Shown here one piece after another: positions 1 to 64,000 of a DNA stretch of 64,000 bases (its first letter is position 1; every line of letters starts with the position of its first letter). Source of the stretch: Sipunculus nudus (Eukaryota; Annelida; Sipuncula; Golfingiida; Sipunculidae). The notes beneath the pieces were generated by a model that saw only the letters and a list, made by a program, of their open reading frames with translations, was not told where the DNA came from and searched no databases. Location of the stretch: NCBI GenBank assembly GCA_026874595.1, contig CM049307.1, positions 57,152,870-57,216,869 of the forward strand, written 5' to 3'. The position numbers and the translations under genes were made by a program.

Positions 1-317
1 TAAAGCTATAAACGTGTGACAATTTCTTTTTAACATAACAGAATACGATACTGCATTTGCAAATGACATCTCACTATCAGGGGTTTATAATACTAGCTTT
101 TCCAATTCAACACAAACCTCAACTCAAGGCAGTGCATTCAATAGTGGTACCATACTTTGGTAGACACCGCATCACTGATCCGTTAAACGGTGTAAAGGCG
201 TATGATGATAGCGTTTAGTGATCACTGAAATCAAAGAAAATCGGCCTTGCCAAAATAATCGATAGAAACCGGCCAATTTGCTGTGATAGGTGGCGGGAAA
301 CAGATGGTCGATATCAC

Positions 318-389
318 GACTCCGTGGCGCACAGGTAGCGCGTCTGACTCCAGATCAGAAGGCTGCGTGTTTAAATCACGTCGGGGTCA
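318..389 (+). tRNA. tRNA-Trp(CCA), unit 1, T-loop variant
   Basis: A 72-nt cloverleaf without intron. Acceptor GACTCCG pairs with CGGGGTC (one T-G wobble at the fourth pair), D-stem GCGC/GCGC, anticodon loop CTCCAGA (anticodon CCA), T-stem GCGTG/CACGT, discriminator A. Internal promoters are A box TGGCGCA... and B box; transcription should stop at the TTTT at 399-402. This copy has the CACAGG form of the D-loop (most copies have CAACGG), C instead of T in the variable loop, and the T-loop reads TTTAAAT instead of TTCAAAT. That last change removes invariant C56, which is also the key C of the B box, so both transcription and folding are probably weakened. Confidence 0.93.
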
Positions 390-398
390 AGGATACTG

Positions 399-402
399 TT
401 TT
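399..402 (+). terminator. Pol III terminator of array tRNA-Trp
   Basis: A TTTT run starts 10 nt after the discriminator base. Two alleles occur across the array: 'gatactgtttt' (units 1, 3-7, 10, 12, 13, 15, 18, 24, 33) and 'gatactttt' with 2 bp less (the other units). Both keep four T residues, so termination should be preserved. Confidence 0.75.
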
Positions 403-770
403 CTCCCAGAATGCAGCTGTGCTGGAGCGATTGGCCGACGGAACCACTTGTCAATTGATCATTTCTTTTTTACATATTTTTTTTCAATATTTACCATTCA
501 ACGTCTTTTTTAAACTCTTTTCTGGCGCAAAATCCGACCAGGCAGTGATAACGGACATAGAGAATTTCTGACACTGTGAAAACTGAACTTAAACTGCAGG
601 AAAGGCAGTAGAAGACATTTGTTTCAACTATTTCCCCGTCTGGGGTCAAGGGGAATCATTATCCTCACTTCTGTAGTGTCTGAATATTCAGCCTAACAAT
701 TTATGTGCAAACCACAGGGCTTTGAGGAATAAAGACACCCAGAAATCACTCCTGTCTGTGAAAACGAAAT

Positions 771-775
771 AAAAA
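771..775 (-). terminator. Pol III terminator of array initiator tRNA-Met
   Basis: Read on the - strand, TTTTT begins 7 nt after the tRNA end, with a backup TTTT at 761-764. Most units keep it. In units 9 and 17 the run is broken to CTTCTTA, leaving only the backup, and in unit 21 it is shortened to TTTT. Confidence 0.75.
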
Positions 776-781
776 GGTTCT

Positions 782-853
782 TAGCAGAGCGTGGTTTCGA
801 TCCACGGACCTCTGAGTTATGAGCCCAGCACGCTTCCACTGCGCCACTCTGCT
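782..853 (-). tRNA. Initiator tRNA-Met(CAT), unit 1
   Basis: A 72-nt gene on the - strand. It is an initiator, not an elongator: acceptor AGCAGAG/CTCTGCT gives an A1-U72 pair, the T-loop is ATCGAAA (A54, A60) instead of TTC..., and the anticodon stem is G-rich (CTGGG). Anticodon loop CTCATAA gives CAT. A box TGGCGCAGTGG and B box GATCGAAAC match the Pol III consensus. Unlike the animal initiators I remember, the middle of the three conserved G-C pairs above the anticodon is G-T (CTGGG pairs with CTCAG); every array copy and the single copy at 52,031 share this. A short hairpin, GTGTCT-TTG-AGACAC, lies just upstream of the gene in most units. Confidence 0.95.
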
Positions 854-1326
854 ACATAATGTCGTGTGTCTTTGAGACACTGCACTGTAAATTCCCAGTT
901 GCGTCATCCATCCACGCAAACCAAGTCGCATTCGGCGATTGAATCGAAAGTGTAATATTGCCATTTTTACAGTATGGTATAATCTTCTTTTAAATTGCGT
1001 CATTTTCCATGTGGCGGAACCTCAGGCCAAAAGAATGAATTATCCTATCGTCCATGAGCATGTTCAGTCTTTGCACAGGCCGTTTTCCTAAGAGGAGAAA
1101 TGTACAGTTTATTCGCAATGTTGATAATTTAGGACAAATAGTCGCAGAAATATGCGCCCTCTCTTTGAATTAACCAAATCTAGTGTTTAACCTTTACACC
1201 TTACATTCGACCAGGTTATAACTAATTTCTCATCACCAAAACCTTGAGCATATGGCTCGTCAGTATAATAAGCAATGCCATATTAATTCCTGTGCACACT
1301 TTGATACACGCCTACATGCAATAAGG

Positions 1327-1988
1327 TAAAGCTATAAACGTGCGACCATTTCTTTAAACATAATAGAATACGATACTGCATTTGCAAATGACATCTCACT
1401 ATCAGGGGCTTATAATACTAGCTTTTTCATATCAACAGAAACCTCCACTCAAGGCAGTGCATTCAATAGTGGTACCATACTTTGGTAGACACCGCATCAC
1501 TGATCCGTTAAACGGTGTAAAGGCGTATGATGATAGCGTTTAGTGATCACTGAAATCATAGAAAATCGGCCTTGCCAAAATAATCGATAGAAACCGGCGA
1601 TTGAATCGAAAGTGTAATATTGCCATTTTTACAGTATGATATTATCTTCTTTGAAATTGCGTCATTCTCCATGTGGCGGAACCTCAGGCCAAAAGAATGA
1701 ATTATCCTATCGGCCATGAGCATGTTCAGTCTTTGCACAGGCCGGCTTCCTAAGAGGAGAAATGTACAGTTTATTCGCAATGTTGATAATTTAGGACAAA
1801 TAGTCGCAGAAATATGCGCCCTCTCTTTGAATTAACCAAATCTAGTGTTTAACCTTTACACCTTACATTCGACCAGGTTATAACTAATTTCTCATCACCA
1901 AAACCTTGAGCATATGGCTCGTCAGTATAATAAGCAATGCCATATTAATTCCTGTGCACACTTTGATACACGCCTACATGCAATAAGG
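1327..1988. repeat. Unit 2: short array unit that lost both tRNA genes
   Basis: This 662-bp unit follows the normal unit up to 'gatagaaaccgg' (about 1,597) and continues at 'cgattgaatcg', which normally lies downstream of the initiator gene. About 660 bp with both tRNAs are missing. The junction reads accggcgattg, and the two parent ends share 'cgg', consistent with a short-homology deletion. Confidence 0.93.
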
Positions 1989-2305
1989 TAAAGCTATAAA
2001 CGTGTGACAATTTCTTTTTAACATAACAGAATACGATACTGCATTTGCAAATGACATCTCACTATCAGGGGTTTATAATACTAGCTTTTCCAATTCAACA
2101 CAAACCTCAACTCAAGGCAGTGCATTCAATAGTGGTACCATACTTTGGTAGACACCGCATCACTGATCCGTTAAACGGTGTAAAGGCGTATGATGATAGC
2201 GTTTAGTGATCACTGAAATCAAAGAAAATCGGCCTTGCCAAAATAATCGATAGAAACCGGCCAATTTGCTGTGATAGGTGGCGGGAAACAGATGGTCGAT
2301 ATCAC

Positions 2306-2377
2306 GAATCCGTGGCGCACAGGTAGCGCGTCTGACTCCAGATCAGAAGGCTGCGTGTTCAAATCACGTCGGGTTCA
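2306..2377 (+). tRNA. tRNA-Trp(CCA), unit 3, compensatory acceptor pair
   Basis: CACAGG D-loop form with C in the variable loop. The acceptor 5' strand is GAATCCG and the 3' strand CGGGTTC, against GACTCCG and CGGGGTC elsewhere. Both partners of the third acceptor pair changed together, from C-G to A-U, so the stem still pairs fully. The B box is intact and TTTT follows. Confidence 0.94.
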
Positions 2378-2769
2378 AGGATACTGTTTTCTCCCAGAAT
2401 GCAGCTGTGCTGGAGCGATTGGCCGACGGAACCACTTGTCAATTGATCATTTCTTTTTTACATATTTTTTTTCAATATTTACCATTCAACGTCTTTTTTA
2501 AACTCTTTTCTGGCGCAAAATCCGACCAGGCAGTGATAACGGACATAGAGAATTTCTGACACTGTGAAAACTGAAATTAAACTGCAGGAAAGGCAGTAGA
2601 AGAAATTTGTTTCAACTATTTCCCCGTCTGGGGTCAAGGGGAATCATTATCCTCACTTCTGGAGGGTCTGAATATTCAGCCTAAAAATTTATGTGCAAAC
2701 CACAGGGCTTTGAAGAATAAAGACACGCAGAAATCACTCCTGTCTGTGAAAACGAAATAAAAAGGTTCT

Positions 2770-2841
2770 TAGCAGAGCGTGGTTTCGATCCACGGACCTC
2801 TGAGTTATGAGCCCAGCACGCTTCCACTGCGCCACTCTGCT
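2770..2841 (-). tRNA. Initiator tRNA-Met(CAT), unit 3
   Basis: Mature sequence identical to the unit 1 gene. The 5' flank hairpin is altered to cctgtgtcttt, which does not touch the gene. Confidence 0.95.
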
Positions 2842-3631
2842 ACATAATGTCCTGTGTCTTTGAGACACTGCACTGTAAATTCCCAGTTGCGTCATCCATC
2901 CACGCAAACCAAGTCGCATTCGGCGATTGAATCGAAAGTGTAATATTGCCATTTTTACAGTATGGTATTATCTTCTTTTAAATTGCGTCATTTTCCATGT
3001 GGCGGAACCTCAGGCCAAAAGAATGAATTATCCTATCGGCCATGAGCATGTTCAGTCTTTGCACAGGCCGGCTTCCTAAGAGGAGAAATGTACAGTTTAT
3101 TCGCAATGTTGATAATTTAGGACAAATAGTCGCAGAAATATGCGCCCTCTCTTTGCATTAACCAACGCTAGTGTTTAACCTTTAAACCTTACATTCGACC
3201 AGGTTATAACTAATTTCTCATCACCAAAACCTTGAGCATATGGCTCGTCAGTATAATAAGCAATGCCATATTAATTCCTGTGCACACTTTGATACACGCC
3301 TACATGCAATAAGTTAAAGCTATAAACGTGTGACAATTTCTTTTTAACATAACAGAATACGATACTGCATTTGCAAATGACATCTCACTATCAGGGGTTT
3401 ATAATACTAGCTTTTCCAATTCAACAGAAACCTCAACTCAAGGCAGTGCATTCAATAGTGGTACCATACTTTGGTAGACACCGCATCACTGATCCGTTAA
3501 ACGGTGTAAAGGCGTATGATGATAGCGTTTAGTGATCACTGAAATCAAAGAAAATCGGCCTTGCCAAAATAATCGATAGAACCCGGCCAATTTGCTGTGA
3601 TAGGTGGCGGGAAACAGATGGTCGATATCAC

Positions 3632-3703
3632 GACTCCGTGGCGCACAGGTAGCGCGTCTGACTCCAGATCAGAAGGCTGCGTGTTCAAATCACGTCGGGG
3701 TCA
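3632..3703 (+). tRNA. tRNA-Trp(CCA), unit 4, CACAGG form
   Basis: All stems pair as in the main form. It differs from the majority copy only by the CACAGG D-loop and C in the variable loop, the same haplotype as units 20, 24 and 27. This is the last tRNA-Trp before the two short units. Confidence 0.95.
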
Positions 3704-4095
3704 AGGATACTGTTTTCTCCCAGAATGCAGCTGTGCTGGAGCGATTGGCCGACGGAACCACTTGTCAATTGATCATTTCTTTTTTACATATTTTTTTTCA
3801 ATATTTACCATTCAACGTCTTTTTTAAACTCTTTTCTGGCGCAAAATCCGACCAGGCAGTGATAACGGACATAGAGAATTTCTGACACTGTGAAAACTGA
3901 ACTTAAACTGCAGGAAAGGCAGTAGAAGAAATTTGTTTCAACTATTTCCCCGTCTGGGGTCAAGGGGAATCATTATCCTCACTTCTGGAGGCTCTGAATA
4001 TTCAGCCTAACAATTTATGTGCAAACCACAGGGCTTTGAAGAATAAAGACACGCAGAAATCACTCCTGTCTGTGAAAACGAAATAAAAAGGTTCT

Positions 4096-4167
4096 TAGCA
4101 GAGCGTGGTTTCGATCCACGGACCTCTGAGTTATGAGCCCAGCACGCTTCCACTGCGCCACTCTGCT
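4096..4167 (-). tRNA. Initiator tRNA-Met(CAT), unit 4 first copy
   Basis: Consensus mature sequence. It is the first of three initiator genes in the enlarged unit 4 and the only one partnered with a full tRNA-Trp. Confidence 0.95.
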
Positions 4168-4699
4168 ACATAATCGTGTGTCTTTGAGACACTGCACTGT
4201 AAATTCCAAGTTGCGTAATCCATCCACGCAAACCAAGTCGCATTCGGCGATTGAATCGAAAGTGTAATATTGCCATTTTTACAGTATGGTATTATCTTCT
4301 TTTAAATTGCGTCATTTTCCATGTGGCGGAACCTCAGGCCAAAAGAATGAATTATCCAAATCACGTCGGAGTCAAGGATACTGTTTTCTCCCAGAATGCA
4401 GCTGTGCTGGAGCGATTGGCCGACGGAACCACTTGTCAATTGATCATTTCTTTTTTACATATTTTTTTTTCAATATTTACCATTCAACGTCTTTTTTAAA
4501 CTCTTTTCTGGCGCAAAATCCGACCAGGCAGTGATAACGGACATAGAGAATTTCTGACACTGTTAAAACTGAACTTAAACTGCAGGAAAGGCAGTAGAAG
4601 AAATTTGTTTCAACTAATTTATGTGCAAACCACAGGGCTTTGAGGAATAAAGACACCCAGAAATCACTCCTGTCTGTGAAAACGAAATAAAAAGGTTCT

Positions 4700-4771
4700 T
4701 AGCAGAGCGTGGTTTCGATCCACGGACCTCTGAGTTATGAGCCCAGCACGCTTCCACTGCGCCACTCTGCT
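4700..4771 (-). tRNA. Initiator tRNA-Met(CAT), first short unit
   Basis: Consensus mature sequence inside the first 606-bp short unit, with no convergent tRNA-Trp partner. Confidence 0.95.
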
Positions 4772-5305
4772 ACATAATGTCGTGTGTCTTTGAGACACTG
4801 CACTGTAAATTCCAAGTTGCGTAATCCATCCACGCAAACCAAGTCGCATTCGGCGATTGAATCGAAAGTGTAATATTGCCATTTTTACAGTATGGTATTA
4901 TCTTCTTTTAAATTGCGTCATTTTCCATGTGGCGGAACCTCAGGCCAAAAGAATGAATTATCCAAATCACGTCGGGGTCAAGGATACTGTTTTCTCCCAG
5001 AATGCAGCTGTGCTGGAGCGATTGGCCGACGGAACCACTTGTCAATTGATCATTTCTTTTTTACATATTTTTTTTTCAATATTTACCATTCAACGTCTTT
5101 TTTAAACTCTTTTCTGGCGCAAAATCCGACCAGGCAGTGATAACGGACATAGAGAATTTCTGACACTGTTAAAACTGAACTTAAACTGCAGGAAAGGCAG
5201 TAGAAGAAATTTGTTTCAACTAATTTATGTGCAAACCACAGGGCTTTGAGGAATAAAGACACCCAGAAATCACTCCTGTCTGTGAAAACGAAATAAAAAG
5301 GTTCT

Positions 5306-5377
5306 TAGCAGAGCGTGGTTTCGATCCACGGACCTCTGAGTTATGAGTCCAGCACGCTTCCACTGCGCCACTCTGCT
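5306..5377 (-). tRNA. Initiator tRNA-Met(CAT), second short unit, anticodon-stem variant
   Basis: Carries CTGGA instead of CTGGG in the anticodon stem, turning the pair next to the loop from G-C into an A-C mismatch. This is one of the three G-C pairs that mark initiators, so function is doubtful although promoter boxes are intact. Confidence 0.85.
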
Positions 5378-6165
5378 ACATAATCGTGTGTCTTTGAGAC
5401 ACTGCACTGTAAATTCCCAGTTGCGTCATCCATCCACGCAAACCAAGTCGCATTCGGCGATTGAATCGAAAGTGTAATATTGCCATTTTTACAGTATGGT
5501 ATTATCTTCTTTTAAATTGCGTCATTCTCCATGTGGCGGAACCTCAGGCCAAAAGAATGAATTATCCTATCGGCCATGAGCATGTTCAGTCTTTGCACAG
5601 GCCGGCTTCCTAAGAGGAGAAATGTACAGTTTATTCGCATTGTTGATAATTTAGGACAAATAGTCGCAGAAATATGCGCCCTCTCTTTGCATTAACCAAC
5701 GCTAGTGTTTAACCTTTACACCTTACATTCGACCAGGTTATAACTAATTTCTCATCACCAAAACCTTGAGCATATGGCTCGTCAGTATAATAAGCAATGC
5801 CATATTAATTCCTGTGCACACTTTGATACACGCCTTCATGCAATAAGGTAGAGCTATAAACGTGTGACAATTTCTTTTTAACATAACAGAATACGATACT
5901 GCATTTGCAAATGACATCTCACTATCAGGGGTTTATAATACTAGCTTTTCCAATTCAACAGAAACCTCAACTCAAGGCAGTGCATTCAATAGTGGTACCA
6001 TACTTTGGTAGACACCGCATCACTGATCCGTTAAACGGTGTAAAGGCGTATGATGATAGCGTTTAGTGATCACTGAAATCAAAGAAAATCGGCCTTGCCA
6101 AAGTAAGCGACAGAAACCGGCCAATTTGCTGTGATAGGTGGCGGGAAACAGATGGTCGATATCAC

Positions 6166-6237
6166 GACTCCGTGGCGCAACGGTAGCGCGTCTGACTCCA
6201 GATCAGAAGGTTGCGTGTTCAAATCACGTCGGGGTCA
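6166..6237 (+). tRNA. tRNA-Trp(CCA), unit 5, majority form
   Basis: First copy of the majority mature sequence (CAACGG D-loop, T in the variable loop), shared exactly by 21 array genes and the single gene at 59,929-60,000. The B box GTTCAAATC matches consensus. Confidence 0.97.
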
Positions 6238-6631
6238 AGGATACTGTTTTCTCCCAGAATGCAGCTGTGCTGGAGCGATTGGCCGACGGAACCACTTGTC
6301 AAGTGATCATTTCTTTTTTACATATTTTTTTTTTCAACATTTACCATTCAACGTCTTTTTTAAACTCTTTTCTGGCGCAAAATCCCACCAGGCAGTGATA
6401 ACGGACATAGAGAATTTCTGACACTGTTAAAACTGAACTTAAACTGCAGGAAAGGCAGTAGAAGAAATTTGTTTCAACTATTTCCCCGTCTGGGATCAAG
6501 GGGAATCATTATCCTCACTTCTGGAGGCTCTGAATATTCAGCCTAACAATTTATGTGCAAACCACAGGGCTTTGAGGAATAAAGACACCCAGAAATCACT
6601 CCTGTCTGTGAAAACGAAATAAAAAGGTTCT

Positions 6632-6693
6632 TAGCAGAGCGTGGTTTCGATCCACGGACCTCTGAGTTATGAGCCCAGCACGCTTCCACTGCT
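6632..6693 (-). pseudogene. Initiator tRNA-Met with 10-nt deletion, unit 5
   Basis: 62 nt instead of 72. On the + strand 'cactgcgccactctgctac' has become 'cactgctac'; the deletion lies between two 'ctgc' copies. It removes most of the acceptor 5' strand and the start of the D-arm, including most of the A box, so no cloverleaf can form. The same lesion is in unit 11. Confidence 0.93.
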
Positions 6694-7483
6694 ACATAAT
6701 GTCGTGTGTCTTTGAGACACTGCACTGTAAATTCCCAGTTGCGTCATCCATCCACGCAAACCAAGTCGCATTCGGCGATTGAATCGAAAGTGTAATATTG
6801 CCATTTTTACAGTATGGTATTATCTTCTTTTAAATTGCGTCATTTTCCATGTGGCGGAACCTCAGGCCAAAAGAATGAATTATCCTATCGTACATGAGCA
6901 TGTTCAGTCTTTGCACAGGCCGGCTTCCTAAGAGGAGAAATGTACAGTTTATTCGCAATGTTGATAATTTAGGACAAATAGTCGCAGAAATATGCGCCCT
7001 CTCTTTGCATTAACAAACGCTAGTGTTTAACCTTTAAACCTTACATTCGACCAGGTTATAACTAATTTCTCATCACCAAAACCTTGAGCATATGGCTCGT
7101 CAGTATAATAAGCAATGCCATATTAATTCCTTTGCACACTTTGATACACGCCTACATGCAATAAGTTAAAGCTATAAACGTGTGACAATTTCTTTTTAAC
7201 ATAACAGAATACGATACTGCATTTGCAAATGACATCTCACTATCAGGGGTTTATAATACTAGCTTTTCCAATTCAACAGAAACCTCAACTCAAGGCAGTG
7301 CATTCAATAGTGGTACCATACTTTGGTAGACACCGCATCACTGATCCGTTAAACGGTGTAAAGGCGTATGATGATAGCGTTTAGTGATCACTGAAATCAA
7401 AGAAAATCGGCCTTGCCAAAGTAAGCGACAGAAACCGGCCAATTTGCTGTGATAGGTGGCGGGAAACAGTTGGTCGATATCAC

Positions 7484-7555
7484 GACTCCGTGGCGCAACG
7501 GTAGCGCGTCTGACTCCAGATCAGAAGGTTGCGTGTTCAAATCACGTCGGGGTCA
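7484..7555 (+). tRNA. tRNA-Trp(CCA), unit 6, majority form
   Basis: Majority mature sequence. The 5' flank reads cagttggtcg instead of cagatggtcg, a marker shared with units 7, 12 and 13. Confidence 0.97.
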
Positions 7556-7948
7556 AGGATACTGTTTTCTCCCAGAATGCAGCTGTGCTGGAGCGATTGG
7601 CCGACGGAACCACTTGTCAAGTGATCATTTCTTTTTTACATATTTTTTTTTCAACATTTACCATTCAACGTCTTTTTTAAACTCTTTTCTGGCGCAAAAT
7701 CCGACCAGGCAGTGATAACGGACATAGAGAATTTCTGACACTGTTAAAACTGAACTTAAACTGCAGGAAAGGCAGTAGAAGAAATTTGTTTCAACTATTT
7801 CCCCGTCTGGGGTCAAGGGGAATCATTATCCTCACTTCTGGAGGGTCTGAATATTCAGCCTAACAATTTATGTGCAAACCACAGGGCTTTGAGGAATAAA
7901 GACACCCAGAAATCACTCCTGTCTGTGAAAACGAAATAAAAAGGTCCT

Positions 7949-8020
7949 TAGCAGAGCGTGGTTTCGATCCACGGACCTCTGAGTTATGAGCCCAGCACGC
8001 TTCCACTGAGCCACTCTGCT
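7949..8020 (-). tRNA. Initiator tRNA-Met(CAT), unit 6, D-stem mismatch
   Basis: The D-stem 5' strand is GCTC instead of GCGC, creating a T-C mismatch and altering the A box. The 3' flank has ggtcctta in place of ggttctta. Both changes recur in unit 12, so they were copied as a block. Probably weakened. Confidence 0.85.
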
Positions 8021-8810
8021 ACATAATGTCGTGTGTCTTTGAGACACTGCACTGTAAATTCCCAGTTGCGTCATCCATCCACGCAAACCAAGTCGCATTC
8101 GGCGATTGAATCGAAAGTGTAATATTGCCATTTTTACAGTATGGTATTATCTTCTTTTAAATTGCGCCATTTTCCATGTGGCGGAACCTCAGGCCAAAAG
8201 AATGAATTATCCTATCGTACATGAGCATGTTCAGTCTTTGCACAGGCCGGCTTCCTAAGAGGAGAAATGTACAGTTTATTCGCAATGTTGATAATTTAGG
8301 ACAAATAGTCGCAGAAATATGCGCCCTCTCTTTGCATTAACCAACGCTAGTGTTTAACCTTTAAACCTTACATTCGACCAGGTTATAACTAATTTCTCAT
8401 CACCAAAACCTTGAGCATATGGCTCGTCAGTATAATAAGCAATGCCATATTAATTCCTTTGCACACTTTGATACACGCCTACATGCAATAAGTTAAAGCT
8501 ATAAACGTGTGACAATTTCTTTTTAACATAACAGAATACGATACTGCATTTGCAAATGACATCTCACTATCAGGGGTTTATAATACTAGCTTTTCCAATT
8601 CAACAGAAACCTCAACTCAAGGCAGTGCATTCAATAGTGGTACCATACTTTGGTAGACACCGCATCACTGATCCGTTAAACGGTGTAAAGGCGTATGATG
8701 ATAGCGTTTAGTGATCACTGAAATCAAAGAAAATCGGCCTTGCCAAAGTAAGCGACAGAAACCGGCCAATTTGCTGTGATAGGTGGCGGGAAACAGTTGG
8801 TCGATATCAC

Positions 8811-8882
8811 GACTCCGTGGCGCAACGGTAGCGCGTCTGACTCCAGATCAGAAGGTTGCGTGTTCAAATCACGTCGGGGTCA
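8811..8882 (+). tRNA. tRNA-Trp(CCA), unit 7, majority form
   Basis: Majority mature sequence, cagttggtcg 5' flank and the long (tgtttt) terminator allele, matching unit 13. Confidence 0.97.
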
Positions 8883-9275
8883 AGGATACTGTTTTCTCCC
8901 AGAATGCAGCTGTGCTGGAGCGATTGGCCGACGGAACCACTTGTCAAGTGATCATTTCTTTTTTACATATTTTTTTTTCAATATTTACCATTCAACGTCT
9001 TTTTTAAACTCTTTTCTGGCGCAAAATCCGACCAGGCAGTGATAACGGACATAGAGAATTTCTGACACTGTGAAAACTGAACTTAAACTGCAGGAAAGGC
9101 AGTAGAAGAAATTTGTTTCAACTATTTCCCCGTCTGGGGTCAAGGGGAATCATTATCCTCACTTCTGGAGGGTCTGAATATTCAGCCTAACAATTTATGT
9201 GCAAACCACAGGGCTTTGAGGAATAAAGACACCCAGAAATCACTCCTGTCTGTGAAAACGAAATAAAAAGGTTCT

Positions 9276-9347
9276 TAGCAGAGCGTGGTTTCGATCCACG
9301 GACCTCTGAGTTATGAGCCCAGCACGCTTCCACTGCGCCACTCTGCT
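9276..9347 (-). tRNA. Initiator tRNA-Met(CAT), unit 7
   Basis: Consensus mature sequence. The 5' flank has 'ataatcgtgtg', 2 bp shorter than the 'ataatgtcgtgtg' of unit 1. Confidence 0.95.
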
Positions 9348-10135
9348 ACATAATCGTGTGTCTTTGAGACACTGCGCTGTAAATTCCCAGTTGCGTCATC
9401 CATCCACGCAAACCAAGTCGCATTCGGCGATTGAATCGAAAGTGTAATATTGCCATTTTTACAGTATGGTATTATCTTCTTTTAAATTGCGTCATTTTCC
9501 ATGTGGCGGAACCTCAGGCCAAAAGAATGAATTATCCTATCGTACATGAGCATGTTCAGTCTTTGCACAGGCCGGCTTCCTAAGAGGAGAAATGTACAGT
9601 TTATTCGCAATGTTGATAATTTAGGACAAATAGTCGCAGAAATATGCGCCCTCTCTTTGCATTAACCAACGCTAGTGTTTAACCTTTAAACCTTACATTC
9701 GACCAGGTTATAACTAATTTCTCATCACCAAAACCTTGAGCATATGGCTCGTCAGTATAATAAGCAATGCCATATTAATTCCTTTGCACACTTTGATACA
9801 CGCCTACATGCAATAAGTTAAAGCTATAAACGTGTGACAATTTCTTTTTAACATAACAGAATACGATACTGCATTTGCAAATGACATCTCACTATCAGGG
9901 GTTTATAATACTAGCTTTTCCAATTCAACAGAAACCTCCACTCAAGGCAGTGCATTCAATAGTGGTACCATACTTTGGTAGACACCGCATCACTGATCCG
10001 TTAAACGGTGTAAAGGCGTATGATGATAGCGTTTAGTGATCACTGAAATCAAAGAAAATCGGCCTTGCAAAAATAATCGATAGAAACCGGCCAATTTGCT
10101 GTGATAGGTGGCGGGAAACAGATGGTCGATATCAC

Positions 10136-10207
10136 GACTCCGTGGCGCAACGGTAGCGCGTCTGACTCCAGATCAGAAGGTTGCGTGTTCAAATCACGTC
10201 GGGGTCA
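10136..10207 (+). tRNA. tRNA-Trp(CCA), unit 8, majority form
   Basis: Majority mature sequence; first unit with the short terminator allele (gatactttt). Confidence 0.97.
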
Positions 10208-10598
10208 AGGATACTTTTCTCCCAGAATGCAGCTGTGCTGGAGCGATTGGCCGACGGAACCACTTGTCAAGTGATCATTTCTTTTTTACATATTTTTTTT
10301 TCAACATTTACCATTCAACGTCTTTTTTAAACTCTTTTCTGGCGCAAAATCCGACCAGGCAGTGATAACGGACATAGAGAATTTCTGACACTGTTAAAAC
10401 TGAACTTAAACTGCAGGAAAGGCAGTAGAAGAAATTTGTTTCAACTATTTCCCCGTCTTGGGTCAAGGGGAATCATTATCCTCACTTCTGGAGGGTCTGA
10501 ATATTCAGCCTAACAATTTATGTGCAAACCACAGGGCTTTGAGGAATAAAGACACCCAGATATCACTCCTGTCTGTGAAAACGAAATAAAAAGGTTCT

Positions 10599-10670
10599 TA
10601 GCAGAGCGTGGTTTCGATCCACGGACCTCTGAGTTATGAGCCCAGCACGCTTCCACTGCGCCACTCTGCT
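10599..10670 (-). tRNA. Initiator tRNA-Met(CAT), unit 8
   Basis: Consensus mature sequence; the 5' flank variant 'gtcgagtgtc' is shared with units 14 and 15. Confidence 0.95.
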
Positions 10671-11459
10671 ACATAATGTCGAGTGTCTTTGAGACACTGC
10701 GCTGTAAATTCCCAGTTGCGTCATCCATCCACGCAAACCAAGTCGCATTCGGCGATTGAATCGAAAGTGTAATATTGCCATTTTTACAGTATGATATTAT
10801 CTTCTTTTAAATTGCGTCATTCTCCATGAGGCGGAACCTCAGGCCAAAAGAATGAATTATCCTATCGGCCATGAGCATGTTCAGTCTTTGCACAGGCCGG
10901 CTTCCTAAGAGGAGAAATGTACAGTTTATTCGCAATGTTGATAATTTAGGACAAATAGTCGCAGAAATATGCGACCTCTCTTTGAATTAACCAACGCTAG
11001 TGTTTAACCTTTACACCTTACATTCGACCAGGTTATAACTAATTTCTCATCACCAAAACCTTGAGCATATGGCTCGTCAGTATAATAAGCAATGCCATAT
11101 TAATTCCTGTGCACACTTTGATACACGCCTACATGCAATAAGGTAAAGCTATAAACGTGTGACAATTTCTTTAAACATAACAGAATACGATACTGCATTT
11201 GCAAATGACATCTCACTATCAGGGGTTTATAATACTAGCTTTTTCATATCAACAGAAACCTCCACTCAAGGCAGTGCATTCAATAGTGGTACCATACTTT
11301 GGTAGACACCGCATCACTGATCCGTTAAACGGTGTAAAGGCGTATGATGATAGCGTTTAGTGATCACTGAAATCAAAGAAAATTGGCCTTGCCAAAATAA
11401 TCGATAGAAACCGGCCAATTTGCTGTGATAGGTGGCGGGAAACAGATGGTCGATATCAC

Positions 11460-11531
11460 GACTCCGTGGCGCAACGGTAGCGCGTCTGACTCCAGATCAG
11501 AAGGTTGCGTGTTCAAATCACGTCGGGGTCA
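11460..11531 (+). tRNA. tRNA-Trp(CCA), unit 9, majority form
   Basis: Majority mature sequence, short terminator allele. Confidence 0.97.
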
Positions 11532-11922
11532 AGGATACTTTTCTCCCAGAATGCAGCTGTGCTGGAGCGATTGGCCGACGGAACCACTTGTCAAGTGATC
11601 ATTTCTTTTTTACATATTTTTTTTTCAACATTTACCATTCAACGTCTTTTTTAAACTCTTTTCTGGCGCAAAATCCGACCAGGCAGTGATAACGGACATA
11701 GAGAATTTCTGACACTGTTAAAACTGAACTTAAACTGCAGGAAAGGCAGTAGAAGAAATTTGTTTCAACTATTTCCCCGTCTGGGGTCAAGGGGAATCAT
11801 TATCCTCACTTCTGGAGGCTCTGAATATTCAGCCTAACAATTTATGTGCAAACCACAGGGCTTTGAGGAATAAAGACACCCAGGTATCACTCCTGTCTGT
11901 GAAAACGAAATAAGAAGGTTCT

Positions 11923-11994
11923 TAGCAGAGCGTGGTTTCGATCCACGGACCTCTGAGTTATGAGCCCAGCACGCTTCCACTGCGCCACTCTGCT
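11923..11994 (-). tRNA. Initiator tRNA-Met(CAT), unit 9, altered terminator
   Basis: Mature sequence is consensus, but the T5 terminator is interrupted (aataagaagg on the + strand). Termination would rely on the TTTT about 10 nt further on, giving a longer 3' trailer. The same change is in unit 17. Confidence 0.93.
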
Positions 11995-12783
11995 ACATAA
12001 TGTCGGGTGTCTTTGAGACACTGCGCTGTAAATTCCCAGTTGCGTCATCCATCCACGCAAACCAAGTCGCATTCGGCGATTGAATCGAAAGTGTAATATT
12101 GCCATTTTTACAGTATGATATTATCTTCTTTTAAATTGCGTCATTCTCCATGAGGCGGAACCTCAGGCCAAAAGAATGAATTATCCTATCGGCCATGAGC
12201 ATGTTCAGTCTTTGCACAGGCCGGCTTCCTAAGAGGAGAAATGTACAGTTTATTCGCAATGTTGATAATTTAGGACAAATAGTCGCAGAAATATGCGACC
12301 TCTCTTTGAATTAACCAACGCTAGTGTTTAACCTTTACACCTTACATTCGACCAGGTTATAACTAATTTCTCATCACCAAAACCTTGAGCATATGGCTCG
12401 TCAGTATAATAAGCAATGCCATATTAATTCCTGTGCACACTTTGATACACGCCTACATGCAATAAGGTAAAGCTATAAACGTGTGACAATTTCTTTAAAC
12501 ATAACAGAATACGATACTGCATTTGCAAATGACATCTCACTATCAGGGGTTTATAATACTAGCTTTTTCATATCAACAGAAACCTCCACTCAAGGCAGTG
12601 CATTCAATAGTGGTACCATACTTTGGTAGACACCGCATCACTGATCCGTTAAACGGTGTAAAGGCGTATGATGATAGCGTTTAGTGATCACTGAAATCAA
12701 AGAAAATCGGCCTTGCCAAAATAATCGATAGAAACCGGCCAATTTGCTGTGATAGGTGGCGGGAAACAGATGGTCGATATCAC

Positions 12784-12855
12784 GACTCCGTGGCGCACAG
12801 GTAGCGCGTCCGACTCCAGATCAGAAGGCTGCGTGTTCAAATCACGTCGGGGTCA
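12784..12855 (+). tRNA. tRNA-Trp(CCA), unit 10, anticodon-stem mismatch
   Basis: CACAGG D-loop form. The anticodon stem 5' strand is TCCGA instead of TCTGA, so its middle pair is a C-A mismatch. The identical change occurs in unit 18, 10.6 kb away. Confidence 0.88.
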
Positions 12856-13248
12856 AGGATACTGTTTTCTCCCAGAATGCAGCTGTGCTGGAGCGATTGG
12901 CCGACGGAACCACTTGTCAAGTGATCATTTCTTTTTTACATATTTTTTTTTCAATATTTACCATTCAACGTCTTTTTTAAACTCTTTTCTGGCGCGAAAT
13001 CCCACCAGGCAGTGATAACGGACATAGAGAATTTCTGACACTGTGAAAACTGAACTTAAACTGCAGGAAAGGCAGTAGAAGAAATTTGTTTCAACTATTT
13101 CCCCGTCTGGGGTCAAGGGGAATCATTATCCTCACTTCTGGAGGGTCTGAATATTCAACCTAACAATTTATGTGCAAACCACAGGGCTTTGAGGAATAAA
13201 GACACCCAGAAATCACTCCTGTCTGTGAAAACGAAATAAAAAGGTTCT

Positions 13249-13320
13249 TAGCAGAGCGTGGTTTCGATCCACGGACCTCTGAGTTATGAGCCCAGCACGC
13301 TTCCACTGCGCCACTCTGCT
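13249..13320 (-). tRNA. Initiator tRNA-Met(CAT), unit 10
   Basis: Consensus mature sequence. The spacer variant 'caaaccacgtcg' downstream on the + strand is shared with units 18 and 25. Confidence 0.95.
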
Positions 13321-14107
13321 ACATAATCGTGTGTCTTTGAGACACTGCGCTGTAAATTCCCAGTTGCGTCATCCATCCACGCAAACCACGTCGCATTCGG
13401 CGATTGAATCGAAAGTGTAATATTGCCATATTTACAGTATGGTATTATCTTCTTTTAAATTGCGTCATTCTCCATGTGGCGGAACCTCAGGCCAAAAGAA
13501 TAAATTATCCTATCGGCCATGAGCATGTTCAGTCTTTGCACAGGCCGGCTTCCTAAGAGGAGAAATGTACAGTTTATTCGCATTGTTGATAATTTAGGAC
13601 AAATAGTCGCAGAAATATGCGCCCTCTCTTTGCATTAACCAACGCTAGTGTTTAACCTTTACACCTTACATTCGACCAGGTTATAACTAATTTCTCATCA
13701 CCAAAACCTTGAGCATATGGCTCGTCAGTATAATAAGCAATGCCATATTAATTCCTGTGCACACTTTGATACACGCCTACATGCAATAAGGTAAAGCTAT
13801 AAACGTGTGACAATTTCTTTAAACATAACAGAATACGATACTGCATTTGCAAATGACATCTCACTATCAGGGGTTTATAATACTAGCTTTTCCAATTCAA
13901 CAGAAACCTCCACTCAAGGCAGTGCATTCAATAGTGGTACCATACTTTGGTAGACACCGCATCACTGATCCGTTAAACGGTGTAAAGGCGTACGATGATA
14001 GCGTTTAGTGATCACTGAAATCAAAGAAAATCGGCCTTGCAAAAATAATCGATAGAAACCGGCCAATTTGCTGTGATAGGTGGCGGGAAACAGATGGTCG
14101 ATATCAC

Positions 14108-14179
14108 GACTCCGTGGCGCAACGGTAGCGCGTCTGACTCCAGATCAGAAGGTTGCGTGTTCAAATCACGTCGGGGTCA
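14108..14179 (+). tRNA. tRNA-Trp(CCA), unit 11, majority form
   Basis: Majority mature sequence, short terminator allele; spacer marker 'gtcattttta' is shared with units 19, 20 and 26. Confidence 0.97.
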
Positions 14180-14569
14180 AGGATACTTTTCTCCCAGAAT
14201 GCAGCTGTGCTGGAGCGATTGGCCGACGGAACCACTTGTCAAGTGATCATTTCTTTTTTACATATTTTTTTTCAACATTTACCATTCAACGTCATTTTTA
14301 AACTCTTTTCTGGCGCAAAATCCGACCAGGCAGTGATAACGGACATAGAGAATTTCTGACACTGTTAAAACTGAACTTAAACTGCAGGAAAGGCAGTAGA
14401 AGAAATTTGTTTCAACTATTTCCCCGTCTGGGATCAAGGGGAATCATTATCCTCACTTCTGGAGGCTCTGAATATTCAGCCTAACAATTTATGTGCAAAC
14501 CACAGGGCTTTGAGGAATAAAGACACCCAGAAATCACTCCTGTCTGTGAAAACGAAATAAAAAGGTTCT

Positions 14570-14631
14570 TAGCAGAGCGTGGTTTCGATCCACGGACCTC
14601 TGAGTTATGAGCCCAGCACGCTTCCACTGCT
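14570..14631 (-). pseudogene. Initiator tRNA-Met with 10-nt deletion, unit 11
   Basis: Same 10-nt deletion as unit 5, 7.94 kb away, with matching flanking markers. The two broken genes are copies of one event. Confidence 0.93.
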
Positions 14632-15421
14632 ACATAATGTCGTGTGTCTTTGAGACACTGCACTGTAAATTCCCAGTTGCGTCATCCATCCACGCAAACC
14701 AAGTCGCATTCGGCGATTGAATCGAAAGTGTAATATTGCCATTTTTACAGTATGGTATTATCTTCTTTTAAATTGCGTCATTTTCCATGTGGCGGAACCT
14801 CAGGCCAAAAGAATGAATTATCCTATCGTACATGAGCATGTTCAGTCTTTGCACAGGCCGGCTTCCTAAGAGGAGAAATGTACAGTTTATTCGCAATGTT
14901 GATAATTTAGGACAAATAGTCGCAGAAATATGCGCCCTCTCTTTGCATTAACAAACGCTAGTGTTTAACCTTTAAACCTTACATTCGACCAGGTTATAAC
15001 TAATTTCTCATCACCAAAACCTTGAGCATATGGCTCGTCAGTATAATAAGCAATGCCATATTAATTCCTTTGCACACTTTGATACACGCCTACATGCAAT
15101 AAGTTAAAGCTATAAACGTGTGACAATTTCTTTTTAACATAACAGAATACGATACTGCATTTGCAAATGACATCTCACTATCAGGGGTTTATAATACTAG
15201 CTTTTCCAATTCAACAGAAACCTCAACTCAAGGCAGTGCATTCAATAGTGGTACCATACTTTGGTAGACACCGCATCACTGATCCGTTAAACGGTGTAAA
15301 GGCGTATGATGATAGCGTTTAGTGATCACTGAAATCAAAGAAAATCGGCCTTGCCAAAGTAAGCGACAGAAACCGGCCAATTTGCTGTGATAGGTGGCGG
15401 GAAACAGTTGGTCGATATCAC

Positions 15422-15493
15422 GACTCCGTGGCGCAACGGTAGCGCGTCTGACTCCAGATCAGAAGGTTGCGTGTTCAAATCACGTCGGGGTCA
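15422..15493 (+). tRNA. tRNA-Trp(CCA), unit 12, majority form
   Basis: Majority mature sequence with the cagttggtcg 5' flank; counterpart of unit 6. Confidence 0.97.
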
Positions 15494-15886
15494 AGGATAC
15501 TGTTTTCTCCCAGAATGCAGCTGTGCTGGAGCGATTGGCCGACGGAACCACTTGTCAAGTGATCATTTCTTTTTTACATATTTTTTTTTCAACATTTACC
15601 ATTCAACGTCTTTTTTAAACTCTTTTCTGGCGCAAAATCCGACCAGGCAGTGATAACGGACATAGAGAATTTCTGACACTGTTAAAACTGAACTTAAACT
15701 GCAGGAAAGGCAGTAGAAGAAATTTGTTTCAACTATTTCCCCGTCTGGGGTCAAGGGGAATCATTATCCTCACTTCTGGAGGCTCTGAATATTCAGCCTA
15801 ACAATTTATGTGCAAACCACAGGGCTTTGAGGAATAAAGACACCCAGAAATCACTCCTGTCTGTGAAAACGAAATAAAAAGGTCCT

Positions 15887-15958
15887 TAGCAGAGCGTGGT
15901 TTCGATCCACGGACCTCTGAGTTATGAGCCCAGCACGCTTCCACTGAGCCACTCTGCT
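15887..15958 (-). tRNA. Initiator tRNA-Met(CAT), unit 12, D-stem mismatch
   Basis: Carries the same GCTC D-stem change and ggtcctta flank as unit 6. Confidence 0.85.
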
Positions 15959-16748
15959 ACATAATGTCGTGTGTCTTTGAGACACTGCACTGTAAATTCC
16001 CAGTTGCGTCATCCATCCACGCAAACCAAGTCGCATTCGGCGATTGAATCGAAAGTGTAATATTGCCATTTTTACAGTATGGTATTATCTTCTTTTAAAT
16101 TGCGTCATTTTCCATGTGGCGGAACCTCAGGCCAAAAGAATGAATTATCCTATCGTACATGAGCATGTTCAGTCTTTGCACAGGCCGGCTTCCTAAGAGG
16201 AGAAATGTACAGTTTATTCGCAATGTTGATAATTTAGGACAAATAGTCGCAGAAATATGCGCCCTCTCTTTGCATTAACCAACGCTAGTGTTTAACCTTT
16301 AAACCTTACATTCGACCAGGTTATAACTAATTTCTCATCACCAAAACCTTGAGCATATGGCTCGTCAGTATAATAAGCAATGCCATATTAATTCCTTTGC
16401 ACACTTTGATACACGCCTACATGCAATAAGTTAAAGCTATAAACGTGTGACAATTTCTTTTTAACATAACAGAATACGATACTGCATTTGCAAATGACAT
16501 CTCACTATCAGGGGTTTATAATACTAGCTTTTCCAATTCAACAGAAACCTCAACTCAAGGCAGTGCATTCAATAGTGGTACCATACTTTGGTAGACACCG
16601 CATCACTGATCCGTTAAACGGTGTAAAGGCGTATGATGATAGCGTTTAGTGATCACTGAAATCAAAGAAAATCGGCCTTGCCAAAGTAAGCGACAGAAAC
16701 CGGCCAATTTGCTGTGATAGGTGGCGGGAAACAGTTGGTCGATATCAC

Positions 16749-16820
16749 GACTCCGTGGCGCAACGGTAGCGCGTCTGACTCCAGATCAGAAGGTTGCGTG
16801 TTCAAATCACGTCGGGGTCA
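16749..16820 (+). tRNA. tRNA-Trp(CCA), unit 13, majority form
   Basis: Majority mature sequence; counterpart of unit 7, long terminator allele. Confidence 0.97.
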
Positions 16821-17213
16821 AGGATACTGTTTTCTCCCAGAATGCAGCTGTGCTGGAGCGATTGGCCGACGGAACCACTTGTCAAGTGATCATTTCTTTT
16901 TTACATATTTTTTTTTCAATATTTACCATTCAACGTCTTTTTTAAACTCTTTTCTGGCGCAAAATCCGACCAGGCAGTGATAACGGACATAGAGAATTTC
17001 TGACACTGTGAAAACTGAACTTAAACTGCAGGAAAGGCAGTAGAAGAAATTTGTTTCAACTATTTCCCCGTCTGGGGTCAAGGGGAATCATTATCCTCAC
17101 TTCTGGAGGGTCTGAATATTCAGCCTAACAATTTATGTGCAAACCACAGGGCTTTGAGGAATAAAGACACCCAGAAATCACTCCTGTCTGTGAAAACGAA
17201 ATAAAAAGGTTCT

Positions 17214-17285
17214 TAGCAGAGCGTGGTTTCGATCCACGGACCTCTGAGTTATGAGCCCAGCACGCTTCCACTGCGCCACTCTGCT
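17214..17285 (-). tRNA. Initiator tRNA-Met(CAT), unit 13
   Basis: Consensus mature sequence and T5 terminator. Confidence 0.95.
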
Positions 17286-18073
17286 ACATAATCGTGTGTC
17301 TTTGAGACACTGCGCTGTAAATTCCCAGTTGCGTCATCCATCCACGCAAACCAAGTCGCATTCGGCGATTGAATCGAAAGTGTAATATTGCCATTTTTAC
17401 AGTATGGTATTATCTTCTTTTAAATTGCGTCATTTTCCATGTGGCGGAACCTCAGGCCAAAAGAATGAATTATCCTATCGGCCATGAGCATGTTCAGTCT
17501 TTGCACAGGCCGGCTTCCTAAGAGGAGAAATGTACAGTTTATTCGCATTGTTGATAATTTAGGACAAATAGTCGCAGAAATATGCGCCCTCTCTTTGAAT
17601 TAACCAACGCTAGTGTTTAACCTTTACACCTTACATTCGACCAGGTTATAACTAATTTCTCATCACCAAAACCTTGAGCATATGGCTCGTCAGTATAATA
17701 AGCAATGCCATATTAATTCCTGTGCACACTTTGATACACGCCTTCATGCAATTAGGTAAAGCTATAAACGTGTGACAATTTCTTTTTAACATAACAGAAT
17801 ACGATACTGCATTTGCAAATGACATCTCACTATCAGGGGTTTATAATACTAGCTTTTCCAATTCAACAGAAACCTCCACTCAAGGCAGTGCATTCAATAG
17901 TGGTACCATACTTTGGTAGACACCGCATCACTGATCCGTTAAACGGTGTAAAGGCGTATGATGATAGCGTTTAGTGATCACTGAAATCAAAGAAAATCGG
18001 CCTTGCAAAAATAATCGATAGAAACCGGCCAATTTGCTGTGATAGGTGGCGGGAAACAGATGGTCGATATCAC

Positions 18074-18145
18074 GACTCCGTGGCGCAACGGTAGCGCGTC
18101 TGACTCCAGATCAGAAGGTTGCGTGTTCAAATCACGTCGGGGTCA
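18074..18145 (+). tRNA. tRNA-Trp(CCA), unit 14, majority form
   Basis: Majority mature sequence; counterpart of unit 8 (shared 'cgtcttgggtc' spacer). Confidence 0.97.
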
Positions 18146-18536
18146 AGGATACTTTTCTCCCAGAATGCAGCTGTGCTGGAGCGATTGGCCGACGGAACCA
18201 CTTGTCAAGTGATCATTTCTTTTTTACATATTTTTTTTTCAACATTTACCATTCAACGTCTTTTTTAAACTCTTTTCTGGCGCAAAATCCGACCAGGCAG
18301 TGATAACGGACATAGAGAATTTCTGACACTGTTAAAACTGAACTTAAACTGCAGGAAAGGCAGTAGAAGAAATTTGTTTCAACTATTTCCCCGTCTTGGG
18401 TCAAGGGGAATCATTATCCTCACTTCTGGAGGGTCTGAATATTCAGCCTAACAATTTATGTGCAAACCACAGGGCTTTGAGGAATAAAGACACCCAGATA
18501 TCACTCCTGTCTGTGAAAACGAAATAAAAAGGTTCT

Positions 18537-18608
18537 TAGCAGAGCGTGGTTTCGATCCACGGACCTCTGAGTTATGAGCCCAGCACGCTTCCACTGCGCC
18601 ACTCTGCT
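18537..18608 (-). tRNA. Initiator tRNA-Met(CAT), unit 14
   Basis: Consensus mature sequence, 'gtcgagtgtc' 5' flank as in unit 8. Confidence 0.95.
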
Positions 18609-19397
18609 ACATAATGTCGAGTGTCTTTGAGACACTGCGCTGTAAATTCCCAGTTGCGTCATCCATCCACGCAAACCAAGTCGCATTCGGCGATTGAATC
18701 GAAAGTGTAATATTGCCATTTTTACAGTATGATATTATCTTCTTTTAAATTGCGTCATTCTCCATGAGGCGGAACCTCAGGCCAAAAGAATGAATTATCC
18801 TATCGGCCATGAGCATGTTCAGTCTTTGCACAGGCCGGCTTCCTAAGAGGAGAAATGTACAGTTTATTCGCAATGTTGATAATTTAGGACAAATAGTCGC
18901 AGAAATATGCGACCTCTCTTTGAATTAACCAACGCTAGTGTTTAACCTTTACACCTTACATTCGACCAGGTTATAACTAATTTCTCATCACCAAAACCTT
19001 GAGCATATGGCTCGTCAGTATAATAAGCAATGCCATATTAATTCCTGTGCACACTTTGATACACGCCTACATGCAATAAGGTAAAGCTATAAACGTGTGA
19101 CAATTTCTTTAAACATAACAGAATACGATACTGCATTTGCAAATGACATCTCACTATCAGGGGTTTATAATACTAGCTTTTTCATATCAACAGAAACCTC
19201 CACTCAAGGCAGTGCATTCAATAGTGGTACCATACTTTGGTAGACACCGCATCACTGATCCGTTAAACGGTGTAAAGGCGTATGATGATAGCGTTTAGTG
19301 ATCACTGAAATCAAAGAAAATTGGCCTTGCCAAAATAATCGATAGAAACCGGCCAATTTGCTGTGATAGGTGGCGGGAAACAGATGGTCGATATCAC

Positions 19398-19469
19398 GAC
19401 TCCGTGGCGCAACGGTAGCGCGTCTGACTCCAGATCAGAAGGCTGCGTGTTCAAATCACGTCGGGGTCA
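19398..19469 (+). tRNA. tRNA-Trp(CCA), unit 15, intermediate form
   Basis: CAACGG D-loop combined with C in the variable loop. Only units 15, 16 and 21 have this mix, which could come from conversion between the two main haplotypes. Confidence 0.96.
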
Positions 19470-19862
19470 AGGATACTGTTTTCTCCCAGAATGCAGCTGT
19501 GCTGGAGCGATTGGCCGACGGAACCACTTGTTAAGTGATCATTTCTTTTTTACATATTTTTTTTTCAACATTTACCATTCAACGTCTTTTTTAAACTCTT
19601 TTCTGGCGCAAAATCCGACCAGGCAGTGATAACGGACATAGAGAATTTCTGACACTGTTAAAACTGAACTTAAACTGCAGGAAAGGCAGTAGAAGAAATT
19701 TGTTTCAACTATTTCCCCGTCTGGGGTCAAGGGGAATCATTATCCTCACTTCTGGAGGGTCTGAATATTCAGCCTAACAATTTATGTGCAAACCACAGGG
19801 CTTTGAGGAATAAAGACACCCAGATATCACTCCTGTCTGTGAAAACGAAATAAAAAGGTTCT

Positions 19863-19934
19863 TAGCAGAGCGTGGTTTCGATCCACGGACCTCTGAGTTA
19901 TGAGCCCAGCACGCTTCCACTGCGCCACTCTGCT
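19863..19934 (-). tRNA. Initiator tRNA-Met(CAT), unit 15
   Basis: Consensus mature sequence. Confidence 0.95.
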
Positions 19935-20723
19935 ACATAATGTCGAGTGTCTTTGAGACACTGCGCTGTAAATTCCCAGTTGCGTCATCCATCCACGCAA
20001 ACCAAGTCGCATTCGGCGATTGAATCGAAAGTGTAATATTGCCATTTTTACAGTATGATATTATCTTCTTTTAAATTACGTCATTCTCCATGAGGCGGAA
20101 CCTCAGGCCAAAAGAATGAATTATCCTATCGGCCATGAGCATGTTCAGTCTTTGCACAGGCCGGCTTCCTAAGAGGAGAAATGTACAGTTTATTCGCAAT
20201 GTTGATAATTTAGGACAAATAGTCGCAGAAATATGCGACCTCTCTTTGAATTAACCAACGCTAGTGTTTAACCTTTACACCTTACATTCGACCAGGTTAT
20301 AACTAATTTCTCATCACCAAAACCTTGAGCATATGGCTCGTCAGTATAATAAGCAATGCCATATTAATTCCTGTGCACACTTTGATACACGCCTACATGC
20401 AATAAGGTAAAGCTATAAACGTGTGACAATTTCTTTAAACATAACAGAATACGATACTGCATTTGCAAATGACATCTCACTATCAGGGGTTTATAATACT
20501 AGCTTTTTCATATCAACAGAAACCTCCACTCAAGGCAGTGCATTCAATAGTGGTACCATACTTTGGTAGACACCGCATCACTGATCCGTTAAACGGTGTA
20601 AAGGCGTATGATGATAGCGTTTAGTGATCACTGAAATCAAAGAAAATTGGCCTTGCCAAAATAATCGATAGAAACCGGCCAATTTGCTGTGATAGGTGGC
20701 GGGAAACAGATGGTCGATATCAC

Positions 20724-20795
20724 GACTCCGTGGCGCAACGGTAGCGCGTCTGACTCCAGATCAGAAGGCTGCGTGTTCAAATCACGTCGGGGTCA
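20724..20795 (+). tRNA. tRNA-Trp(CCA), unit 16, intermediate form
   Basis: CAACGG D-loop with C in the variable loop, short terminator allele. Confidence 0.96.
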
Positions 20796-21185
20796 AGGAT
20801 ACTTTTCTCCCAGAATGCAGCTGTGCTGGAGCGATTGGCCGACGGAACCACTTGTCAAGTGATCATTTCTTTTTTACATATTTTTTTTCAATATTTACCA
20901 TTCAACGTCTTTTTTAAACTCTTTTCTGGCGCAAAATCCCACCAGGCAGTGATAACGGACATAGAGAATTTCTGACACTGTGAAAACTGAACTTAAACTG
21001 CAGGAAAGGCAGTAGAAGAAATTTGTTTCAACTATTTCCCCGTCTGGGGTCAAGGGGAATCATTATCCTCACTTCTGGAGGCTCTGAATATTCAGCCTAA
21101 CAATTTATGTGCAAACCACAGGGCTTTGAGGAACAAAGACACCCAGAAATCACTCCTGTCTGTGAAAACGAAATAAAAAGGTTCT

Positions 21186-21257
21186 TAGCAGAGCGTGGTT
21201 TCGATCCACGGACCTCTGAGTTATGAGCCCAGCACGCTTCCACTGCGCCACTCTGCT
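21186..21257 (-). tRNA. Initiator tRNA-Met(CAT), unit 16
   Basis: Consensus mature sequence; 'ataatcgtgtg' 5' flank. Confidence 0.95.
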
Positions 21258-22045
21258 ACATAATCGTGTGTCTTTGAGACACTGCGCTGTAAATTCCCAG
21301 TTGCGTCATCCATCCACGCAAACCAAGTCGCATTCGGCGATTGAATCGAAAGTGTAATATTGCCATTTTTACAGTATGGTATTATCTTCTTTTAAATTGC
21401 GTCATTCTCCATGTGGCGGAACCTCAGGCCAAAAGAATAAATTATCCTATCGGCCATGAGCATGTTCAGTCTTTGCACAGGCCGGCTTCCTAAGAGGAGA
21501 AATGTACAGTTTATTCGCATTGTTGATAATTTAGGACAAATAGTCGCAGAAATATGCGCCCTCTCTTTGCATTAACCAACGCTAGTGTTTAACCTTTACA
21601 CCTTACATTCGACCAGGTTATAACTAATTTCTCATCACCAAAACCTTGAGCATATGGCTCGTCAGTATAATAAGCAATGCCATATTAATTCCTGTGCACA
21701 CTTTGATACACGCCTTCATGCAATTAGGTAAAGCTATAAACGTGTGACAATTTCTTTTTAACATAACAGAATACGATACTGCATTTGCAAATGACATCTC
21801 ACTATCAGGGGTTTATAATACTAGCTTTTCCAATTCAACAGAAACCTCAACTCAAGGCAGTGCATTCAATAGTGGTACCATACTTTGGTAGACACCGCAT
21901 CACTGATCCGTTAAACGGTGTAAAGGCGTATGATGATAGCGTTTAGTGATCACTGAAATCAAAGAAAATTGGCCTTGCCAAAATAATCGATAGAAACCGG
22001 CCAATTTGCTGTGATAGGTGGCGGGAAACAGATGGTCGATATCAC

Positions 22046-22117
22046 GACTCCGTGGCGCAACGGTAGCGCGTCTGACTCCAGATCAGAAGGTTGCGTGTTC
22101 AAATCACGTCGGGGTCA
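22046..22117 (+). tRNA. tRNA-Trp(CCA), unit 17, majority form
   Basis: Majority mature sequence. From about here on the unit matches unit 9, while its first part resembles other units, so it is a hybrid. Confidence 0.97.
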
Positions 22118-22509
22118 AGGATACTTTTCTCCCAGAATGCAGCTGTGCTGGAGCGATTGGCCGACGGAACCACTTGTCAAGTGATCATTTCTTTTTTACA
22201 TATTTTTTTTTTCAACATTTACCATTCAACGTCTTTTTTAAACTCTTTTCTGGCGCAAAATCCGACCAGGCAGTGATAACGGACATAGAGAATTTCTGAC
22301 ACTGTTAAAACTGAACTTAAACTGCAGGAAAGGCAGTAGAAGAAATTTGTTTCAACTATTTCCCCGTCTGGGGTCAAGGGGAATCATTATCCTCACTTCT
22401 GGAGGCTCTGAATATTCAGCCTAACAATTTATGTGCAAACCACAGGGCTTTGAGGAATAAAGACACCCAGGTATCACTCCTGTCTGTGAAAACGAAATAA
22501 GAAGGTTCT

Positions 22510-22581
22510 TAGCAGAGCGTGGTTTCGATCCACGGACCTCTGAGTTATGAGCCCAGCACGCTTCCACTGCGCCACTCTGCT
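22510..22581 (-). tRNA. Initiator tRNA-Met(CAT), unit 17, altered terminator
   Basis: Consensus gene with the same interrupted T5 terminator and 'gtcgggtgtc' flank as unit 9. Confidence 0.93.
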
Positions 22582-23370
22582 ACATAATGTCGGGTGTCTT
22601 TGAGACACTGCGCTGTAAATTCCCAGTTGCGTCATCCATCCACGCAAACCAAGTCGCATTCGGCGATTGAATCGAAAGTGTAATATTGCCATTTTTACAG
22701 TATGATATTATCTTCTTTTAAATTGCGTCATTCTCCATGAGGCGGAACCTCAGGCCAAAAGAATGAATTATCCTATCGGCCATGAGCATGTTCAGTCTTT
22801 GCACAGGCCGGCTTCCTAAGAGGAGAAATGTACAGTTTATTCGCAATGTTGATAATTTAGGACAAATAGTCGCAGAAATATGCGACCTCTCTTTGAATTA
22901 ACCAACGCTAGTGTTTAACCTTTACACCTTACATTCGACCAGGTTATAACTAATTTCTCATCACCAAAACCTTGAGCATATGGCTCGTCAGTATAATAAG
23001 CAATGCCATATTAATTCCTGTGCACACTTTGATACACGCCTACATGCAATAAGGTAAAGCTATAAACGTGTGACAATTTCTTTAAACATAACAGAATACG
23101 ATACTGCATTTGCAAATGACATCTCACTATCAGGGGTTTATAATACTAGCTTTTTCATATCAACAGAAACCTCCACTCAAGGCAGTGCATTCAATAGTGG
23201 TACCATACTTTGGTAGACACCGCGTCACTGATCCGTTAAACGGTGTAAAGGCGTATGATGATAGCGTTTAGTGATCACTGAAATCAAAGAAAATCGGCCT
23301 TGCCAAAATAATCGATAGAAACCGGCCAATTTGCTGTGATAGGTGGCGGGAAACAGATGGTCGATATCAC

Positions 23371-23442
23371 GACTCCGTGGCGCACAGGTAGCGCGTCCGA
23401 CTCCAGATCAGAAGGCTGCGTGTTCAAATCACGTCGGGGTCA
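23371..23442 (+). tRNA. tRNA-Trp(CCA), unit 18, anticodon-stem mismatch
   Basis: Same CACAGG form and TCCGA anticodon-stem change as unit 10. Confidence 0.88.
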
Positions 23443-23835
23443 AGGATACTGTTTTCTCCCAGAATGCAGCTGTGCTGGAGCGATTGGCCGACGGAACCAC
23501 TTGTCAAGTGATCATTTCTTTTTTACATATTTTTTTTTCAATATTTACCATTCAACGTCTTTTTTAAACTCTTTTCTGGCGCGAAATCCCACCAGGCAGT
23601 GATAACGGACATAGAGAATTTCTGACACTGTGAAAACTGAACTTAAACTGCAGGAAAGGCAGTAGAAGAAATTTGTTTCAACTATTTCCCCGTCTGGGGT
23701 CAAGGGGAATCATTATCCTCACTTCTGGAGGGTCTGAATATTCAACCTAACAATTTATGTGCAAACCACAGGGCTTTGAGGAATAAAGACACCCAGAAAT
23801 CACTCCTGTCTGTGAAAACGAAATAAAAAGGTTCT

Positions 23836-23907
23836 TAGCAGAGCGTGGTTTCGATCCACGGACCTCTGAGTTATGAGCCCAGCACGCTTCCACTGCGCCA
23901 CTCTGCT
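23836..23907 (-). tRNA. Initiator tRNA-Met(CAT), unit 18
   Basis: Consensus mature sequence. Confidence 0.95.
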
Positions 23908-24694
23908 ACATAATCGTGTGTCTTTGAGACACTGCGCTGTAAATTCCCAGTTGCGTCATCCATCCACGCAAACCACGTCGCATTCGGCGATTGAATCGAA
24001 AGTGTAATATTGCCATTTTTACAGTATGGTATTATCTTCTTTTAAATTGCGTCATTCTCCATGTGGCGGAACCTCAGGCCAAAAGAATAAATTATCCTAT
24101 CGGCCATGAGCATGTTCAGTCTTTGCACAGGCCGGCTTCCTAAGAGGAGAAATGTACAGTTTATTCGCATTGTTGATAATTTAGGACAAATAGTCGCAGA
24201 AATATGCGCCCTCTCTTTGCATTAACCAACGCTAGTGTTTAACCTTTACACCTTACATTCGACCAGGTTATAACTAATTTCTCATCACCAAAACCTTGAG
24301 CATATGGCTCGTCAGTATAATAAGCAATGCCATATTAATTCCTGTGCACACTTTGATACACGCCTACATGCAATAAGGTAAAGCTATAAACGTGTGACAA
24401 TTTCTTTAAACATAACAGAATACGATACTGCATTTGCAAATGACATCTCACTATCAGGGGTTTATAATACTAGCTTTTCCAATTCAACAGAAACCTCCAC
24501 TCAAGGCAGTGCATTCAATAGTGGTACCATACTTTGGTAGACACCGCATCACTGATCCGTTAAACGGTGTAAAGGCGTACGATGATAGCGTTTAGTGATC
24601 ACTGAAATCAAAGAAAATCGGCCTTGCAAAAATAATCGATAGAAACCGGCCAATTTGCTGTGATAGGTGGCGGGAAACAGATGGTCGATATCAC

Positions 24695-24766
24695 GACTCC
24701 GTGGCGCAACGGTAGCGCGTCTGACTCCAGATCAGAAGGTTGCGTGTTCAAATCACGTCGGGGTCA
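24695..24766 (+). tRNA. tRNA-Trp(CCA), unit 19, majority form
   Basis: Majority mature sequence; the first half of the unit matches unit 11 and the second half has the 'ccccatgtggggttaagg' spacer. Confidence 0.97.
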
Positions 24767-25156
24767 AGGATACTTTTCTCCCAGAATGCAGCTGTGCTGG
24801 AGCGATTGGCCGACGGAACCACTTGTCAAGTGATCATTTCTTTTTTACATATTTTTTTTCAACATTTACCATTCAACGTCATTTTTAAACTCTTTTCTGG
24901 CGCAAAATCCGACCAGGCAGTGATAACGGACATAGAGAATTTCTGACACTGTGAAAACTGAACTTAAACTGCAGGAAAGGCAGTAGAAGAAATTTGTTTC
25001 AACTATTTCCCCATGTGGGGTTAAGGGGAATCATTATCCTCACTTCTGGAGGGTCTGAATATTCAGCCTAACAATTTATGTGCAAACCACAGAGCTTTGA
25101 GGAATAAAGACACCCAGAAATCACTCCTGTCTGTGAAAACGAAATAAAAAGGTTCT

Positions 25157-25228
25157 TAGCAGAGCGTGGTTTCGATCCACGGACCTCTGAGTCATGAGCC
25201 CAGCACGCTTCCACTGCGCCACTCTGCT
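25157..25228 (-). tRNA. Initiator tRNA-Met(CAT), unit 19, A37G
   Basis: The anticodon loop is CTCATGA instead of CTCATAA, replacing A37 next to the anticodon with G. A37 is the substrate for t6A modification in tRNAs that read ANN codons, so this copy is likely impaired. Shared with unit 20. Confidence 0.85.
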
Positions 25229-26015
25229 ACATAATCGTGTGTCTTTGAGACACTGCGCTGTAAATTCCCAGTTGCGTCATCCATCCACGCAAACCAAGTC
25301 GCATTCGGCGATTGAATCGAAAGTGTAATATTGCCATTTTTACAGTATGATATTATCTTCTTTTAAATTGCGTCATTCTCCATGTGGCGGAACCTCAGGC
25401 CAAAAGAATGAATTATCCTATCGGCCATGAGCATGTTCAGTCTTTGCACAGGCCGGCTTCCTAAGAGGAGAAATGTACAGTTTATTCGCAATGTTGATAA
25501 TTTAGGACAAATAGTCTCAGAAATATGCGCCCTCTCTTTGAATTAACCAACGCTAGTGTTTAACCTTTACACCTTACATTCGACCAGGTTATAACTAATT
25601 TCTCATCACCAAAACCTTGAGCATATGGCTCCTCGGTATAATAAGCAATGCCATATTAATTCCTGTGCACACTTTGATACACGCCTACATGCAATAAGGT
25701 AAAGCTATAAACGTGTGACAATTTCTTTAAACAAAACAGAATACGATACTGCATTTGCAAATGACATCTCACTATCAGGGGTTTATAATACTAGCTTTTT
25801 CATATCAACAGAAACCTCCACTCAAGGCAGTGCATTCAATAGTGGTACCCTACTTTGGTAGACACCGCATCACTGATCCGTTAAACGGTGTAAAGGCGTA
25901 TGATGATAGCGTTTAGTGATCACTGAAATCAAAGAAAATCGGCCTTGCCAAAATAATCGATAGAAACCGGCCAATTTGCTGTGATAGGTGGCGGGAAACA
26001 GATGGTCGATATCAC

Positions 26016-26087
26016 GACTCCGTGGCGCACAGGTAGCGCGTCTGACTCCAGATCAGAAGGCTGCGTGTTCAAATCACGTCGGGGTCA
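26016..26087 (+). tRNA. tRNA-Trp(CCA), unit 20, CACAGG form
   Basis: CACAGG D-loop, C in variable loop, otherwise fully paired; short terminator allele. Confidence 0.95.
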
Positions 26088-26477
26088 AGGATACTTTTCT
26101 CCCAGAATGCAGCTGTGCTGGAGCGATTGGCCGACGGAACCACTTGTCAAGTGATCATTTCTTTTTTACATATTTTTTTTCAACATTTACCATTCAACGT
26201 CATTTTTAAACTCTTTTCTGGCGCAAAATCCGACCAGGCAGTGATAACGGACATAGAGAATTTCTGACACTGTGAAAACTGAACTTAAACTGCAGGAAAG
26301 GCAGTAGAAGAAATTTGTTTCAACTATTTCCCCATGTGGGGTTAAGGGGAATCATTATCCTCACTTCTGGAGGGTCTGAATATTCAGCCTAACAATTTAT
26401 GTGCAAACCACAGAGCTTTGAGGAATAAAGACACCCAGAAATCACTCCTGTCTGTGAAAACGAAATAAAAAGGTTCT

Positions 26478-26549
26478 TAGCAGAGCGTGGTTTCGATCCA
26501 CGGACCACTGAGTCATGAGCCCAGCACGCTTCCACTGCGCCACTCTGCT
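26478..26549 (-). tRNA. Initiator tRNA-Met(CAT), unit 20, A37G plus variable-loop change
   Basis: Has the A37G change of unit 19 and a further A-to-T change at the start of the variable loop (CTCAGTGGTCC). Likely impaired. Confidence 0.82.
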
Positions 26550-27336
26550 ACATAATCGTGTGTCTTTGAGACACTGCGCTGTAAATTCCCAGTTGCGTCA
26601 TCCATCCACGCAAACCAAGTCGCATTCGGCGATTGAATCGAAAGTGTAATATTGCCATTTTTACAGTATGATATTATCTTCTTTTAAATTGCGTCATTCT
26701 CCATGTGGCGGAACCTCAGGCCAAAAGAATGAATTATCCTATCGGCCATGAGCATGTTCAGTCTTTGCACAGGCCGGCTTCCTAAGAGGAGAAATGTACA
26801 GTTTATTCGCAATGTTGATAATTTAGGACAAATAGTCTCAGAAATATGCGCCCTCTCTTTGAATTAACCAACGCTAGTGTTTAACCTTTACACCTTACAT
26901 TCGACCAGGTTATAACTAATTTCTCATCACCAAAACCTTGAGCATATGGCTCCTCGGTATAATAAGCAATGCCATATTAATTCCTGTGCACACTTTGATA
27001 CACGCCTACATGCAATAAGGTAAAGCTATAAACGTGTGACAATTTCTTTAAACAAAACAGAATACGATACTGCATTTGCAAATGACATCTCACTATCAGG
27101 GGTTTATAATACTAGCTTTTTCATATCAACAGAAACCTCCACTCAAGGCAGTGCATTCAATAGTGGTACCCTACTTTGGTAGACACCGCATCACTGATCC
27201 GTTAAACGGTGTAAAGGCGTATGATGATAGCGTTTAGTGATCACTGAAATCAAAGAAAATCGGCCTTGCCAAAATAATCGATAGAAACCGGCCAATTTGC
27301 TGTGATAGGTGGCGGGAAACAGATGGTCGATATCAC

Positions 27337-27408
27337 GACTCCGTGGCGCAACGGTAGCGCGTCTGACTCCAGATCAGAAGGCTGCGTGTTCAAATCACGT
27401 CGGGGTCA
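27337..27408 (+). tRNA. tRNA-Trp(CCA), unit 21, intermediate form
   Basis: CAACGG D-loop with C in the variable loop. The 3' spacer has 'acaaatcaacg', shared with units 27 and 32. Confidence 0.96.
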
Positions 27409-27795
27409 AGGATACTTTTCTCCCAGAATGCAGCTGTGCTGGAGCGATTGGCCGACGGAACCACTTGTCAAGTGATCATTTCTTTTTTACATTTTTTTTC
27501 AACATTTACAAATCAACGTCTTTTTAAACTCTTTTCTGGCGCAAAATCCGACCAGGCAGTGAATACGGACATAGAGAATTTCTGACACTGTGAAAACTGA
27601 ACTTAAACTGCATGAAAGGCAGTAGAAGAAATTTGTTTCAACTATTTCCCCGTCTGGGGTCAAGGGGAATCATTATCCTCACTTCTGGAGGGTCTGAATA
27701 TTCAGCCTAACAATTTATGTGCAAACCACAGGGCGTTGAGGAATAAAGACACCCAGAAATCACTCTTGTCTGTGAAAACGAAATAAAATGGTTCT

Positions 27796-27867
27796 TAGCA
27801 GAGCGTGGTTTCGATCCACGGACCTCTGAGTTATGAGCCCAGCACGCTTCCACTGCGCCACTCTGCT
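27796..27867 (-). tRNA. Initiator tRNA-Met(CAT), unit 21
   Basis: Consensus mature sequence; terminator shortened to TTTT (aaaatgg on the + strand). Confidence 0.95.
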
Positions 27868-28655
27868 ACATAATCGTGTGTCTTTGAGACACTGCGCTGT
27901 AAATTCCCAGTTGCGTCATCCATCCACGCAAACCAAGTCGCATTCGGCGATTGAATCGAAAGTGTAATATTGCCATTTTTACAGTATGGTATTATCTTCT
28001 TTTAAATTGCGTCATTCTCCATGTGGCGGAACCTCAGGCCAAAAGAATAAATTATCCTATAGGCCATGAGCATGTTCAGTCTTTGCACAGGCCGGCTTCC
28101 TAAGAGGAGAAATGTACAGTTTATTCGCATTGTTGATAATTTAGGACAAATAGTCGCAGAAATATGCGCCCTCTCTTTGAATTAACCAACGCTAGTGTTT
28201 AACCTTTACACCTTACATTCGACCAGGTTATAACTAATTTCTCATCACCAAAACCTTGAGCATATGGCTCGTCAGTATAATAAGCAATGCCATATTAATT
28301 CCTGTGCACACTTTGATACACGCCTTCATGCAATAAGGTAGAGCTATAAACGTGTGACAATTTCTTTTTAACATAACAGAATACGATACTGCATTTGCAA
28401 ATGACATCTCACTATCAGGGGTTTATAATACTAGCTTTTCCAATTCAACAGAAACCTCAACTCAAGGCAGTGCATTCAATAGTGGTACCATACTTTGGTA
28501 GAGACCCCATCACTGATCCGTTAAACGGTGTAAAGGCGTATGATGATAGCGTTTAGTGATCACTGAAATCAAAGAAAATCGGCCTTGCCAAAATAATCGA
28601 TAGAAACCGGCCAATTTGCTGTGATAGGTGGCGGGAAACAGATGGTCGATATCAC

Positions 28656-28727
28656 GACTCCGTGGCGCAACGGTAGCGCGTCTGACTCCAGATCAGAAGG
28701 TTGCGTGTTCAAATCACGTCGGGGTCA
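28656..28727 (+). tRNA. tRNA-Trp(CCA), unit 22, majority form
   Basis: Majority mature sequence; upstream marker 'gagaccccatc' shared only with unit 28. Confidence 0.97.
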
Positions 28728-29117
28728 AGGATACTTTTCTCCCAGAATGCAGCTGTGCTGGAGCGATTGGCCGACGGAACCACTTGTCAAGTGATCATTT
28801 CTTTTTTACATATTTTTTTTCAACATTTACCATTCAACGTCTTTTTTAAACTCTTTTCTGGCGCAAAATCCGACCAGGCAGTGATAACGGACATAGAGAA
28901 TTTCTGACACTGTGAAAACTGAACTTAAACTGCAGGAAAGGCAGTAGAAGAAATTTGTTTCAACTATTTCCCCATGTGGGGTTAAGGGGAATCATTATCC
29001 TCACTTCTGGAGGGTCTGAATATTCAGCCTAACAATTTATGTGCAAACCACAGGGCTTTGAGGAATAAAGACACCCAGAAATCACTCCTGTCTGTGAAAA
29101 CGAAATAAAAAGGTTCT

Positions 29118-29189
29118 TAGCAGAGCGTGGTTTCGATCCACGGACCTCTGAGTTATGAGCCCAGCACGCTTCCACTGCGCCACTCTGCT
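29118..29189 (-). tRNA. Initiator tRNA-Met(CAT), unit 22
   Basis: Consensus mature sequence. Confidence 0.95.
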
Positions 29190-29977
29190 ACATAATCGTG
29201 TGTCTTTGAGACACTGCGCTGTAAATTCCCAGTTGCGTCATCCATCCACGCAAACCAAGTCGCATTCGGCGATTGAATCGAAAGTGTAATATTGCCATTT
29301 TTACAGTATGGTATTATCTTCTTTTAAATTGCGTCATTCTCCATGTGGCGGAACCTCAGGCCAAAAGAATAAATTATCCTATAGGCCATGAGCATGTTCA
29401 GTCTTTGCACAGGCCGGCTTCCTAAGAGGAGAAATGTACAGTTTATTCGCATTGTTGATAATTTAGGACAAATAGTCGCAGAAATATGCGCCCTCTCTTT
29501 GAATTAACCAACGCTAGTGTTTAACCTTTACACCTTACATTCGACCAGGTTATAACTAATTTCTCATCACCAAAACCTTGAGCATATGGCTCGTCAGTAT
29601 AATAAGCAATGCCATATTAATTCCTGTGCACACTTTGATACACGCCTTCATGCAATAAGGTAGAGCTATAAACGTGTGACAATTTCTTTTTAACATAACA
29701 GAATACGATACTGCATTTGCAAATGACATCTCACTATCAGGGGTTTATAATACTAGCTTTTCCAATTCAACAGAAACCTCAACTCAAGGCAGTGCATTCA
29801 ATAGTGGTACCATACTTTGGTAGACACCGCATCACTGATCCGTTAAACGGTGTAAAGGCGTATGATGATAGCGTTTAGTGATCACTGAAATCAAAGAAAA
29901 TCGGCCTTGCCAAAATAATCGATAGAAACCGGCCAATTTGCTGTGATAGGTGGCGGGAAACAGATGGTCGATATCAC

Positions 29978-30049
29978 GACTCCGTGGCGCAACGGTAGCG
30001 CGTCTGACTCCAGATCAGAAGCTTGCGTGTTCAAATCACGTCGGAGTCA
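29978..30049 (+). tRNA. tRNA-Trp(CCA), unit 23, wobble-free acceptor stem
   Basis: The 3' acceptor strand is CGGAGTC, an exact complement of GACTCCG, so the T-G wobble of all other copies becomes a T-A pair. It also has G-to-C in the variable loop (agaagcttgcg). The stem is formally the best paired in the array. Confidence 0.94.
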
Positions 30050-30439
30050 AGGATACTTTTCTCCCAGAATGCAGCTGTGCTGGAGCGATTGGCCGACGGA
30101 ACCACTTGTCAAGTGATCATTTCTTTTTTACATATTTTTTTTCAACATTTACCATTCAACGTCTTTTTTTAACTCTTTTCTGGCGCAAAATCCGACCAGG
30201 CAGTGATAACGGACATAGAGAATTTCTGACACTGTGAAAACTGAACTTAAACTGCAGGAAAGGCAGTAGAAGAAATTTGTTTCAACTATTTCCCCATCTG
30301 GGGTTAAGGGGAATCATTATCCTCACTTCTGGAGGGTCTGAATATTCAGCCTAACAATTTATGTGCAAACCACAGGGCTTTGAGGAATAAAGACACCCAG
30401 AAATCACTCCTGTCTGTGAAAACGAAATAAAAAGGTTCT

Positions 30440-30511
30440 TAGCAGAGCGTGGTTTCGATCCACGGACCTCTGAGTTATGAGCCCAGCACGCTTCCACTGC
30501 GCCACTCTGCT
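30440..30511 (-). tRNA. Initiator tRNA-Met(CAT), unit 23
   Basis: Consensus mature sequence; the 5' flank is unusual (catactggcgagtg). Confidence 0.95.
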
Positions 30512-31301
30512 ACATACTGGCGAGTGTCTTTGAGACACTGCGCTGTAAATTCCCAGTTGCGTCATCCATCCACGCAAACCAAGTCGCATTCGGCGATTGA
30601 ATCGAAAGTGTAATATTGCCATTTTTACAGTATGATATTATCTTCTTTTAAATTGCGTCATTCTCCATGTGGCGGAACCTCAGGCCAAAAGAATGAATTA
30701 TCCTATCGGCCATGAGCATGTTCAGTCTTTGCACAGGCCGGCTTCCTAAGAGGAGAAATGTACAGTTTATTCGCAATGTTGATAATTTAGGACAAATAGT
30801 CTCAGAAATATGCGCCCTCTCTTTGAATTAACCAACGCTAGTGTTTAACCTTTACACCTTACATTCGACCAGGTTATAACTAATTTCTCATCACCAAAAC
30901 CTTGAGCATATGGCTCCTCAGTATAATAAGCAATGCCATATTAATTCCTGTGCACACTTTGATACACGCCTACATGCAATAAGGTAGAGCTATAAACGTG
31001 TGACAATTTCTTTTTAACATAACAGAATACGATACTGCATTTGCAAATGACATCTCACTATCAGGGGTTTATAATACTAGCTTTTCCAATTCAACAGAAA
31101 CCTCAACTCAAGGCAGTGCATTCAATAGTGGTACCATACTTTGGTAGACACCGCATCACTGATCCGTTAAACGGTGTAAAGGCGTATGATGATAGCGTTT
31201 AGTGATCACTGAAATCAAAGAAAATCGGCCTTGCCAAAATAATCGATAGAAACCGGCCAATTTGCTGTGATAGGTGGCGGGAAACAGATGGTCGATATCA
31301 C

Positions 31302-31373
31302 GACTCCGTGGCGCACAGGTAGCGCGTCTGACTCCAGATCAGAAGGCTGCGTGTTCAAATCACGTCGGGGTCA
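31302..31373 (+). tRNA. tRNA-Trp(CCA), unit 24, CACAGG form
   Basis: CACAGG D-loop, C in variable loop, stems intact, long terminator allele. Confidence 0.95.
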
Positions 31374-31767
31374 AGGATACTGTTTTCTCCCAGAATGCAG
31401 CTGTGCTGGAGCGATTGGCCGACGGAACCACTTGTCAAGTGATCATTTCTTTTTTACATATTTTTTTTTTCAATATTTACCATTCAACGTCTTTTTTAAA
31501 CTCTTTTCTGGCGCGAAATCCCACCAGGCAGTGGTAACGGACATAGAGAATTTCTGACACTGTGAAAACTGAACTTAAACTGCAGGAAAGGCAGTAGAAG
31601 AAATTTGTTTCAACTATTTCCCCGTCTGGGGTCAAGGGGAATCATTATCCTCACTTCTGGAGGGTCTGAATATTCAACCTAACAATTTATGTGCAAACCA
31701 CAGGGCTTTGAGGAATAAAGACACCCAGAAATCACTCCTGTCTGTGAAAACGAAATAAAAAGGTTCT

Positions 31768-31839
31768 TAGCAGAGCGTGGTTTCGATCCACGGACCTCTG
31801 AGTTATGAGCCCAGCACGCTTCCACTGCGCCACTCTGCT
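31768..31839 (-). tRNA. Initiator tRNA-Met(CAT), unit 24
   Basis: Consensus mature sequence. Confidence 0.95.
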
Positions 31840-32627
31840 ACATAATCGTGTGTCTTTGAGACACTGCGCTGTAAATTCCCAGTTGCGTCATCCATCCACG
31901 CAAACCAAGTCGCATTCGGCGATTGAATCGAAAGTGTAATATTGCCATTTTTACAGTATGGTATTATCTTCTTTTAAATTGCGTCATTCTCCATGTGGCG
32001 GAACCTCAGGCCAAAAGAATAAATTATCCTATAGGCCATGAGCATGTTCAGTCTTTGCACAGGCCGGCTTCCTAAGAGGAGAAATGTACAGTTTATTCGC
32101 ATTGTTGATAATTTAGGACAAATAGTCGCAGAAATATGCGCCCTCTCTTTGAATTAACCGACGCTAGTGTTTAACCTTTACACCTTACATTCGACCAGGT
32201 TATAACTAATTTCTCATCACCAAAACCTTGAGCATATGGCTCGTCAGTATAATAAGCAATGCCATATTAATTCCTGTGCACACTTTGATACACGCCTTCA
32301 TGCAATAAGGTAGAGCTATAAACGTGTGACAATTTCTTTTTAACATAACAGAATACGATACTGCATTTGCAAATGACATCTCACTATCAGGGGTTTATAA
32401 TACTAGCTTTTCCAATTCAACAGAAACCTCAACTCAAGGCAGTGCATTCAATAGTGGTACCATACTTTGGTAGACACCGCATCACTGATCCGTTAAACGG
32501 TGTAAAGGCGTATGATGATAGCGTTTAGTGATCACTGAAATCAAAGAAAATCGGCCTTGCCAAAATAATCGATAGAAACCGGCCAATTTGCTGTGATAGG
32601 TGGCGGGAAACAGATGGTCGATATCAC

Positions 32628-32699
32628 GACTCCGTGGCGCAACGGTAGCGCGTCTGACTCCAGATCAGAAGGTTGCGTGTTCAAATCACGTCGGGGTCA
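32628..32699 (+). tRNA. tRNA-Trp(CCA), unit 25, majority form
   Basis: Majority mature sequence. The unit is a hybrid: 'gtctttttttaactc' as in unit 23, then 'gcgcgaaatccc' and 'caaaccacg' as in units 10 and 18. Confidence 0.97.
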
Positions 32700-33089
32700 A
32701 GGATACTTTTCTCCCAGAATGCAGCTGTGCTGGAGCGATTGGCCGACGGAACCACTTGTCAAGTGATCATTTCTTTTTTACATATTTTTTTTCAACATTT
32801 ACCATTCAACGTCTTTTTTTAACTCTTTTCTGGCGCGAAATCCCACCAGGCAGTGATAACGGACATAGAGAATTTCTGACACTGTGAAAACTGAACTTAA
32901 ACTGCAGGAAAGGCAGTAGAAGAAATTTGTTTCAACTATTTCCCCGTCTGGGGTCAAGGGGAATCATTATCCTCACTTCTGGAGGGTCTGAATATTCAAC
33001 CTAACAATTTATGTGCAAACCACAGGGCTTTGAGGAATAAAGACACCCAGAAATCACTCCTGTCTGTGAAAACGAAATAAAAAGGTTCT

Positions 33090-33161
33090 TAGCAGAGCGT
33101 GGTTTCGATCCACGGACCTCTGAGTTATGAGCCCAGCACGCTTCCACTGCGCCACTCTGCT
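33090..33161 (-). tRNA. Initiator tRNA-Met(CAT), unit 25
   Basis: Consensus mature sequence. Confidence 0.95.
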
Positions 33162-33948
33162 ACATAATCGTGTGTCTTTGAGACACTGCGCTGTAAATTC
33201 CCAGTTGCGTCATCCATCCACGCAAACCACGTCGCATTCGGCGATTGAATCGAAAGTGTAATATTGCCATTTTTACAGTATGGTATTATCTTCTTTTAAA
33301 TTGCGTCATTCTCCATGTGGCGGAACCTCAGGCCAAAAGAATAAATTATCCTATCGGCCATGAGCATGTTCAGTCTTTGCACAGGCCGGCTTCCTAAGAG
33401 GAGAAATGTACAGTTTATTCGCATTGTTGATAATTTAGGACAAATAGTCGCAGAAATATGCGCCCTCTCTTTGCATTAACCAACGCTAGTGTTTAACCTT
33501 TACACCTTACATTCGACCAGGTTATAACTAATTTCTCATCACCAAAACCTTGAGCATATGGCTCGTCAGTATAATAAGCAATGCCATATTAATTCCTGTG
33601 CACACTTTGATACACGCCTACATGCAATAAGGTAAAGCTATAAACGTGTGACAATTTCTTTAAACATAACAGAATACGATACTGCATTTGCAAATGACAT
33701 CTCACTATCAGAGGTTTATAATACTAGCTTTTCCAATTCAACAGAAACCTCCACTCAAGGCAGTGCATTCAATAGTGGTACCATACTTTGGTAGACACCG
33801 CATCACTGATCCGTTAAACGGTGTAAAGGCGTACGATGATAGCGTTTAGTGATCACTGAAATCAAAGAAAATCGGCCTTGCAAAAATAATCGATAGAAAC
33901 CGGCCAATTTGCTGTGATAGGTGGCGGGAAACAGATGGTCGATATCAC

Positions 33949-34020
33949 GACTCCGTGGCGCAACGGTAGCGCGTCTGACTCCAGATCAGAAGGTTGCGTG
34001 TTCAAATCACGTCGGGGTCA
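33949..34020 (+). tRNA. tRNA-Trp(CCA), unit 26, majority form
   Basis: Majority mature sequence; counterpart of unit 19 (shared 'gcgtacgatg' and 'gtcattttta'). Confidence 0.97.
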
Positions 34021-34410
34021 AGGATACTTTTCTCCCAGAATGCAGCTGTGCTGGAGCGATTGGCCGACGGAACCACTTGTCAAGTGATCATTTCTTTTTT
34101 ACATATTTTTTTTCAACATTTACCATTCAACGTCATTTTTAAACTCTTTTCTGGCGCAAAATCCGACCAGGCAGTGATAACGGACATAGAGAATTTCTGA
34201 CACTGTGAAAACTGAACTTAAACTGCAGGAAAGGCAGTAGAAGAAATTTGTTTCAACTATTTCCCCATGTGGGGTTAAGGGGAATCATTATCCTCACTTC
34301 TGGAGGGTCTGAATATTCAGCCTAACAATTTATGTGCAAACCACAGAGCTTTGAGGAATAAAGACACCCAGAAATCACTCCTGTCTGTGAAAACGAAATA
34401 AAAAGGTTCT

Positions 34411-34482
34411 TAGCAGAGCGTGGTTTCGATCCACGGACCTCTGAGTTATGAGCCCAGCACGCTTCCACTGCGCCACTCTGCT
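34411..34482 (-). tRNA. Initiator tRNA-Met(CAT), unit 26
   Basis: Consensus mature sequence. It lacks the A37G change of its counterpart unit 19, so that change either arose later there or was converted away here. Confidence 0.95.
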
Positions 34483-35269
34483 ACATAATCGTGTGTCTTT
34501 GAGACACTGCGCTGTAAATTCCCAGTTGCGTCATCCATCCACGCAAACCAAGTCGCATTCGGCGATTGAATCGAAAGTGTAATATTGCCATTTTTACAGT
34601 ATGATATTATCTTCTTTTAAATTGCGTCATTCTCCATGTGGCGGAACCTCAGGCCAAAAGAATGAATTATCCTATCGGCCATGAGCATGTTCAGTCTTTG
34701 CACAGGCCGGCTTCCTAAGAGGAGAAATGTACAGTTTATTCGCAATGTTGATAATTTAGGACAAATAGTCTCAGAAATATGCGCCCTCTCTTTGAATTAA
34801 CCAACGCTAGTGTTTAACCTTTACACCTTACATTCGACCAGGTTATAACTAATTTCTCATCACCAAAACCTTGAGCATATGGCTCCTCGGTATAATAAGC
34901 AATGCCATATTAATTCCTGTGCACACTTTGATACACGCCTACATGCAATAAGGTAAAGCTATAAACGTGTGACAATTTCTTTAAACAAAACAGAATACGA
35001 TACTGCATTTGCAAATGACATCTCACTATCAGGGGTTTATAATACTAGCTTTTTCATATCAACAGAAACCTCCACTCAAGGCAGTGCATTCAATAGTGGT
35101 ACCCTACTTTGGTAGACACCGCATCACTGATCCGTTAAACGGGGTAAAGGCGTATGATGATAGCGTTTAGTGATCACTGAAATCAAAGAAAATCGGCCTT
35201 GCCAAAATAATCGATAGAAACCGGCCAATTTGCTGTGATAGGTGGCGGGAAACAGATGGTCGATATCAC

Positions 35270-35341
35270 GACTCCGTGGCGCACAGGTAGCGCGTCTGAC
35301 TCCAGATCAGAAGGCTGCGTGTTCAAATCACGTCGGGGTCA
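35270..35341 (+). tRNA. tRNA-Trp(CCA), unit 27, CACAGG form
   Basis: Mature sequence as in unit 20, but the 3' spacer is that of unit 21. The exchange point lies in or just after this gene. Confidence 0.95.
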
Positions 35342-35729
35342 AGGATACTTTTCTCCCAGAATGCAGCTGTGCTGGAGCGATTGGCCGACGGAACCACTTG
35401 TCAAGTGATCATTTCTTTTTTACATTTTTTTTTCAACATTTACAAATCAACGTCTTTTTAAACTCTTTTCTGGCGCAAAATCCGACCAGGCAGTGAATAC
35501 GGACATAGAGAATTTCTGACACTGTGAAAACTGAACTTAAACTGCATGAAAGGCAGTAGAAGAAATTTGTTTCAACTATTTCCCCGTCTGGGGTCAAGGG
35601 GAATCATTATCCTCACTTCTGGAGGGTCTGAATATTCAGCCTAACAATTTATGTGCAAACCACAGGGCGTTGAGGAATAAAGACACCCAGAAATCACTCT
35701 TGTCTGTGAAAACGAAATAAAAAGGTTCT

Positions 35730-35801
35730 TAGCAGAGCGTGGTTTCGATCCACGGACCTCTGAGTTATGAGCCCAGCACGCTTCCACTGCGCCACTCTGC
35801 T
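35730..35801 (-). tRNA. Initiator tRNA-Met(CAT), unit 27
   Basis: Consensus mature sequence; spacer markers as in unit 21, but with the normal T5 terminator. Confidence 0.95.
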
Positions 35802-36589
35802 ACATAATCGTGTGTCTTTGAGACACTGCGCTGTAAATTCCCAGTTGCGTCATCCATCCACGCAAACCAAGTCGCATTCGGCGATTGAATCGAAAGTGTA
35901 ATATTGCCATTTTTACAGTATGGTATTATCTTCTTTTAAATTGCGTCATTCTCCATGTGGCGGAACCTCAGGCCAAAAGAATAAATTATCCTATAGGCCA
36001 TGAGCATGTTCAGTCTTTGCACAGGCCGGCTTCCTAAGAGGAGAAATGTACAGTTTATTCGCATTGTTGATAATTTAGGACAAATAGTCGCAGAAATATG
36101 CGCCCTCTCTTTGAATTAACCAACGCTAGTGTTTAACCTTTACACCTTACATTCGACCAGGTTATAACTAATTTCTCATCACCAAAACCTTGAGCATATG
36201 GCTCGTCAGTATAATAAGCAATGCCATATTAATTCCTGTGCACACTTTGATACACGCCTTCATGCAATAAGGTAGAGCTATAAACGTGTGACAATTTCTT
36301 TTTAACATAACAGAATACGATACTGCATTTGCAAATGACATCTCACTATCAGGGGTTTATAATACTAGCTTTTCCAATTCAACAGAAACCTCAACTCAAG
36401 GCAGTGCATTCAATAGTGGTACCATACTTTGGTAGAGACCCCATCACTGATCCGTTAAACGGTGTAAAGGCGTATGATGATAGCGTTTAGTGATCACTGA
36501 AATCAAAGAAAATCGGCCTTGCCAAAATAATCGATAGAAACCGGCCAATTTGCTGTGATAGGTGGCGGGAAACAGATGGTCGATATCAC

Positions 36590-36661
36590 GACTCCGTGGC
36601 GCAACGGTAGCGCGTCTGACTCCAGATCAGAAGGTTGCGTGTTCAAATCACGTCGGGGTCA
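36590..36661 (+). tRNA. tRNA-Trp(CCA), unit 28, majority form
   Basis: Majority mature sequence; 'gtcattttaaac' spacer shared with units 29-31. Confidence 0.97.
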
Positions 36662-37051
36662 AGGATACTTTTCTCCCAGAATGCAGCTGTGCTGGAGCGA
36701 TTGGCCGACGGAACCACTTGTCAAGTGATCATTTCTTTTTTACATATTTTTTTTTCAACATTTACCATTCAACGTCATTTTAAACTCTTTTCTGGCGCAA
36801 AATCCGACCAGGCAGTGATAACGGACATAGAGAATTTCTGACACTGTGAAAACTGAACTTAAACTGCAGGAAAGGCAGTAGAAGAAATTTGTTTCAACTA
36901 TTTCCCCATCTGGGGTCAAGGGGAATCATTATCCTCACTTCTGGAGGGTCTGAATATTCAGCCTAACAATTTATGTGCAAACCACAGGGCTTTGAGGAAT
37001 AAAGACACCCAGAAATCACTCCTGTCTGTGAAAACGAAATAAAAAGGTTCT

Positions 37052-37123
37052 TAGCAGAGCGTGGTTTCGATCCACGGACATCTGAGTTATGAGCCCAGCA
37101 CGCTTCCACTGCGCCACTCTGCT
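37052..37123 (-). tRNA. Initiator tRNA-Met(CAT), unit 28, variable-loop variant
   Basis: The variable loop reads ATGTC instead of AGGTC, a G-to-T change shared by units 28-31 only, marking them as one recent expansion. Stems are unaffected. Confidence 0.92.
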
Positions 37124-37913
37124 ACATAATGTTCTGTGTCTTTGAGACACTGCAGTGTAAATTCCCAGTTGCGTCATCCGTCCACGCAAACCAAGTCGCA
37201 TTCGGCGATTGAATCGAAAGTGTAATATTGCCATTTTTACAGTATGGTATTATCTTCTTTTAAATTGCGTCATTCTCCATGTGGCGGAACCTCAGGCCAA
37301 AAGAATGAATTATCCTATCGGCCATGAGCATGTTCAGTCTTTGCACAGGCCGGCTTCCTAAGAGGAGAAATGTACAGTTTATTCGCAATGTTGATAATTT
37401 AGGACAAATTGTCGCAGAAATATGCGCCCTCTCTTTGAATTAACCAACGCTAGTGTTTAACCTTTACACCTTACATTCGACCAGGTTATAACTAATTTCT
37501 CATCACCAAAACCTTGAGCATATGGCTCGTCAGTATAATAAGCAATGCCATATTAATTCCTGTGCACACTTTGATACACGCCTTCATGCAATAAGGTAAA
37601 GCTATAAAAGTGTGACAATTTCTTTTTAACATAACAGAATACGATACTGCATTTGCAAATGACATCTCACTATCAGGGGTTTATAATACTAGCTTTTTCA
37701 TATTAACAGAAACCTCCACTCAAGGCAGTGCATTCAATAGTGGTACCATACTTTGGTAGACACCGCATCACTGATCCGTTAAACGGTGTAAAGGCGTATG
37801 ATGATAGCGTTTAGTGATCACTGAAATCAAAGAAAATTGGCCTTGCCAAAATAATCGATAGAAACCGGCCAATTTGCTGTGATAGGTGGCGGGAAACAGA
37901 TGGTCGATATCAC

Positions 37914-37985
37914 GACTCCGTGGCGCAACGGTAGCGCGTCTGACTCCAGATCAGAAGGTTGCGTGTTCAAATCACGTCGGGGTCA
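37914..37985 (+). tRNA. tRNA-Trp(CCA), unit 29, majority form
   Basis: Majority mature sequence. Confidence 0.97.
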
Positions 37986-38375
37986 AGGATACTTTTCTCC
38001 CAGAATGCAGCTGTGCTGGAGCGATTGGCCGACGGAACCACTTGTCAAGTGATCATTTCTTTTTTACATATTTTTTTTTCAACATTTACCATTCAACGTC
38101 ATTTTAAACTCTTTTCTGGCGCAAAATCCGACCAGGCAGTGATAACGGACATAGAGAATTTCTGACACTGTGAAAACTGAACTTAAACTGCAGGAAAGGC
38201 AGTAGAAGAAATTTGTTTCAACTATTTCCCCGTCTGGGGTCCAGGGGAATCATTATCCTCACTTCTGGACAGTCTGAATATTCAGCCTAACAATTTATGT
38301 GCAAACCACAGGGCTTTGAGGAATAAAGACACCCAGAAATCACTCCTGTCTGTGAAAACGAAATAAAAAGGTTCT

Positions 38376-38447
38376 TAGCAGAGCGTGGTTTCGATCCACG
38401 GACATCTGAGTTATGAGCCCAGCACGCTTACACTGCGCCACTCTGCT
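38376..38447 (-). tRNA. Initiator tRNA-Met(CAT), unit 29, D-loop GG lost
   Basis: Has the ATGTC variable loop and, uniquely, AGTGTAA in the D-loop instead of AGTGGAA. This replaces the second G of the invariant GG pair that contacts the T-loop and alters the end of the A box. Probably defective. Confidence 0.82.
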
Positions 38448-39236
38448 ACATAATGTTCTGTGTCTTTGAGACACTGCAGTGTAAATTCCCAGTTGCGTCA
38501 TCCATCCACGCAAACCAAGTCGCATTCGGCGATTGAATCGAAAGTGTAATATTGCAATTTTTACAGTATGATATTATCTTCTTTTAAATTGCGTCATTCT
38601 CCATGTGGCGGAACCTCAGGCCAAAAGAATGAATTATCCTATCGGCCATGAGCATGTTCAGTCTTTGCACAGGCCGGCTTCCTAAGAGGAGAAATGTACA
38701 GTTTATTCGCAATGTTGATAATTTAGGACAAATAGTCGCAGAAATATGCGCCCTCTCTTTGAATTAACCAACGCTAGTGTTTAACCTTTACACCTTACAT
38801 TCGACCAGGTTATAACTAATTTCTCATCACCAAAACCTTGAGCATATGGCTCGTCAGTATAATAAGCAATGCCATATTAATTCCTGTGCACACTTTGATA
38901 CACGCCTACATGCAATAAGGTAAAGCTATAAACGTGTGACAATTTCTTTAAACATAACAGAATACGATACTGCATTTGCAAATGACATCTCACTATCAGG
39001 GGTTTATAATACTAGCTTTTTCATATCAACAGAAACCTCCACTCAAGGCAGTGCATTCAATAGTGGTACCATACTTTGGTAGACACCGCATCACTGATCC
39101 GTTAAACGGTGTAAAGGCGTATGATGATAGCGTTTAGTGATCACTGAAATCAAAGAAAATTGGCCTTGCCAAAATAATCGATAGAAACCGGCCAATTTGC
39201 TGTGATAGGTGGCGGGAAACAAATGGTCGATATCAC

Positions 39237-39308
39237 GACTCCGTGGCGCAACGGTAGCGCGTCTGACTCCAGATCAGAAGGTTGCGTGTTCAAATCACGT
39301 CGGGGTCA
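39237..39308 (+). tRNA. tRNA-Trp(CCA), unit 30, majority form
   Basis: Majority mature sequence; 5' flank aaatggtcg instead of agatggtcg. Confidence 0.97.
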
Positions 39309-39698
39309 AGGATACTTTTCTCCCAGAATGCAGCTGTGCTGGAGCGATTGGCCGACGGAACCACTTGTCAAGTGATCATTTCTTTTTTACATATTTTTTT
39401 TTCAACATTTACCATTCAACGTCATTTTAAACTCTTTTCTGGCGCAAAATCCGACCAGGCAGTGATAACGGACATAGAGAATTTCTGACACTGTGAAAAC
39501 TGAACTTAAACTGCAGGAAAGGCAGTAGAAGAAATTTGTTTCAACTATTTCCCCATCTGGGGTCAAGGGGAATCATTATCCTCACTTCTGGAGGGTCTGA
39601 ATATTCAGCCTAACAATTTATGTGCAAACCACAGGGCTTTGAGGAATAAAGACACCCAGAAATCACTCCTGTCTGTGAAAACGAAATAAAAAGGTTCT

Positions 39699-39770
39699 TA
39701 GCAGAGCGTGGTTTCGATCCACGGACATCTGAGTTATGAGCCCAGCACGCTTCCACTGCGCCACTCTGCT
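39699..39770 (-). tRNA. Initiator tRNA-Met(CAT), unit 30, variable-loop variant
   Basis: Same ATGTC variable loop as unit 28, and the same 'gtcatccgtcc' 5' spacer. Confidence 0.92.
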
Positions 39771-40560
39771 ACATAATGTTCTGTGTCTTTGAGACACTGC
39801 AGTGTAAATTCCCAGTTGCGTCATCCGTCCACGCAAACCAAGTCGCATTCGGCGATTGAATCGAAAGTGTAATATTGCCATTTTTACAGTATGGTATTAT
39901 CTTCTTTTAAATTGCGTCATTCTCCATGTGGCGGAACCTCAGGCCAAAAGAATGAATTATCCTATCGGCCATGAGCATGTTCAGTCTTTGCACAGGCCGG
40001 CTTCCTAAGAGGAGAAATGTACAGTTTATTCGCAATGTTGATAATTTAGGACAAATTGTCGCAGAAATATGCGCCCTCTCTTTGAATTAACCAACGCTAG
40101 TGTTTAACCTTTACACCTTACATTCGACCAGGTTATAACTAATTTCTCATCACCAAAACCTTGAGCATATGGCTCGTCAGTATAATAAGCAATGCCATAT
40201 TAATTCCTGTGCACACTTTGATACACGCCTTCATGCAATAAGGTAAAGCTATAAAAGTGTGACAATTTCTTTTTAACATAACAGAATACGATACTGCATT
40301 TGCAAATGACATCTCACTATCAGGGGTTTATAATACTAGCTTTTTCATATTAACAGAAACCTCCACTCAAGGCAGTGCATTCAATAGTGGTACCATACTT
40401 TGGTAGACACCGCATCACTGATCCGTTAAACGGTGTAAAGGCGTATGATGATAGCGTTTAGTGATCACTGAAATCAAAGAAAATTGGCCTTGCCAAAATA
40501 ATCGATAGAAACCGGCCAATTTGCTGTGATAGGTGGCGGGAAACAGATGGTCGATATCAC

Positions 40561-40632
40561 GACTCCGTGGCGCAACGGTAGCGCGTCTGACTCCAGATCA
40601 GAAGGTTGCGTGTTCAAATCACGTCGGGGTCA
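40561..40632 (+). tRNA. tRNA-Trp(CCA), unit 31, majority form
   Basis: Majority mature sequence. Confidence 0.97.
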
Positions 40633-41022
40633 AGGATACTTTTCTCCCAGAATGCAGCTGTGCTGGAGCGATTGGTCGACGGAACCACTTGTCAAGTGAT
40701 CATTTCTTTTTTACATATTTTTTTTTCAACATTTACCATTCAACGTCATTTTAAACTCTTTTCTGGCGCAAAATCCGACCAGGCAGTGATAACGGACATA
40801 GAGAATTTCTGACACTGTGAAAACTGAACTTAAACTGCAGGAAAGGCAGTAGAAGAAATTTGTTTCAACTATTTCCCCATCTGGGGTCAAGGGGAATCAT
40901 TATCCTCACTTCTGGAGGGTCTGAATATTCAGCCTAACAATTTATGTGCAAACCACAGGGCTTTGAGGAATAAAGACACCCAGAAATCACTCCTGTCTGT
41001 GAAAACGAAATAAAAAGGTTCT

Positions 41023-41094
41023 TAGCAGAGCGTGGTTTCGATCCACGGACATCTGAGTTATGAGCCCAGCACGCTTCCACTGCGCCACTCTGCT
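41023..41094 (-). tRNA. Initiator tRNA-Met(CAT), unit 31, variable-loop variant
   Basis: Same ATGTC variable loop as units 28-30; last member of this expansion. Confidence 0.92.
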
Positions 41095-41884
41095 ACATAA
41101 TGTTCTGTGTCTTTGAGACACTGCAGTGTAAATTCCCAGTTGCGTCATCCGTCCACGCAAACCAAGTCGCATTCGGCGATTGAATCGAAAGTGTAATATT
41201 GCCATTTTTACAGTATGGTATTATCTTCTTTTAAATTGCGTCATTCTCCATGTGGCGGAACCTCAGGCCAAAAGAATGAATTATCCTATCGGCCATGAGC
41301 ATGTTCAGTCTTTGCACAGGCCGGCTTCCTAAGAGGAGAAATGTACAGTTTATTCGCAATGTTGATAATTTAGGACAAATTGTCGCAGAAATATGCGCCC
41401 TCTCTTTGAATTAACCAACGCTAGTGTTTAACCTTTACACCTTACATTCGACCAGGTTATAACTAATTTCTCATCACCAAAACCTTGAGCATATGGCTCG
41501 TCAGTATAATAAGCAATGCCATATTAATTCCTGTGCACACTTTGATACACGCCTTCATGCAATAAGGTAAAGCTATAAAAGTGTGACAATTTCTTTTTAA
41601 CATAAAAGAATACGATACTGCATTTGCAAATGACATCTCACTATCAGGGGTTTATAATACTAGCTTTTTCATATCAACAGAAACCTCCACTCAAGGCAGT
41701 GCATTCAATAGTGGTACCATACTTTGGTAGACACCGCATCACTGATCCGTTAAACGGTGTAAAGGCGAATGATGATAGCGTTTAGTGATCACTGAAATCA
41801 AAGAAAATTGGCCTTGCCAAAATAATCGATAGAAACCGGCCAATTTGCTGTGATAGGTGGCGGGAAACAGATGGTCGATATCAC

Positions 41885-41956
41885 GACTCCGTGGCGCAAC
41901 GGTAGCGCGTCTGACTCCAGATCAGAAGGTTGCGTGTTCAAATCACGTCGGGGTCA
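41885..41956 (+). tRNA. tRNA-Trp(CCA), unit 32, majority form
   Basis: Majority mature sequence; 3' spacer 'acaaatcaacg' as in units 21 and 27. Confidence 0.97.
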
Positions 41957-42347
41957 AGGATACTTTTCTCCCAGAATGCAGCTGTGCTGGAGCGATTGGC
42001 CGACGGAACCACTTGTCAAGTGATCATTTCTTTTTTACATATTTTTTTTTCAACATTTACAAATCAACGTCTTTTTTGAACTCTTTTCTGGCGCAAAATC
42101 CGACCAGGCAGTGAATACGGACATAGAGAATTTCTGACACTGTGAAAACTGAACTTAAACTGCAGGAAAGGCAGTAGAAGAAATTTGTTTCAACTATTTC
42201 CCCGTCTGGGGTCAAGGGGAATCATTATCCTCACTTCTGGAGGGTCTGAATATTCAGCCTTACAATTTATGTGCAAACCACAGGGCTTTGAGGAATAAAG
42301 ACACCCAGAAATCACTCTTGTCTGTGAAAACGAAATAAAAAGGTTCT

Positions 42348-42419
42348 TAGCAGAGCGTGGTTTCGATCCACGGACCTCTGAGTTATGAGCCCAGCACGCT
42401 TCCACTGCGCCACTCTGCT
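42348..42419 (-). tRNA. Initiator tRNA-Met(CAT), unit 32
   Basis: Consensus mature sequence; last intact, undisturbed initiator gene of the array. Confidence 0.95.
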
Positions 42420-43209
42420 ACATAATGTCGAGTGTCTTTGAGACACTCCGCTGTAAATTCCCAGTTGCGTCATCCATCCACGCAAACCAAGTCGCATTCG
42501 GCGATTGAATCGAAAGTGTAATATTGCCATTTTTACAGTATGGTATTATCTTCTTTTAAATTGCGTCATTCTCCATGTGGCGGAACCTCAGGCCAAAAGA
42601 ATGAATTATCCTATCGGCCATGAGCATGTTCAGTCTTTGCACAGGCCGGCTTCCTAAGAGGAGAAATGTACAGTTTATTCGCAATGTTGATAATTTAGGA
42701 CAAATAGTCGCAGAAATATGCGCCCTCTCTTTGAATTAACCAACGCTAGTGTTTAACCTTTACACCTTACATTCGACCAGGTTATAACTAATTTCTCATC
42801 ACCAAAACCTTGAGCATATGGCTCGTCAGTATAATAAGCAATGCCATATTAATTCCTGTGCACACTTTGATACACGCCTTCATGCAATAAGGTAAAGCTA
42901 TAAACGTGTGACAATTTCTTTTTAACATAACAGAATACGATACTGCATTTGCAAATGACATCTCACTATCAGGGGTTTATAATACTAGCTTTTCAAATTC
43001 AACAGAAACCTCAACTCAAGGCAGTGCATTCAATAGTGGTACCATACTTTGGTAGACACCGCATCACTGATCCGTTAAACGGTGTAAAGGCGTATGATGA
43101 TAGCGTTTAGTGATCACTGAAATCAAAGAAAATCGGCCTTGCCAAAATAATCGATAGAAACCGGCCAATTTGCTGTGATAGGTGGCGGGAAACAGATGGT
43201 CGGTATCAC

Positions 43210-43281
43210 GACTCCGTGGCGCAACGGTAGCGCGTCTGACTCCAGATCAGAAGGTTGCGTGTTCAAATCACGTCGGGGTCA
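43210..43281 (+). tRNA. tRNA-Trp(CCA), unit 33, majority form
   Basis: Majority mature sequence; flank 'cggtatcac' instead of 'cgatatcac'. Its convergent partner is the initiator gene split by the insertion. Confidence 0.97.
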
Positions 43282-43673
43282 AGGATACTGTTTTCTCCCA
43301 GAATGCAGCTGTGCTGGAGCGATTGGCCGACGGAAGCACTTGTCAAGTGATCATTTCTTTTTTACATATTTTTTTTCAATATTTACCATTCAACGTCTTT
43401 TTTAAACTCTTTTCTGGCGCAAAATCCGACCAGGCAGTGATAACGGACATAGAGAATTTCTGACACTGTGAAAACTGAACTTAAACTGCAGGAAAGGCAG
43501 TAGAAGAAATTTGTTTCAACTATTTCCCCGTCTGGGGTCAAGGGGAATCATTATCCTCACTTCTGGAGGGTCTGAATATTCAGCCTAACAATTTATGTGC
43601 AAACCACAGGGCTTTGAGGAATAAAGACACCCAGAATTCACTCCTGTCTGTGAAAACGAAATAAAAAGGTTCT

Positions 43674-44502
43674 TAGCAGAGCGTGGTTTCGATCCACGGA
43701 CCTCTGAGTTATGAGCCAAGCACGCTTCATCCATAACCGTTACACCGCTCAGGCAATAACTAGGGTTTCTACGCCGCAGTTTTGCCTCTTCGGGTCCCCC
43801 TCATTCTGCACTGAGGTCGCCAGAACTGACACGCCAGCTAGCCAGCTAGGTCCGGCCCGCCCTCGCCAACAGTCAACCACCGAGGAATCCCCCAGGTGTT
43901 CCGGGAGCCTGAGCCTCGCAACCTGCCAGTAATGTCCGAGCGCTACCGGCCTGCCCCTGGACTATTCGCAGTCCCGTCATGAGCCTTGTCCCTTTCGACC
44001 AGGTACAGCTCTCGTTCGATCGGAGCCTTCTCGGGAGCCTTCTCTGGTGCTTTTGCCATCATGTCTTGAGCCTTGTCCCTGCTGGTCCTGACCGGACCCC
44101 CGGTTATTATGACGTCTTGGAGCCTTGTCCCTGATCCTTTCGGGATCCCCGTAACTTTTTCCACCAAACGGCTGGCTCTACAGGGCCAGGTTCCATACTG
44201 CCGGCAACAGGCTGGCCTACTCTTCTATCGAAAAACAGTATGGGGTCTTTTACGTGCCCGTCCCCTTCTGGACACGGGACCGCCATTTAACGTCCTCATC
44301 CGATGGACGGCCCGTGTTTGTCTTTTGCAGGCGGGCGCTGCGGTGCCCCGGAGCCTTTCTACCCTTCCCCCACTTTCTCTAGTGGGGTGATAATACTGGG
44401 TTTCCGTCTGCCACTGATCTTTTGCCAGTCGAGCCACATTTTGAGGTCTTTATAAAACTTCTCTTGCTTCACCTTTTCACGCTTCCACTGCGCCACTCTG
44501 CT
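43674..44502 (-). pseudogene. Initiator tRNA-Met split by a 749-bp insertion, unit 33
   Basis: The 3' part lies at 43674-43728 and the 5' part at 44478-44502, with 8 bp present in both. The anticodon stem also has G-to-T (gagccaagc on the + strand). The Pol III A and B boxes are now more than 700 bp apart, so no tRNA is expected. Confidence 0.93.
43729..44477. mobile_element. GC-rich insertion with 8-bp target-site duplication
   Basis: 749 bp of unrelated, visibly more GC-rich DNA flanked by exact CACGCTTC (43721-43728 and 44478-44485), a clean 8-bp duplication of the initiator D-arm region. I see no terminal inverted repeat (ends atccataacc and cttcaccttt) and no A-tail. 'gagccttgtccct' occurs three times (43981, 44068, 44120). 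On the - strand a frame from 44475 stays open for about 38 codons (it includes FYKDLKMWLDW) before a stop; no family is recognised. Eight-bp duplications fit hAT or P elements, but the missing inverted repeats argue for a defective, composite or unknown element. Confidence 0.8.
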
Positions 44503-44600
44503 ACATAATCGGGAGTTTTTGAGACACTGCGCTGTAAATTTTCTCCCAGAATGCAGCTGTGCTGGAGCGATTGGCCGACGGAACCACTTGTCAAGTGATC
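44503..44600. repeat. Deletion junction inside unit 33
   Basis: After the 5' end of the split initiator gene the spacer runs to 'gctgtaaatt' (about 44,540) and then jumps to 'ttctcccagaatgcagctg', which normally lies just 3' of tRNA-Trp. About 780 bp, including the next unit's tRNA-Trp, are gone. The following initiator gene therefore has no partner. Confidence 0.88.
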
Positions 44601-44925
44601 ATTTCTTTTTTACATATTTTTTTTAACATTTACCATTCAACGTCTTTTTTAAACTCTTTTCTGGCGCAAAATCCGACCAGGCAGTGACAACGGACATAGA
44701 GAATTTCTGACACTGTGAAAACTGAACTGAAACTGCAGGAAAGGCAGTAGAAGAAATTTGTTTCAACTATTTCCCCATCTGGGGTCAAGGGGAATCATTA
44801 TCCTCACTTCTGGAGGGTCTGAATATTCAGCCTAACAATTTATGTGCAAACCACAGGGCTTTGTGGAATGGAATAAAGACACCCAGATATCACTCCTGTC
44901 TGTGAAAACGACATAAAAAGGTTCT

Positions 44926-44997
44926 TAGCAGAGCGTGGTTTAGATCCACGGACCTCTGAGTTATGAGCCCAGCACGCTTCCACTGCGCCACTCTGCT
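44926..44997 (-). pseudogene. Initiator tRNA-Met with T-loop/B-box lesion
   Basis: The T-loop reads ATCTAAA instead of ATCGAAA, replacing the conserved purine 57 with T and breaking the B box (GATCTAAAC). The rest is full length. Probably inactive, though a weak gene cannot be excluded. Confidence 0.75.
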
Positions 44998-45786
44998 ACA
45001 TAATGTCGTGTGTCTTTGAGACACTGCACTGTAAATTCCCAGTTGCGTCATCCATCCACGCAAACCAAGTCGCATTCGGCGATTGAATCGAAAGTGTAAT
45101 ATTGCCATTTTTACAATATGATATTATCTTCTTTTAAATTGCGTCATTCTCCATGTGGCGGAACCTCAGGCCAAAAGAATGAATTATCCTATCGGTCATG
45201 CGCATGTTCAGTCTTTGCACAGGCCGGCTTCCTAAGAGGAGAAATGTACAGTTTATTCGCAATGTTGATAATTTAGGACAAATAGTCGCAGAAATATGCG
45301 CCCTCTCTTTGAATTAACCAACGCTAGTGTTTAACCTTTACACCTTACATTCGACCAGGTTATAACTAATTTCTCATCACCAAAACCTTGAGCATATGGC
45401 TCGTCAGTATAATAAGCAATGCCATATTAATTCCTGTGCACACTTTGATACACGCCTTCATGCAATAAGGTAAAGCTATAAACGTGTGACAATTTCTTTA
45501 AACATAACAGAATACGATACTGCATTTGCAAATGACATCTCGCTATCAGGGGTTTATAATACTAGCTTTTTCATATCAACAGAAACCTCCACTCAAGGCA
45601 GTGCATTCAATAGTGGTACCATACTTTGGTAGACACCGCATCACTGATCCGTTAAACGGTGTAAAGGCGTATGATGATAGCGTTTAGTGATCACTGAAAT
45701 CAAAGAAAATTGGCCTTGCCAAAATAATCGATAGAAACCGGCCAATTTGCTGTGATAGGTGGCGGGAAACAGATGGTCGATATCAC

Positions 45787-45858
45787 GACTCCGTGGCGCA
45801 ACGGTAGCGCGTCTGACTCCAGATCAGAAGGTTGCGTGTTCAAATCACGTCGGGGTCA
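45787..45858 (+). tRNA. tRNA-Trp(CCA), unit 34, majority form
   Basis: Majority mature sequence; last intact tRNA gene of the array. Downstream 'ggaagcacttg' is shared with unit 33. Confidence 0.97.
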
Positions 45859-46248
45859 AGGATACTTTTCTCCCAGAATGCAGCTGTGCTGGAGCGATTG
45901 GCCGACGGAAGCACTTGTCAAGTGATCATTTCTTTTTTACATATTTTTTTTCAACATTTACCATTCAACGTCTTTTTTAAACTCTTTTCTGGCGCAAAAT
46001 CCGACCAGGCAGTGATAACGGACATAGAGAATTTCTGACACTGTGAAAACTGAACTTAAACTGCAGGAAAGGCAGTAGAAGAAATTTGTTTCAACTATTT
46101 CCCCGTCTGGGGTCAAGGGGAATCATTATCCTCACTTCTGGAGGGTCTGAATATTCAGCCTTACAATTTATGTGCAAACCACAGGGCTTTGAGGAATAAA
46201 GACACCCAGAAATCACTCCTGTCTGTGAAAACGAAATAAAAAGGTTCT

Positions 46249-46267
46249 TAGCAGAGCGTGGTTTCGA
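46249..46267 (-). pseudogene. Truncated initiator tRNA-Met at the array edge
   Basis: Only about 19 nt of the 3' end remain; at 'gtttcga' the sequence switches to 'aacctcaactcaagg' from the unit's 5' spacer. Confidence 0.9.
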
Positions 46268-46591
46268 AACCTCAACTCAAGGCAGTGCATTCAATAGTGG
46301 TACCATACTTTGGTAGACACCGCATCACTGATCCGTTAAACGGTGTAAAGGCGTATGATGATGGCGTTTAGTGATCACTGAAATCAAGGAAAATCGGCCC
46401 TGAGCCTGTTCAGTCTTTGCACAGGCCTGCTTCTTAACAGGAGAAATATACAGTTTATTCTCAATGTTGATAATGATAATGATGGCGTTTAGTGATCACT
46501 GAAATTAATGAAAATCAACCTTGCCAAAATAACGATAGAAAACCGGCCAGCTAGCTATGATAGGTGGCGGGAAACATACGGTCGACATCAC
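46268..46591. repeat. Scrambled edge of the tRNA array
   Basis: Three array fragments are stitched out of order: spacer upstream of tRNA-Trp (to about 46,397), then the segment downstream of the initiator gene ('tgttcagtctttgcacagg', to about 46,470), then spacer leading into tRNA-Trp again. Divergence from the array consensus is clearly higher than inside the array (for example ggcctgcttcttaacagg, aatatacag). The join near 46,472 is in 'gataatgataatgatgg', a short repeat. Confidence 0.88.
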
Positions 46592-46651
46592 GACTCCGTG
46601 GCGCAACGGTATCGCGTCTGACTCTAGATCAGAAGGTTGCGTGTTAAATCA
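46592..46651 (+). pseudogene. tRNA-Trp relic with anticodon CTA
   Basis: Starts as a normal tRNA-Trp gene (gactccgtggcgcaacgg) but has GGTATCGCG in the D-arm, anticodon loop CTCTAGA (46624-46626 CTA instead of CCA), and T-arm 'gtgttaaatc' followed by unrelated DNA, so the acceptor 3' strand and part of the T-stem are missing. A CUA anticodon would read UAG, but the molecule cannot form an acceptor stem and the B box has lost a base. Confidence 0.9.
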
Positions 46652-46667
46652 ATTTTCAATTGTACTT

Positions 46668-47620
46668 GGGGGTTCTCAAAAGCTCAATAGCTCGGAGAAT
46701 ATGGGTAACAGAGACTTAATTTCAGGTTACCAAGGGAAATTTTCATGGACGTCCCAGGTTGTCAAGTTAGAAGATTCTATAGGTCGTACGGTTAAGATAT
46801 ATGTCCTGATAACGGATGACTGCATCTTTAAATGTCTCAAAAATAGAAGAAAAAAAGTTAAAATTCGAAAAATGCAGGTGACGTCAAAAGTCTGTAGGAA
46901 CTGATAACATTCTAGAAGATTAATATGCATGCAAAGAATCATGGTGATCAATGCATTAGTCGTTTAGATTTTGGAGCTTTTGTATCAAATTTTAAATTAT
47001 TCTGGGGGTACTTCTGTGTCCCTTAGCTCAGAGGGTGGGTAACAGATACTTAATTTCAGGTTCCATGGAAATTTTTTTCATGGGCCTCATTTTGATCAAT
47101 ACAAAAGTTGTTCAGATACTGGACCGTCTGTATAAAATTTTTAAGTATTCGGGGGGGGGGGGGACCTCTGAGTCCCTTAGCTTAGAAGGATATGGGTAAC
47201 AGAGACGTAATTTCAGGTTTGGTAAGAAATTTTTCATTTGCCTCCCTGGATGCCAAGTAAGAAGATTCCAGGACTAGTGGTTACGATATGATCCCTATTA
47301 ACGGATGACCCCATCTTTGAATGCCTCACAAATAGAGACAAATTATGTCTTCAGGAAATTATGTAACACTCCAGGATCAATATGCATGCATGTATCAAAT
47401 GTTTAATGATTTTGGGTGGAGGGGTTCTTCTGAGCCCCATAGCTCTGAGGATATGGGTAACAGCGACCAAATTTCAGGTTTCCAAAGAGATTTTTCATGA
47501 ACCTCCCTGCATGTCAGGTTAGATGATCCTAGGTCCAGCGGTTACGATTGGTGCCTGATTAACGGATGGATAGACAGACGGACAAAGACTGATCGCTATA
47601 GCTCAGATGACTTTCAGGCA
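46668..47620. repeat. Dispersed repeat family B, four degenerate copies
   Basis: Copies start near 46668, 47004, 47154 and 47411. Shared parts are 'atgggtaacag', 'taatttcaggtt', 'tttttcatg...cctccctg', 'aagttagaagattc', 'gttacgat' and 'taacggatg'. The last ends in 'gacagacggacaaag'. No open frame is conserved between copies. A poly-G run lies at about 47,151-47,163. Another copy is at 50,580-50,815. Confidence 0.75.
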
Positions 47621-47709
47621 ACTTTCCCTACCGTTTTGCTTCAAGAATATTGAGGTGTTTAAATGTTTAAATTATATTTGCCTTTCTGTGAAAATTCAGT
47701 TACTATATG

Positions 47710-50400
47710 ATTTAACTAGGGACCCATGGGTCTCGACGCTCAGGTGCATATTTGTCTATAAGGATATATGTTTATGAGGTTTCTTTCCAAAATATTGGTC
47801 CTGTGATCAGTTTGAGGCCAACCTGTCTACTCAAACTGGAGTTATCATCCATAAAGTAATTTGTAAATGGATGGGCCCCTGTGACCTTAACCTTTGACCT
47901 TATGACCCCAAAATCAAAAGGAAACTTCCCCTATTTGCAGGTGCACCATATGTTTGATGGAAGGATTGAGTTGAAAAGATTAGCTTAAAATGCATCCACA
48001 ATCTTTCTAAAGTGGTGGGTCCTGTGACCTTGACCTTTGATCTCATGACCCCGGAATCAACAGTTCTTACTTTAGTGGTGGGCCATATATAAGTAAAGTT
48101 TGAAACCAATATTTCAAACCAAACTGGTGTAATCATCTTGAAACTAGAGTATCCCCAGACATAGTAGCCCCCCCCCCCCCTCTTTAAGAATAGACCCCCA
48201 TTTTTAGCAGCATATACTGACACTTGGCATATTTATTGTTTCTTCCATCTAACAATCCACAATCTTGTTGAAGATGTTGGTCCTGTGACCTTGATCTTTT
48301 TAAAGATGTGACCTTGACCTTTGACCTCATGACCCCAAAATCAATTCGGGTCTTGCTTTTCCAATGGGACATATGCAAGTCAAGTTTGAAATCTATACAA
48401 CAATAAAAGCAGGAATTATCATCCAGAAACTTATTTATGGACAGATGGCTCCTGTGACCTTCACCTTTGACCTTGTGACCTCAAAACTGATAGGGGTCTT
48501 CCTCTATTGGCATATGACTTATATGTGCAAGATGAAAGTCTGAGATGAAATGTTTGGCTGAAAATGCATCCACAGTATCTTTTAAAATGCCAGTCCAGTA
48601 ACCTTGACCTTTGACCTCATGACCCTAGAACCTATAGGGTTCTTACTTTAGTGGTGGGCCATACAAAAGTCATGTTTGAAATCCATATGGCTATCAACAC
48701 TGGAGATATCATAAGAGGTGTGTGATTTTCACCATATATGGCAATATTCAAGGTCAAGGCCACTATCATAGGCAAGGTCATGACCCCAATTTAAATAAAC
48801 ATCATCCCATAACCCATACCTATGTATATGCATAATATAAAAGAAATCTGTCCATTAGTTTTTGACTTATAATGCTCACAGTACTGTAAGGTGGCAATTT
48901 TGGGGGTATTAAACGGCATGAAAACAAGTAAAGAATAATAGGTGGCGCCACCAGTTTCTGGAACATGACAACCCTATCCATGATCTTCCATCAACTTGAT
49001 TTTGGGATAAATCGATGCAAGATTTCTTGAGATATTAAAGAATTTGTGTGATTTTCCCCAAAATTGGACCTATTCAAGGTCAAGGACACTCTCCTAGTAA
49101 AGGTCATGACCTCATTTTAAATAGGCGTCGTCCTCTTACCCATATCTATACATATACCAAGATTGGAAAAGTTCCGTGAAATATTTTTTGGGTTATCGCG
49201 CCAACAAGATTTATATGCGGCGGCGGCGGGACCGGTATGAAAACAATATGTGGATTGATGGCCCCTATGACCTTGAGCTTGTGACCCCAAAATCCATAAG
49301 TTACTGCCACTATTGGCAGGTGGGCAACATCTGGAAGATAGAATGTTTGGGACTGAAAGTTTGGCTAAAAATATATCAGCAATCTTTTAAAGAAATGGGT
49401 CCTGTGACCTTGACCTTTGGCTTTATGACCACAAATTCAAAAGGGTTCTTACATTATTGGTGGGTCATATATAAGTCAAAAGTAAATCCAATATGTCAAT
49501 CCGAACTGGAATTATTATCCAGAAACAAATATGTGGACAGATGGGACCCTGTGACGATGACCTTTCACCTTGTGACCCCCAAATCAATCAGTTTCTTCCC
49601 CTATTGTCAGCTCAGCTAAATGTACAAGATGGAAGGTTTTGGATGAAAAGTTTGGCTTAAAATGCATCCACAATCTTTCTAAATAAGTGGGTTCTGCGAC
49701 CTTGACCTTTGATCTCATGACCCCAGAAATTGAACAGAATCTTCCCCTATTGGCAGGTTATTAATATCTTGAAGATGGAAGGTTTGGGATGAAAAGTTTG
49801 GCTTCAAATGCATATGCATTCTTTTTAAAGAAATGAGTCCTGTGACCATGATCTTTGACCGTTGGACCCCAAAATCCGCAAGGTTATCACTTTAGTGGTG
49901 AGTCATATATAAGTAAAGTTTAAAACCAATATGTCAGACCAAACTGGAGTTATCATCTGGAAACTAATTAGTGAACAGATGGCCCCTGTGACCTTGACCT
50001 TTGACCTTGTGACCCCAAATTCATTTATGCTCTCCCCATAGTCAGCTAAATGTGCAAAATGGAAAGTTTGGGATGAAAAGCTTGGTTTAAAATGCAGCCA
50101 TAATCATTTAAAAAAAGTGAGTGCTGTGACCTTGACCTTTGACCTCGCGACCCCAAGATCATATAGGTTCTTGCTTTAGTGGTGGGCCATATGTAAGTCA
50201 AGTTTGAAATCCATGTGTCACTACAATCTGGAGTTATCATCTGGAAACAAATTTGTATGGATACAGGGATGGACAGACAGACAGACAAACAAAAAGACAG
50301 ACAGGTGATAACTATATGGTATCCACTTGTGATCAATAAACACACCAGGTTTTGGGACACTAGATGTAATTACAGCTGAGAAACTGACATGATTGTTGTC
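47710..50400. repeat. Dispersed repeat family A, copy 1, with DR1-like motif ladder
   Basis: Starts with 'tctcgacgctc', matching copy 2 at 55,233, and ends with 'caataaacacaccaggttt', also in copy 2. Inside, a unit of about 145 bp repeats around 'tgaccttgacctttgacc', alternating 'catgacccc' and 'ttgtgacccc' halves. Perfect TGACCTTTGACCT lies at 48315-48327, 48605-48617, 49995-50007 and 50133-50145; one-mismatch versions fill many other steps. A different segment at about 48,720-49,250 holds two copies of 'gtgtgattttc...caaggtcaagg'. No coding potential is seen; frames here are repeat translations. Confidence 0.8.
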
Positions 50401-50579
50401 ATTTTATAGTTTAAAAAATCAAAAAAAAAATTCGTTAAAATAACCAAAAATACAGGTGGTGCCACCATTTTTCGGGAACTGACAAAACTAGTCATGTTTA
50501 ATATTCAGGTCAAGATTCATGACAATCCATGCATTAATTATCAAGATATTGGAGGTTTTGTATTATATTTTTTTATTAT

Positions 50580-50815
50580 TCAGGGGAATACTTTCAAGCC
50601 CCATAGCTCGGAGGATATAGGTCGCAGTGACCTACTTTCAGGTTTCCAAGGAGATTTTTTATTGACCTCCCTGAATTTTTCACTTAGAAGTTTCTAGGTC
50701 CAGCAGTTACGATTTGTGCCCTGCTAATGGACGGCCGGACGGCCGGACGCCCGGACGGACGACGGACAAAGCGCCATTCCTGTACCTCAGTTGACTTACA
50801 GTCAGCTGAGCTAAA
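50580..50815. repeat. Dispersed repeat family B, fifth copy
   Basis: Has 'ccccatagctcggaggatat', 'tttcaggtttccaaggaga', 'ctaggtccagcagttacgat' and a GC-rich tail of ggacggccggacgcccgg type, then 'gacaaagcgccattcctg'. The tail resembles (gacg)n tails at 47,570, 56,265 and 62,085. Confidence 0.75.
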
Positions 50816-52030
50816 TAAATGTCGTATGTGTGGAAATTTAGTTAATATGATTTAAATGTTGTTTGTATTTCATATTTCTTAAACATATTCATTGCCAGAT
50901 CATGCATTGTGAGATACCTGTAAATTCAGGTGATAATATTTTTTAACAGTTTCTTTCAATGAAGTATTTTTTTTATCATTCAAATGTTTTAGGGATTCAT
51001 ATATAATGCAATTGGAATTATTTATGGATACAAAGTTGGAATAGTTTAATAGCAATTCTATTTGTTCTCACAATCATGACATGCCAAGTATTTGATTTTA
51101 ACTATGCTGCCGAGTGTTATAGTGAGTTTAATAAAAGTTATTCTGAATTCACTTATTTCAGATTAATTTTTAAAAATTTAAAATTTATTTAAGATTTAAA
51201 TGCCCATTGTTATCAGATTTTCGTTCACAAATGCCACAATTTAAGGTCACAATGGAGACTGAACATGTGGTTTAATTTTTTTGTATAAAACATTCGAAGG
51301 TCCTGTTTATATAGATGTTCTGTGTGAAGTACTTAAAAATCATTCCCTTATGACAGTTGTGCCCTATCTATAACAATATCCAGGATCCGCCACTGATCAT
51401 AGTCATATGTCCTTTCTTGATTGGTATACAGTTTCACGAATCTAAATATTATAAAGTACTGCATTTATAAAAAAGGACTAACTATAAAACATAGAAAACT
51501 AGGGTTATTTTATTAACCTACACCTTCACGCAAGGCTCTAGATTCAATATGGAGGCCACTGAACAAATTTGAACAAAACAGCAAGTTTTGCCTTGTTCAT
51601 ATGTTGTTTTGACCGGTTCAAATAAAGATAGCCAATGTCCTTTCACCGCGAGTACAGTGTATGCAGCCGAGTATCTTTCAGGAGAATTTCACGGATTTGT
51701 CCACAAAGGTGTTAGCAATATTCACCAGAGGTCACTCCGCGAAATGCTTTCGCTGCACAAGAAACACCAATGTCCACTAGAGGTCACTATATGCTTTCGC
51801 CACCCCTAGCGACCTCTGGTGATGATTGGCGGAACAATTCGCCTCATCTTGGCAAAGGTGTTCGTGTGGGTGTGCTACTAGAAATATAGTGGAGAAAGTA
51901 GCCGAATCATATAAAGAGAAGAAGGGAAATACGTTATTGTATGAGTTACAACATTAATCGGACATGGAAATATATAACATGGCTGATTAAGAGTAGATTG
52001 AAATGGTTTCTTATACATACGAAATGCAAG
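50816..52030. other. AT-rich spacer without recognised genes
   Basis: Mostly unique AT-rich DNA. 'ggatccgccactgatc' at 51,379-51,394 looks like a lone right end of the hAT-like MITE at 53,288. Between about 51,720 and 51,825 'caccagaggtc' occurs in both orientations, perhaps a small foldback repeat. No frame of note. Confidence 0.5.
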
Positions 52031-52102
52031 AGCAGAGTGGCGCAGTGGAAGCGTGCTGGGCTCATAACTCAGAGGTCCGTGGATCGAAACCACGCTCTGC
52101 TA
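52031..52102 (+). tRNA. Single initiator tRNA-Met(CAT), opposite orientation to the array
   Basis: Mature sequence identical to the array consensus, including the G-T pair in the anticodon stem, but on the + strand and without any array spacer on either side: upstream is 'atacatacgaaatgcaag', downstream 'aaactatttttt'. The TTTTTT at 52108-52113 is a strong Pol III terminator. Sequence identity restricted to the tRNA suggests either strong purifying selection or a founder gene captured into the array. Confidence 0.97.
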
Positions 52103-52408
52103 AACTATTTTTTCCCTTTCAATTCCCTTCGAGGGTTTCAGTAATTATCCCTCGTCTGACAAATTTCCTCATTTAATATAATATATGATATATAATATAT
52201 TGTTGTATCATTATATATTTGTAATCAGGGCCGGTTCCAGGAGGTATATATATGTTTGCGGCAGGCCCTGAATGATTAACGTGTAGGCCTACGTTACCTA
52301 ACCAAACCCGGCCCCACCCCCGGGGATCCATATTGAAATTTACGCCTTACGGTATGTTCTGTGCTCTCTATACGCATTACATTGTGAGAAATATTTGATA
52401 ACAAATTT
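52103..52408. other. Spacer between initiator gene and MITE
   Basis: AT-rich. At 52228-52269 CAGGGCC and GGCCCTG form a short inverted pair that may be a transposon-end remnant. Nothing else recognised. Confidence 0.45.
52108..52113 (+). terminator. Pol III terminator of the single initiator gene
   Basis: Six T residues starting 6 nt after the discriminator base. Confidence 0.8.
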
Positions 52409-52957
52409 AACTATAGTCCGTTTCACCACCTGCTGTCCACCTGTTTTTTGTATATAATTTACTTAAAAGTTTATTTTTTTTTCAATATTTTCCAAGTAAA
52501 CAACATATCGAAGTGACAACCTAACATGGCAGTTGAGAATTTTACAGTAAATCCCCCGTTCATGTTTCACAACATTTTAGTCTCTTTATCATGATCTGGC
52601 AGATATTGTGCGTCCCTCCATAAGCAGCCATCTTTGTTTTAGCTGGTTATATTTTTTAGAGTGTTTACATGAGATCATCCAATCAGCAGCTGTCAGTTGA
52701 GGCTGTTTTTGCATGTGACCAATGACCTTGACCGCCATAAGTGGGTCTGACATGTTGTAAAATGTAGACTGATTTCTCATATTTTCAGAAAATTCTGTTA
52801 CTCAAATATGGCATAAGGTAGGAATTTAGTTACCTAGTTGAAAATTAGGTTCTGTAATCCTCTCCTCTACACTATAATTGTTCCCTTGAAATGTACCTAA
52901 TAAAAATTTTCATAGCAAAAAACAGGTGGACATGAGGGGATGAAACGGACTATAGTT
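52409..52957. mobile_element. Non-autonomous element with ~42-bp terminal inverted repeats
   Basis: 549 bp. The left end (AACTATAGTCCGTTTCA...) and the reverse complement of the right end match at about 38 of 42 positions, through GTCCACCTGTTTTTTG. The flanks are ATTT on both sides (52405-52408 and 52958-52961), a possible 4-bp target duplication, though the AT-rich edge makes its exact length uncertain. There is no transposase frame, so this is a MITE of unassigned superfamily. Confidence 0.82.
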
Positions 52958-53287
52958 ATTTGTAAAGCATGCCTAACGTTACTGCACAAGCTGATTGTTT
53001 CTTCAACTTCTGGATAGAACCAGCTTTCTTGGTTTTCCCTTGTGAAAAATTTTGTAATATTTAATAATTTATCCACTGGTACATCCCTGTGTATGACTTT
53101 CGTTGTGCGCAGGTTTTATCATCCGGGGTTGGATGTGTTGAGGATATTATCAACACTGTCTTGATATTATGGTAGAAATTTTCATCCCGACATTTTACCG
53201 ACTGCTCAAAAGACTTTGAACAGCTGATGCTGTGTACATACTTGTGGCTCTGGCTGTCAAGAACAGAATCAGATCTACCGATATGCA

Positions 53288-53445
53288 CAGTGGCGGATCC
53301 AGAAATTCGTGAACAGGGGGGCGCCAATAGGCCTACTGGATTAGCGGTTAATGGTATTAAGAAAAAAATAAGTTCTTAAAGTGTGCATGTTTTTTTTGTA
53401 TCTATATATGTATTTATGTCCCTACATGTTATATTAGATATCGAA

Positions 53446-53509
<64 letters not shown>

Positions 53510-53839
53510 AACTATTATTATTATAACGTAATATATTTTAGCCTATGAAAAATAGGCTGCTGTAATGACGAACAGACCGCCTCTCTTAGTACAGTAATAT
53601 TTAGGTGTTATCTTAATGAATGGAGCAAATCACAGAGCTATTCATTATTATGCTCAATTTATGAATTAGAAAAAAATAAACTGTAGATAAGTTAATAATC
53701 CTATTGCTAAGGAATGAAAGAGACATATGATAAAAATACGAATAAACAATTATTGAGAAAATAAATATGTAAAATGAGAGATGTTACTGCTCAACGGGGG
53801 GGGGGGGGGGGGCGGCGCCCCCCTCTGGATCCGCCACTG
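53288..53839. mobile_element. hAT-like MITE with CAGTGGCGGATCCAGA ends
   Basis: 552 bp. Left end CAGTGGCGGATCCAGA; the right end is its reverse complement (tctggatccgccactg). Both are followed inward by G-rich ggggggcgcc stretches. ATGCA flanks both sides (53283-53287 and 53840-53844). Ends of the form CAGTGG resemble hAT elements, which make 8-bp duplications; only 5 bp match here. The interior has a long (AT)n tract and a run of about 18 G, and no transposase. Confidence 0.72.
53447..53509. repeat. (AT)n microsatellite inside the MITE
   Basis: Nearly uninterrupted AT dinucleotides over about 60 bp. Confidence 0.9.
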
Positions 53840-53844
53840 ATGCA

Positions 53845-55232
53845 TTTACTTGCTATACGTGGTTGCCTCCATCACACAAGTCATTGGTTAATTGTTAGTG
53901 ATGTCATCAGGGGGTTCCCCATCGTATGACTGACTGTTAAGGATGTTTCAGAATGTCTCTACCTGACACCCTTGCCCATGTATTCCATCAATCCTGTCAC
54001 ACTATTTGCCCCATCGCGACCTTTCACGCATTCCCTTTAACCTCGACATTAATCATGCAAAATGCCTTTATAATCAGGCCTACTGTATCAGTGTCAATCT
54101 GTAATTTACCTACACAGGCCTGTGTAAAACATGTTTATATAGGGCCCAGCCTGAGTGTATCGTATGCAGGCTCTGTGGCAATATATGACGGCTCGCGGTC
54201 TGTTCTGTCTGAGATTATTCTTAATATTCTTGATACAAATAAAGGTATACCACAAAAACTACTAACACCACATATTGATAACAATCTGTTACACATATTG
54301 GACATGCTACGTTATAGCCACAAAGCCTATATACTTATTATACTTATACTTACCCTTGTACTTATTTTATTAGATGGACATATCAGCCAATAGAAAGATA
54401 ACAGCTTTTTTTCGGTAAAAGCCAAGCACGTAATGAATCTTTTCATTTGCCAAATTAAGCATGCTGTGCCCATCACTTCATCAGGTATATCTGTATTTCA
54501 TTTCTCCATTGTGGACTTGAAATAAAGTCTGTGTTCTGTGTTCTTTCAATGTTGATGTGATAATTACGTATAAAATTTAACTCAATTTTGAAAATTGAAT
54601 ATAATTTGCCTCTCAGTATTTCTGTTTCATACGATGCGGAGTGCGGCATATATCTATAGCCATGATTTTATTAAAGTTAATAACAGTTACCGAGGGGAGG
54701 GGTTGCCCCTCCTATACTTGAAATATTTTTAAATATGCTATGTTAAGAGGACATTTGGGGCACCTTCCACAAATTTTTGTTCCTTAACTATACTATTCTC
54801 TTTAATGTCTTTGCATAATACAGAAGTTTCAACGAGGTGGTGGTTAATGTGTGGCAGTTTGAAAATCTATATTTCTAAAAATTTAGGACAGAAATTGGAA
54901 AGTCTTTATATTCAATCGTTTGAAACATGTTGATGTCAATGGCCTTTTTTTAGATAAATTTACTGGAAATAGAATCCAATATCGTCGTTCGGGGGCAGGC
55001 TGCCGAATGTGATTTTCTGTTTTTTTTTTTGTTTTTTTTTTTCAGGGGGGGGGAGCTCGGGTGTTATGACACAGCAGAGTGTGATAATAGTAAAACTCAT
55101 TATACAAATATTTGGATACTGTTTTAACGGACAATTCAGATAGCTGTTTATTAATACAATGTATATATAATTTATGATTTGTAAATTAATAAATTGTCAA
55201 TAAAAAATATATATAAATCAAAATAGAAATCT
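53845..55232. other. Spacer without recognised genes
   Basis: AT-rich. A 146-codon frame at 53953-54393 (+) exists but shows no motif I recognise and has a low-complexity Leu/Ile-rich end; I do not call it a gene. 'aataaa' at 54,521 and T/G runs at 55,019-55,052 are noted. Confidence 0.4.
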
Positions 55233-56560
55233 GAACTATAGGGGCACTTGATTCTCGACGCTCGTCTGAATTAGTGTATAAGAATATGGTTATGAGCTAT
55301 TTCAAAATGGGGACCCTGTGAACAAGTTTAAAGACAATCTGTCGACCAAAACTTGAATTATCAAATTGTTTAGAAAGAAATATGTAGACAATGGTCCCTG
55401 TGGCCTTGACCTTTGACCTCGTGACCCCAAAATCCAATATTTTGAACTTTCTTCTACTATTAACAAAGTGAACAATATATAGAACTTGCAAGGTTTGGGA
55501 TTAAAAGTTTGGCTTAAAATGCATCAACAGTCTTTTTAATGAAGTGGATCCTGTGACCTTGAATTTTTTTCCTCAGGACCCCAAAATCAAATTGGTTCTT
55601 ACTTCAGTTTTAGGCCATATATCAAAGTCAAGATTATAATCCATTTGTCAATCCAAATGAGAGTTATCATTTATAAACAAATAAGTGACAGAAGGTCCAA
55701 GTGACCTTGAGCTTTGACCTTGTAACCCAAAAAATCCATAAGTTTTTTTTCCACTATTGGTAGGTAATCAATATGTAGAAGTCCATGGTTTGGGATTGAA
55801 AGTTTTGCTTGAAATGCATCCACAATCTTTTTAAAGAAGTGGGTCCTGCAACCTTGATCTCTGACCTCATGACCCCAAAATCAAACAGGTTCTTACTTTA
55901 ATGGTGGGTCTTATATTAGTCAAGTTTGAAACCAATATTTCAATCCAACCTGGAGTTATCGTCTAGAAAAACAAATATGTGGACAGACTACACCTGTGCC
56001 CTTGACCTTTGACCTTATGACCCCTAAATCAATCAGACTCATCTCTTATTTACAGGTCACCTAAATGTGTTAGATGGAAAGTTTGGGATTAAAAGTTTGG
56101 CTTAAAATGCATCCACAATCTATCTAATATACGTGGGTCCTGTGACCTTTGACCTCGTGAACTAAAAATCAAAAGAGTTCCTACTTTAGAGTACGGCCAC
56201 ATAATAATTCAAGTTTGAAATCGATATCCCAACTGGAGTTATCATCAGAAAATATATTTGACGGACAAACAGACGGACGACCGACGGACAGTTGGACGGA
56301 CAGGGGGATTACTATAGGGCATCCGCTTATCCAAGCGGAGCCCTAATAACACACAAGGTGTCAGGACTCTGGATGAAACCACAGATACAAATCTGATAGT
56401 ATCAATATAATTGGGCAATCTGAAAATAAAGGGGAAAAATTGTAAAATAAAGAAAAAATACAGGTGGCGCCATTAGTCTTCAGGAACTGAAGGAACCAGT
56501 CATAATCAATAAACACACCAGGTTTCGGGAAACTAAATGAAACCACAGTCGAGAAAAAGA
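55233..56560. repeat. Dispersed repeat family A, copy 2
   Basis: Same start ('tctcgacgctc'), same ~145-bp ladder and same end ('caataaacacaccaggttt') as copy 1, same orientation, about 1.3 kb instead of 2.7 kb. Perfect TGACCTTTGACCT lies at 55407-55419, 56003-56015 and 56143-56155. A (gacg)n-like tail at 56,262-56,303 is followed by the 'ggtggcgcc' segment also seen at 48,940 and 50,455. Confidence 0.8.
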
Positions 56561-56567
56561 ACTAGGG

Positions 56568-56577
56568 ATATATATAC

Positions 56578-56644
<67 letters not shown>
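56568..56644. repeat. (AT)n/(AC)n microsatellite
   Basis: About 77 bp of 'tatata' with interspersed 'ac'; frames through it give only Tyr-Ile repeats. A poly-C run follows at 56,681. Confidence 0.9.
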
Positions 56645-56647
<3 letters not shown>

Positions 56648-57364
56648 ACAGTTTGTCCAGCGGGTATTCTTGTAGCCAACACCCCCCCCCCCCCCAATAC
56701 TTCTCATCCCTTTACTTTTACACCGTGTCGACCCCATGGGCCAAAAACCCATCGCCATATATCTGCATGCGTGAAAGTCAGTTGAATTAAACACTACATA
56801 AGTTATTAACTTATTAATTACCAATAAACATCTAAATCATCTTCTTACATTTTCTGCTTATGATATTAGAATCCAGAAAATTTTAAACCATTCTAAATGT
56901 TTCAGGTCCCCTGTTATTGAAAATACATTTTATCTTGCACTTAAAATTGTTTTTTTTTACTTTAATGTCTTTACTTATAAAACCATACAATGCTTTTCTT
57001 TTAACCTGTAAAATCACTGTATTCTCAACCAAAGCACACATGCGGTTAGCTTTCATAGTTTATGTTTATGGCAAGTATATATACTTCTATACACGATTAC
57101 ACATTTACACCATAACATATACATTAATGTATCTTTCTTACCTTGTGCGCCGATGCCCGGCTTTTAAACGTTTCGCGTGACTTCTTCAGTCTTTCTTTCA
57201 CATAAGCTGTTTTTTTTCACCGATGTCTGCATGTGCTCTCACTGGAGAAGACACTGCAAGGTTCTGCGGAGCTTTATTTAACTTCTTCCTTCAACACACG
57301 GGCAGTCACTGGCAAAAGATCTCATACCCCCAGCCTACCCTGTTTCTACACAGCTGGCCTACGA
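56645..57364. other. Spacer without recognised genes
   Basis: AT-rich with a poly-C run near 56,681-56,696. No coding, RNA or element signal recognised. Confidence 0.4.
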
Positions 57365-57599
57365 CAGGGGTGGATTTAGAGGGGGCGCAGGGATGTCCCT
57401 AAACATCAGGGAAAATAATATTAATCACGCATAATACCAAAAAACCGCACCGGATATTAGGTCTCGCATCGATTTCTTCCGTATAACTCTGAATGCTAGA
57501 ATTGGTTTGTAAAATCTATTTGCACTATATAGGGGAACATTTATTTATCTGTTACAGGGTACTGAGCCCATCCCCCCCCCCCCCTTGTATTCACCACTA
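57365..57599. mobile_element. Possible short hAT-like MITE relic
   Basis: Left end CAGGGGTGGATTTAGAGGGG; the reverse complement of the right end reads TAGTGGTGAATACAAGGGGG, an imperfect inverted pair, with a poly-C run inside the right end. No target duplication can be made out. Confidence 0.45.
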
Positions 57600-58313
57600 C
57601 GATGTCACATACCTGACCTACTGCTGCTGACAGCTCATACTATGGGACCCAGCATTGCCTCGGGGCGGTTACCCTTTGACATTGTAGCCAGACTCAGAGT
57701 AAACATAGCTCCCTTGCTGTTGTGATAACAACCCACACATCTTACAGCTCCATGTATCATTTCATCTCTCTACTCCCAATCAAAACTCATTAACTTAATA
57801 AAACAAAATCAAGCTGTATGAGCCACATGAAAAAATGGGTTTCTTGGCGACATGTAAAAAGAAACACGCGTCCGTTCAAGCCTGATATGTTTGAATTAAT
57901 GTCAAGATTTTTAAAAGGTTAATTGTCCTACATAAAGAGTAGAGCGTTGTTTATCCGAAGAGTGGGATTTTTTTTTTGTGTATGCAGAAAAGCGAGCGTC
58001 AGATAAATGATTTTGCATGGGATTTTTCTAGGATTCAGCAAACTGCCTCCGAGCGCCGGTCGTTTATTATATATGAGAATATATATGCATGTATAAAATG
58101 AAATATTGAAGCGTGTAAATATATGTTAGAATTAAAATAAAAGTTTCGTATTATATACAGGCCAAACAGATCAACAGGCGTTTGAGTAAGCCTAGAATTG
58201 GACCATTAGTATTTATTTGAGTGTATCATTAATATTAATATAGTCAGGTATATTTATTTGAGTGTAGCTAGGCTAAATAAGCTATTATATATAAGAAATA
58301 TGTCCGCATATAT
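57600..58313. other. Spacer without recognised genes
   Basis: Mixed composition; short AT runs and T10 at 57,969. Nothing recognised. Confidence 0.4.
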
Positions 58314-59506
58314 TGTTACGTTCCTTGGGCATCCAGGGAAACGGGGGAATTAGCTCCACGTAGATTTTATATATATATACGTCCATGTATTCTTGTTCAC
58401 TTTTTCTCACCGATCATGATAAATCATGATAAAGTCCATCCATATGGTAATAATAAAGTTTATTTTCTTCCTAGTTCACAAATTAAAATATATATCCAAA
58501 ATGTTGAAGGTTGACATTTCTAACTACAAAAATGATCATAAGATCTTCCTTAAAAAAAGTTTCTAATCTAATAATATGAGGCTTTATGAATTTAAATTAA
58601 AACAGGACAGAGTCCTGCTGTGCCCAAAAGTGCCCGTGGCGATGATGAAAAAAACTTGCAAACTTGTATAACTGGGAAACTGGTTAAAACGGTCCAAATG
58701 ACCGAAATCGCAAGTAAAAGGGCATTGCCTCCTCGAAGTAAAGTCGCTCACAAGGATCGAGTTCGGCTCTCGATTGACATGGCTGGGTCTCCGCTGCTGG
58801 GATCGGTGGAGGGAATGCGGGTTGCTTCGGGCTTTGTGGCTTCGGGCTAACAAGGACTTCAACCCAGGAGAGAAGAGGGCGCCCCCTATGGCTCCTTGCT
58901 TGGCTTGGCGTGGCACTGCGACTGTCGGCTCTGAGAACATGCTTAAGGAGCGCACAGGGCTGAGGTCTTGACCGCAGCAACCTGTAGCTGCTCGATGAGC
59001 GTATAGTTCTTTTGGCTTGGCTTGGCCAAAAGTGCCCGTCTGTCCGAGGCCTGTAAAGCCCTTAAGTACATGTTCCTAAACCTGACTGACCAACCAGATA
59101 CTTGATTTAAGCTACTGAATATTATAATACTGACCTAAAACAAGCATTAAAAATACTCTCCATTTAGAACAAAGGAAAATCTTGACCATCCATATCATCT
59201 AAATATATTAACATAATGAACTTACATAAAGTCTTATATAAAATGACAAATCTGGTTGATAAGTCAAGTTGACAAACTTAAGATCAAGTTGCTCAGTGGA
59301 GGAGCAATGTTAAACAATCTTGAACACAAACAAGTACTCCAAGGAGACCCCTGTCAACACAAGATGACCAGTAAAGGGTTTCTGAGCTACAGGGGGTAAA
59401 AGGATTCTGCTTACATGCTTGTACTGGATGAACCTGTATAACAAGCTAAACTAAAGGGTAACAAGAATTTATAGTTATTTGGCCCAATAACACCATAATC
59501 ATAACA
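58314..59506 (+). mobile_element. Possible solo LTR
   Basis: Begins TGTTACG and ends CATAACA (TGTTA/TAACA inverted ends typical of LTRs), with ATAT on both sides (58310-58313, 59507-59510), which is weak because the area is AT-rich. An AATAAA signal at about 58,450 would suit an R region. Within it, 'ccaaaagtgcccgt' occurs at 58624-58637 and 59026-59039, bracketing a GC-richer 388-bp segment that may be a nested insertion. No reverse transcriptase is present. Confidence 0.32.
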
Positions 59507-59510
59507 ATAT

Positions 59511-59912
59511 TTACTTTAGTATGTATAGTTATTAATTATATATGTCCATACATAGCATGTAAAGTATGTCCATATATGTTTGTTTTAAGTGTTTTGTCAT
59601 TAACGTCATTGCGTATAGGCTTATACATTTGAGTTTATAAAGTATTATTAATTATTAATTATGAATACACTCACATAGATAATTAAATATTAATAATATC
59701 TACGTGCATGTACTGCCATTACTGGAGTATATTCAATAGGTCCATACTGAACTACCCACATTTATTTGACGGTATTATTAAAACTATGGGTCAATGATGT
59801 ACTTAGTTGCAAATCAAAACAGTTAAGGCTTATCAGTGTCTATTCAAGTTTGAATGAACGTCACATGAAACGCTCAATAAACATGCAAGAGAAACAAAAT
59901 GCCGGGGAGGTG
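59511..59912. other. AT-rich spacer downstream of the single tRNA-Trp
   Basis: No frame, RNA or element recognised. Confidence 0.4.
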
Positions 59913-59919
59913 AAAAAAA
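59913..59919 (-). terminator. Pol III terminator of the single tRNA-Trp
   Basis: Seven T residues on the - strand, 9 nt after the discriminator base; stronger than the T4 of the array genes. Confidence 0.8.
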
Positions 59920-59928
59920 TAACGTCTT

Positions 59929-60000
59929 TGACCCCGACGTGATTTGAACACGCAACCTTCTGATCTGGAGTCAGACGCGCTACCGTTGCGCCACGGAGTC
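59929..60000 (-). tRNA. Single tRNA-Trp(CCA), opposite orientation to the array
   Basis: Mature sequence identical to the majority array form. The unit spacer is absent on both sides. The only flank resemblance is upstream: 'ggcggaaaac' 20-29 nt before this gene against 'ggcgggaaac' 17-26 nt before array genes. A TATA-like TTATAA lies about 31-38 nt upstream (60031-60038), which array genes lack. It may be the source gene or an escaped copy. Confidence 0.97.
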
Positions 60001-60600
60001 GTGACGTCTGTGGAAGGGAGTTTTCCGCCTTTATAATATACCTGCAGAATCATTTGCCAGATCGATATTCAAGCACCGAAACCAGTTAGTAGGTGGCCTG
60101 TGCTGCCATCTGCCTTAAAGTGAGTGAACTAAAAGATCCGCCACAACAGGCATTTGGAGTTCCAGCAAAGAATGTAATATTATATTACACTCTTTGGTTC
60201 CGGTATATCAATTCCATCTTCTATTGTTAGAAATAATATAATAACATAAAAGAAAGGAAAAATGTTTTACACTTTTTTTTGTATTTTTCCTCACCGGTCC
60301 TTATGTACTGCATTTTGGGAGCAGGAATAGGCCTGTAAATTTTCGCCCTTTATACATTTATTATAACATACAATAAACATTATACGATTAACCACAATAA
60401 TTCACCTGGCTTTACATAGTAAAATCCTGGATCTGTTCCCTGGTGTCTATAAATAATCACGCGTGGTCGGCGCTCATGCAAGCATGACCAAAGTCCACAG
60501 GTCATGGGACATTTGACGTAGGGCATACGTGAGTTTGTATCAGCAAGAATAAACCAATCAGCGGCCAGATATATGACATCATAACGCTGACGCCCGGTCC
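60001..60600. other. Spacer upstream of the single tRNA-Trp
   Basis: Contains an imperfect palindrome at about 60,167-60,200 (aagaatgtaatat ... atattacactctt) and otherwise nothing recognised. Confidence 0.4.
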
Positions 60601-60610
60601 GTGTATCATG

Positions 60611-60757
60611 TATATAAACAGGTGTTGTGACACGGCAAGGTAGCGCACAGGAAAGATCCGACAACAGGCCTGTACGGGCCGGGCGCTCCCCACGACCACC
60701 ATGACGGACTGGAAGTGGGTGTTGTCGCATGTTGAGCAAGACCAACTGTCAAGTTAA
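60611..60757 (+). promoter_or_regulatory. Candidate TATA promoter and short start exon
   Basis: TATATAAA at 60611-60618 is followed by GC-rich, CpG-containing DNA and an ATG at 60,701 in a good start context (accaccATGa). The frame gives 18 codons (MTDWKWVLSHVEQDQLSS) and a stop at 60,755; a weak splice donor 'caagttaat' lies just before the stop. It could be a first coding exon of a gene running out of view or chance. No downstream exon was identified. Confidence 0.22.
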
Positions 60758-62040
60758 TGCTTACTTCGTAGTCTCTCAGGGCTTCACTCCCTGAGAACAA
60801 ACACCGGCTGAAAGGCTCCATACCTGTAGCAGCCCCGCCATCACCCTGACAGGTGCCAGGGGTAGGGTATGAACGGCCTGGAGGCCACCGGACGCACCCA
60901 GGGGTCTGTGGTTGTTAATGTAACCCGCCCAGCCCCGGGGGATGTGTGGTGGTCTCTATGGCAACGCAGCTCGTCAGTAAAGGTAGGTTTTATTAAATGA
61001 TGAGAATACAAGATAATATTAACAAGTAAAGTTAGGCATGTAATATAAGTACATTCATACATGGACATTATAAGGAAATCAACTTCCGGGTTCGTGGAGA
61101 CATAGTTTATGTTCAAGACATGAAGGGGTTATAAATGCTGGTTTTCAAAAGTTCCATCAATTTAATGTGCTTCATGCGAATTGTTCATACAACCTAATTA
61201 TCAATAATAATGATTTCAGTCATTTAAAAGGTTTAAAAATATATATTAAGCACAAGTACTGACAGCAAACTTAGTCTTGGTCAGCCAATGCTTTTAATGG
61301 ATTTGAGTTATTTTCATATTTAATCATTTAGTATTTTTCGGTAAAGCTGTCAAGTAAGTCAAACTACGCTGTGTTATATAAGGTAAGTGTATTTCCTCAT
61401 CCTTACTCTTTTTTTACCGGCCGATTGGTCCTCCGCTAGCAGACTGAGAGGCTACGAAATGAGCCACCTTGGTCAGTTAATTGGTCCTACTCGCGTAGCA
61501 GCAAACGCTCGCATCCAGTCAGTCATGTATATACACTATGTACAAGGTATATTAAAGTATACTACACTCTACGCAGTGGTTTTGTAATATCAAACCAGTA
61601 TTCCGCATTCTAAGGAATGCAAGCCTCCGCCATGTGTGTGTCGGGGGAGGGGGGGGGGGGTCCGTATTGTGGGATGCTCCTAAACCGTGTTAACATTTAT
61701 TATTCGGGTTATATTCAAAGGTCCATTCGTACATAAGTGACTCTACATTTGTGAACTATCTTTGGTGACGCTCCTGAATGCGGATCATGTACCGTATCAA
61801 CACCAAAATCTCGAAATGCTCTGATTATTTCATGAGATTCCGTTCATGTTGTTAGCAAAAACCCAATCACACACGAACGGGGAAAAATGCATTTCCTCCT
61901 CGTGGTGGCTATTTCATTTACTGAGACGAATTACTGTCAGGACTGCAGGGGTACAACAACGCATGGAGTGTACTGAAGTATATGAATTTATAAACCGTAT
62001 AATAATACTGAAACAACGGTACATAAATGTGACTAATTAA
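60758..62040. other. Spacer without recognised genes
   Basis: GC-richer to about 60,980, then AT-rich. A poly-G run lies near 61,644-61,660. No convincing frame or element. Confidence 0.4.
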
Positions 62041-62280
62041 CATTTTTTAGCTCTTACAGTCATCCGAGCTGAAGTCGTGGTCCATTGTCCGTCGTCCGTC
62101 CGTCCGCCCGTCCATTAGACTGGCACGTTTTGAAACCGTTAGACCTACAAATCCAAAATTCGGCATACATGCAAATAGATGTCCCCAAAATCTCCAACCA
62201 TACCAAAGATTGGATCAATATGACTTCGTTCCTACGAGTTATTAAGGAAAACCTATTATCACACTTCAGTACTGCTTAAT
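62041..62280. repeat. Dispersed repeat with GTCCGTCC tail
   Basis: Starts 'agctcttacagtcatccgag' and has a (gtcc/gtcg) run at about 62,088-62,115, reverse complement in style to the gacggacg tails of families A and B. Probably another member of the same class, in opposite orientation. Confidence 0.5.
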
Positions 62281-64000
62281 ATCAAAAACACTCATCTGTT
62301 TTTTTTTTAATATTTACCAGAAGTATTTTCCTATATATTTCCTATATACATGCCAGAAATTAAGTCCGTTAAGTGTAATTTCTTTAAGTTATGTGCCCGA
62401 ACATAATGGACTTTGTAAAAAATCAGGAAAAATATTAACTCGCTTTACTTGAAAAAAAAATGAAACTAGAGACGTCCCCCCCCCCCCAAGTATATAATTT
62501 TGTTTAATTAAGATTCATTTGTGTACCCAAAATTAGGTCTGAATTTTGTATTTTTTTTAGTTTTTAGCATAAAAATAACACCTTTGATCACGACACGTTT
62601 TTTTTTCTGTGAATACTGTTGATTTATTTTTTTTTTAATCCGAAATTTGTAAGTAAAGGCTTGAAAATTAGGCTAGTTATTGATTTTTTTCTTGAGGCTC
62701 TACTGCAGTCACTAGCTTTGTCCAGATGCAGGCAGCGCACTCCTGGTCACTTAAAAACAACTATGCCAGGGATCCTGATTTATTACTGTCACTTGGGTAG
62801 ATGCCCTGCTGCGACAGATGTACAGTTATTCTCATATCACCACCAACCCCCCCCCCCCCTCCCACCAACCAAACCCAACCTACTACGTGGTATGCAGTAA
62901 CTGTTATTGTTTTCACTGTATATCCTTAACTGTAAAGCCTTTTCCACTCCAATATACAAAACTTTCCTTGAAAAAGTAAGTTAAGGTGTAATCCAGAAGA
63001 TGCCATGTTGCGTTTATGTAGCATTTTTGAGGAAATCATTTTTTTTAATTATTTTAACAAATTAAAATATATAATTAAACCTATTAGTATGCATAAATTT
63101 ATAAAATATGAAGCAAATTATGGATAAATAAAGGCACAATTTAAAATTGTGAAATCTGAATCACGTATTTTTTTATATTTGTTTTGCAAATTTAAATGAT
63201 ATATTTTTGTGGTAAAAAATAAATATACATTTGTATGCATGATGTGGTGATATCTGACAAGATAGAGATTTATGATGCAATTAAGAATTATGAATCAGCT
63301 TTTATATTCAGACATATATGTTATATTGGAATTGTATAGAAATATAAACTTATAATAAAATAATTGATGTGATAAAAAATTAGGATCTAATACAAACATT
63401 TGTTCATTATTTTCCCGGCTCAGCAGAATTGGAGATCAGGCTTTGTTTGCCCTGTATGTATATGCAGAAGTGTTGTTAATCCCACCTCCCACCCCACCCC
63501 CCCCCCCCCCCACACACACACCTCTGCTGCTATTGATTCCATTGCTCCTGTGCAATGGGACATTAGTTTTTATTGCAAATGTGTAAAATTTTCTTTAAAA
63601 AATAATTGGATTAGAAAAAAATTAAGATCTTATTGAAATATATTCTTGCCTCAGGAGATGGAACATAAGTAATCAGCTCTGTCTGTCCATCATCTCTCCG
63701 TAATCTTAAATATATATTAATTATGAAATTTTTCCTATAAGTACTGTTGAAATAACTTTCATATGCTGTATGTGTATGGATTTCAGCTATTGAAGTCTGA
63801 AATTTGAAAGCAACTTATTTATTCAGTTATGTATTATTGCAGATGTTAAACTTTAAAAATTGGATATAATAAATTTAAAAAATAATTGAAACTTCATATA
63901 TTATCAGCTTTCTTTGTCTACCAGTCTGTCTGTCCTTTTTTAAATATGACGTAATTGTGAATGAAGTTTTTTAAGCTGTAAGCATTGTTGAATTAAGTGG
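62281..64000. other. AT-rich spacer without recognised genes
   Basis: Poly-C runs at about 62,477, 62,848 and 63,498 and short A/T-rich repeats. 'atcagct...gtctgtctgtcc' motifs near 63,674 and 63,905 may be relics of a dispersed repeat. No gene supported. Confidence 0.4.

Follow-up and report, generated by a model that had tools for sequence, protein, structure and literature searches.

A tandem array of tRNA-Trp and initiator tRNA-Met genes in Sipunculus nudus, one of at least seven tRNA gene arrays in the genome

Xenopus laevis has a tandem tDNA repeat, an animal case with a larger unit than the one described here and several different tRNA genes. Beyond Entamoeba, tandem tRNA arrays are considered unusual, and Hydractinia is a recent animal exception (PMC11067881). 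The S. nudus locus resembles the arrays of Entamoeba, in which most tRNA genes are arrayed and account for more than 10% of the genome: there too the arrays are distinct and tandem, each unit has one to several defined tRNA genes, units are homogenised and dispersed genes are few (PMC2652664). Entamoeba is a protist, however, its units contain short tandem repeats and in some cases 5S genes, and the partner of Trp there is Ile ([WI]) rather than Met (PMC2652664). Hydractinia, like S. nudus, is an animal with tandem tRNA arrays of many isoacceptors (all 20 amino acids in Hydractinia), but it is a cnidarian with arrays of other ncRNAs too (PMC11067881); nine tRNA cores were sampled here. The tDNA macrosatellite on human and mouse chromosome 1 is also an animal array of tandem tRNA-bearing units, which differs in having a CTCF site and a GC-rich unit of 7.3 kb that carries Leu, Gly, Glu and Asp genes; human alleles have 9–43 units (PMC4041453). 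It is the sole mammalian case that the Hydractinia report names in its account of such arrays (PMC11067881). The Ser/Tyr (SYY) tDNA cluster of Arabidopsis shares the long tandem array and the small fixed set of tRNA genes, but belongs to a plant, where it is epigenetically silenced in most tissues (PMC12308677). An open-access literature search found no mollusc or bivalve tRNA arrays.

Extent and structure of the array

We analysed a 64-kb stretch of S. nudus DNA (the window). ARAGORN identified 33 tRNA-Trp genes on the (+) strand and 32 tRNA-Met genes on the (−) strand between positions 318 and 45,858, exactly the numbers of Trp and full-length initiator genes counted in a preliminary description of this DNA. 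With the Rfam tRNA model these 65 genes score 51–68 bits, and three extra initiator copies in the window, truncated or chimeric, score 30–31 bits. We take the Met gene to be the initiator by its sequence, with A1:U72 ends and an AUCGAAA T-loop. The satellite-like organisation and the period of about 1,324 bp at 34 positions that had been proposed agree with what we found: units lie head to tail, are nearly identical and carry complete tRNA genes, spacing from Trp to Trp is 1,314–1,327 bp in 29 of 32 cases, and one spacer word was found at 33 places in the window, close to 34. Within each pair the two genes converge, and their 3′ ends are 386–393 bp apart (29 pairs measured).

1..46651 (+), right-hand ~46.7 kb of the ~100.5-kb tandem array, from comparison of the reference unit with the chromosome
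22046..23370 (+), example repeat unit of 1,325 bp, used as reference
22046..22117 (+), tRNA-Trp(CCA) of the reference unit, majority sequence
22510..22581 (−), initiator tRNA-Met(CAT) of the reference unit, majority sequence
6632..6693 (−), truncated initiator gene copy, found with the Rfam tRNA model
14570..14631 (−), truncated initiator gene copy; its unit is 99.85% identical to the unit at 6,166, six positions off
43729..44477 (strand not assigned), 749-bp insertion that interrupts an initiator gene, with an 8-bp direct repeat on its two sides (43,721–43,728 and 44,478–44,485)
46266..46651 (+), scrambled, degenerate array end with unit pieces out of order and a remnant Trp gene

The array had been described as open at the left edge of the window, and it does continue leftward for ~53.8 kb, to C2:57,099,065. 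As a whole it spans ~100.5 kb (C2:57,099,065–57,199,520), about twice the length visible in the window. Its right end had been placed at 46,267, short of the scrambled remnants, which reach about 46,651. Tandem Repeats Finder (minimum score 50, period up to 500) reported no short tandem repeats of the Entamoeba kind between genes in positions 1–46,651. The window contains two open reading frames of at least 130 aa.

Across the genome, a pattern search placed 67 of 72 initiator cores inside the array. For a tRNA-free 40-mer from the spacer, all 76 matches with up to three mismatches in the 1.43-Gb genome fall inside it, while reversed control patterns for the initiator core and the spacer word had no genome matches. 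Chance is excluded by these empty controls together with the 98.1% mean identity of 28 consecutive units. The confinement of the spacer also bears on whether the array could be built of tandem copies of a mobile element that carries a tRNA, such as a Helenus-like TRIM or a SINE. tRNA-derived Helenus elements do occur in bivalves (PMC10886601), but the spacer word had no match outside the array, a whole-unit search elsewhere returned tRNA bodies only (nine matches, in a search that skips common words), and the units lie head to tail with two intact genes of standard type each. We rejected a mobile-element array on the absence of the spacer word outside, and regard this origin as extremely improbable.

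A TTTT run starts within 10 nt of the 3′ end in 33/33 Trp copies and within 20 nt in 32/32 initiator copies. Since each gene keeps its Pol III promoter and TTTT, the most likely reading is that the array supplies initiator and Trp tRNA as a gene-dosage reservoir, and we consider it probable that the locus is a Pol III gene-dosage array shaped by unequal exchange and concerted evolution, one of at least seven arrays. A founder segment with a single copy each of the Trp and the initiator Met gene would have been amplified through unequal exchange and block duplication, and concerted evolution would keep the units alike. Each gene would have retained its own terminator and internal promoter, and the array, presumably transcribed, would serve as a dosage reservoir beside few dispersed copies.

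Identity and variability of the units

The 28 consecutive units in the right-hand part range in identity from 96.7 to 100%. Among them identity peaks at lags of six units and of one unit, and nearest relatives are often six to eight unit positions apart. Larger blocks are 99.9–100% identical across 2.8–9.8 kb, at offsets of 15,324 and 17,286 bp.

1..6170 (+), part of a block with a second copy 17,286 bp upstream; the match is 9,757 bp long, has 2 mismatches and extends beyond the left edge of the window

These blocks in the left half, at 99.9–100% identity, could be recent duplications or assembly copies, and the copy number is uncertain because the left half could hold such copies. An assembly artefact, in the whole array or in the left half, seems highly improbable: the near-perfect blocks speak for one, but the 28 right-hand units are mutually distinct, the right edge is unique, an insertion is private to one copy and a few copies have deletions.

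We found no lower variability of gene than of spacer sites within the array. In the 28 units 16/144 gene sites vary vs 97/1,179 spacer sites (Fisher p 0.27), and pi is 0.0179 vs 0.0180. Without the two units with truncated initiators the counts are 11/144 and 95/1,179 (p 1.0), and pi is 0.0141 vs 0.0174. Individual copies therefore give no clear sign of selection, and we dropped the idea of purifying selection acting on each one. Judged from these sequences, the similar variability would fit redundant dosage copies.

Dispersed copies and further arrays

The array has no monopoly on its genes, as the same window contains an isolated copy of each.

52031..52102 (+), isolated initiator tRNA-Met gene with the majority sequence of the array and unrelated flanks
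59929..60000 (−), isolated tRNA-Trp gene with the majority sequence of the array and unrelated flanks

The Trp gene, 13 kb beyond the right end of the array, contradicts the 'single Trp tRNA' of the preliminary description. Five initiator genes lie outside the array, all with its majority sequence and unrelated flanks. These copies bear on a developmentally switched reservoir, for example an oocyte-specific one, which would be mostly silent and leave housekeeping to the dispersed copies. The uniformity of the five outside initiator genes, set beside array genes that vary about like their spacers, speaks for such a division, as does the Arabidopsis Ser/Tyr cluster, mostly silent and reactivated in root-tip cells (PMC12308677). 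Against it, the dispersed genes have the same sequence as the array majority, so that no oocyte-type isoform is seen here, in contrast to Xenopus with its variant oocyte tRNA-Tyr genes. We regard a switched reservoir as rather unlikely.

We sampled nine tRNA cores by pattern, each share below being a share of the matches to one core. Lys-UUU has 93/99 matches on C9, interleaved with elongator Met; Gly-GCC has 51/59 on C14; Glu-CTC has 42/52 on C16; and Ile-GAU has 30/34 on C5, in two runs of 15. For Val-CAC, 60 of the 62 matches listed are on C5, and 33 further matches exist. Val-AAC (33/37) and Asp (14/19) are interleaved on C2; one further Val match in this stretch has the anticodon TAC. All 6/6 Phe matches lie inside 156 kb on C8 with irregular spacing, a loose cluster and not a regular array. 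Most cores also have dispersed copies (e.g. Glu 10/52, Asp 5/19). The genome thus holds at least seven tandem tRNA gene arrays, the Trp/initiator Met array included, and one looser cluster, and for countable isoacceptors most readable copies of each are at one place. With Lys/elongator Met, Asp/Val and several other arrays present, array organisation is widespread in this genome.

A start-tRNA/Trp unit had been put forward as possibly undescribed. A limited open-access literature search indeed found no description of the pairing, but it is no special start-tRNA unit: other arrays have other partners, so that we rejected a special meaning, and the Met/Trp combination is best read as a founder accident.

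The further arrays also weigh on a neutral satellite that carries tRNA genes by chance, without net role. The indistinguishable variability of gene and spacer, the scrambled right edge and the gene broken by an insertion all agree with neutrality, but the majority sequence is retained in 21/33 Trp and 22/32 initiator copies in the window and equals that of the dispersed genes, and the same accident would be needed for six other arrays and the Phe cluster. We hold this to be distinctly unlikely.

The upstream motif and the role of the array

A short motif of the form GGCGGRAAA stands at a fixed place in the units.

22020..22028 (+), GGCGGGAAA motif; it starts 26 bp before the Trp gene, a distance kept in 33/33 Trp units

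One further GGCGGGAAA lies in the scrambled array edge, at 46,566. The putative motif is presumably E2F-like. The isolated Trp gene has GGCGGAAAA at 60,029, starting 29 bp upstream, and neither strand has another GGCGGRAAA in the 17.3 kb that follow the array on the right. In the part of the C9 array examined there are 54 GGCGGGAAA motifs per 65 elongator Met cores, at a fixed distance. GGCGGRAAA was absent from three 10-kb loci around isolated initiator genes and was not seen by eye upstream of six isolated Lys genes. Its absence at these loci rules out a general tRNA element and makes the motif at most a feature of Trp and, on C9, of elongator Met genes. A common spacer for the C2 and C9 arrays was likewise ruled out, with matches of only 9–13 bp (E about 2 or more).

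As has been proposed for the human 1q23.3 tDNA repeat, the array might instead be a chromatin or boundary domain bound by Pol III or TFIIIC, with tRNA output secondary. CTCF binding by the human repeat offers a precedent (PMC4041453), and two arrays that are otherwise unrelated each have one GGCGGGAAA per unit at a constant distance, but this shared word was noticed after the fact, and the C2 and C9 units share other exact words of 9–10 bp (E about 2 or more). Such a domain appears very unlikely.

The gene-dosage array that we favour could also belong to a larger scheme, in which a bilaterian has independently evolved an Entamoeba-like tRNA set, with most nuclear tRNA genes in isoacceptor-specific satellites of about 80–170 kb that have one or two genes per unit and a single locus for each isoacceptor. 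Two unrelated arrays have the same GGCGGGAAA at a constant distance, and a joint switch of such satellites could supply eggs or dividing cells with large amounts of tRNA, while other tissues would be served by the few dispersed, strictly conserved copies. We consider this broader scheme unlikely.

Long arrays of tRNA genes have so far been known mainly from an amoeba and a hydroid, and S. nudus adds a second animal case, with two-gene units. In such genomes tRNA gene counts are a measure of array length, likely variable between individuals. Animal arrays of two-gene units would open tRNA dosage, array homogenisation and the expression of arrayed vs dispersed copies to direct testing.

Gene content and extent of the array

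ARAGORN identified 67 tRNA genes in the window, including 33 tRNA-Trp genes on the + strand and 32 tRNA-Met genes on the − strand of the array, exactly the tRNA-Trp and initiator tRNA-Met counts of the preliminary description. The initiator carries uridine at position 33, which we take to be unlike the situation in vertebrates. With the Rfam tRNA model, 70 places in the window reached the cut-off, three more than with ARAGORN. The gene pairs of the array are convergent, with 386–393 bp from 3′ end to 3′ end in the 29 pairs measured. Trp-to-Trp spacing is 1,314–1,327 bp in 29 of the 32 window intervals, and at the outlying spacings (1,988, 2,534 and 2,577 bp) partial units or an insertion lie in between.

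Individual features in the window
6,632; 14,570; 43,674: truncated or chimeric initiator copies, the extra Rfam matches
43,721-44,485: 749-bp insertion splitting one initiator gene, with an 8-bp direct repeat
52,031-52,102, + strand: isolated tRNA-Met (ARAGORN)
59,929-60,000, − strand: isolated tRNA-Trp (ARAGORN)

A chimeric tRNA-like match, a weak one, arises by chance at the junction of the insertion at 43,721-44,485. Imperfect tandem repeats with periods of 146 and 438, rich in GTGACCTTGACCTTTGACC, occupy 49,310-50,155, right of the array; the dispersed repeats on that side have a molluscan look.

The array had previously been described as open at the left edge of the window. Comparison of the unit with a 144-kb stretch (the window, C2:57,152,870-57,216,869, plus 60 kb to its left and 20 kb to its right) bore this out and enlarged the array: it continues leftward and spans C2:57,099,065-57,199,520, ~100.5 kb as sized from a single assembly, with slightly less than half of it in the window. 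In the 60-kb left flank we counted a further 35 initiator genes and, for Trp, 13 readable copies; this Trp figure is a lower bound, with 21 short stretches of the flank reading N. We found that a spacer word, a 40-base tRNA-free piece of the unit, had 76 matches at ≤3 mismatches in the genome (1.43 Gb, 153 contigs), 76 of 76 inside the array, and that the reversed word, used as a control, had 0 genome matches. A 36-base initiator core, a short tRNA-gene pattern used as query (≤2 mismatches), had 72 genome matches, 67 in the array and 5 outside it (C2:57,204,906, C2:59,897,589, one on C11 and two on C14); all five outside genes carry the array-majority sequence, and their flanks are unrelated. 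The corresponding Trp core had 25 readable matches, all within the array.

Tandem tRNA arrays elsewhere in the genome and in other organisms

The tandem tRNA organisation of the Trp/Met array recurs in this genome. On C9, tRNA-Lys(TTT) alternates with elongator tRNA-Met in a second array, across the stretches fetched from 40,605,000 to 40,714,999; its period is mostly 1,669–1,693 bp with a few steps shorter or longer. Further cores (Asp, Val, Gly, Glu, Ile, Phe) were modelled on human tRNA genes and searched at ≤3 mismatches. For nine tRNA cores, the majority of listed matches lie at one place each, with two places for two Val isoacceptors.

Places where core matches concentrate (counts for all arrays cover readable copies only; Val figures come from 100 listed of 133 genome matches)
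Lys: 93 of 99 genome matches, C9:40,605,442-40,766,413 (fetched stretch L023 and neighbours)
Asp: 14 of 19, C2:24,966,640-25,112,438
Val, anticodon AAC: 33 of 37 among matches listed, C2:24,964,055-25,109,417, steps mostly 3.9 and 4.3 kb
Asp and Val-AAC region, overall bounds: C2:24,964,055-25,126,717
Val, anticodon CAC (two-mismatch matches): 60 of 62 among matches listed, C5:41,617,641-41,786,278
Gly-GCC: 51 of 59, C14:50,251,807-50,361,131, spacing often ~2,085 bp
Glu-CTC: 42 of 52, C16:37,660,459-37,742,466
Ile, anticodon GAT only: 30 of 34, C5:242,713-362,591
Phe: 6 of 6 within 156 kb, C8:78,916,488-79,072,585, irregular spacing

In the C2 Asp/Val array, 8 of the 14 Asp cores sit 1,284–1,298 bp from a Val core, and one further listed Val match in this stretch has the anticodon TAC. 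The C5 Ile array comprises two runs of 15, 55 kb apart, with steps mostly of 2.2 kb; to our knowledge, numerous Ile-GAU genes are unusual in an animal nucleus. On C14 (19,252,640-19,252,820, fetched stretch L043), a tRNA-Arg(TCT)-like sequence, judged by eye, ends ~11 bp upstream of an isolated tRNA-Lys. The small contigs C115 (stretches L001-L004) and C121 (L005) carry Lys/Asn and Thr/Leu tRNA genes of 76–86 nt (L001 and L005 scanned); these genes look bacterial, and the contigs may come from a contaminant or symbiont.

In Entamoeba, almost all tRNA genes lie in 25 kinds of tandem array, and a 74-genome survey includes clusters of at least 50 tRNA members, with Nematostella and teleosts as examples (consulted parts of PMC2652664 and PMC2888827). 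Human and mouse chromosome 1 carry a tDNA macrosatellite, likewise a tandem repeat of tRNA-bearing units (PMC4041453). Since such arrays and large clusters are known, the present [Trp + initiator Met] array is an additional case of an already known kind. Its pairing differs, as Entamoeba pairs Trp with Ile (same part of PMC2652664) whereas the present array pairs Trp with initiator Met. Published counts for three bivalves are 8–14 Trp and 30–42 initiator genes (consulted part of PMC9679248), below those of the present array alone, which has 67 initiator genes and, for Trp, 46 readable copies (33 + 13).

Homogenisation and history of the units

Among 28 consecutive units (6,166 to 43,209), mean identity is 98.1% (96.7–100%); it is highest between units six positions apart (98.6%) and between neighbours (98.5%). 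The units at 6,166, 7,484 and 10,136 are 99.85–100% identical to those six positions on, at 14,108, 15,422 and 18,074, and several other units have their nearest relative seven or eight positions away. Such close relatives six to eight positions apart indicate that blocks were duplicated. Within the left half of the array, blocks at offsets of 15,324 and 17,286 bp are 99.9–100% identical across 2.8–9.8 kb, suggesting either recent block duplications or assembly copies.

Variable sites in the 28 units make up 16 of 144 tRNA gene sites versus 97 of 1,179 spacer sites (Fisher p 0.27), and nucleotide diversity is 0.0179 at gene sites versus 0.0180 at spacer sites. Leaving out the two units with truncated initiators, the figures are 11 of 144 versus 95 of 1,179 (p 1.0) and 0.0141 versus 0.0174. 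Selection on individual array copies was not detectable from gene versus spacer variability in either 28 or 26 units. Because gene sites are about as variable as spacer sites, the level of variation is set by homogenisation, not by detectable per-copy selection.

Expression signals and a proposed mechanism

TTTT starts ≤10 nt past the 3′ end in 33 of 33 Trp genes and ≤20 nt past it in 32 of 32 initiator genes of the window array. In addition, each of the 33 Trp genes is preceded by GGCGGGAAA, always starting exactly 26 bp ahead of the gene, and a 34th copy lies in the right array end, which consists of unit pieces in scrambled order. The isolated Trp gene has a one-letter variant that begins 29 bp upstream, and this variant is the sole occurrence of GGCGGRAAA in the 17.3 kb right of the array (0.13 expected, both strands). 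The fetched part of the C9 array has 54 GGCGGGAAA motifs versus 65 Met cores; of these motifs, 53 are 174 bp and one is 170 bp upstream of the Met gene. We presume that the motif is E2F-site-like; because it was spotted after the fact, it is only a lead, a candidate element upstream of the Trp genes.

As Pol III genes, tRNA genes carry their promoters inside the gene, which makes an amplified segment transcribable. We propose that units and blocks grow and shrink through unequal exchange, a process that the pattern of unit identities fits. Given that other arrays have other partners, Lys with elongator Met in one and Asp with Val in another, the Met/Trp pairing would need no functional reason. 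Stage-specific silencing or activation of the array is possible by analogy with the Arabidopsis Ser/Tyr cluster, which shows both (consulted part of PMC12308677). Most likely, the array contributes to the dosage of the initiator and Trp tRNA genes, such that single broken copies would be harmless and the consensus would be held.
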